Shown one piece after another: positions 1-32,949 of a stretch of DNA of 32,949 bases. Within the stretch, counting starts at the first letter, position 1, and each line of letters opens with the position of its first letter. Both the position numbers and the translations under genes were made by a program. Location: positions 1 through 32,949 of the forward strand of contig JAQGGZ010000003.1 in the NCBI GenBank assembly GCA_028289125.1, given 5' to 3'. This DNA is from Candidatus Saccharimonadota bacterium (GTDB lineage Bacteria; Patescibacteriota; Saccharimonadia; Saccharimonadales; UBA4665). The notes under the pieces are model-generated. The model did not search any database. It was not told where the DNA came from and saw only the letters and a program-made list of their open reading frames with translations.

Positions 1-2
1 GT

Positions 3-914
3 GTTCTCGAAGTAGTAATCGTAATCGTTATCCTCGGCCTTGTCGGCGGGGGAAGCTGGGTTTTTTATCAGCGCTCGCAAGCAAAAATATCTGATTCCTC
101 GAGCCCGGCAGCCACAAGTTCCGCTCAGGCCGTATCAATCGAGACAACCTTGTCACACATTCGGGAAGTCGCTCAAAAATACGATTACGTCGGCACGCCG
201 GATACGGGCAGGCTGTATACGTTCTCGACTAATCTACCCGCTGTCGGCTGGTACGTCGCGATCAAGGACACCCAGAACCTGCAGTTTCCCGCTTCCAAGG
301 CTGTCAGCGGTCACAACTGGATTAACCACGACGGATTGCCTGCAGCCGAGCGAGCGACCGTCATCAGTCAGAGCCAGCAGTTCAGTGATGCTGTCGCGGC
401 CAAGCTGAAAGCCGATGGTTTTACGACTCGGAACAGCCTCCTGAAATTCGGCTACACTGCGGATGCAAATGCAGGCCTTTATCAAAGCTCAACCGGCGTC
501 TGCCAGATAGAGCACACGGCTGATATCCCGGCCGTCATCAGCGTACAGTGTGTCTCTAATCAGGACATCGCACGGCTGAAAGCGACCGCTCAACCATTTG
601 TCACAGCCTTCAGTAAGAAACACCCCGAACGTGACGTCAAGGGCGCCGTATTCGGTCAACCAGTCTACAAAACCAGTTCGACCGGTGTGCAGTACGCCCA
701 AGAGGTTGTGTCCGATCCGCAGGCCATAGACACCCACCCGACCGATGGTGCGCACTACTTTCAGAAACAGGGCACCAGTTGGAACTATCTGACAGACACC
801 ACAATTTGCGGCACAAGTTCTGCGGACATTCCGGCCAAGTTGACCGCCTTAGGCGTGACCGACAGCGGCGCAGCGGCAATCTTTACTGGCTTCTGTGAAA
901 ATCTTGGACCCTAA
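3..914 (+). CDS. Type IV pilin-like membrane-anchored protein, 5' end cut by window
   Basis: The frame is open from base 3 to the TAA at 912-914, about 303 residues, so the start lies outside the window. The first visible residues, VLEVVIVIVILGLVGG, match the N-terminal hydrophobic helix of type IV pilins/pseudopilins, with the Glu where Glu5 of a mature pilin would fall; the prepilin cleavage Gly is not in the window. A Ser/Ala-rich linker follows, then an extracellular domain with several Cys (for example VCQIEH, VQCVSN, TTICGT, TGFCEN) that could form disulfides. An internal ATG at 150 gives a shorter frame but would remove the helix. The pilin-like call rests on the N-terminus only; a generic single-pass envelope protein is the alternative. 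Confidence 0.6.
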   Translation, partial: VLEVVIVIVILGLVGGGSWVFYQRSQAKISDSSSPAATSSAQAVSIETTLSHIREVAQKYDYVGTPDTGRLYTFSTNLPAVGWYVAIKDTQNLQFPASKAVSGHNWINHDGLPAAERATVISQSQQFSDAVAAKLKADGFTTRNSLLKFGYTADANAGLYQSSTGVCQIEHTADIPAVISVQCVSNQDIARLKATAQPFVTAFSKKHPERDVKGAVFGQPVYKTSSTGVQYAQEVVSDPQAIDTHPTDGAHYFQKQGTSWNYLTDTTICGTSSADIPAKLTALGVTDSGAAAIFTGFCENLGP

Positions 915-931
915 TCTGTTAGAATAGGGTC
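907..931. repeat. Palindrome overlapping the gltX -10 and ending at its ATG
   Basis: GACCCTA-A-TCT-GTT-AGA-A-TAGGGTC is a near-perfect palindrome with one A/A mismatch. It contains the stop of the upstream gene (912-914) and the hexamer TAGAAT (920-925), and ends on the base before the gltX ATG. It could be a terminator stem without a U tract, an operator over the promoter, or both. Confidence 0.55.
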
Positions 932-2353
932 ATGATTCGCACCCGTTTCGCTCCAAGTCCGACCGGCTTCCTCCATGTCGGCGGTGTCCGCACTGCCTTA
1001 TTCGCCTGGTTACTGGCCCGCCAGAACGACGGCCAGTTCATATTACGTATCGAAGATACCGACAAGGTCAGGGAAGTCGTCGGTGCTGAAGCCCACATCC
1101 AGGCTAGCCTGAAATGGGTCGGCATCGAATGGAACGAAGGTACCGACATCGGCGGCCCGCACGCTCCTTACCGCCAGTCAGAACGCCTTGATCTGTACCA
1201 TGCATGGGCACAAAAGCTGGTTGACAGCGGCCGGGCCTATGCCGACCCATATACACCAGAGCAGGTCGAAGGCTTCCGAGAAGAAGCCAAACGGGCTAAG
1301 CGCCCATTCCTATATCGTGATCACCGGCCAGACAATCCGCCAACTTGGGACGGCTCGCAGCCGCTTCGCCTGAAATCAGAGCCGAAAGCATATCAGTGGC
1401 ATGACGCCGTCATGGGCGACCTGTCAACCGGCCCGGAGGCCATCGATGACTTCGTACTTATGAAATCGGACGGTTATCCCACTTACAACTTCTGTCATAT
1501 CGTTGATGACGCTGTCATGGAAATCACTCATGTCATCCGTTCACAGGAATTCATCAGCAGCGTCCCGAAATATCTCAACCTGTATGAAGCTCTCGGCGTG
1601 GCGCCTCCGACGATGGCAACGCTACCCTATGTCATGGCAATCGACGGCAAGAAGAAGCTCGGCAAACGCGATGGCGCCCGTGACATCCTCGACTACGCCC
1701 GTGAGGGTTTTCTGCCCGAAGCAATGCTGAACTTCTTGGCGACACTCGGTTGGAACGACGGCACCGAGCAAGAAATCTTCACGAAGAATGAGCTGATTGA
1801 GAAGTTCAGCCTCGACCGAGTCCAACGCAGCGGTGCCCGGTTTGACGAACAACGTCTGCAGTGGATGAACGGGTACTGGATCCGCCGACTCGACCTTGAC
1901 GACCTCTACCAGCGGGCCACTGATTTCTGGCCACCAACCGTCGCCGAGTACGATGAAGATTACAAGAAAAAAGTACTGGGCCTGATCCAGGAACGGCTCA
2001 AGTTCCTGGCAGAAGTCCCGGCTTTGACCGAGTTCTTCTTTTCGACCCCGGCAATAGATCCCGAACTCATTACCACGCACAAGCAGTTGAAGAAATGTTC
2101 GACCGAAGATTTACGCCAGTGGCTCCAGACGACATCGACGTCATTAGAAGGTAGCGACTTCAGCAACGACGACCTGACCACACGACTGAACGACCTCCTC
2201 GAAACGACCGGGCAGAAACCGGCCGTCCTATTCAGCCTGATCCGCATCGCCATTACACAGGCACCATCCAGCCCGGGCCTCGCCGACACGCTTGCCGTAC
2301 TTGGCAAAGAGCGGAGTCTCGAGCGTATCCGAACGCAGCTGGCCGCGTTATAG
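932..2353 (+). CDS. gltX: Glutamyl-tRNA synthetase
   Basis: Class I aminoacyl-tRNA synthetase of 473 residues, the usual GltX length; it charges tRNA-Glu (and tRNA-Gln in organisms that use the amidotransferase route). The HIGH-type motif is seen as SPTGFLHVGGVRTALF near residue 8. The KMSKS-type loop reads KKKLGKRDGA, so the common KLSKR Ser is Gly here. The C-terminal half matches the alpha-helical anticodon-binding region. The start is fixed by the family alignment (MIRTRFAPSPTG). No Shine-Dalgarno is present: TAGAAT at 920-925 ends six bases before the ATG, so transcription probably starts on the A of the ATG. Confidence 0.97.
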   Translation: MIRTRFAPSPTGFLHVGGVRTALFAWLLARQNDGQFILRIEDTDKVREVVGAEAHIQASLKWVGIEWNEGTDIGGPHAPYRQSERLDLYHAWAQKLVDSGRAYADPYTPEQVEGFREEAKRAKRPFLYRDHRPDNPPTWDGSQPLRLKSEPKAYQWHDAVMGDLSTGPEAIDDFVLMKSDGYPTYNFCHIVDDAVMEITHVIRSQEFISSVPKYLNLYEALGVAPPTMATLPYVMAIDGKKKLGKRDGARDILDYAREGFLPEAMLNFLATLGWNDGTEQEIFTKNELIEKFSLDRVQRSGARFDEQRLQWMNGYWIRRLDLDDLYQRATDFWPPTVAEYDEDYKKKVLGLIQERLKFLAEVPALTEFFFSTPAIDPELITTHKQLKKCSTEDLRQWLQTTSTSLEGSDFSNDDLTTRLNDLLETTGQKPAVLFSLIRIAITQAPSSPGLADTLAVLGKERSLERIRTQLAAL

Positions 2354-2402
2354 CTGCCGCTCTAGCCCCGGCGGAACAAAACTGTTAAACTTAAGCGTAA
2401 TT

Positions 2403-3671
2403 ATGCTTGATGATTTTCAGCCCAGGCGGCAACCAAAAAAAGTGCTGCAACCCGTCTCACAGCCCGGGCAGCATGAAGCCATAAAAACTGAACTCGCCCG
2501 CACCGCGGTACCCGCGCAGCTTGACGATATCGAGATCGGTAATGCCGGTGAAGAACCGCGGCAAGCCGCGCCCGCCCCTGAGTCTGTTTCCAAAAAAACG
2601 CTGCCGACATGGTTGAACCCCAAGCTCTGGAGCAAGAAACAACGTATTATCGCTGCCGTAGCAATGCTTGTGGTGTTTGGCGGTACGTTCGGTGTCGTCA
2701 AAGCCCTGACTGGCCACGACACGCCCGCACCTGTCGTCGCCAATACGGCCCCGGCCGCGCCGAAGGTCAAGCCGACGCCGATCCTATCTCCTCTGACGGG
2801 GCTTGAGGTATCATCTGAACAGTCTAAATGGCCGGTCACCGGTGTCATGATCGAAAACAGCCAGGATGCCCGACCACAATCCGGCCTCGATAAGGCCGGG
2901 GTCGTGTATGAAGCCGTCGCTGAAGGTGGCATCACCCGGTTCCTCGCCCTGTTCCAGGAAGGGGACCCCGACTATGTCGGCCCGGTTCGCAGCGTCCGTC
3001 CATACTATCTCGACTGGCTGACCGGCAATGATGCGGCCATCTCACACGTCGGCGGCAGTCCGGAAGCCCTGACTAAGATCAAAACGAACGGCATCAAAGA
3101 TCTTGACCAGTTCTACGCTGGCAGCAGCTACACACGTATCAGTGGGCGAGCTCAACCCCATAACGTTTACACTAGCCTGGCGCGCCTTCGCGAGCTTGAA
3201 AATTCCCGCGGTTACTCAACTAGCAGCTTTGCAGCCTGGCCCCGCAAAGCCGACAGCAAAGCCGCTTCACCGAGCGCAACCAGTATCGACTTCGGCATCT
3301 CGTCAGCACTTTACAACGTCCATTACGATTACGACGTTACCGACAACAGTTACCACCGGAGTGAAGGCGGCAAGCCACACCTGGTCGTCGACAGTGCCGG
3401 CAACTCGACCCAACTGAAGCCTAAGGTCGTAATCGGCATCGTCATGAGCAAAGCCCTCCAGGCTGACAAAAAGCATTACGACTACAACACCATCGGTAGC
3501 GGGGCAGCGTATATTTACCAGGATGGCACGTTGGTCCTCGGCACTTGGACCAAGCCGGATGCCAAGACCAACATCAGTTTCGCCGACCAGTCAGGTAAGT
3601 CAATCAACCTCAATGCCGGGCAGACATGGATCAGTGTCGTCGACGCCGCCAACCGCATCACTACGAAATGA
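2403..3671 (+). CDS. DUF3048 family membrane-anchored envelope protein
   Basis: 422 residues. A Gln/Pro-rich cytoplasmic N-terminus is followed by one membrane helix (about residues 70-95, IIAAVAMLVVFGGTFGVV) and then the DUF3048 domain: SPLTGLEV, GVMIENSQDARPQSGLDKAGVVYEAVAEGGITRFLALF, VGPVRSVRPYYLDW. This family (YerB type) is extracytoplasmic and of uncertain function. The ATG at 2403 is preferred because an earlier in-frame start would run into gltX. No Shine-Dalgarno is visible; TAAACT at 2386-2391 would give a leader of only a few bases. The gene overlaps the next one by ATGA, so the two are translationally coupled. Confidence 0.85.
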   Translation: MLDDFQPRRQPKKVLQPVSQPGQHEAIKTELARTAVPAQLDDIEIGNAGEEPRQAAPAPESVSKKTLPTWLNPKLWSKKQRIIAAVAMLVVFGGTFGVVKALTGHDTPAPVVANTAPAAPKVKPTPILSPLTGLEVSSEQSKWPVTGVMIENSQDARPQSGLDKAGVVYEAVAEGGITRFLALFQEGDPDYVGPVRSVRPYYLDWLTGNDAAISHVGGSPEALTKIKTNGIKDLDQFYAGSSYTRISGRAQPHNVYTSLARLRELENSRGYSTSSFAAWPRKADSKAASPSATSIDFGISSALYNVHYDYDVTDNSYHRSEGGKPHLVVDSAGNSTQLKPKVVIGIVMSKALQADKKHYDYNTIGSGAAYIYQDGTLVLGTWTKPDAKTNISFADQSGKSINLNAGQTWISVVDAANRITTK

Positions 3672-5200
3672 ACGACCTAGATAAACTCATCCACCAGACC
3701 CGCGTCTACCTCGCCGTCATCATCGCCGCTGAGAACCTGCTGCTGATCGGCTGGCTGCTTCTCGGATGGTTCTTGCAGCTTTCCGCATTCATCATCATTC
3801 CCGGCGCCGCCGCAATAGTCCTAGGTGGCTGTCTGATCATCACCATAGCCGGGGCTCATCACGTACTTGGCCCGATCAAAACCGTCTGGCAAGCTGTCCT
3901 CCACATTAGCCCGACGAACCACGAAGTGGCCGCACCCGAACTTGATAAGATCCGTTACGGCCGTGAACTCCTCGTCAACCTCATCGGCCAGATTTATCAG
4001 CTGAACAATGTCGCCACCGGCCAGTCGATGGCGCAACAAGCCGAACGCGCCGACCTTAAAAATGAGTTCGTCGCCGCCAACCTGCCATTACCACTCGTCG
4101 TGCTCGACGCTCAGGAAAACGTCGTCTTCATGAACACCGTCGCCAGCAAATATTTGCACAAGTCACCCGAGGAGCTGGTCGGGAAGAGCATCTACAGCGC
4201 GCTCGACATGTCTTTCCCTAACGAGAACACCTTCGACAAGTGGTTGGCCGAAGCCAAGGCGAATACCGTCATCGACTACAACAGCTGGGAGCGCGTCCGC
4301 TTCGGTCTGGCCGATCAGACGTCGTTGCAGTTCGACCTGTCGGCTTATTACAACAAGGATAACAGCAACGGCTACGAAACGATGATCGTGCTGTTCGACC
4401 ACACCGCCCAGTACGGTCAGGATGATCAAGCCGTCAGTTTCATCGCCTTAGCCGTGCATGAGTTACGCACGCCGCTGACCCTGTTACGTGGATACATCGA
4501 GACCTTCCAGGATGAATTCGCCGGAAAACTTGATCCAGAGCTTGATGGCTTCATGCACCGTATGGACGCCGCCGGCCAGCAGCTCGCAGACTTCGTCAGT
4601 AACATCCTGCATGTCGCCCGGGTGGAGGACGACCAGCTGATGCTCGAACTCCACGAAGAGGACGTGAGCGAAGTTGTTAGTGCAGCTCTCAAAAATTACG
4701 AAGTCCGCGCCAAAGTCCGTGGCATGACCATCTTGCCAACGATCGCGCCTGATCTGCCATCGGCAGCTATCGACCGTGTCAGTTTTTATGAGATCCTCGG
4801 CAACCTGCTAGACAACGCCATCAAGTACAGTGGAGATTCGACCCAGATAAAGGTCAACTGTACGATGTCTCCGGAAGGCATGATTCAGATTGATGTCGAA
4901 GATAGTGGCGTCGGCATCCCGACCAACGTCGTGCCGAACCTGTTTACCAAATTCTATCGCAACCACCGTACCCGCAATATGATCGGCGGCACCGGCCTCG
5001 GCCTGTACCTCTGCAAGGCCTTGGTGTCTGCACACGGCGGTCATATCTGGGTACGCAGCGAAGAAGGTAAGGGCAGTACGTTCTCTTTTACCATCCAACC
5101 ATATAGTCAGCTTGCCGAAGAACTCAAATCGAGCAATAATAAGGATATAACCAGAGGCGCCCACGGCTGGATCAAGAACCACTCGTTGTACCGCCAGTAA
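3668..5200 (+). CDS. Membrane-bound PAS-domain sensor histidine kinase
   Basis: 510 residues starting at the ATGA overlap with the DUF3048 gene. Two membrane helices lie at about residues 15-60, followed by a PAS-like domain (about 130-240, VVLDAQENVVFMNTVASKYL). The HisKA H-box is FIALAVHELRTPLTLL, and the HATPase domain shows the N box NLLDNAIKYS, G1 DSGVGIP and G2 GGTGLGLYL, so all catalytic motifs are intact. There is no large extracellular loop, which suggests sensing in the membrane or by the cytoplasmic PAS. The response regulator follows after 8 bases and is the obvious partner. The stimulus is unknown; the envelope genes around it suggest envelope control. Confidence 0.93.
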   Translation: MNDLDKLIHQTRVYLAVIIAAENLLLIGWLLLGWFLQLSAFIIIPGAAAIVLGGCLIITIAGAHHVLGPIKTVWQAVLHISPTNHEVAAPELDKIRYGRELLVNLIGQIYQLNNVATGQSMAQQAERADLKNEFVAANLPLPLVVLDAQENVVFMNTVASKYLHKSPEELVGKSIYSALDMSFPNENTFDKWLAEAKANTVIDYNSWERVRFGLADQTSLQFDLSAYYNKDNSNGYETMIVLFDHTAQYGQDDQAVSFIALAVHELRTPLTLLRGYIETFQDEFAGKLDPELDGFMHRMDAAGQQLADFVSNILHVARVEDDQLMLELHEEDVSEVVSAALKNYEVRAKVRGMTILPTIAPDLPSAAIDRVSFYEILGNLLDNAIKYSGDSTQIKVNCTMSPEGMIQIDVEDSGVGIPTNVVPNLFTKFYRNHRTRNMIGGTGLGLYLCKALVSAHGGHIWVRSEEGKGSTFSFTIQPYSQLAEELKSSNNKDITRGAHGWIKNHSLYRQ

Positions 5201-5208
5201 GGACTACC

Positions 5209-5589
5209 ATGACCCCGACAACCAAGAAAGTACTCTGCATCGAAGACGAATTGTTCATCAGTGAGATGTATGCCCGCGCTTTGCAGCGCAGCGGCTATGA
5301 AGTCAGCATCGAACTCGACGGTGCTGCCGGGCTTAAAGCGGCCCAGACGAACCAGTTCGACATCATCCTGCTGGACCTGATGATTCCCAGCATGACCGGC
5401 GTCGAAGTCCTCGGCCACTTACGAAACCCGGCCGAGACTCCTGAATTAAAAGCCAAGATCATCATTACGACAAACCTTGAGCAGCGTGAAGACACCCGTA
5501 GTGACATTGAAAAGCAGGCCGACGGCTACGTCGTCAAGGCCGAGCTGACACCGCGTGAACTGGTCGCGTTCCTCGACAAGCTGAATTAA
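5209..5589 (+). CDS. Single-domain response regulator (receiver only)
   Basis: 126 residues, receiver domain only. The acidic pocket is CIEDE, the phosphoacceptor Asp is in IILLDLMIPSMTG, and the conserved Thr and Lys are in IIITTN and YVVKAE. There is no DNA-binding output domain, so it acts by protein contact or phosphotransfer, as in CheY/Spo0F-type proteins. AAGGA lies 5-9 bases before the ATG. Its stop codon overlaps the stop of the convergent vanY-like gene by four bases, leaving no room for a separate terminator. Confidence 0.93.
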   Translation: MTPTTKKVLCIEDELFISEMYARALQRSGYEVSIELDGAAGLKAAQTNQFDIILLDLMIPSMTGVEVLGHLRNPAETPELKAKIIITTNLEQREDTRSDIEKQADGYVVKAELTPRELVAFLDKLN

Positions 5590-6344
5590 GGGGCGTCTTT
5601 ATAGGTGGTGCCCCCAGAGACACCGAAGAATTCTTCCAAGGTTGTTACCCCTTGGTTGTGCATCTCTTCCGTTAAGCCCTTGCCAACATACCGGAAATGC
5701 CACGGTTCATAGCTGTAGCCGGTAACGCTTACCTTGTCGGCTGGATACCGCAACAAGAAACCGTACTCATACGCATTGGCGGCTAACCACTTGCCCTCGG
5801 GCATATTGCCATAGCAGACTTCCAGATAACATTGGGCGCTTTGCGTCCGAATATCGACTGCCCAGCCGGTCTGATGTTCGCTATAACCAGGCCGGGCACT
5901 TTGTGTGTCGGCCGCCGCCTGGCCCTCAGTGGCTACATACCCATCGTAAAGTGTTTTTTGATATTGATACCCCCGGAAAGCAGTCGACACTTGCGGCGCA
6001 TAACCTGCCGCATCAGCAGCACTCAGAAACGCCTCCAAGGCAGTGGCCGCTTCTTGGCGCATTTTCATTTCGGTCATGCCAGGAATGCGCAATGATACCG
6101 CCGGAAACACCAGGTCGGCCGGTTGGTACGTTCGCGTCACTAAAGGATGCTGCTTATTGACGATAACCCATGGGCTGGCTGGATCCGTCAAAGAATATTG
6201 TCGCTTGTTGAAGCTCGGCCGACTATCTGTGGCCCCCTGGCTATGGATAGGGGCAACCGGGGCCGATGAGCGGTCCACCCATACAACGCCGACGACTACA
6301 GTGACCATCAGCAAGAACCCCAACTGGACCATTTTTTTACGCAT
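5586..6344 (-). CDS. VanY/D-alanyl-D-alanine carboxypeptidase family protein
   Basis: 252 residues. An N-terminal signal anchor (MRKKMVQLGFLLMVTVVVGVVWV) precedes a peptidase M15B/VanY domain. Zinc-binding and catalytic motifs are seen: STAFRGYQYQKTLYDGYV, SEHQTGWAVDI (His, Asp) and SYEPWHFRYVG (Glu, His). The protein should act outside the membrane, trimming the terminal D-Ala of peptidoglycan stem peptides. TATAGT (+ strand 6353-6358) lies eight bases before the ATG and no Shine-Dalgarno is present. It is divergent from the capA-like gene with only 47 bp between them. Confidence 0.92.
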   Translation of the reverse strand: MRKKMVQLGFLLMVTVVVGVVWVDRSSAPVAPIHSQGATDSRPSFNKRQYSLTDPASPWVIVNKQHPLVTRTYQPADLVFPAVSLRIPGMTEMKMRQEAATALEAFLSAADAAGYAPQVSTAFRGYQYQKTLYDGYVATEGQAAADTQSARPGYSEHQTGWAVDIRTQSAQCYLEVCYGNMPEGKWLAANAYEYGFLLRYPADKVSVTGYSYEPWHFRYVGKGLTEEMHNQGVTTLEEFFGVSGGTTYKDAP

Positions 6345-6391
6345 ACGTATCCACTATAGGCCAAGCCTAAGCACTATGCTAGTATGAAAAA
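6345..6391. promoter_or_regulatory. Divergent promoters for vanY-like and capA-like genes
   Basis: 47 bp hold two -10 hexamers facing apart: TATAGT on the minus strand (6358-6353) and TAGTAT on the plus strand (6380-6385), the latter exactly six bases before the capA-like ATG. Neither has a convincing TTGACA-type -35 or a Shine-Dalgarno. Confidence 0.6.
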
Positions 6392-7570
6392 ATGAATCGT
6401 ATGTTTAAAATTGGGCTTATCGCCTTTTTGGGCATTGGCGTGACCGTAGGGGTTGTGGCATGGCACGCTCGTACGCCGGCCGCGGGCCAACACGCTGTCT
6501 CGGCCACGGCAAAATCCGGCCACGGCAACATACGGCTCATCGCTACCGGTGATATGCTACCCCATGACACTGTCAATCAAGCGGCCCACCGCCAAGATGG
6601 AAGCTACGATTATCTACCCCTCTTTGACCAGGTTAAGCCTTACCTTACATCCGGCGACATCCGGTTCTGTAATCAGGAGTCGCCAAGCGCTGGCAGCTTT
6701 GGGGTTAGCGGTTACCCTACTTTCAATGCACCCCCCCAGTTCGCTAAGGATCTGAGCAGCTTAGGTTGTAATGTCATCAATTTGGCCAACAATCATGCCA
6801 ACGACAAAGAGCAGTCCGGCATTGATCAAACCCGCGGTTTGTGGAACCAGCTTCATCCGCTCGCAGTCGCCGGCACTAACCGGTCAGCCGACGAACAGAA
6901 CCAGATTGCCACCTTTAAAGCCGGCGGTCTAACATTCGCTTTTCTCAGTTATGCCGAGTGTTCCAATGACACATACCTGACCGACTATGGCGTTAATATC
7001 TTGTCAAAAGACCTTGCCAGCCGGCAAATAGCAGCCGCCAAGCAGTCAGCCGACATCATTATCGTTGGCACCCACTGGTGCAATGAGAATACCGATGTAC
7101 CGGATGCTACTCAACAGGATTGGGCCAAATACCTGGCCGATCAGGGGGTGACCGTGGTTATCGGCACCGGCCCGCATTACCTGCAACCGGTTTCTCGCCT
7201 CAACCGGGCGGGTGGCGGCCAGACCGTCGTTTGGTATAGCTTAGGCAACTTTTTGAGTACTCAGGAAGATATTGAGGGGCTGATCGGCGGCATAGCCGTG
7301 ATGGATATTGACCCTTCTACCAAAGCGGTCACTGGTGTCGGCTTCATGCCCACCTATATGCACTATGAATGGACAGCCGAGCAAAAAGCTAACGAGAATT
7401 ATCTGGCACGCAAAAATCTTAAGATCTACCCCCTAGATCAGGCCGAGGCTGCCCTGGCCAGATCCCAAAACCATACAACCGTTGATGCCCAGACCCAACG
7501 TGTCACTGCTTTAATGAACCGTTATACGTCGACCACTATGCTGACAAGCAATACAGCGCTCTCCCGGTAG
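6392..7570 (+). CDS. CapA/PgsA-type metallophosphatase family protein
   Basis: 392 residues with an N-terminal membrane anchor (FKIGLIAFLGIGVTVGVVAW). The CapA domain motifs are present: IATGDMLPHD (metal-binding Asp), FCNQESP (Asn-Gln-Glu), VINLANNHANDK (NNH) and TVVIGTGPHYLQPV (GxGPH). The family is calcineurin-like and is named from poly-gamma-glutamate capsule synthesis; in CPR genomes its substrate is unproved. AlphaFold-type comparison is not needed for the family call, since motif order and length fit. Leaderless start inferred from TAGTAT six bases upstream. Confidence 0.9.
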   Translation: MNRMFKIGLIAFLGIGVTVGVVAWHARTPAAGQHAVSATAKSGHGNIRLIATGDMLPHDTVNQAAHRQDGSYDYLPLFDQVKPYLTSGDIRFCNQESPSAGSFGVSGYPTFNAPPQFAKDLSSLGCNVINLANNHANDKEQSGIDQTRGLWNQLHPLAVAGTNRSADEQNQIATFKAGGLTFAFLSYAECSNDTYLTDYGVNILSKDLASRQIAAAKQSADIIIVGTHWCNENTDVPDATQQDWAKYLADQGVTVVIGTGPHYLQPVSRLNRAGGGQTVVWYSLGNFLSTQEDIEGLIGGIAVMDIDPSTKAVTGVGFMPTYMHYEWTAEQKANENYLARKNLKIYPLDQAEAALARSQNHTTVDAQTQRVTALMNRYTSTTMLTSNTALSR

Positions 7571-7602
7571 CCTACCTCTCGGGGTGGGGCGTCGCATCAT
7601 GC

Positions 7603-7727
7603 TATACTGAAAGTAGTTATGTATGGGCTCCGCCGAGCGGTTCCTCCGTACAAACCATATGCAAAGTCCCGTGACAGACGCCATTGTCGCATCTCAAGAT
7701 ACCTAATGTCTTTCAAGGAGTTTGCAT
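7603..7727 (+). promoter_or_regulatory. Promoter and 110-nt structured leader of the umuDC-like operon
   Basis: A TATACT -10 at 7603-7608 has no clear -35. The leader folds into a hairpin at 7621-7651 (GTATGG with CCGTAC, inner CCGC/GCGG) and ends with AAGGAG at 7715-7720, seven bases before the ATG at 7728. No LexA-type operator was recognised. Confidence 0.55.
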
Positions 7728-8099
7728 ATGGATTTCACTAATTTTGATGACTCGACTCGCGCCCCACAGGGCGTCAGCGTACACGCCGGTTTCCCCAACG
7801 CCGGCAGTGACAGCAGCCGTCCCTCGCTCAGCCTCGACCAATTGCTGATCAGCCACCCGGTCAGTACGTTCCTGTTCCAAATCAGCGGCCAGGAATGGAG
7901 CCGGTACGGCGTTTTCGACGGCGATATCGCCATCATCGACCGGGCACAGCAGCCAGCTCCCCGCGACCTGATTATCTGGTGGAACGACGCCACCGGTGAT
8001 TTCGTGATGGGCCGCCGCCAACAATTGCCGGCCGGAGCGTCCGTCTGGGGCTGTGTAACGAATATCATTCATCGGCTGAAGCCGGAAAGGGTACAGTAA
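7728..8099 (+). CDS. UmuD-like S24 protein lacking the Ser-Lys dyad
   Basis: 123 residues; start chosen at the ATG with AAGGAG seven bases upstream, not the TTG at 7722. It aligns through UmuD: the cleavage region HAGFPNAGSD, then SLSLDQLLISHPVSTFLFQISG (UmuD: [22 protein letters not shown]) and FDGDIAIID. Where UmuD has SGDSM (catalytic Ser60) this protein has SGQEW, and where UmuD has FTVKK (catalytic Lys97) it has FVMGR, so both dyad residues appear lost. The Ala-Gly scissile pair is kept. It may be a non-self-cleaving UmuC partner. It is first in an operon with the NAD(P)-binding protein and UmuC. Confidence 0.8.
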   Translation: MDFTNFDDSTRAPQGVSVHAGFPNAGSDSSRPSLSLDQLLISHPVSTFLFQISGQEWSRYGVFDGDIAIIDRAQQPAPRDLIIWWNDATGDFVMGRRQQLPAGASVWGCVTNIIHRLKPERVQ

Positions 8100-8103
8100 T
8101 ACT

Positions 8104-8730
8104 ATGAACATCCTGATTATCGGGGCCAGCGGCAAGACTGGCCAACACTTGCTACGACAACTGATCGAACAGGGGCACCGCGTGACCGCGTACGCACGTA
8201 CGCCGGACAAGGTCGATACTTACGGCGGCAAGGTACAGGTGATACAGGGTGACGCCCGGGATGCCCAGGCACTCACCAAGGCTACTGTCGGTCAGGACGC
8301 CGTCATGGTGACGTTCGGACCGCGCTCACCGAAACCCGACGACCTTCAGACGGTCTTTATGCAGAACCTGGTCAATGCCATGCACGCCACCGGCGTCAGA
8401 CGTCTCGTACTGCTATCAGCCTGGGGAGCTACCGACAGCCGGCCGCAAGCCAACTGGTTGATCAAACTCCTTTTGAACACCATGCTTCGTAACGTCTTCG
8501 TCGACAAGAAAAACGGTGAAGAGGCTATCATGGCTAGCGATTTGGATTACACATTCGTCCGACCTGCCATCTTGCTCAACGTCGCAAGCAAGGGACGGGT
8601 CAGCGCTAATCTGACCGGCAAAGGCCTGAAACTCCTTGTCAGCCGGGCGGATGTCGCCTCGTTCATGATAGAACAGTTGTCCAGCGATCAATGGCATCGT
8701 CAGGCACCGCTTATCGGGTATCCCAAATGA
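8104..8730 (+). CDS. NAD(P)-binding atypical SDR (NmrA/YwnB-like) protein
   Basis: 208 residues with an N-terminal Rossmann fold: the glycine motif [20 protein letters not shown], then [12 protein letters not shown] and VIQGDARDA. The family covers flavin/biliverdin reductase-like and NADPH-sensor proteins, and no substrate can be named. It starts four bases after the umuD-like stop and overlaps umuC by ATGA, so it is embedded in the polymerase operon, which is an unusual place for a redox protein. Confidence 0.85.
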
Positions 8731-10016
8731 GCAGTATCTTCGCCCTGATCGACTGCAATAACTTCTTTGTCAGTTGCGAACGGGTGTTTCGCCCCGATCT
8801 GGAGAACCGGCCCACCGTCGTACTATCCAGTAATGACGGCTGTGTAGTGGCCCGTAGCAATCAGGCCAAAGCCCTCGGTATCCCGATGGGCGCACCGGTC
8901 TTCAAGTACCGTCAGGTGCTTAAAGACAACGACGTCGTCCAGTTCTCAGCCAACTTCGAATTGTACGGTGATATCAGCAGCCGCATCACCAGTCTACTGA
9001 CCGAACTGACCCCACGTATCGAAGTCTACTCGGTCGACGAATCTTTTCTGGACTTGCAGGGCCTCAACATTACCGACTATGCGGCTTGGGGCAGGGCGGT
9101 CAAAGACCGAATCCAACGCGAAATCGGCATCCCGGTCTCAGTCGGAATCGCGCCCACCAAGACCCTGGCCAAACTGGCCAGCGAACAGGCCAAACACGAC
9201 GAAAGCCTCGGTGGCGCTTTCAGCTTCCTCGATCTTTCCGAAGCCGAACACGATGCCATGCTGCAAAAGACCCCGGTCAAAGACCTCTGGGGTGTCGGTT
9301 GGCGTCTCAACCCAAAACTGAAATCAGCCGGCGTCCACACCGCCCTCGATCTCAGCCGGCTCTGGCCCGCTACGGCCCGCCAACTGGTCGGTAGTAAACA
9401 CGGTGCCCAACTGGTCGCCGAGCTTAACGGTATCAGCTGTCATGGCCTCGAACCCGAGCACCAACCGCAGAAAAGCATCATGCGCGGCCGCACCTTTGGT
9501 GAAGACACCGACCAGTTCCATGTCATCGAAGCGGCCATCGCCAGCCTGGCTAGCGGCGCTGCCTATCGGTTACGCCACGAACACCGCTTGGCCCGGTCCG
9601 GCGGACTACTGCTCAATACCAGTAAACACAAACCCGGCTTCCGTAGCTGGTGGCTGCCGATAACATTTGATACACCGACGAACGATAGCGGCATCATCAT
9701 AAGCCGATTGGTCCGGGAACTGCAGCAGCATTATCAGCCAGGGCAGCAGTATCATCGCGCCAATGTCTTTCTGCTGGATTTCATCGCCGAAGATGCGTTG
9801 CAGACCGACCTGCTCGGCTACGTCGACACCACCATCGATGAACGCTCCCGCCGCCGTATGCAGGCGCTCGACGACATTAACAAGCGCTTCGGCAAGGGCA
9901 GGCTTGGGTATGCTGCCGAACGCTTCAGCGCCACCTGGCAACCGAAGCGCCAGCTACGTAGTCCGCGCTACACCAGCCAGTGGTCAGAGTTGCCGACCGT
10001 CCGTCTGTATCATTGA
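8727..10016 (+). CDS. umuC: Y-family DNA polymerase, UmuC (Pol V catalytic subunit)
   Basis: 429 residues from the ATGA overlap. Catalytic carboxylates are in [17 protein letters not shown] and [10 protein letters not shown]; the helix-hairpin-helix region is [19 protein letters not shown]-terminal QTDLLG may be the beta-clamp-binding motif (compare QLNLF). All polymerase motifs are intact, so translesion synthesis activity is expected. Its UmuD-like partner in the same operon has lost its cleavage dyad. The TGA stop overlaps the -35 (TTGACT, 10013-10018) of the next cassette promoter. Confidence 0.95.
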
Positions 10017-10186
10017 CTTTATTAAACGTTTATGCTAAAATATCTGAGCTTCGTAGAGGTTCCGACTTCCGATGCACCTTCACACTCTTGATGCTAGCAG
10101 TGATTGCAAATCTGTCTTGAATCGTTCGAGACCGGCTTGCAATCACTGACTTCCAGCCCACCCCCTATCAGAGAGGTACTACTCCG
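10013..10186 (+). promoter_or_regulatory. Type I cassette promoter and structured leader (Cys-rich gene)
   Basis: TTGACT (10013-10018), 17 bp, TAAAAT (10036-10041). The mRNA would start near 10047 with the hairpin GCTTCG/CGATGC (10048-10075), followed by the conserved GCACCTTCACA. The segment 10083-10100 is complementary at 16 of 18 positions to 10660-10677 around this gene's stop. A 12-bp inverted repeat (CAGTGATTGCAA, 10098-10109 and 10137-10148) forms the leader hairpin. A purine-rich AGAGAGG precedes the ATG. Confidence 0.7.
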
Positions 10187-10666
10187 ATGATTCACTTCGA
10201 CCTGACCCGTCCCGCCTACTGGATCAACACCCACCTCGACCGCAACCACCAGCACCACACGTTGACCGACTGGGCCGCCCGCTACCTACAGCGCCACACC
10301 GACATCTGCGACTTCTGCGGAGAAGCAGACGTTGCCTACGACCGGTGCCGCCACGCAGGTTGCGCGCTCCAGCTCGTTGAGCAAGACATCCGAGAGGCCG
10401 CTGAGCACCTCGAGCTCCTCTTCGGTCTCATGTGCACGATGTACGGCTGCTACCAGTTCCTCGGGACCATGGCGTTTGAGTTCTGCGATGGCTGCTACGA
10501 AGACCTGGTCTTCAACACCACCGCCGCGGATCCGCACGATCCCCGTGATACTGCTGGCCTCCAGAAGGAATGTTCCCACTGTCACGAGAGTGACTGCGCC
10601 GGTGAATCCAGCTGTGAGTACCTCCAGTTCCTACAGGACAATACGGGTGATGGACACACCTCCTAG
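10187..10666 (+). CDS. Cys-rich putative zinc-binding protein, unrecognised family
   Basis: 159 residues with paired cysteines in three clusters: CDFCGEADVAYDRCRHAGC (about 42-60), FCDGCYED (about 103-110) and CSHCHESDCAGESSC (about 129-143). The spacing fits two or three treble-clef or ribbon zinc sites. No signal peptide or membrane helix. It is a single-gene unit with a type I leader and a type I 3' structure. I do not recognise the family; the zinc-binding role is inferred from the CxxC pairs alone. Confidence 0.75.
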   Translation: MIHFDLTRPAYWINTHLDRNHQHHTLTDWAARYLQRHTDICDFCGEADVAYDRCRHAGCALQLVEQDIREAAEHLELLFGLMCTMYGCYQFLGTMAFEFCDGCYEDLVFNTTAADPHDPRDTAGLQKECSHCHESDCAGESSCEYLQFLQDNTGDGHTS

Positions 10667-10793
10667 CACCAAGGGTGCACAGGGCCGGGTAGGGACAAGT
10701 GAGGTGACGCAACTGCGCCGCTACAACCACTACGTCCCGCCCGCCCTGCAATCCCCCGAGCGCATGACGCGTTTCATGCCCTCAGGAAATTGC
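10660..10793 (+). repeat. 3' structure of the Cys-rich gene: panhandle arm, long hairpin, CCCC hairpin
   Basis: 10660-10677 spans the stop and is complementary to the leader at 10083-10100. A long imperfect hairpin follows (10680-10748: CAGGGC/GCCCTG, GGGAC/GTCCC, AGTG/CACT). Next comes the conserved CCCC hairpin (10748-10793: GCAAT..CCCCGAG..GCATGA / TCATGC..CTCAGG..ATTGC). Its 3' end supplies the TTGCAA -35 of the next promoter. Confidence 0.65.
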
Positions 10794-10967
10794 AATATCA
10801 TCAGGTTTATGCTAAAATAGCGTTACTTCGTCGAGGTATCGTTACCTCCGAGGTACCTTAACAGTCCCTCTGTCTTCCGTACATTGCGCTTGTCGAAAAG
10901 ATTACTATCCGTAGCGATCTTTTCGACAAGCGCAAGCCCCCAACCGAAGGAGCAATGTGACGCCATC
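10790..10967 (+). promoter_or_regulatory. Type I cassette promoter and structured leader (45-aa gene)
   Basis: TTGCAA (10790-10795), 17 bp, TAAAAT (10813-10818). The 5'-terminal hairpin is ACTTCG/CGAGGT (10825-10854), followed by TACCTTAACA. CAGTCCCTCTGTC (10862-10874) is complementary, with one bulge, to 11398-11409 after the second gene. A perfect 19-bp inverted repeat lies at 10884-10902 and 10917-10935. AAGGAG is at 10947-10952, followed by an ATG-TGA start-stop at 10955. Confidence 0.72.
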
Positions 10968-11105
10968 ATGAGCGCAGCCCTGTGGCTTAGATACTGGATG
11001 GACGAGAAGTACTCCCACCCGGCACCCGTCGAACCCGACGCCAAGCAGGTCGCCGCCGAGGCTGCCACCGCTGACTTCGAGCTCGATGAACACCTGAGCG
11101 AGTAA
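10968..11105 (+). CDS. Small acidic protein, 45 aa, unrecognised
   Basis: 45 residues (MSAALWLRYWMDEKYSHPAP start), with an aromatic N-terminus and an acidic, Ala-rich, helix-prone C-terminus ending ELDEHLSE. The start is not certain: AAGGAG at 10947-10952 is 15 bases from this ATG and only two from an ATG-TGA pair. A longer frame to 10884 would have to be translated through the leader hairpin and is unlikely. It is first of two genes in one transcript. Confidence 0.5.
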   Translation: MSAALWLRYWMDEKYSHPAPVEPDAKQVAAEAATADFELDEHLSE

Positions 11106-11150
11106 CACCCTCTTCCCGCAACACAGTCAGCGAAGGAGCACTACCGTACC

Positions 11151-11375
11151 ATGGCAACGAACCACCCGCGTACCCAGCCATTCCCCGGCCAACCCAAGCA
11201 GAAGCAGCCACCGCTGGGGCCGCCGCCTTCGCACAACCCGTTCATGGATCCGTTCAGCCCCTCACGGACGACCCCGTCGCCCTCACCGTTCCACCCGTCT
11301 CCGGAATGGCAATCCGAGTTCCAACCCGGGCAGCCGCCTGCGGACACCAGCTCCACCTCGGTGCGCGTCGCGTAA
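11151..11375 (+). CDS. Small proline-rich, probably disordered protein, 74 aa
   Basis: 74 residues with about one third Pro and many Ser, Gln and Thr (repeated PSPSPFHP, PPLGPPPSHNP-like stretches); no hydrophobic core, so probably disordered. CGAAGGAGCA upstream repeats the same ten bases as the Shine-Dalgarno of the 45-aa gene, 12 bases from the ATG. It shares the transcript with that gene, and the panhandle arm after its stop pairs with the leader before the first gene, so the two form one cassette. Confidence 0.55.
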   Translation: MATNHPRTQPFPGQPKQKQPPLGPPPSHNPFMDPFSPSRTTPSPSPFHPSPEWQSEFQPGQPPADTSSTSVRVA

Positions 11376-11397
11376 CTGAACTCCGGGTCGGCACGTC

Positions 11398-11530
11398 GAC
11401 AGAGGACTGCGTAAGGCGGTACGGTAGCGAAGGCGCTGAGACTCGTGTCTGACACGAATTTCCTCTCCCTAGCTACCGTACCGCCGCATTCCCCCGAGCG
11501 CATAACTTATTTGTGCATTCAGGGGATTGC
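11398..11530 (+). repeat. 3' structure of the 45-aa/Pro-rich cassette
   Basis: GACAGAGGACTG (11398-11409) is the panhandle arm to 10862-10874. A perfect 14-bp inverted repeat (11415-11428 with 11472-11485) encloses a second palindrome, TCGTGTCTGACACGA (11443-11457). The conserved CCCC hairpin follows (11486-11530: GCA-TCCCC-GCGCA / TGTGC-GGGGA-TGC). Confidence 0.65.
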
Positions 11531-11543
11531 CTTATTACCTATT

Positions 11544-12140
11544 ATGAACACCAGTAAATACCCATTGATTTCCGACCAGATCAGCCGACCAGCCCTAGAG
11601 GTCGTCCTGACTGAACTTGAAGCCGTCCTGGCCCGGGGTACCGCCGGCGCTATCTGTGAGTTCGGCTGTTATATCGGCACCACCAGCCTGTTCATCCGCC
11701 GTTTAATCGGCGACCAAAAGGAATTCCACGCCTACGATTCGTTCGAAGGCTTACCGGCCAAAGATGCCCACGACCAATCAGCCGCCGGTATCGATTTCAG
11801 GGCCGGCGAACTGGCCGTCAGCAAGAAACAGTTTCTGGAGCAGTTCCGCAAGGCCAACCTCAGATCGCCCATCACCCACAAGGCTTGGTTCGACGATTTG
11901 ACCGCCCAGGACGTGCCTGATAAAATCGCCTTCGCGTTCCTGGACGGGGATTTTTATGGCTCGATCCTGACCAGCCTGCGACTGGTCTGGCCGCGCCTCA
12001 GTGACGGCGGCAGTATCGCCGTCGACGATTATCGCCGCGAGACACTACCCGGCGTCGAACGGGCCATCACTGATTTCATGCAGGGTAAGGCCTACCGCTT
12101 GCGTTACGCCCATAATATCGCCATCATTACAAAAGCATGA
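11544..12140 (+). CDS. TylF/macrocin O-methyltransferase-like SAM methyltransferase
   Basis: 198 residues. The SAM-binding region is ICEFGCYIGTTSLFIRRL (motif I), followed by FHAYDSFEGLPAKD, and IAFAFLDGDFYGSILTSLRLVWPRLSDGGSIAVDDY. The FLDGDFYGS and VDDY segments match the metal-binding acidic motifs of TylF/MycF-type sugar O-methyltransferases. The substrate is probably a sugar or glycan but is not shown. The ATG at 11544 has no Shine-Dalgarno; TTATTA ends six bases upstream. It overlaps rlmH by ATGA. Confidence 0.85.
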   Translation: MNTSKYPLISDQISRPALEVVLTELEAVLARGTAGAICEFGCYIGTTSLFIRRLIGDQKEFHAYDSFEGLPAKDAHDQSAAGIDFRAGELAVSKKQFLEQFRKANLRSPITHKAWFDDLTAQDVPDKIAFAFLDGDFYGSILTSLRLVWPRLSDGGSIAVDDYRRETLPGVERAITDFMQGKAYRLRYAHNIAIITKA

Positions 12141-12565
12141 AGATACATATCATCACCATCGGCAAGCCGAAACTCGCCTACGCTCAGGCAGGGCTCGAAG
12201 AGTACGTCCGGCGCCTGAAGCACTTTCACCCCCTGCAGGTCACGCATCTCAGCGACCGGCACAATGACGTCGATCACATACTCGGAGCGGTAGGACGATC
12301 GTTCCTGGTCGCCCTGGCGATAGAAGGGAAGCAGCTGAGCAGCCACCAGTTATCCGCTTTCCTTGAAAAACGTCTGCTTGACGGCCGCGATATTTGTTTC
12401 GTCATCGGCGGGCCGGATGGGCTCCCGGCGGAAGTCCTTGAGACCGCTGATCTGCGCTGGAGCTTTTCCGACCTGACCTTACCGCACGATCTCGCCATGG
12501 TCGTCCTGGCAGAATCCCTGTACCGGGCCTGTGCTATCAGTGCTGGGCTGCCGTATCACCACTGA
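12137..12565 (+). CDS. rlmH: 23S rRNA pseudouridine-1915 N3-methyltransferase RlmH
   Basis: 142 residues, close to the family length of about 155. SPOUT trefoil-knot motifs are intact: start KIHIITIGKPK, the SAM-binding FVIGGPDGLP, and the C-terminal LTLPHDLAMVVLAESLYRA...YHH. RlmH methylates m3-pseudouridine 1915 in helix 69 of 23S rRNA on assembled ribosomes. The ATGA overlap couples it to the upstream methyltransferase gene. Confidence 0.95.
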   Translation: MKIHIITIGKPKLAYAQAGLEEYVRRLKHFHPLQVTHLSDRHNDVDHILGAVGRSFLVALAIEGKQLSSHQLSAFLEKRLLDGRDICFVIGGPDGLPAEVLETADLRWSFSDLTLPHDLAMVVLAESLYRACAISAGLPYHH

Positions 12566-12588
12566 AAATACGTTGTACATTCCGCCTC

Positions 12589-12869
12589 TTGCAGCCGACC
12601 TATAAGCAGGCATATACTAAGGACTAGCAATATGTGGGCTGGCCAAAAACCTTCCTCCACATAGGCTTATCAAAGCACTTCGGGAGCTACAGTTCGCCAA
12701 ACCATCACGGTCAGGCACTGGCACGTGTCCCTCCATGTCATAAACGAATCGTGTGTTATAACGCTTACGGCAGCCACCAGAACGGGCGCCCACTGAGCCA
12801 GCACCCTTTGTTCTATCCTCACCCGTCGTTCTCATCTATATAACTCTTTTATATGACAGGAGGATTGTC
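12589..12869 (+). promoter_or_regulatory. Promoter and 250-nt leader of the 92-aa gene
   Basis: TTGCAG (12589-12594), 18 bp, TATACT (12613-12618). The leader has a hairpin near the 5' end (TATGTGG/CCACATA, 12631-12663). It ends with ATGACA-GGAGGAT-TGTCAT (12853-12871), a 6-bp stem that puts the Shine-Dalgarno in the loop and part of the start codon in the stem. No other gene is seen in this stretch. Confidence 0.55.
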
Positions 12870-13148
12870 ATGGCTGTATCTCAATCTATTAACAAGCAGG
12901 TCAACGTAAACGCACTCTACTTTCGCCAACGGGGCGGAAGCTTCCGCAGCTTCCCGAAGCGTATGGAGTTCGACGGCCAGGAATACACCTTTCTGGAGTC
13001 TGGTCTGCAGATGCTCATCCAGCGCGGACAGGACGTCGTCAAGCTCTTCGACATGACAGACGGCGACAAGCGCTACAAGCTGCGTTTCAACCCATCCGAG
13101 CATGAGTGGACGCTGATCAACATTTCCCAGGCTCAGCGGGCCTTATAA
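12870..13148 (+). CDS. Small hypothetical protein, paralogue of the gene at 32720
   Basis: 92 residues, soluble and basic. Its C-terminal half, KLFDMTDGDKRYKLRFNP.SEHEWTL, aligns with HVFSVTDGINFFELKFN.SEELKW in the partial gene at 32720, and the preceding FPKRMEFDGQEYTF aligns with RPFKMQWHDKDYLI. The two are paralogues of a small beta-rich family that I cannot name. Strong AGGAGG upstream, and a good terminator 13 bases after the stop; single-gene unit. Confidence 0.8.
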   Translation: MAVSQSINKQVNVNALYFRQRGGSFRSFPKRMEFDGQEYTFLESGLQMLIQRGQDVVKLFDMTDGDKRYKLRFNPSEHEWTLINISQAQRAL

Positions 13149-13160
13149 ACCGCCCGAACA

Positions 13161-13200
13161 AAAGGCCCTTCGTGAAGTAACTATTCACGAAGGGCCTTTT
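13161..13200 (+). terminator. Rho-independent terminator
   Basis: AAAGGCCCTTCGTGAA pairs with TTCACGAAGGGCCTTTT, with a 7-nt loop and a T run. It ends the 92-aa gene. Confidence 0.9.
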
Positions 13201-13215
13201 TATACACTTGGGAAT

Positions 13216-13304
13216 TGATCAATCTGTCGAGCGGGGGGTGCCTGAAATCGGCGACGGGGAGTCGGACAAAGCCATTTCTTCTCCCCGCCGCCGAGTCAGG
13301 TGGC
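13216..13304 (-). repeat. 3' structure of the 119-aa gene: panhandle arm and long hairpin
   Basis: TGATCAATCTGTC at 13216-13228 is a perfect 13-bp inverted copy of 13757-13769 in this gene's leader. A long hairpin lies between the stop and the arm: CCTGA/TCAGG outer, then CGGCGaCGGGGAG (13249-13261) with CTCCCCGcCGCCG (13281-13293). Confidence 0.65.
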
Positions 13305-13358
13305 GTTCAGCCGGACGTCTCGTGGACGATAGGACTGAGCGCCTGCTCGTGGACTTGC

Positions 13359-13718
13359 TCAGCTGGCGGTGGCCAACTGTTCGAAGCGCGGCAAGGGCGG
13401 CACCTTCCGGTAGAGGCCGGAGCAGCACAAGCACGATTCGAGCCAGTCGCTACCGAGGTCGTAGTGACTCACGACCGTGATCATCAGCTGCGCTGCCGAG
13501 TTCTCCAGCGTGACGCTGACGACAGCAGCGTGCCGCAACAGGCGGGCTACGAGGATACGGACCTCGTATGGCTCGTCGTCGTGGACAGGAAGGCTGTTGT
13601 CGTAGATGCGAGCTTCGCACGGGTCCATCTTGATGGACAGGTCTACGGCCTTGAAGATCGTGAACTTGGCGGACGAAGTGACACTGGTCGGACGGGGCTG
13701 ACGCCATGCGAGACGCAC
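13359..13718 (-). CDS. Small hypothetical protein, 119 aa, GTG start
   Basis: 119 residues from a GTG with AGGAG seven bases upstream. The sequence reads as a globular, alternating beta-like protein (AKFTIFKAVDLSIKMDPCEA, YEVRILVARLLRHAAVVSVT) with a CLCC cluster near the C-terminus. A longer plus-strand frame over the same region has no Shine-Dalgarno and was rejected. The family is not recognised. It forms a single-gene unit flanked by a perfect 13-bp inverted repeat. Confidence 0.6.
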   Translation of the reverse strand: MRLAWRQPRPTSVTSSAKFTIFKAVDLSIKMDPCEARIYDNSLPVHDDEPYEVRILVARLLRHAAVVSVTLENSAAQLMITVVSHYDLGSDWLESCLCCSGLYRKVPPLPRFEQLATAS

Positions 13719-13832
13719 GTGACTACTCCTATTAGAAAAGGGCGATGCCGGGGAAGGACAGATTGATCAGGTTGTACTCTGGGAGGATGTACTACCACAT
13801 TCAGTTATAGCACTGTGTGAGATATATCACAA
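13719..13832 (-). promoter_or_regulatory. Promoter and leader of the 119-aa gene
   Basis: On the minus strand: TTGTGA (13832-13827), 17 bp, TATAAC (13809-13804). The leader contains the panhandle arm GACAGATTGATCA (plus strand 13757-13769), a C-rich tract, and AGGAG before the GTG. Confidence 0.65.
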
Positions 13833-13835
13833 CGT

Positions 13836-13869
13836 ACAAAAAGCGCCACACAAGGGTGACGCTTTTTGT
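13836..13869. terminator. Bidirectional terminator
   Basis: ACAAAAAGCGcCAC/GTGaCGCTTTTTGT with a 6-nt loop; A-rich on one side and T-rich on the other. It ends the minus-strand gene at 13899 and shields the promoter of the 119-aa gene. Confidence 0.8.
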
Positions 13870-13898
13870 TGAACCTTTTGAGCCGGATCTTAGCCAGA

Positions 13899-14132
13899 CT
13901 ACCGATTGGTGACGATCACTCGCATGCCCGGTGCGCGGCGCTTGGCCTCGTCAAACCGCATGCCGGTCTGCACCCCGATGGCCTTGAGCCGGGGCGAGCA
14001 TGACATGATCTGATAGCGGTGCAGGTTGCGCTGCGGGGATGGCAGATGGCGGCGCCGGACCGACCGGGGCCGGGTCACGTCGACGGCGAAGGCCCACAAC
14101 AGGTGGTTATCAACATTGTTCATTGTTTCCAT
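13899..14132 (-). CDS. Small basic hypothetical protein, 77 aa
   Basis: 77 residues, Arg-rich in the middle (DVTRPRSVRRRHLPSPQRNLHRY) and ending RRAPGMRVIVTNR. GAGGAG lies seven bases before the ATG. The family is not recognised; the basic stretch would suit nucleic-acid or ribosome contact, which is inference. It has a 200-nt leader and a normal terminator. Confidence 0.6.
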   Translation of the reverse strand: METMNNVDNHLLWAFAVDVTRPRSVRRRHLPSPQRNLHRYQIMSCSPRLKAIGVQTGMRFDEAKRRAPGMRVIVTNR

Positions 14133-14336
14133 AGTAAAAACTCCTCATTTGAATGTGGTTTAAGCAGGAACGGATTTTTGAGGGAGTCACCTGATAGGTA
14201 CCAAAACCGTTCGACTTCGGGGCCATGACAGGGGACTAAAAGCTATAAGAAGCGCGCAGGGCCCGAAGGATGCTTGCCGTTAAAAAGCTTGCGAGTCAAA
14301 GGCGAAGCCAGTACTCACATCGCTAATGCTATTATA
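14133..14336 (-). promoter_or_regulatory. Long structured leader of the 77-aa gene
   Basis: TATAAT on the minus strand (14336-14331) with no clear -35. The roughly 190-nt leader includes a hairpin with GAACGG/CCGTTC ends (plus strand 14168-14173 and 14207-14212, inner TTTTG/CAAAA and TACC/GGTG). No complementarity to the 3' side was found. Confidence 0.5.
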
Positions 14337-14363
14337 CCAGTTTCAGGGGAGTTGTGCTAGTTC

Positions 14364-15014
14364 TTAGTTGGTGGGCTCGTCGGAGGTGTCGAGGCTGATC
14401 GGCGAGTCATCGTACTTGAAGTTATACAGCTTCCACGTACCATTATCATCCTCCAGGATAACCCGCATATACCGGGTACCGTTGCTCGTTGCGACTGAAT
14501 ACGAGAAAAGGGCATGCTTGGCGTTCCCGGTTTCCGCGGCTATCTTCTTGCCAGTGACTTTCTCGTCACCTTGGAGGGCAGGCGCGGCATTGCTGACGAC
14601 AGCCGTGAGGTCCTCTTGAGTTGCCGCCTGTTTGAAGGCGTCGCTGGCCTGTGAGTACAATGACCCGACGTTCCGTGACTGAATGTCATTGACGATCTGG
14701 TCACTGACTTTCTGAGCATCTTTCGTAGCAGAGTTGACGATTGCGGTGACGACAACGATGAACAAAACGATAAGCACGACCACTGCGCCAACCGCGATGA
14801 GCGCGATTTTCAGCCACTTTGGAAAGCCCTTTTTACCAGTATCAGGCATGAGAGGAGGCTGAGGCGGAGTCGGTGGCACATAAGGCTGGTAAGGCTGGGT
14901 CGGTTGCGGTGTCGGTTGCGGAGGTAACGGTACCGGTCCGGGCTGTGGAGCTGGTTGTGGTGGCATCGGTGTAGGTGAGGTTGGCGGCACGGGGTTTTGA
15001 TTTTCTGGGTTCAT
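14364..15014 (-). CDS. Single-pass membrane protein, Pro-rich N-terminus, DUF4878/NTF2-like exterior domain
   Basis: 216 residues: a cytoplasmic Pro/Gln tail of about 60 residues, one membrane helix (about 67-93, IALIAVGAVVVLIVLFIVVV), then an extracellular domain (DAQKVSDQIVNDIQSRNVGSLYSQAS ... VILEDDNGTWKLYNFKYDDS) whose helix-then-sheet pattern resembles DUF4878/NTF2-like domains. The ATG has AGGA seven bases upstream and TATAAC 13 bases upstream, so the leader is short. It lies downstream of the thermonuclease gene on the same strand. Confidence 0.75.
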   Translation of the reverse strand: MNPENQNPVPPTSPTPMPPQPAPQPGPVPLPPQPTPQPTQPYQPYVPPTPPQPPLMPDTGKKGFPKWLKIALIAVGAVVVLIVLFIVVVTAIVNSATKDAQKVSDQIVNDIQSRNVGSLYSQASDAFKQAATQEDLTAVVSNAAPALQGDEKVTGKKIAAETGNAKHALFSYSVATSNGTRYMRVILEDDNGTWKLYNFKYDDSPISLDTSDEPTN

Positions 15015-15091
15015 GGAAGATTCCTATGTTATATCGTCAGAATAGGTTATTTATCTGGCGATTGCAACCATGACAGGCGGCCTATGATTTT

Positions 15092-15766
15092 TTACGCGCC
15101 GTGCCTGCCGCCACAGGTCTCAGATGACCACAAACCTAGTCCGGCGTTAGACGCCGCCAACTGGGCCGCCTTGAAATCAGCCTGATATTTATATGGCGTC
15201 GAATAGGTGTACTCGAACGCATACCCTTGGCTGATCAGCTGCTTATTGAAGTTACTGCCGTCGGGCAGCACGATATACCGTAACAGGCGGCCATACTTAT
15301 CACGTTCGGCCTGGCTGTCATCTCTTTCAAGGCCGACTGACTTGCCGGTGAGCATAGACTTTGAGTAGTCGGATGCTTCCTTACCGTAACACTGCACTTG
15401 TTTGCGCGGATCGATCGTCTCGGGCGTGTCGACACCGATAAGTCGGATCGTCTCAACCTTATCATCTACTTTTACTTTAACGGTATCGCCATCAGACACG
15501 GCAGTCACCGGGTAAATCCCTGGGGTATTCACAACTGCCTGAGCAGGCACGTCCTTGACCTTGGTGGTTGCGTCGGGGTTATTGATACCTATGATACCGA
15601 CGACGGCCACTACCAACGCCACAGCGGCCGTCACTATCTTCTTGGTGGATTTACGCTTGGCCATAACGGCATATACGAGCGCCACGACAAGCGGCAGACA
15701 AAGGCTCACTATGACCCCGAATTGGACCTCGCCGCCACTGTTGGAACTATCTTGCCTGACACTCAT
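15092..15766 (-). CDS. Membrane-anchored thermonuclease (SNase family)
   Basis: 224 residues. Two N-terminal membrane helices (about 15-35 and 42-60) precede an SNase domain. Catalytic residues are seen: IRLIGVDTPET (Arg, Asp, Glu as in Arg35/Asp40/Glu43) and ERDKYGRLLRYIV (Arg87 equivalent). It should degrade DNA or RNA with Ca2+ at the outer membrane face, perhaps to scavenge nucleotides from the host. The ATG at 15766 is chosen; the frame runs on to 15916 only because it reads through the adjacent hairpin. Two Cys in the domain (VQCYGK, ETCGG) could pair. Confidence 0.9.
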   Translation of the reverse strand: MSVRQDSSNSGGEVQFGVIVSLCLPLVVALVYAVMAKRKSTKKIVTAAVALVVAVVGIIGINNPDATTKVKDVPAQAVVNTPGIYPVTAVSDGDTVKVKVDDKVETIRLIGVDTPETIDPRKQVQCYGKEASDYSKSMLTGKSVGLERDDSQAERDKYGRLLRYIVLPDGSNFNKQLISQGYAFEYTYSTPYKYQADFKAAQLAASNAGLGLWSSETCGGRHGA

Positions 15767-15841
15767 ACTGACCCCGTTATTACTGAATAACTGTAGGCCA
15801 GTATCGGGATTAACACAAGGAATATGAATCGGGGTGGGAGT

Positions 15842-15931
15842 GGGGGAAAACGGAAATGCTGCAGGACGACAGCGGACTATCACTGGAATGTGATAATCGT
15901 GTCGCCCTGCAGGCATCTCAACGTTCTCCCC
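15842..15931 (-). repeat. Long imperfect 3' hairpin after the 68-aa membrane gene
   Basis: About 90 nt of nested pairing: GGGGGAaAACG/CGTTcTCCCC, ATGCTGCAGG/CCTGCAGGCAT, CGACA/TGTCG, and an apical ATCAC-TGGAAT-GTGAT. The tip is nearly identical to that of the hairpin at 31304-31390. Confidence 0.7.
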
Positions 15932-16032
15932 TCAGATGGGAATCAGGCTGCCCGAGAGGGGTCTCGGTGTGTTCGGTCGATATGCTGACGGCCGACGCTG
16001 ACAGAAGTGGTGGATGTCGGTGTGCTGACTGG

Positions 16033-16239
16033 TCAGGTCGTCTTGCGACGGCGCAGGATGAGGCGGATGATGCCACTGGCGACGAGACCGATGATCACGA
16101 AGACCACGAGTTCGATGCCCAGCATCACCAGCGCCCAGCCCCAGCGACTGGCGTGGAACAGGTCCACCCAGTAGAACAGCACGTAGAGCAGATTGTCGAA
16201 GAACACGTACAGCGGATTGCCGTGCGTTGTCAACGTCAT
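16033..16239 (-). CDS. Two-helix membrane microprotein, 68 aa (copy 1)
   Basis: 68 residues starting MTLTTHGNPLYVFFDNLLYV, with two hydrophobic segments (NPLYVFFDNLLYVLFYWVDLF and WALVMLGIELVVFVIIGLVASGII) and a basic end RLILRRRKTT. AAGGAG is seven bases before the ATG. It is paralogous to the neighbour at 16555 (NP-YVFF, LFY-VDL, W-L/M-ILEL, GRTR/RRRK). Function unknown; the NPxYVFF start and paired copies suggest a small family. Confidence 0.75.
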   Translation of the reverse strand: MTLTTHGNPLYVFFDNLLYVLFYWVDLFHASRWGWALVMLGIELVVFVIIGLVASGIIRLILRRRKTT

Positions 16240-16305
16240 GATGGTTCTCCTTGTCGGGGAAGGACGGGACCGAGCTACAATACCATTTTCTTGCTTATAT
16301 TGCAA
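16240..16305 (-). promoter_or_regulatory. Promoter and leader shared in form with the next paralogue (copy 1)
   Basis: On the minus strand: TTGCAA (16305-16300), 17 bp, TATTGT (16282-16277). The mRNA should begin near GTCCCGTC, then a C-rich tract, then CCCCGACAAGGAG before the ATG. Confidence 0.65.
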
Positions 16306-16357
16306 TATTACATTCAATTTATAATACGGCGATGCAAACGAGCAAATAGGTAGGGGT

Positions 16358-16446
16358 GGGGAAGGCGGAGTTGGGGCGGGGCGATAGAGGATGTCACAGA
16401 AATCGTGACTATCATATCGCCCCGCCGGCAACTCAACGTCTTCCCC
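16358..16446 (-). repeat. Long imperfect 3' hairpin after the 90-aa membrane gene
   Basis: Nested arms: GGGGAAG/CTTCCCC (16358-16364, 16440-16446), GAGTTG/CAACTC, a perfect 12-bp GGCGGGGCGATA/TATCGCCCCGCC (16375-16386, 16415-16426), and apical GTCAC/GTGAC. Confidence 0.7.
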
Positions 16447-16554
16447 GTGATGGGTACCGTGCGTTCCAAGGGCGAACCTTGGGCGTACAGGCCGTGTTCT
16501 ACGAGCGGGTCAGGCTGGAGGGATGGGACGGGTGGATCGCGCCAGAGGCGGGTA

Positions 16555-16827
16555 TTACTCGCCCGAGCTGATGCGATTGCGCGTGCGGGTGCGACCCACG
16601 ATCAGGCCGAGGATGCCACCACCGCCCATGACGAGCGAGAGGAGCAGCAACTCCAGGATCAGAAGGATCAGCCCCCACCACGGGTGACCCTCGAAGCGGA
16701 TCAGATCCACCGGGTAGAAGAGCCAGTCGAGCAGCTTGAGAAAGAACACGTAGAACGGGTTGTTCGTATCGGTCGGCGCGGGCGCGTCGGCGAGCACCTG
16801 GAACACGGAACCATCTGTCATCGTCAT
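16555..16827 (-). CDS. Two-helix membrane microprotein, 90 aa (copy 2)
   Basis: 90 residues. A hydrophilic N-terminus (MTMTDGSVFQVLADAPAPTD) precedes NPFYVFFLKLLDWLFYPVDL and WWGLILLILELLLLSLVMGGGG, ending in a basic GRTRTRNRISSGE. It is paralogous to copy 1 but has a longer N-terminus. AAGGAG is seven bases before the ATG. Promoter and leader match those of copy 1, so the whole transcription unit, not just the coding region, appears duplicated. Confidence 0.75.
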   Translation of the reverse strand: MTMTDGSVFQVLADAPAPTDTNNPFYVFFLKLLDWLFYPVDLIRFEGHPWWGLILLILELLLLSLVMGGGGILGLIVGRTRTRNRISSGE

Positions 16828-16896
16828 CGAAAAACTCCTTGTCGGGGGGGTGAGACGGGACCACCCTACCATACCATTTTTTAGTTAGTTATGCAA
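16828..16896 (-). promoter_or_regulatory. Promoter and leader (copy 2)
   Basis: On the minus strand: TTGCAT (16896-16891), 17 bp, TATGGT (16873-16868). The leader begins GTCCCGTC, then a C run, then CCCCGACAAGGAG, matching copy 1. Confidence 0.65.
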
Positions 16897-16963
16897 GGTT
16901 GTTTCGTGCTTTAGGACAGCTGCCCGACCGAGGGTAGCTATTCAAAAAAACGAAAGCAGCGAG

Positions 16964-17059
16964 GGTTGGTACAGCAGACAGATCACAGAGGGTATATAGA
17001 ATAAGCCGAGGCTCATCCCGACCGCATACACACTCTGTGACCCGCCTGCCGCACCAACC
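16964..17059 (-). repeat. Long imperfect 3' hairpin with panhandle arm (209-aa gene)
   Basis: GGTTGGT/ACCAACC, GCAG/CTGC and TCACAGAG/CTCTGTGA pair over 96 nt. GCAGACAGATCACAGAG (16974-16990) is also complementary, with one bulge, to the leader segment 17865-17882, so 3' hairpin and 5'-3' pairing are alternatives. Confidence 0.7.
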
Positions 17060-17105
17060 GGTGAGCACTCCCCCTGAAGTTCAGTTGGTGAAGCGCACGA
17101 TGGTG

Positions 17106-17735
17106 CTAACCGCGGACGCGGAACCCGAAGAGGGGGGCACGTCTGCCGAGCAGGTGAGCGAGTTCCGGGGCGACGCCGATGGACATGGCGACGAACGGGG
17201 CGTCACTCTCTTCTCCTCCGACCCAGGGGATGGAGGAGTCGGCACTGCCGAACAGGTGGACGTCGCGCATGTTGTGCTTCCTGGCCAGCTCGAGGACACG
17301 TTCGTTGGTCGGGTGACCATCGGACTGGTGCAGGGCCTCTAGCTCCTTGAGGAACGCCTCCACGTCCGGCTTCGGGTTGAGCTCGGCGTCGAGCGTGTGG
17401 CGGATGCTCGCGAGCAGGTGCTCGATGACGATCTCCATCAGCTCGTGCATCCGCGTCTCGGCGTGCGGGTGGTGGTACGTGACGTCGATCTTGAGCCTGA
17501 TTCGCGTGGTGTCGCTGGTCTTCCCGCGCTTGACGTCATGGCGGCTCATGCCATCACCCGGCAGGAAGTCATCGGCTCCGGCGAGCAGACGCAGGCAGTC
17601 CCGGATGATCACGTCCTGGATGTCCATCAGGATCCAATTGAACATCGTCAGGTCGAAGTCCGGACGGGTGTCCTCGATATCGAGCGACAGCGTTGCACTC
17701 CCGAGAGCGAACTCGAAAGTGATGTCCTTCTGCAT
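17106..17735 (-). CDS. Hypothetical cytoplasmic protein, 209 aa
   Basis: 209 residues, no signal or membrane helix. An acidic N-terminal half (EFALGSATLSLDIEDTRPDFD) is followed by a His-rich helix (TYHHPHAETRMHELMEIVIEHLL) and a C-terminal region with VHLFGSADSSIPWVGGEES and a basic tail. A GGGGGGAGAGG tract precedes the ATG. The family is not recognised. Single-gene unit with a type II leader. Confidence 0.7.
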   Translation of the reverse strand: MQKDITFEFALGSATLSLDIEDTRPDFDLTMFNWILMDIQDVIIRDCLRLLAGADDFLPGDGMSRHDVKRGKTSDTTRIRLKIDVTYHHPHAETRMHELMEIVIEHLLASIRHTLDAELNPKPDVEAFLKELEALHQSDGHPTNERVLELARKHNMRDVHLFGSADSSIPWVGGEESDAPFVAMSIGVAPELAHLLGRRAPLFGFRVRG

Positions 17736-17926
17736 GGCGAATACCTCTCCCCCCTGTCTCGGCGTGGTGCGTCGGAGCGCCGCTAGCGTTAGCTAGTGTG
17801 TATATGGATACACAAGACCAGGAACCGGCTCACGCTGGTGAGCAGGTTTCCGGCCTCGTGTATTCTCTGTGAATCTGTCTGCTAATGTTCTTCGGAGACC
17901 GAAGCCTCAACGAATACTATATTATA
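17736..17926 (-). promoter_or_regulatory. Type II cassette promoter and leader (209-aa gene)
   Basis: A perfect TATAAT -10 on the minus strand (17926-17921) with a weak -35. The 5'-terminal hairpin is TTCG..GAG/CTC..CGAA (plus strand 17890-17915). The panhandle arm is 17865-17882. A long leader hairpin with regular mismatches runs over 17808-17863 (ATACAC/GTGTAT ends, CTCAC/GTGAG core). Confidence 0.65.
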
Positions 17927-17967
17927 ACATCGTAATATGTCTTTTACCAGGGTTGGGCCGCTCATGC

Positions 17968-18115
17968 TTGCGTATTGTTGTCACACCCCAGATAATGAGC
18001 CCTGATTGGGTTTCAATCTGTTCTTTAACAGCGTTAGGTCAGACATATCGTGATTTTAAAAGCCGCGAAATGCCTGACCTAACAAGGGGTGAGGGGGAAA
18101 TGAAAGGCAGTGCTG
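17968..18115 (+). promoter_or_regulatory. Promoter and leader of the OMP decarboxylase-like gene
   Basis: TTGCGT (17968-17973), 17 bp, GATAAT (17991-17996). The leader starts near a small hairpin GATTG/CAATC; TGATTGGGT (18003-18011) is complementary to 18911-18919 after the gene. A 10-bp inverted repeat GTTAGGTCAG/CTGACCTAAC (18033-18083) follows, then purine-rich Shine-Dalgarno sequence. Confidence 0.6.
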
Positions 18116-18847
18116 ATGTCGAACGCATCGAAAACCGTCATCTGGAGCGCGGATGTCGAGGAGGAGACCTTGTTCAAGGTCCTCGCCAGCGACAGCCCAC
18201 TCCAGTATGTCAAGCTGGATCGGTTGTACCTGACCGGTCACGGCCTGGTGGCCATCGCGGCCGTCCAGGAGCTCGGCTTCAAGGTGTTCGCCGACGCGAA
18301 GATCGCCGAGGTCCCGACCAAGGTCGTCGAACTCGCCAAGCTGCACCTGCGGTACCGACCGTGGATGCTCAACGTGATGGCGACCATCTGCTCGACGGGC
18401 CTCATGGCGCCCGAGGACAAGAAGAAGACCGATGGGCTCAAGCGCTTCGCTGACCTGTGCCGCGACGCTGACACGCGTTCGTGCGCCGTCACGGTGCTCA
18501 CCAGCAAGAGCCCGGGACTCGTCGGTCGGGAGTTCAACCGTCGTACACCCGTCGACCAGGTGCTGACGTACTGCGAACTGCTGCTGGCGGCCGGCTTCAC
18601 CGACGTGGTTTGTTCGGCGCAGGAGGCCTCGGCCATCAGGTCCGAGCCGCGTTTCGACGGGCTCGAGCTCAACACGCCGGGCATCCGCCTGCCGGGCAGC
18701 GACGCACGCGATCAGCAGCGCATCACCACCCCGGCGGCAGCCATCGCGGCAGGGGCAACCCGGCTCGTGATCGGCAGCGATCTGACCAACGGTGACTTCA
18801 CGGAGAACTTCCGACGGGTCGCCGCCAACCTCGACAACAAGGAGTAG
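18116..18847 (+). CDS. Divergent orotidine-5'-phosphate decarboxylase-like protein
   Basis: 243 residues with a PyrF-type TIM barrel layout: VIWSADVEEE, KLDRLYLTGHG, KVFADAKIAEVPTKV (DxKxxD region), TVLTSKSP, and the C-terminal TPGIRLPGSDARDQQRI..TPAAAIAAGATRLVIGSDLT. The catalytic Asp-x-Lys is kept but the second Asp is Glu, and the phosphate-binding Arg of VxGR is Ser, so OMP decarboxylase activity is doubtful. A related barrel fold (KGPDC-type) is possible. AAAGG lies eight bases before the chosen ATG; a GTG at 18110 is an alternative. No other pyrimidine gene is nearby. Confidence 0.8.
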   Translation: MSNASKTVIWSADVEEETLFKVLASDSPLQYVKLDRLYLTGHGLVAIAAVQELGFKVFADAKIAEVPTKVVELAKLHLRYRPWMLNVMATICSTGLMAPEDKKKTDGLKRFADLCRDADTRSCAVTVLTSKSPGLVGREFNRRTPVDQVLTYCELLLAAGFTDVVCSAQEASAIRSEPRFDGLELNTPGIRLPGSDARDQQRITTPAAAIAAGATRLVIGSDLTNGDFTENFRRVAANLDNKE

Positions 18848-18910
18848 GACGTGACTGCACGAACGATCCTGGATCACCCTGGATATCCGCGGGCCTAGTG
18901 CCACCCGGAC

Positions 18911-19018
18911 ACCCAATCACTCACGAATTGTCAGCTCCGCACCTGGAGTGCCCCTTGGGGCTTGAATGACAATTCGTGATTGATCCAAAGACAATAGGAA
19001 AACTGTTGTTTTTGGATC
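18911..19018 (+). repeat. 3' structure of the OMP decarboxylase-like gene
   Basis: ACCCAATCA (18911-18919) is the panhandle arm to 18003-18011. A perfect 13-bp TCACGAATTGTCA/TGACAATTCGTGA stem (18921-18933, 18967-18979) encloses two inner hairpins (CTCC/GGAG and GCCCC/GGGGC). A further hairpin GATCCAAA/TTTGGATC (18982-19018) is T-rich on its 3' side and may terminate. Confidence 0.65.
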
Positions 19019-19024
19019 GATATA

Positions 19025-19168
19025 CAATCCGCTAAATGCACAAATACTATTTATGCGCTTGGGGGATTGCCAGGTGGGGAGGGGAATGTAATAGGGTATG
19101 TGATGGCTGCATAAGCAGGCCAAGACAGGGACACTACGCCACCTCCACCCCACCTGGAGTCCTCTATG
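19025..19168 (-). repeat. 3' structure of the 215-aa gene: panhandle arm, long hairpin, CCCC hairpin
   Basis: TCCTCTATG (19160-19168) is an inverted copy of 19943-19951 in the leader. A long hairpin CCAGGTGGGG/CCCCACCTGG spans 19070-19157. The conserved CCCC hairpin (19025-19069) reads CAATCCCCCAAGCGCA on the transcript strand, with GGATTG closing it. Confidence 0.65.
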
Positions 19169-19190
19169 CACCGACGTCTCACGACGATGG

Positions 19191-19838
19191 TTACTGCTCG
19201 GGATGCTCCCTGATCTGGATCTCACCGTCCGGCGTCTCTTCGATGTCGAAGAAGGCCTCATGGTCGAGCGCTGTCAGCGGGAACTTCTCGTTCCACATCG
19301 GCGAATCGCCCGTGGAGAGCTCGACGAAAGGAACGGTCAGCAGTTCACCCGACTGGGCGCGTACGAACCACAGATGTTCCTTCTCGACGATGCCGACTTC
19401 ATCGACCTCGCATTCGCGCATGATCAGACCGGCGCCTATGAACAGCTTGTAGTAGCTGTGGCTATGGGTCAGGATCTGTGTGCTCACGTAGACGTACGTA
19501 CCGTCTGCCGCGCGGCCAAGCCAGACCGGGATACGGTCCTTGGGCAGCTCGACGATGTTGAGCAGGGCCAACGGCGGTTGGTTCTCCTGGCGGAAGAACA
19601 CCTGCCCGTTGAAGTAGATCACATCGGACTGACAGCGAAGAGTGCCCACCGCGTTGCCGACAGGGCTCTCGAAGGTGATGTCGTGGTAGTACTCCGTACC
19701 GACGAACCCCGTAATGGTCACCGCGACGTACTGCTCACCGTCGGGGCTGTACACGAGGTCACCGTGCTCGGTGGGCGCGCCGTCCGACCGATAGATGAAC
19801 TCCGCTCCATCACGGGCGACGAACTGAGTAGCAGACAT
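19191..19838 (-). CDS. Hypothetical beta-rich protein, 215 aa
   Basis: 215 residues, no signal or membrane helix, acidic. Repeated strand-like segments (EQYVAVTITGFVG, DVIYFNGQVFFRQ, GTYVYVSTQILTH, EHLWFVRAQSGELLTVPF) suggest a beta-sandwich or barrel. GGAAGGAA precedes the ATG. The family is not recognised. Single-gene type I cassette. Confidence 0.7.
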   Translation of the reverse strand: MSATQFVARDGAEFIYRSDGAPTEHGDLVYSPDGEQYVAVTITGFVGTEYYHDITFESPVGNAVGTLRCQSDVIYFNGQVFFRQENQPPLALLNIVELPKDRIPVWLGRAADGTYVYVSTQILTHSHSYYKLFIGAGLIMRECEVDEVGIVEKEHLWFVRAQSGELLTVPFVELSTGDSPMWNEKFPLTALDHEAFFDIEETPDGEIQIREHPEQ

Positions 19839-20026
19839 TGCAGTGGTTCCTTCCAGGGTTGGATATTGCAGGGTGTGAGAATCTGTTGAGAGACGGCCGA
19901 CACAACACCATTTTGTTATGTGGACTGCTTCTCAACAGATATCATAGAGGATAATTTAAGGTACCTCGGAACCGTCAGGCTCGACGAAGATTTGTATATT
20001 CTACAATCTCATATAATGATTGTCAA
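19839..20026 (-). promoter_or_regulatory. Type I cassette promoter and leader (215-aa gene)
   Basis: On the minus strand: TTGACA (20026-20021), 17 bp, TAGAAT (20003-19998). The 5' hairpin CTTCG/CGAGG (plus strand 19964-19988) is followed by TACCTTAA. The panhandle arm is 19943-19951; the leader hairpin has 11-bp ends ATCTGTTGAGA/TCTCAACAGAT (19881-19940). Confidence 0.72.
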
Positions 20027-20028
20027 TA

Positions 20029-20493
20029 TTACGACAACGACTGGCCGGCAATTCCAGCTACCGCGCGTGCCGCCTCAATCCCGAACCGGGCTACTACCAG
20101 TTCCGGTACATCCGCCACCATACCCTCATACCGCTCAAAAGTGAACGTCGGCAGCACTTCGGCCGCCCCCAGCACTAGTCGCGTGACGCGCGAATCAACG
20201 TGCGCCACGCCCAGCGTCGGTTTACCTAGGCGGGTCGCTTCGGCCAATTCCCAGCCGAGTCCGATGGCCGGGTAATCACAGACGGCTACGAACATATCGC
20301 AGTCCGCAACGCAGTGCCCGATATCCCAGTTATAGACGTCGCCGGACGTGCCGGCGGTCAGACCGACGAAATCGAAGACGTTGAAGCGTTCACGGAGGGT
20401 GTCTTTAAGCGCATCGACTTCGTCGACGAAAGCTTCGGGAGCTGCCGTCAGGCCGCAGCCGACATACAGATTGAGTCGGTCAGGTGTAGTCAT
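20029..20493 (-). CDS. Nucleoside 2-deoxyribosyltransferase-like protein
   Basis: 154 residues with the family layout: LNLYVGCGLTAAP at the N-terminus, DVYNWDIGHCVADCDMFVAVCDYPAIGLGWELAEATRLGKPTLGV in the middle. GLGWELAEA contains the usual catalytic Glu, and the Asp-rich NWDIGHCVADCDM matches the nucleotide-binding stretch. The family cleaves or transfers deoxyribose from nucleosides or handles modified nucleotides; which of these applies here is unknown. An AAAGGAAC sequence precedes the ATG. Its stop lies two bases from the -35 of the downstream cassette. Confidence 0.8.
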   Translation of the reverse strand: MTTPDRLNLYVGCGLTAAPEAFVDEVDALKDTLRERFNVFDFVGLTAGTSGDVYNWDIGHCVADCDMFVAVCDYPAIGLGWELAEATRLGKPTLGVAHVDSRVTRLVLGAAEVLPTFTFERYEGMVADVPELVVARFGIEAARAVAGIAGQSLS

Positions 20494-20597
20494 GGGAGAT
20501 AGTTCCTTTACTTAATGTCCGCAGTATTGCAAAGCTTGTGAAGCATTTCCAGGGTAGGCGACTACCCTAAACCGCAGCACCGGTATACCATACACTC

Positions 20598-21305
20598 ATG
20601 CATATGAACCAATTGCACCCTGTGCGGTGGCAGATTCTGGATGATCTCCGACACCGAGAGTCGGCGCGGTACAGTGACTTACAAAAACCGAGCGGCCTTG
20701 ACAGCGATGTCTTCAAGTTCCATATCAAGAATCTGCTGGCAAACGGTTGGATCCAAAAGAATGACACGGGGGAATACGCCCTGACCGCTGCCGGCAAGGA
20801 ATTCGCCAACAATCTCGACGATGATAGGCGCACGACCAAGAAGCAGCCCAAACTATCCATCATCATCCATGCCAAGCGTACGAATAGCGGCCGGGAGGAG
20901 TTCCTGTTCCAGAAACGCCAGCGCAACCCGTATTGGGGCTACTGGGGCCATATAGGCGGAGCGATTCCGTGGGGGCAGGAACCGGAAGACGTCGCCGCCA
21001 GCGAACTGCTCAAACAGACCGGCCTGAAAGCCACGCTTTCCCTCAAGGCGTTTTACCGCCAGCGCGACTACGCCAAAGGCAGCGGCGACCTGCTTGAAGA
21101 CAAATTGTTCGTAATCATCGATGCCACTGACGTGCAGGGTGTAATACAAAATGATTGGCCCGGTGGACATTCGGCGTGGATGACGTTGTCGGAAGTCCAG
21201 GCAGCCGAGCCCTATTTTCTGTCCATACCGCATGTCATCAAGATGATACAGGACGGCGAGACGTACCGCTCAAACCGGATCGATTACGCATCAGACCAAT
21301 ACTGA
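20598..21305 (+). CDS. Winged-helix plus Nudix-fold fusion protein
   Basis: 235 residues. An N-terminal winged-helix domain (about 5-75: RWQILDDLRHRESARYSDLQ, FKFHIKNLLANGWIQ, YALTAAGKEFANNL) is joined to a Nudix-fold domain (about 85-225). The Nudix box region, GGAIPWGQEPEDVAASELLKQTGL, keeps GX5E but lacks the REUXEE core (SELLKQ), so hydrolysis is unlikely and a ligand-sensing role as in NrtR-type regulators is more probable. TACCAT ends six bases before the ATG, suggesting a leaderless mRNA. Confidence 0.85.
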   Translation: MHMNQLHPVRWQILDDLRHRESARYSDLQKPSGLDSDVFKFHIKNLLANGWIQKNDTGEYALTAAGKEFANNLDDDRRTTKKQPKLSIIIHAKRTNSGREEFLFQKRQRNPYWGYWGHIGGAIPWGQEPEDVAASELLKQTGLKATLSLKAFYRQRDYAKGSGDLLEDKLFVIIDATDVQGVIQNDWPGGHSAWMTLSEVQAAEPYFLSIPHVIKMIQDGETYRSNRIDYASDQY

Positions 21306-21328
21306 TATTCTCCATTTTCACTGTCCGT

Positions 21329-21362
21329 GACGGTCCCGCCCGTCAGGCTCAATTCCTTGAGC
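21329..21362 (+). terminator. Two small hairpins after the Nudix-like gene
   Basis: TGACGG/CCGTCA (21329-21346) and GCTCAA-TTCC-TTGAGC (21347-21362) lie back to back. There is no T run, so termination is uncertain. Confidence 0.4.
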
Positions 21363-21374
21363 GCAAGGGGTAGG

Positions 21375-21519
21375 GACAGAGTAAAGACGAGGGTAGGGGG
21401 TAGGGGGAGGAGGGACACATTACTGTGCATTGATTCCTCGTCGCCCGGGCGGCAAGATAAAGCATAAGAGGACCAAAATCGGTCGCCATATGCACCAGGA
21501 TATACCTGTCCTTGCCGCC
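21375..21519 (-). repeat. 3' structure of the 100-aa membrane gene: 15-bp panhandle arm and hairpin
   Basis: GACAGAGTAAAGACG (21375-21389) is a perfect 15-bp inverted copy of 21913-21927 in the leader. Between stop and arm is a hairpin with 9-bp ends GGCGGCAAG/CTTGCCGCC (21448-21519) and an inner GACC/GGTC. Confidence 0.72.
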
Positions 21520-21534
21520 GCCTCCGGTGGTTAA

Positions 21535-21837
21535 TCATGCGCGGACTGTATGCCGAAACTTGTAGATTCGGTAAGCCCGAGCTGCCATGACGGGAACCGC
21601 GATTGGCCAGAACACCGCCGCGATAGACGATCCGATGAGCAGGATCACCGTCATGAAGATGGCGACGACGATCTGCAGTGCCAAGGCACCAAAGCGCCGT
21701 TCGTGCCACGTCGTCGCGATGTCACGCAGTTCTGACTTGAGGTCAAAACGGGTGTAGCTGACGTACAGGTTGAGCGCGATGAGCGTGAAGAACGCACACC
21801 AGACAACGGCGTTGTACCACGGGTTGGTCCAGAACAT
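21535..21837 (-). CDS. Small membrane protein, 100 aa
   Basis: 100 residues from MFWTNPWYNAVVWCAFFTLI. Two or three hydrophobic segments are seen (NAVVWCAFFTLIALNLYV, ALALQIVVAIFMTVILLIG, and SIAAVFWPIAVPVMA), with a charged loop DLKSELRDIATTWHERR between. A GTG start at 21882 would place the start inside the leader hairpin and is rejected, but the Shine-Dalgarno for 21837 is weak (GGAAC). The family is not recognised. Confidence 0.65.
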   Translation of the reverse strand: MFWTNPWYNAVVWCAFFTLIALNLYVSYTRFDLKSELRDIATTWHERRFGALALQIVVAIFMTVILLIGSSIAAVFWPIAVPVMAARAYRIYKFRHTVRA

Positions 21838-21993
21838 GGTTGTTCCAATCTCGAAGGGGGTTGAATCGAACTTGCTGGTCACAAATGTATGACTACTAAG
21901 CCCGATTCAACGCGTCTTTACTCTGTCAAGGTGCTTCGGAGCATTCGCTCAACGAAGTATGAATATTTTATCATAACCGCTGTTATTTGTCAA
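21838..21993 (-). promoter_or_regulatory. Type II cassette promoter and leader (100-aa membrane gene)
   Basis: On the minus strand: TTGACA (21993-21988), 17 bp, TAAAAT (21970-21965). The 5' hairpin CTTCG-tt-GAGC/GCTC-CGAAG (plus strand 21933-21957) is followed by CACCTTGACA. The panhandle arm is 21913-21927. The leader hairpin TTGAATCG/CGATTCAA (21861-21910) has regularly spaced internal loops. Confidence 0.75.
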
Positions 21994-22040
21994 TCGTGTA
22001 CTAGAGAGGGTTATAACGGTGTAGACCGCTTAAGCATTAA

Positions 22041-22075
22041 TTTACTTATAATTTATTTATGTTATGATTTGCTTA
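22041..22075 (+). promoter_or_regulatory. Promoter of the 450-aa membrane protein gene
   Basis: TTTACT (22041-22046), 16 bp, TATGAT (22063-22068), then seven bases to the ATG at 22076. The ATG at 22064 lies inside the -10, so it cannot be the start if this promoter is used. Confidence 0.65.
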
Positions 22076-23428
22076 ATGAACCCCTCCGACCCACAGATAT
22101 CGGCCATCAAAGTATTTAAACATTTCGAACAAGCCATCGCCAAGATAAACATCTTTCCTTTAAGCAAAGATAATCTCAACATCCAGCAGGATGCCTACAA
22201 AAGACTGGCGACCAATGAAACCGACGAGGCATTTGAAACGTTCGCCGGTCTCGAACAGTCAAAGAAAGAACGTGATACCGACCAGCGGTTCGCGATAGAG
22301 TTCGGCAATGACGGCTTCATATTAGCCATCGAAGGAGTAGGGGACTTGTACGTCGCCTACGATGATATCGACACGACGGAAGCCAAGATTGCGCGCCAGA
22401 TCGTAATCGCTCTGACCATGCTCGCGAACGGGCAATTATGTAACCTGACAACGCTGCGTCGTGGCAAGGTCTGCGCCTCCGAACTGGTTTACAAAGAGAA
22501 GGCGGATGCCAAGCCGATAACCATCGGCGTCGACGGCAAATACCCACGCTTCATCCGATCGGACAGTCCGGACGACTACGAGGTGCACGTCTTGCGCAAT
22601 CAGTTCGCCCTCCAACCTGTACGCATGCCGGACCACTTCTTCATGCGCGCCTTGCGCGCCGACGGCAGCCCCCTGGTCATTCCTCGTGAATTCGAAAGCA
22701 ACGCCTTGACGCCTCTCACCAAGGCCCACCATGCCACCGTTATCAACGAAATCGGTAATAAGCTGCTCGGCGCCGAGGACGACAAGGATCTGTCGAGAAA
22801 AGTGTACAGCTCGTGGGTGTTCTGGCTGTTCTTCATCACGGTGGCAGCCGCTTGTTTCGGATACCTCCCAGATAACCTGGTGGACGGCGCTGCGCCGGTA
22901 ATCGGTATCGGTTCAGCTTTTGTGGCCGCGTATATTACCGGTCGGTATTTTGCCTATCTCGAAAAGGTACGCTTGGTCCGTCCGGATCATCCGCTTATTA
23001 AAGTCGACCAGCTACTGTCGTTCCAGAATGTGCTTCCAGTTTTACTGGCCCTCTGCCTGGGCGTGATACTTTTCAGTCTGAGTTTTCCGATTTTTGTGAC
23101 GAAGTCGGGTCATCAACTCGTTAGTTATTGGCAGTTGCCTCAGGTCATTTCGCCATTCGTATGGCTACCGGTGAGTTGTTTAGCAATGGCCTTGATTCTA
23201 AGTCTGATTCCGAAGATAGTGACGAGGATAACCGCGGCCGGGCTCGCCATTGCGGGCGTCGTAGGGGTGCTGATCGTAAACTTCGGTTTTACTTATGCCG
23301 GCGATGCGGTGAAAGTTCCGGAGCCGCAGACGACGATTGCGATTGCTTCGTACCTGATTGGGATTGTCTTGGCCGTGACGTTGATAGTCACGTACGTACG
23401 GGCCAAAAAGCTTACGACCTCGATTTAA
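22076..23428 (+). CDS. Polytopic membrane protein with soluble N-terminal domain, 450 aa
   Basis: 450 residues. The first 240 or so are soluble and polar, with a fold-like core (FAIEFGNDGFILAIEGVGDLYVAYDDID) and no recognised motif. About seven membrane helices follow, in the last 210 residues (WVFWLFFITVAAACFGYL, PVIGIGSAFVAAYITGRYF, VLPVLLALCLGVILFSLSF, and four more). The arrangement suggests a membrane sensor or transporter-like protein, but I do not recognise it. It is divergent from the 100-aa membrane gene. Confidence 0.75.
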   Translation: MNPSDPQISAIKVFKHFEQAIAKINIFPLSKDNLNIQQDAYKRLATNETDEAFETFAGLEQSKKERDTDQRFAIEFGNDGFILAIEGVGDLYVAYDDIDTTEAKIARQIVIALTMLANGQLCNLTTLRRGKVCASELVYKEKADAKPITIGVDGKYPRFIRSDSPDDYEVHVLRNQFALQPVRMPDHFFMRALRADGSPLVIPREFESNALTPLTKAHHATVINEIGNKLLGAEDDKDLSRKVYSSWVFWLFFITVAAACFGYLPDNLVDGAAPVIGIGSAFVAAYITGRYFAYLEKVRLVRPDHPLIKVDQLLSFQNVLPVLLALCLGVILFSLSFPIFVTKSGHQLVSYWQLPQVISPFVWLPVSCLAMALILSLIPKIVTRITAAGLAIAGVVGVLIVNFGFTYAGDAVKVPEPQTTIAIASYLIGIVLAVTLIVTYVRAKKLTTSI

Positions 23429-23498
23429 GCCACCTACAGATTTGCTTTTTCGCTGTTTCCAGCTCATCAGCGTGAGGCATACACTCACGGAAAGCGAG

Positions 23499-23583
23499 TA
23501 GGGAGAAATGCATGACGGACGACCGGAAAGGGTTTGCAGCGGGCTGCAACGTCTTTGGTGCTTGGACCTTTCCGGGGTCGTCC
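23499..23583 (-). repeat. 3' structure of the alpha-CTD-like gene: arm complementary to its RBS and start
   Basis: TAGGGAGAAATGCATGAC (23499-23516) is an inverted copy, with one bulge, of 24003-24021, which holds the Shine-Dalgarno and ATG of this gene. A 16-bp hairpin GGACGACCGGAAAGG/CCTTTCCGGgGTCGTCC (23517-23583) with an inner TGCAGC/GCTGCA lies between stop and arm. Confidence 0.75.
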
Positions 23584-23593
23584 ATCGTTAGCT

Positions 23594-24007
23594 CTAGGCC
23601 AACTCCTCACCACGCAACGCGTAGCCGGCCGCACCCAACTTTGCCCGGACTTCATCCAGCGACTTCGTACCGAAGTACATGAGGTCGAGGAGGTCGTCCG
23701 CACTACGGGTCGCCAGCGCACCGACAGTATGCGCACCAGCGCGCTTGGCCGCGTTGCGGGCGCGTGAGCTGAGCTTCAGCTCATCGATGTCCGCGTCCGG
23801 TGGCAGGGACGGCGTCCGCACGTGCTTCTGCGGCTCAGCAGACGGAGTCGGTTCGGCCGCGGAGACGAGTAGCTCGGACAGGTGTTCGCGGGACGCAGTG
23901 ACGCCATTCACGAACCCGGTGTGGTAGGCCGCATCGTGGACCTTGTAGTACAGGTCCTCGACGGTTCTCAGAAGCTCCTGCAGCAGAGCCGGCTGTTCCG
24001 TAGTCAT
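23594..24007 (-). CDS. Free-standing RNA polymerase alpha-CTD-like protein
   Basis: 137 residues. A helical N-terminal part (QELLRTVEDLYYKVHDAAYH) and a Pro/Ser linker lead to a C-terminal domain of about 60 residues: IDELKLSSRARNAAKRAGAHTVGALATRSADDLLDLMYFGTKSLDEVRAKLGAAGYALR, split as written into the usual two helix-hairpin-helix halves. This closely follows the RpoA C-terminal domain (ELxLSxRAxNxLKRAGIxTVxxLxxxxxxDLLxxxNFGxKSLxEV), which binds UP elements and activators. Without the alpha N-terminal domain it could compete with, or tether, promoter DNA or regulators. GGGAG precedes the ATG. Confidence 0.85.
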   Translation of the reverse strand: MTTEQPALLQELLRTVEDLYYKVHDAAYHTGFVNGVTASREHLSELLVSAAEPTPSAEPQKHVRTPSLPPDADIDELKLSSRARNAAKRAGAHTVGALATRSADDLLDLMYFGTKSLDEVRAKLGAAGYALRGEELA

Positions 24008-24122
24008 GCATGTTCTCCCTAAATTGTGAGCGCGTACTTATGTTTCCGCACTCGGTGCAACGATTCGGACATATCTCCCGAAAAGTCAAGAATATAGTGT
24101 CAGTTTATACCACTCTTGTCAA
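24008..24122 (-). promoter_or_regulatory. Type III cassette promoter and leader (alpha-CTD-like gene)
   Basis: On the minus strand: TTGACA (24122-24117), 17 bp, CACTAT. The mRNA would begin ACTTTTCGGGAG..CCGAA (hairpin TTCGG/CCGAA), then GTTGCACC, then GAGTGCG-GAAACATAAGTA-CGCGCTC (plus strand 24028-24053). GGGAG and the ATG are within the panhandle arm. Confidence 0.7.
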
Positions 24123-24145
24123 TATTGTTATGCTACGTTTACAGG

Positions 24146-24240
24146 GGTGAATATGACAAGCAGACATGGGGTTAGGAAGAAAGCATCACGGGATACGTGA
24201 ACATCCAGGTTTGAACCCATGCCGGCTTGCCGTATTCACC
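24146..24240 (-). repeat. Long 3' hairpin with panhandle arm (104-aa gene)
   Basis: GGTGAATA/TATTCACC, CAAGC/GCTTG and CATGGGGTT/AACCCATG pair over 95 nt. TGACAAGCAGACATGG (24154-24169) is also an inverted copy (one mismatch) of the leader segment 24651-24666, so the two pairings exclude each other. Confidence 0.7.
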
Positions 24241-24254
24241 TGCGGAAGTGGATG

Positions 24255-24569
24255 TCACGCCGGCGTGAGGAGCGCGTCCACGAGGTCGGGGTAGAGATCA
24301 TCGCTGAACTCGAGCGTTGCGTACGCACTGCCTGAACGGCTCGTGGGGTCGGGGTGGTCCGGGTCGGCGGAAGAGTCCGGGTTGGCTTCGATGAAGCGCT
24401 GCGTCGCCTGGTCCCAGACGGTACTGAGCTCGGGGATTACGGCTTGGGCGGCCGCGAAGGTGGCTCGGTTGCTGGACACGTGTTCGAGCTCCCAACCTCC
24501 CGGCTTCCCCGTGTAGAGATTGAAGTACAAGCCCGAACGGCCTCGGACGACGCTAACGGACAGTTTCAT
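24255..24569 (-). CDS. Small hypothetical protein, 104 aa
   Basis: 104 residues, acidic, starting MKLSVSVVRGRSGLYFNLYT. Strand-like N-terminus, a central helix (FAAAQAVIPELSTVWDQATQRF), and an Asp/Pro/Ser-rich stretch (NPDSSADPDHPDPTSRSGS) before the end. GAGAGGAAA precedes the ATG. The family is not recognised. Single-gene type II cassette. Confidence 0.65.
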   Translation of the reverse strand: MKLSVSVVRGRSGLYFNLYTGKPGGWELEHVSSNRATFAAAQAVIPELSTVWDQATQRFIEANPDSSADPDHPDPTSRSGSAYATLEFSDDLYPDLVDALLTPA

Positions 24570-24732
24570 GATGTTTCCTCTCGGGCGGGAAGGGTTTCCT
24601 CTGAAAAGCTGAGGTATCCAATCACGGCGTGATCAGGTAGCTCAGCTTTTCCATGTCGGCTTGTCAAAGGGCTTCGGAGAAATTAACCTCGACGAAGTGG
24701 TGTAATTTTAACATAATAGGCTGTTCTGTCAA
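24570..24732 (-). promoter_or_regulatory. Type II cassette promoter and leader (104-aa gene)
   Basis: On the minus strand: TTGACA (24732-24727), 16 bp, TAAAAT (24710-24705). The 5' hairpin ACTTCG-tc-GAG/CTC-CGAAG (plus strand 24671-24698) is followed by CCCTTTGACA. The panhandle arm is 24651-24666; the leader hairpin has 10-bp ends AAAAGCTGAG/CTCAGCTTTT (24604-24650) and an apical ATCAC/GTGAT. Confidence 0.75.
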
Positions 24733-24759
24733 TGTAACCAGAGACTCTACTATGAAGCA

Positions 24760-24904
24760 CAGTTCCCCAAAAGCACGAAAGCTTCGTGCGCTTGGGGAAC
24801 TGCCAGGGGGTACGATGAGATGAAAATGATGCGAGAGCAAATTGCACTCAAGCTTCAGATTCACGTCACCGTTCCCCCTGGACTTACGCCCTCTGTTGAC
24901 TCCT
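24760..24904 (-). repeat. 3' structure of the 163-aa gene: panhandle arm, long hairpin, CCCC hairpin
   Basis: CTCTGTTGACTCCT (24891-24904) reaches into the stop and matches the inverted leader copy 25502-25517 with one bulge. The long hairpin CCAGGGGG/CCCCCTGG spans 24803-24881. The CCCC hairpin (24760-24802) is the best-paired copy: CAGTTCCCC/GGGGAACTG with GCACGAA/TTCGTGC. Confidence 0.72.
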
Positions 24905-25394
24905 AGATGAAGTCACCCGGGTACATCTCCGACGCTTCACGAGCGAGCTCGTGGTTGCCACGGAAGTGGGTGAGCGCGCGGGCGTAGACAGTCGTCGTGG
25001 AGACGAGGTCGTCGTCATCTTCTGGCGAGGAGTCGTCCGACTGGGTGTCCGTGCTATCGACAGTCGCCTTGAGGGCGTCGTACTGTTCGGCGTAGGCCCA
25101 GTTCCGGAGGAACGGGTTGCCATGCGCATCGTGCGCCGTACCACCGTCGTCGGCAGCGATGGCTCCGACGAGCTCTTCACCGATCTCCGGCATGCGGTCC
25201 TTGATGACCTGGTCGGGGATGCGGTAGCCGTAGCCGTGGTCTTCTTCGAAGTCGAAGAACACTTGCACAGCACCGCTGATGGTGAAGCCGAACTGCTGGC
25301 CGAGCGTGTCACTGTTGATAGGTGCGATCTGACGGGCGAGTCCGTGGTCGGCCTCGAAGTCGAGGTGGGTGATGACGAAGCGGTTGTTCAGCAT
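24903..25394 (-). CDS. Hypothetical acidic protein, 163 aa
   Basis: 163 residues from MLNNRFVITHLDFEADHGLA. The N-terminal 100 residues look globular (QFGFTISGAVQVFFDFEEDHGYGYRIPDQVI); a disordered acidic stretch (STDTQSDDSSPEDDDD) follows, then a helical end. GAAGGAG is six bases before the ATG; the longer frame to 25457 reads through the leader hairpin and is rejected. The family is not recognised. Single-gene type I cassette. Confidence 0.7.
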   Translation of the reverse strand: MLNNRFVITHLDFEADHGLARQIAPINSDTLGQQFGFTISGAVQVFFDFEEDHGYGYRIPDQVIKDRMPEIGEELVGAIAADDGGTAHDAHGNPFLRNWAYAEQYDALKATVDSTDTQSDDSSPEDDDDLVSTTTVYARALTHFRGNHELAREASEMYPGDFI

Positions 25395-25602
25395 GACGGC
25401 TCCTTCTCGGGGTTTGTCCGGGTGGACGGGGTGGGGTCTCTGGTTGGAAACAGGCACACGAAGTATGTCCTGTACTTATTTCCAACCATAAACCGTCCCA
25501 AAGGAGTCAAACAGAGAGTGTTAAGGTACCTCGGAAATGAGCCTTTTGTTGCCCACCTCGACGAAGTGAGTACATTTTAGCATAAAAGGTTTGGATTGTC
25601 AA
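25395..25602 (-). promoter_or_regulatory. Type I cassette promoter and leader (163-aa gene)
   Basis: On the minus strand: TTGACA (25602-25597), 17 bp, TAAAAT (25579-25574). The 5' hairpin ACTTCG/CGAGGT (plus strand 25526-25567) has a longer loop than the others and is followed by TACCTTAACA. The panhandle arm is 25502-25518; the leader hairpin GGTTGGAAA/TTTCCAACC is 25442-25488. Confidence 0.75.
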
Positions 25603-25667
25603 TATGCTAACAGGGGTAGGGGTGAAAGATCTCGAAGAACCGTATGGAGATTAAGGCTGCCACTGGA

Positions 25668-28600
25668 TTACTGTGCGTTTGCTCTGTAAGCCCAGTTACG
25701 AATGACACCACTACTGGCAGTGTCTTGCGGGCTGAGGGTGTAATGGTTGTCCGGGACCGCGCCCAAGTTCCACAATAACGCGCCATCCATAGTGTTAGCT
25801 ATTGCAGAACTGTGAACATTGGCGAAAAACTGCTGTCTTGCGGACTCGTTGCCTAATGCCAAATCAAACCCGACTTCACCTACATAGAAAGGCTTGTGGT
25901 ACTTGTCGGCTAAGGACCTCCATACGTGCAGCGTATTGCCGACTTTACTGTAATCAGTGTTTCCTTCAGCTTGAGGGCTGAGATACTTAGGGTACATGTG
26001 TCCGCTGCACAATGTGATCACTTCAAGCGTGCATAGCCGTTCAACAGAACTTCCGTGCTGTTCGTTATAGGCCTGACCGGGATAGCTCTCAGTAAACCCT
26101 TCCGTTCCGGGAGAAATTAAATGCTCCTGATCCTTACTCGCAACATACTGCGCGATATCTTCGGTCCACGTCATGAGCATCGTAGAATTCGGCTGGCCTT
26201 CAATTCTTGGTTCGTTTATTAATTCCCAGGCAGCGACCGCACCCTGCTGTTTGATAGTCAGGCCATTGTAGGGGGAACGATGCTCCATGACATAGTTTAT
26301 GTACTTTTTGTAGGCACCGCGTGATACCTGTGAAGTAAAGAAACTATTATTATTTTCTGCTTCAAAGTTAGCGGGACCCCCGTAGTCATTGTATGTATTA
26401 CCGAATACGCAGATTAACTTTATGTTATTTTGCCCAGCTCTATATATCAGATAATCGAGTTTTCCAAGCTCATCACTTGTCAGTGTGCCGTTCTTATCAA
26501 AACACCACAACCGAATGGTGTTGAGTCCTGAGTCTTTCAGAACCTTAATGCGATTATCAATCTCGCTTTTTGGCTGGGTCAGTATGTCGTAGGAGTTTAC
26601 GCCGCTAAAAACGTATGGTTTCCCATTGAGCGTCAGATGCTGGCCAGACTGCCGCACAAAGTCGGGATTTGTTGGCTTTTTCTTGTAGACGTACAGATAA
26701 CCCTCTCTGTACACATTCACGAATTGCTCATTGAGAAGATCTTTACGTTCCAGATTTCGCCAAATCGCGTCGGTATCCGACTGCTGCAAGACGATCCAGT
26801 CCGCATACTTACCGGGGTTATTAAAACTCTCCGTCCAATACGGCTTATTGCCAGAGCCGATGAATGCCTGCATCGGAACCCCCGATTCCACCGGCCCGAT
26901 CGGTCGCCGGTAGTCGTCCATCAGCAACAGACCACCGTCATAATGCGCCCGAATGTAAGCCTCGACTTTCGGAGCGTCAGACCCTTTCGATACCGCCTGG
27001 GAGGACAAACCCCGCGTGCCATCCAAATAAGTAATGACGGTGTCGCTCCTTATAAAAGCAAAGGACTGAACGCCGATTATGGCTATGATCAGGGGGATCG
27101 TTTTCTTGTATCTGGCCCCCAAAAAGGCGGCAAAAATTGCAATAAATAAGAGTATCTGTAATCCATACCGTGTATTTGAGATGGTGAACTTAGCGCCTTC
27201 GGCGGCAAATGTCGGAAGTATCAGGCTAGCTTGGCCGGCATATAACGACAGAACATAGAAAAATACGGGGGTCAAAGTCAGTGGTATCAAAAGTAGATAC
27301 TTATACTGCTTACGGACCATGGCCTTCCTGACAAAAACCCCGACACCCAGCAGGGCTATGAGTATGACCGGCAGCCCGACAACTAAACGAATGTCTTCAA
27401 GGAAATATACGACCGACTTAACGATATTGTGGTACGTCGGCAAGTAACCATTATTCAGAAAGAACAGCTGTTGCTCCTTCGAACCATAGACGCTGTTCGA
27501 GAAATATAAGAAAGAATTAAAAATGGTTTTATTCCACAGCAGCCACAGCACTATCCCCATGAACGCAACGAATGAATAGAGGAATACCGTACCCTCGACT
27601 ACCTTGAAGGGGTGCCTTTTCAAGACTAAGTACACCGCGAGACAGCAGGCTTCTATGCATACCAGTGCCCAGCCGTCATAACGGGACAGCGTCGCAAGGG
27701 CCGTAAACACGGATGCTAGCACGAGGTGTAATAATTTTTGGCCCCTGAGCCACTTCGTGAAGTAATATACCGATGCGGTAAACATGCTCAGCAACAGGAT
27801 TTCTGTCATCGGCGTAGTAGCCAGATACATCGAATTAGGATTCAGCATTACCACCAGTGGTGCTATGTAGCTGGCTACGAAACTTTTAGTCAGTTGATAT
27901 GCAAATCGATAGAGGGTCATACATAAGAACACGAAGGCGACGATGGACACGACACTCCCCCCAATCCCACTACGCCAAAGGGGATCCCAGACCACGAACG
28001 GTGCCATCAGAAGATGAGGCAAGGGAAGCCAGATTCCACCGAGCTGCGCCGCACCCGGAGTCAGGCTGCCGGTTATTCTCTTAGCAATATTCAAATGCGC
28101 TTCAGCATCACCATAAGCCAAGATGACGTTATTGTGGTACGCCCAGATCGTAGCGACGATAGCGGCAAGGAGCGACCCCAGGAGTACCACGCGGGTGTTG
28201 AACTTAATACGCGCTGCCTCGGTCTGGAGTAAGGTCCACCGCAATGTATAGAATTCCTTTACGGCGCGTTTCAGGAGGTCCCGATTGCCCCTTGATGAGG
28301 CACCCCCTATACGAGGTTTGTGCGTCACGGAAACCTGCTTGATAGTCATGCCGGCGACCCGGGCGCGATGGAGAATCTCGGTATTGACCATGGCGCTTTC
28401 AGATATCAGTTCGAGCGCATGCAGCTTGGCGCGCCGCATTAATTTGAAGGCGCAGTCTACGTCCTTAACTTTGATTCCATAGAATATTCTGACGGCGGCA
28501 TTAAATATAGCCGATTTGATTTTTCGATGGAGCGCGGATTTACGATTGTTCCTCTTGCCAATGATGAAATCAAAAGAGTCCGTATACGGGACGAGCTTCG

Positions 28601-28946
28601 TGATCTCTCTTAATTCAAACTGCCCATCCGCGTCCGTAAAAAAGACCCAGTCATACCGGGCCGCGTCGAGTCCTTTGCGGATGGTGCGGCCGTAGCCTAG
28701 ATTCCGTCGATTACTGATCAGCTTTACGTGCGCATTCCTTTTCGCATAATCCTTGACCAGTCTCCCGGTATTGTCGCTGCTCCCATCATTGACGACCAGT
28801 ACTTCATAGGTATCGGTAACGAGCTTCGCTACTGCCAGTGCCTCATCGATGACCCTGATGATATTGTCCGCTTCGTTATACGCAGGCAATACGATTGATA
28901 AGGAGCTCAGCTTGGTGGGGCGTTGATATCTTAACTGTATCGCCAT
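25668..28946 (-). CDS. Three-part fusion: GT2 polyprenol-phosphate glycosyltransferase, GT-C membrane glycosyltransferase, GH5-like hydrolase
   Basis: 1092 residues. Residues 1-240 are a GT2 domain of the DPM1/GtrB type (LSIVLPAYNEADNI, VNDGSSDNTG, FFTDADGQF with the metal-binding DAD). Residues about 250-670 hold roughly ten membrane helices of a GT-C/ArnT-PMT-like domain (GDAEAHLNIAKR acidic motif). Residues about 745-1092 are a GH5-like barrel (FSGVNSYDIL, GLNTIRLWCFD, acid/base Glu in AAWELINEPR, nucleophile Glu in FYVGEVGFD), resembling GH5 beta-mannanases. The GT2 part would charge polyprenyl phosphate, the GT-C part transfer the sugar outside, and the GH5 part trim or transglycosylate. 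The start is chosen one base after the upstream stop (TGA-T-ATG). Confidence 0.85.
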   Translation of the reverse strand: MAIQLRYQRPTKLSSLSIVLPAYNEADNIIRVIDEALAVAKLVTDTYEVLVVNDGSSDNTGRLVKDYAKRNAHVKLISNRRNLGYGRTIRKGLDAARYDWVFFTDADGQFELREITKLVPYTDSFDFIIGKRNNRKSALHRKIKSAIFNAAVRIFYGIKVKDVDCAFKLMRRAKLHALELISESAMVNTEILHRARVAGMTIKQVSVTHKPRIGGASSRGNRDLLKRAVKEFYTLRWTLLQTEAARIKFNTRVVLLGSLLAAIVATIWAYHNNVILAYGDAEAHLNIAKRITGSLTPGAAQLGGIWLPLPHLLMAPFVVWDPLWRSGIGGSVVSIVAFVFLCMTLYRFAYQLTKSFVASYIAPLVVMLNPNSMYLATTPMTEILLLSMFTASVYYFTKWLRGQKLLHLVLASVFTALATLSRYDGWALVCIEACCLAVYLVLKRHPFKVVEGTVFLYSFVAFMGIVLWLLWNKTIFNSFLYFSNSVYGSKEQQLFFLNNGYLPTYHNIVKSVVYFLEDIRLVVGLPVILIALLGVGVFVRKAMVRKQYKYLLLIPLTLTPVFFYVLSLYAGQASLILPTFAAEGAKFTISNTRYGLQILLFIAIFAAFLGARYKKTIPLIIAIIGVQSFAFIRSDTVITYLDGTRGLSSQAVSKGSDAPKVEAYIRAHYDGGLLLMDDYRRPIGPVESGVPMQAFIGSGNKPYWTESFNNPGKYADWIVLQQSDTDAIWRNLERKDLLNEQFVNVYREGYLYVYKKKPTNPDFVRQSGQHLTLNGKPYVFSGVNSYDILTQPKSEIDNRIKVLKDSGLNTIRLWCFDKNGTLTSDELGKLDYLIYRAGQNNIKLICVFGNTYNDYGGPANFEAENNNSFFTSQVSRGAYKKYINYVMEHRSPYNGLTIKQQGAVAAWELINEPRIEGQPNSTMLMTWTEDIAQYVASKDQEHLISPGTEGFTESYPGQAYNEQHGSSVERLCTLEVITLCSGHMYPKYLSPQAEGNTDYSKVGNTLHVWRSLADKYHKPFYVGEVGFDLALGNESARQQFFANVHSSAIANTMDGALLWNLGAVPDNHYTLSPQDTASSGVIRNWAYRANAQ

Positions 28947-28947
28947 A

Positions 28948-30327
28948 TCATTTCGCCTTCGCCAGGTGAAGCCCATGAGTAGTTTTTTCCCAGTAGTGCG
29001 GTTTTACGATGAGCTGGTAGAGCGCGTAAAATCCGGCGATGGACATCATCAGCCAGTACAAGGGGACGATTACGACGAACTTAATGAGATTCCATTGCTC
29101 TCTTTGGGCGGTACCTAACATGAAATAATACAGGTACAGCAGATTGCCAAAGACCAACGTTACGAGAGCAATATAAAATATCGGCGTAGGATATATGCTT
29201 TCGATCGTTGCCCCCACGATGGGTTTCAAAATAAAGTAGGAGAGCGTGAGCAGCCACATCAGTGGGTTAGCGAGTATGGACAGTACCTTACCTCCTACTA
29301 CCAGATAAAACGTGAAGATGTGCATGTCGAGCGGGTGTTTCTGAATCTGACGCGGGTTGCGGGTATGTACCAAGAATGTCTGCATATACCCTTTGATCCA
29401 GCGTGACCGCTGCCGCAGCCAGTTCCCGTACTTGCTGTTAGCCTCTTCCAATGTATAGGAATCTAATACCCCGGTCCTAAAGCCTTGCTTATAGAGGCGT
29501 ATTCCTAGATCGCAGTCTTCAGTAACGTTATATGGATCCCAGCCGTACAGCCCTTTGAGTACGTAGGTCTTAAAGTGGTTTGAGGTGCCACCGAGAGGTA
29601 CGGGGCCCTTGATATTCTGAAGACCAACCAGTGTCAAATTGAACCATAACGAATATTCCGCCGTGAACATCCTGGTGAGCATATTCTGGGTGGAATTATA
29701 AAAATTCAGTTTTGCTTGGATGCAGGCGATATCACCCGGCGCGTTTTCAAAGGAGATGACGGCTTTCTTCAGCTGATTCCGCGCGGGTATATCTTCTGCG
29801 TCGAAAATTACACAGTATTCTGAGTGGGTTAAAGTCAGGCCATAGTTACACGCTTTCGGCTTCGTCTTAGGCAAGCTATGCGGCACGACGACGATTTCAA
29901 AATGTTTGGCTAATCCCATAGCCCGGGCCGCATTGATCGTTTCGAGGTCATCTTCTTCCAGAAGAAGCATTATCCGCAGTTTGTCCTTAGGATAATCAAG
30001 CTTGTTCATGGCCGTCGTGAACTGTTTCAAGACTGATGTTTCTTTATAGAGAGGGCAGAACACGGTATACGTGGGCCAATCCCGTTCGACGGCCATTTGT
30101 TTGGCCGTCACCTTAAATTCAGAACTGTGACTTAAGCTTGAGCTGACCAGGAAAAGATTGAATAGCATGTCAGCGAAGTACAAGAGGCTCACTAAGGCCA
30201 CGAGAACAGTGACAACCTCTGTTGCTCCGACTACCAAACCCATTCCGACAAAGATTACTATCACGACAGGGACGACGAGTGCCTGCCATAATGCGAAGGT
30301 CTTGAATGCTGAATTATGTTTCACCAT
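28948..30327 (-). CDS. Processive GT2 glycosyltransferase, cellulose/hyaluronan synthase-like
   Basis: 459 residues. Two N-terminal membrane helices, a cytoplasmic GT2 domain and at least three C-terminal helices. BcsA-type motifs: VFCPLYKET, FDAEDIP (DxD region), TEDCDLGIRLYKQG (ED, base), RQRSRWIKGYMQT (QxxRW acceptor/product site). No PilZ domain. It should polymerise and extrude a beta-linked glycan. It is the first gene of a two-gene operon with the GT2/GT-C/GH5 fusion, and the hydrolase part may act on its product. CATAAT lies seven bases before the ATG with no Shine-Dalgarno. The operon looks more A+T-rich than its neighbours by eye. Confidence 0.88.
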   Translation of the reverse strand: MVKHNSAFKTFALWQALVVPVVIVIFVGMGLVVGATEVVTVLVALVSLLYFADMLFNLFLVSSSLSHSSEFKVTAKQMAVERDWPTYTVFCPLYKETSVLKQFTTAMNKLDYPKDKLRIMLLLEEDDLETINAARAMGLAKHFEIVVVPHSLPKTKPKACNYGLTLTHSEYCVIFDAEDIPARNQLKKAVISFENAPGDIACIQAKLNFYNSTQNMLTRMFTAEYSLWFNLTLVGLQNIKGPVPLGGTSNHFKTYVLKGLYGWDPYNVTEDCDLGIRLYKQGFRTGVLDSYTLEEANSKYGNWLRQRSRWIKGYMQTFLVHTRNPRQIQKHPLDMHIFTFYLVVGGKVLSILANPLMWLLTLSYFILKPIVGATIESIYPTPIFYIALVTLVFGNLLYLYYFMLGTAQREQWNLIKFVVIVPLYWLMMSIAGFYALYQLIVKPHYWEKTTHGLHLAKAK

Positions 30328-30361
30328 AAGCGCTATTATGCGCTTCTAATGCAAACGGTAC

Positions 30362-30400
30362 GACCGAGAGCTGATCACTGTCACTTTTTGACACTCGGTC
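30362..30400. terminator. Hairpin between SRAP and GT2 genes
   Basis: GACCGAG/CTCGGTC with inner GTCA/TGAC, 75 bp after the SRAP stop. It has no T run on the minus strand, so it may be a terminator or a regulatory structure. The rest of 30341-30475 shows nothing recognisable. Confidence 0.45.
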
Positions 30401-30475
30401 TATAATAATAATCAGCTATGGCGTACTGGCGGCCCGCCGCTTTTGACGTCCAGGCTTGTCAACAAGGTGGCACAC

Positions 30476-31168
30476 TCACTGGGTATTGATCGGGAGGACG
30501 AGCGTATCGTTATCCACCCGGGTCGTATTCACGTCCCTGCTAACCTCATATATATCAAGCATTCCGTCTTCGTACGGGCGCAGCAGGTCAGCGATGGTCT
30601 CAGGCGTTTCGTTCGATGGCTCCAGCCAACGGCTTTCGTCGTCCGGCTTCAAAATCACCGGCATACGGTTGTGTATGCGCTCCATGTCCTGATTCGGGGT
30701 TGTCGTCAGGATAGAGTAGGTGCCCCATTCGAGACCCTCACTGTCTTTCCAGGTGTTATAGATGCCGGCAAAGGCGAATAGTTCCTGATCCTTCGGCTTT
30801 ATAAAGAACGGCTGCTTGCCATCGGGCAGGGCTAGCCACTCATAGAACCCGTTCGATGGCACCAGGCAACGCTGCTGGCGGATGGCCTTTTTCCAGGTCG
30901 GCTTGTCGAAGACATCTTCGCTTCTCGTATTGAACGTCTTATATTTGAATACCGCTTTCGGGTCGTGCGCCCACACCGGCATGAAGCCCCAGCGCATCAG
31001 CTCGAGGTGTGGCTTGTCAGTCCGCTGGACGACCGTCGGCACTATCTGGCTCGGGCCGATGTTATATCGTTTCTTTAAATCATCGCGGAGCGCATCCATC
31101 TCAGCTTCGTCGACGTCAAAGCGATCGGCGAGTTCATCGGTTTCAAACAGGGTATAGCGGCCGCACAT
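30476..31168 (-). CDS. SRAP-domain protein (YedK/HMCES family)
   Basis: 230 residues, the family length. Catalytic Cys2 is in MCGRYT; the active-site Asn is in FNTRSED, Glu in PSNGFYEW and His in HNRMPVIL, so the set is complete. SRAP proteins form a thiazolidine crosslink with abasic sites in single-stranded DNA and protect them during replication. TATACT ends exactly six bases before the ATG, so the mRNA is probably leaderless. It fits functionally with umuC elsewhere in the window as damage tolerance. Confidence 0.95.
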   Translation of the reverse strand: MCGRYTLFETDELADRFDVDEAEMDALRDDLKKRYNIGPSQIVPTVVQRTDKPHLELMRWGFMPVWAHDPKAVFKYKTFNTRSEDVFDKPTWKKAIRQQRCLVPSNGFYEWLALPDGKQPFFIKPKDQELFAFAGIYNTWKDSEGLEWGTYSILTTTPNQDMERIHNRMPVILKPDDESRWLEPSNETPETIADLLRPYEDGMLDIYEVSRDVNTTRVDNDTLVLPINTQ

Positions 31169-31303
31169 ACTTCTAGTATATGCCCATTAATCCAGCCTGG
31201 GCATTGCCCGCAGTTCGGCCAGCCGACGGACAGCACCGCTACGTTTATCGCTTTCGTCTTCTTAGACTCATCAGCACAAACACGCATTTGTGGAGCGATG
31301 GTT

Positions 31304-31404
31304 GGTGGAGTGGGGAGGCGGCGGTGAGGAGGGGTTATCACTGGATGTGATAATCTTTTCTCATTCGCCGAACCTCGACCCGTCTCCACCCTCTGTGGTA
31401 CTCA
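31304..31404 (-). repeat. 3' structure of the 168-aa membrane gene
   Basis: The long hairpin GGTGGAG/CTCCACC (31304-31310, 31384-31390) has inner CGGCG/CGCCG, TGAG/CTCA, and apical TTATCAC-TGGAT-GTGATAA, like the tip at 15884-15899. 31391-31404, over the stop, partly matches the inverted leader near the Shine-Dalgarno (GTA-TCAGT), with differences that keep G-U pairing. Confidence 0.6.
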
Positions 31405-31908
31405 GTTGTCGTAGCGGTACTCCTTACGCCAGATGCCGTAGGCATCGCGGTAGGTGTGGATCCCCACGCGGCGCGGGTTGCGGATGCCCTGCCGGACGTC
31501 CTTGGTGAAGACGTAGCCTCCGTTCTTGCGCCAGACACGCTTGGCAAGTTCCGCCGGACGTCGGTAGATGTAGATGGCGCCGACGAGCGTGAGCAGGGGT
31601 GACACCATGGCGATGACGTTCATGATGACGACGACCCAGCCGATGACGGGGATGCTCCACCACTCGTGAAGACTCTGCCAGGTCGCAGACCATCCGTAGC
31701 GGACAAGTGCGCCGAACAAGGCCGATCCCAGCAGCAGCTGGCCCAGCACGAGGTACGTATAGCGCTTGCGCTGCGTCATGACGAGCCGGCTGATGGCAAC
31801 GGTCTCCCGGACAGAGACGGCAACGTCGTACGCCTTGAGGCCGGTAGCGCCCAGGAAGGCGACGAGGAACGTCAGGTTCTGCAGCATTGCAGGTGACACG
31901 ATTTCCAC
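31402..31908 (-). CDS. Membrane protein with three helices and basic C-terminus, 168 aa
   Basis: 168 residues from a GTG with GGGAG six bases upstream. Helices are at about 8-25, 50-72 and 85-120 (YTYLVLGQLLLGSALFGALV, PVIGWVVVIMNVIAMVSPLL, LTLVGAIYIY); the C-terminus is basic and aromatic (RRVGIHTYRDAYGIWRKEYRYDN). A frame to 32094 exists only by reading through the leader. A short in-frame ATG at 31885 is an alternative. The family is not recognised. Confidence 0.65.
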   Translation of the reverse strand: MEIVSPAMLQNLTFLVAFLGATGLKAYDVAVSVRETVAISRLVMTQRKRYTYLVLGQLLLGSALFGALVRYGWSATWQSLHEWWSIPVIGWVVVIMNVIAMVSPLLTLVGAIYIYRRPAELAKRVWRKNGGYVFTKDVRQGIRNPRRVGIHTYRDAYGIWRKEYRYDN

Positions 31909-32022
31909 TGAATACTCCCAGATTTGTGAGTGTGTACTTAGGTTTCCACACTCGGTGCAACAGTTTGGAGTTTCCTCGCAAAAAGTCATATAGATATTAG
32001 CATAAATGCTTTGATTTGTCAA
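31909..32022 (-). promoter_or_regulatory. Type III cassette promoter and leader (168-aa membrane gene)
   Basis: On the minus strand: TTGACA (32022-32017), 17 bp, TAATAT (31999-31994). The mRNA begins ACTTTTTGCGAG-GAAA-CTC-CAA (a GNRA-type tetraloop), then GTTGCACC, then GAGTGTG-GAAACCTAAGTA-CACACTC (plus strand 31928-31953), the second copy of the type III hairpin. Confidence 0.75.
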
Positions 32023-32149
32023 TGATTGTAACAGGGGTGGAGTGGTATAAAGCACGTCTTGCCGGGGGTTCACTGTGGTGCAACGGCCCCACATTCTTCC
32101 ATACGACGCTCAATCTTTAACACATTAAAAACTCGGTGAAGTAGGGAAT

Positions 32150-32262
32150 GAGAGCGGGGGTGGTCGGCGGCGAAGAAGGTGTTGATGCGACCGAATGGTC
32201 ACTCCTCTCCGCCGCCGTACCAGCAACCCCGTCTCTCGTGCTGTGTCCTCAATGAGAGGACG
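32150..32262 (-). repeat. 3' structure of the 112-aa gene
   Basis: Long hairpin GAGAGCGGGG/CCCCGTCTCTC with CGGCGGCG/CGCCGCCG (32150-32237). GTCTCTCG (32231-32238) is an inverted copy of 32660-32667 in the leader. A small hairpin GTCCTC/GAGGAC (32246-32262) lies next to the stop. Confidence 0.6.
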
Positions 32263-32272
32263 GGTAGTGCTT

Positions 32273-32611
32273 TCAGACGTGCTTGGCGATGCGCGCCACC
32301 GCGGGGAAGTCAGTGAGCTGATGCTGCAGGTCGAGGACGACCTTCCACTCCTCGATGAGCTGCTCGGCTTCGGTCACCCGTTGCAAGTGCTCACCTCCGG
32401 CGAAAATGGGGTTCCGACCCTCAGCGCTCACTTCAGACTTCTGTCTCGTGGCGGCTTCACGGCCGATTGCTACCTGGCCGGTGAGCACGTCAACGATCAG
32501 CTGGGCATCATTGGCCTCGATCGCCGTCTGAGTTGTTCTGTTCAGGAACTGACTGGTACGACCCGCGAGGTCTCTCAGTTCTGCCTGGAGGTTGGTAAGC
32601 AAGGCTCCCAC
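32273..32611 (-). CDS. Helical hypothetical protein, 112 aa
   Basis: 112 residues from a GTG preceded by AAGGAAGAG. Mostly helix with heptad-like hydrophobics (LLTNLQAELRDLAGRTSQFL, RVTEAEQLIEEWKVVLDLQ), so possibly a coiled coil. No signal or membrane helix. The family is not recognised. Divergent from the gene at 32720. Confidence 0.6.
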   Translation of the reverse strand: MGALLTNLQAELRDLAGRTSQFLNRTTQTAIEANDAQLIVDVLTGQVAIGREAATRQKSEVSAEGRNPIFAGGEHLQRVTEAEQLIEEWKVVLDLQHQLTDFPAVARIAKHV

Positions 32612-32719
32612 TATCTCTTCCTTTCGGTCGATTTCCTCAGCACGTCATGTCACTCAAGTCGAGAGACACTACGCATAAACTATAATATTTTCATCATTTT
32701 TACAAACCTAGGAGGCCCT
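32612..32719. promoter_or_regulatory. Overlapping divergent promoters
   Basis: TATAGT on the minus strand (32684-32679) and TATAAT on the plus strand (32681-32686) overlap almost completely, so the two genes share one A+T-rich core. AGGAGG at 32710-32715 serves the plus gene. Confidence 0.55.
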
Positions 32720-32949
32720 ATGTACGAATCAATCGACGAACCCGTCTCCGTCATTGCCATCTTCGGCAAAGGCTACCAGAGCATCCGGCCATTCAAGATG
32801 CAATGGCACGACAAGGACTACCTCATCAGGCAGGTCGGATACGTCCATAAATATAAAGAGGGCGTCACCATGTGGCATGTATTCTCAGTCACCGATGGTA
32901 TTAATTTCTTTGAGCTCAAGTTCAACTCCGAAGAGCTGAAGTGGATCCT
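32720..32949 (+). CDS. Small hypothetical protein, 3' end cut by window; paralogue of 12870 gene
   Basis: 76 codons visible, open to the window edge. MYESIDEPVSVIAIFGKGYQ is followed by IRPFKMQWHDKDYLI and HVFSVTDGINFFELKFNSEELKW, aligning with the 12870 protein in order and spacing. It is probably nearly complete at about 90 residues. AGGAGG lies four bases before the ATG. Confidence 0.75.
   Translation, partial: MYESIDEPVSVIAIFGKGYQSIRPFKMQWHDKDYLIRQVGYVHKYKEGVTMWHVFSVTDGINFFELKFNSEELKWI

Follow-up and report, generated by a model that had tools for sequence, protein, structure and literature searches.

To our knowledge, the natural hammerhead ribozymes of bacteria have no settled role so far. 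Pairing between the two ends of a bacterial message is represented by the hok mRNA of a type I toxin-antitoxin system, which is described as stable and structured and whose 5' and 3' ends pair over a long distance, and by the icaR mRNA of Staphylococcus aureus, where the 3' UTR pairs with its own 5' UTR, covers the Shine-Dalgarno sequence (SD) and leads to a cut by RNase III. RtcB is a usual ligase for closing RNA circles. The Saccharibacteria are small-genome bacteria of the candidate phyla radiation, and little is known about their RNA biology. In prophages, hammerheads flank single genes and were proposed to trim the mRNA (Perreault et al. 2011, PMC3088659).

The window (the whole stretch of 32,949 nucleotides analysed here) contains units organized in the order promoter, 5' hairpin, LR5, variable hairpin, SD and ORF, LR3 (complementary to LR5) and then either a long hairpin (H3) followed by a CCCC hairpin (H4) or a hammerhead. 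Like the prophage hammerheads, these predicted self-cleaving RNAs delimit single genes or short gene blocks that vary in identity; unlike them (PMC3088659), the units have their own promoter, a single 3' ribozyme and paired ends, lie amid housekeeping genes, and may carry the CCCC hairpin in place of the ribozyme. The long-range 5'-3' pairing within the mRNA resembles the hok foldback, but no short membrane toxin is the common cargo, the end is a hammerhead or H4, and the LR helix of type I units is off the SD. Contrary to icaR, type I units have their LR on the 5' side of the SD, and it is the type II unit of ORF 23594 that comes nearer to icaR. The units share with viroid-like agents and Obelisks (PMC11922315) an RNA of about 1 kb that has a single ORF, structured ends and in some cases hammerheads, whereas they are DNA-encoded, chromosomal and preceded by bacterial promoters. 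A rod-like fold including the ORF RNA, as in Obelisks (PMC11922315), was not supported, the ORFs being no more structured than synonymous-codon shuffles (z of -2.1 to +1.9, the same as the neighbours). In contrast to viroid-like agents, circularisation by RtcB was rejected, this ligase being missing in this genome and in 147/149 relatives.

The CCCC hairpin and its conserved bases

The four CCCC hairpins are confirmed as conserved RNA structures, each at the end of a small cassette with a strong promoter. All the copies claimed by the initial annotation are present, each with a long hairpin of variable sequence directly upstream, so that H4 is only the last part of the 3' UTR:

10748-10793, + strand: H4 copy A, end of cassette c1 (61 bits with model R1, itself built from copy A)
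11486-11530, + strand: H4 copy B, end of cassette c2 (fold and covariance model)
19024-19070, - strand: H4 copy C, end of cassette c3 (fold and covariance model)
24759-24803, - strand: H4 copy D, end of cassette c4 (fold and covariance model)
10680-10747, + strand: H3 of c1, adjoins H4 (fold)
11415-11485, + strand: H3 of c2, adjoins H4
19071-19157, - strand: H3 of c3, adjoins H4 (fold)
24804-24881, - strand: H3 of c4, with the tip CUUGAGUGCAAUUUGCUCUCG common to relatives

The motif proposed as common to these copies, GCANTYCCCCRAGCGCA, is exact in 4/4. In the 874-kb Saccharibacterial genome there are four exact occurrences of CCCCRAGCGCA, all inside the window, and a genome-wide search with the covariance model matched just the four known sites. 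H4 is a G+C-rich stem-loop located 3' of the ORF in sense orientation, and the folding of each copy is far beyond that of its shuffles (z of -4.4 to -7.7; 0/200).

The compensated changes noticed earlier in the upper stem are borne out across 16 copies from this and related genomes, where 54 double-sided changes are observed versus 17.1 in shuffles (0/500 shuffles). In this alignment 88.9% of the cells are paired, and this value drops to 31-45% in slid registers. A C·A mismatch is conserved, with conserved bases on both strands around it; CCC and AAG/UUU are further conserved bases. Some copies naturally have U-A or C-G in place of the mismatch, and in some, Watson-Crick pairs stand at positions 9 and 13. 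When position 9 is set aside, G·U cells exceed C·A cells (21 versus 8), which fits an RNA strand.

No family of Rfam 15 matched H4 or the type I leader at or above the gathering score, and a RAGATH-10 match in L200 (29 bits versus a gathering score of 41) was taken as chance. H4 contains neither the CUGANGA/GAAA core nor the three stems of a hammerhead and forms one unbranched hairpin. The tip of H3, used as a probe outside the Saccharibacteria, matched 81 genome stretches. Those with a long hairpin in their context all come from Saccharibacteria or unclassified Patescibacteria, the remainder resemble chance, and H4 was found in none of the viral matches.

Type I leaders, end-to-end pairing and hammerheads

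Type I leaders were detected with model R2 in front of the H4-ended cassettes and of three other units:

10048-10083, + strand: type I leader hairpin of c1 (promoter 10013-10041)
10825-10862, + strand: type I leader hairpin of c2; its promoter, 10790-10818, overlaps H4 copy A at its end
19955-19990, - strand: type I leader hairpin of c3 (promoter 20026-19998)
25520-25567, - strand: type I leader hairpin of c4 (promoter 25602-25574)
24663-24698, - strand: type I leader of c5 (ORF 24255-24569; without H4)
21925-21958, - strand: type I leader of c6 (ORF 21535-21882; without H4)
17881-17916, - strand: type I leader of c7 (ORF 17106-17735; without H4)

The leader hairpin covaries, and such leaders were found in one order of the phylum only. 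Of the promoter-like sites in the region, six are those of type I units, among them the five strongest by -35/-10 count, save one tie.

The initial annotation, which tied H4 to type I leaders, is partly supported. In the window, 4/4 copies follow a type I leader and none follows a type II or III unit, as had been claimed, but the three type I units c5 to c7 have no H4. In the relatives, too, most copies come after a type I leader or one clearly derived from it; at least one, L063, has a leader that is not type I, and the H4 of L043 (13345-13387) looks like a stranded remnant. As a rule for type I units H4 fails, a hammerhead following type I leaders about as often. The tail of the leader is UUAAC-like with H4 and UUGAC with hammerheads (16:4 versus 2:9), an association of the Ia and Ib tails with the module for which Fisher's test gives p = 0.0017, shared ancestry being ignored. 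An automated call detected neither module in 25/56 type I units (about 20 after reading the units), and given these many units the 3' module may be dispensable.

What had been overlooked is that the two ends of the message pair and that hammerheads are present. The strands of the LR helix are as follows:

10083-10097, + strand: LR5 of c1, pairs with 10663-10677 (-20.5 kcal/mol; 0/500 shuffles)
10663-10677, + strand: LR3 of c1, stop codon inside
10862-10874, + strand: LR5 of c2, pairs with 11398-11409 (weak alone, 20/500 shuffles)
11398-11409, + strand: LR3 of c2, pairs with LR5 10862-10874
19943-19952, - strand: LR5 of c3, pairs with 19160-19168 (U-A in place of the pair of the others)
19160-19168, - strand: LR3 of c3, pairs with LR5 19943-19952
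25503-25518, - strand: LR5 of c4, pairs with 24889-24903 (-28.2 kcal/mol; 0/500)
24889-24903, - strand: LR3 of c4, pairs with LR5 25503-25518
24154-24169, - strand: LR3 of c5, pairs with LR5 24651-24667
21375-21389, - strand: LR3 of c6, pairs with LR5 21913-21928 (15 bp)
16973-16991, - strand: LR3 of c7, pairs with LR5 17865-17885

This helix spans the ORF and covaries. With hand-picked windows, the matched LR5/LR3 strands of 12 H4 units gave -239 kcal/mol versus -160 (sd 12) when mismatched, and those of 11 hammerhead units -328 versus -245 (sd 17) kcal/mol, with 0/20,000 permutations in each case. In a sample of 56 units chosen by their leader alone, and not hand-picked, the best partner of LR5 within 2.6 kb outdoes all 12 shuffles in 39 units (about 4 expected); it is located just before H4 or the hammerhead in most of the units having one. 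In type I units the helix lies upstream of the SD and leaves it uncovered. Alternative folds exist in c5 and c7, whose LR3 strand is also able to pair with the long hairpin of its own unit.

The two type II units of the window have another end:

31246-31300, - strand: predicted type III hammerhead, ends the type II unit of ORF 31402 (RF00008, 38.3 bits, E = 5.4e-5, below the gathering score of 48.5)
23442-23493, - strand: predicted type III hammerhead, ends the type II unit of ORF 23594 (RF00008, 26.9 bits, E = 0.088, below the gathering score; exact core)

Both ends are predicted type III hammerhead ribozymes, with the core, stems I-III, the NUH cleavage site and an open stem III; the number of exact cores expected by chance is 0. 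The sequence itself shows a complementarity of 17-18 nt between the 3' end of the unit of ORF 23594 and its SD and start codon; a general test of 5'-3' energy on the two type II units, with long windows, was not significant. Elsewhere, a type III hammerhead takes the place of H4 after many type I leaders. One hybrid, L094/L289, combines a type I leader, an LR of the CUCUGU class and a long hairpin with the shared tip, yet it ends with a hammerhead, and its cargo is homologous to that of c3. H4 is one of two alternative 3' modules within a larger architecture. In the literature searched, we found no joint mention of hammerhead ribozymes with Saccharibacteria, Patescibacteria or the candidate phyla radiation.

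The cargo of the H4-ended cassettes is:

10187-10666, + strand: cargo ORF of c1 (159 aa)
10968-11375, + strand: cargo ORFs of c2 (45 and 74 aa)
19191-19838, - strand: cargo ORF of c3 (215 aa), homologous to the cargo of the hammerhead-ended L289/L094
24903-25394, - strand: cargo ORF of c4 (163 aa)

The cargo proteins are mutually unrelated and diverse, several with enzyme or domain matches; as a class they are no small toxin-like peptides, and their genes are shuffled between units and genomes. Codon usage of the cassettes differs from that of the neighbours (GC3 about 0.8, almost no AAA). High expression alone was rejected as the cause, the ribosomal protein genes having a GC3 of 0.61-0.71 and still using AAA. 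The cassettes of AT-rich relatives are AT-rich, therefore the bias is not universal. A phage origin was also rejected (nine cassette proteins of the window without PHROG match), and tblastn of two window proteins against phages recovered only distant PyrF and marginal matches.

Predicted role of H4

We consider it somewhat more probable than the contrary (about 0.55) that a family of short, structured Saccharibacterial mRNAs, each with its own promoter, carries H4 as the 3'-terminal RNA module and that H4 defines or shields the 3' end of a stable, clamped message. From the anatomy, the covariation, the association and the interchange with hammerheads observed in the sequence, we infer transcript ends, cleavage and stability. 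Transcription would start at or just before the type I hairpin, leaving the 5' end in or beside a stem. LR5, behind the leader hairpin, would pair across the whole ORF with LR3, behind the stop codon, so that the message would form a closed loop. The 3' terminus would then be set either by the long hairpin and H4 or by a type III hammerhead, which would cleave itself off and leave a 2',3'-cyclic phosphate. H4 would likewise define and protect the end, most likely by blocking 3'-to-5' exonucleases such as PNPase, perhaps after an RNase III cut at the hairpin or through a protein bound there that recognises the C·A mismatch; the mRNA would thereby be long-lived and fixed in length. A PNPase-like protein and RNase III are both encoded in the genome. 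Against this reading, a plain exonuclease block has no need of the conserved bases of H4 (C·A mismatch, CCC, AAG/UUU).

Rather unlikely, H4 could be a cis-regulatory or protein-binding site, the mismatch and its flanks being read by a protein or small RNA and the LR helix setting translation or decay as in hok. The conserved bases on both strands around the mismatch, the SD complementarity of the unit of ORF 23594 and the alternative LR3 folds of c5 and c7 are consistent with such a site; the uncovered SD of type I units and the unrelated cargo, which as a class is not toxin-like, argue against it.

It is distinctly less probable that H4, alone or with the leader brought close by the LR helix, represents a new small class of self-cleaving ribozymes replacing the hammerhead, whose slot it takes and which the fixed internal-loop bases inside a covarying stem would fit. 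The known self-cleaving classes are all more complex than a single hairpin with 1x1 mismatches, Rfam gave no match, and a catalytic loop should not tolerate the Watson-Crick pairs seen at positions 9 and 13. If true, the units would be a bacterial system of end-paired, ribozyme-finished mRNAs in which H4 replaces the hammerhead.

Very improbably, H4 and the long hairpin are an ordinary terminator, intrinsic or factor-dependent. They do end transcription units, often just before the next promoter (c1/c2; L042). However, in line with the initial annotation, which had argued against a simple terminator, all the copies of the window lack a proper U tract, and a terminator scan flagged none of them. 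Over 14 copies the mean is 2.5 U in the 8 nt after H4, most being without a tract and one, L045, having 6. A hairpin with a T run behind ORF 12870 indicates that standard-looking terminators occur in this genome, and a terminator stem needs neither conserved sequence nor LR pairing. Least of all do we expect H4 to act as DNA, as a folded attC-like site moving cassettes: the shuffled, unrelated cargo and the distinct codon usage would suit it, but H4 keeps to one strand, is associated with RNA partners and has an excess of G·U, its slot is also filled by the hammerhead, which works only as RNA, and the cassettes lie apart in both orientations.

Under the preferred reading of H4 as a 3'-terminal module, two paired, defined ends suggest an undescribed way of making defined, protected mRNAs. 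The units form a family of chromosomal mRNAs built around hammerheads, with a 5' hairpin, an end-to-end helix and a swappable 3' slot that takes a hammerhead or an undescribed hairpin. Since the same slot takes either of two unlike modules in transcripts that otherwise match, the purpose of a bacterial hammerhead becomes testable by module swap.

The H4 hairpin and its covariation

The four CCCC hairpins (H4) of the initial annotation were recovered at their reported positions, within one base at the ends. The window represents the entire contig C9 (32,949 bases) of a genome of 874 kb that is 89% complete, and a search of this genome with a covariance model built from the four copies (R1) matched these four sites only. 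The same model (E-values of covariance models are rough throughout) detected additional copies in the genomes G001, G039, G042 and G048 among about 150 relatives, and more were recovered via the common tip of the long hairpin located directly upstream of H4. Owing to the near-palindromic hairpin, some copies matched in either orientation, and the position of the long hairpin was used to decide the strand. A U tract is absent behind most copies.

An arm-to-arm alignment of 16 copies, including the four of the window, reveals one symmetric stem of 19 levels (arms trimmed; the few asymmetric copies L043, L045 and L047 excluded). Standard pairs occupy 88.9% of the 288 stem cells, and pairing falls to 31-45% in slid registers. 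Double-sided changes are found in 54 cells versus 17.1 in shuffles (0 of 500 as high, shared ancestry uncorrected). At position 9, 11 of the 16 copies have C·A and the remaining five have U-A or C-G; position 11 is invariably A-U, and position 12 varies among G·U, A-U and G-C. Position 9 excepted, G·U cells exceed C·A cells (21 versus 8), which favours the transcript strand.

Type I leaders and the long-range helix

Each of the four ORFs of the H4 units (cassettes c1 to c4) is preceded by a sigma-70-like promoter and then by a type I leader, the hairpin CUUCG-UN-GAG...CUC-CGAAG, whose stem variation is compensated (covariance model R2). The strand that follows the leader directly (LR5) has its complement behind the stop codon (LR3), and after LR3 come the long hairpin and then H4. 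The sequence of the long hairpin is free, save for a tip common to many relatives.

Long-range (LR) pairs in the window
c1: CACUCUUGAUGCUAG with CUAGCACCAAGGGUG
c3: AUCCUCUAUG with CAUAGAGGA
c4: CUCUCUGUUUGACUCC with GGAGUCAACAGAGGG

Matched LR5 and LR3 are far stronger than mismatched ones, both in 12 H4 units (hand-picked windows) and in 11 hammerhead units, with 0 of 20,000 permutations as high in either set. A blind partner search over a span of 2.6 kb, in 56 units selected by their leader alone, gave a partner above all 12 shuffles in 39 units (about 4 expected; shared ancestry uncorrected), this search by itself not being decisive for c1, c2, c3 and several others. In c5 (24154-24169, minus strand) and c7 (16973-16991, minus strand), LR3 has two possible partners, LR5 and the 5' arm of the long hairpin of the unit, which would give two mutually exclusive folds.

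The genome contains seven confident type I leaders (R2), all within the window. H4 had been proposed to end only units with such leaders. A type I leader does not imply H4: four of the seven type I units reach H4, and it is lacking from those with leaders at 24698-, 21958- and 17916- (c5, c6 and c7), despite the long LR helix of each. LR3 of c5 is GUCUGCUUGUC; in relatives, a hammerhead ribozyme comes immediately after this strand, but none is left after it in c5, which we read as a loss. In other genomes, H4 is mostly downstream of a type I leader, including a reduced form (L049, L106), or of a related leader retaining GUAC-N-UUNACA (L044, L105). However, H4 of L063 is preceded by a different leader, the leader of the L045 unit could not be assigned to a type, and the L043 copy (13345-13387) is apparently a remnant left stranded. 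The rule that all H4 follow type I leaders is therefore a strong tendency and not a strict one.

Hammerheads as alternative 3' modules

Cores of the form CUGAUGAG...GAAA were encountered in relatives, and both type II units of the window end in a Hammerhead_3 match.

Hammerhead_3 matches (Rfam)
31246-31300, minus strand: 38.3 bits, E = 5.4e-5; end of a type II unit
23442-23493, minus strand: 26.9 bits, E = 0.088; end of a type II unit

Both scores are below the gathering score of the family (48.5), and these sites are thus missed by an ordinary Rfam scan or default annotation. The core pattern, with a chance expectation of 0, is present in 54 of 149 relatives, frequently several times per genome; putative type III hammerheads are common in Saccharibacteria. 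Stem II matches at 72 core sites in a sample of relatives preselected for H4 or hammerhead, and Rfam support in a set of relatives is 26-44 bits. In L266 and L195 (first unit), CCGACGA replaces CUGANGA in hammerhead-like cores, which may be inactive or compensated variants.

Type I leaders with a UUGAC tail typically have the LR pair GACAAGCAGAC with GUCUGCUUGUC and a hammerhead immediately after, whereas other tails mostly go with a CUCUGU-type LR, the long hairpin and H4 (16:4 versus 2:9, Fisher p = 0.0017; automated calls, some doubtful on each side, relatedness uncorrected). The hybrid locus L094/L289 of G001 combines a type I leader, a CUCUGU-type LR and a long hairpin with the common tip, and has a hammerhead at the place expected for H4. 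Its cargo has a homologue (31% over 212 aa, E = 1e-28) in c3, a unit that ends in H4. H4 and the hammerhead thus fill one slot as alternatives.

Other structured units were observed in the window. The 3' end of the type II unit 23594, GUCAUGCAU-UUCUCCCUA (23500-23520, minus strand), lies just before the hammerhead and is complementary to the SD and start codon of the unit, UAGGGAGAACAUGCAUGAC (24007-24030, minus strand). The orotidine 5'-phosphate decarboxylase unit (18110-18847, plus strand) has a long 5' hairpin peculiar to it and ends in a third way, with two hairpins, the last being GATCCAAAGACAAT...GTTTTTGGATC. Two paralogous small membrane proteins (16033-16242 and 16555-16831, minus strand), probably the type III units of the initial annotation, have long 3' hairpins and the common leader AAATGGTATNGTAG...GGTCCCGTC...CCCCGACAAGGAG.

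Range, cargo and proposed working of the units

Type I leaders are found in 30 of 295 relatives; a phylum-wide draw of 380 genomes contains them only in three, including the window genome, all from one order. The cargo is mixed: SPFH, DUF2807, DUF6197, an iron-sulphur protein, a cold-shock-like protein and many unknowns. PyrF is carried by another unit type, and a small protein with an RNA polymerase alpha C-terminal domain (23594-24007, minus strand; Pfam E = 2.5e-15), which could possibly affect transcription, by a type II unit. GC3 of the window cassette genes is about 0.8 (0.6-0.7 in neighbours), and their lysine codon is AAG, almost never AAA; on both counts they differ from neighbours and from ribosomal genes.

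Cassettes with biased codons
10187-11375
19191-19838
24255-25394
31402-31908

Given the promoter position, the 5' end of the mRNA would coincide with the leader stem or lie immediately upstream of it, the LR helix would clamp both ends together, and the 3' end would be the hammerhead product or a site behind a strong hairpin. In established RNA biology, each of these three features slows decay: 5'-end-dependent nucleases are impeded by a stem at the 5' terminus, and PNPase by a stem or a 2',3'-cyclic phosphate at the 3' end. Since a PNPase-like protein and RNase III are encoded in the genome and RtcB is absent from it, we infer that protection of the mRNA would be a better guess than circularisation.
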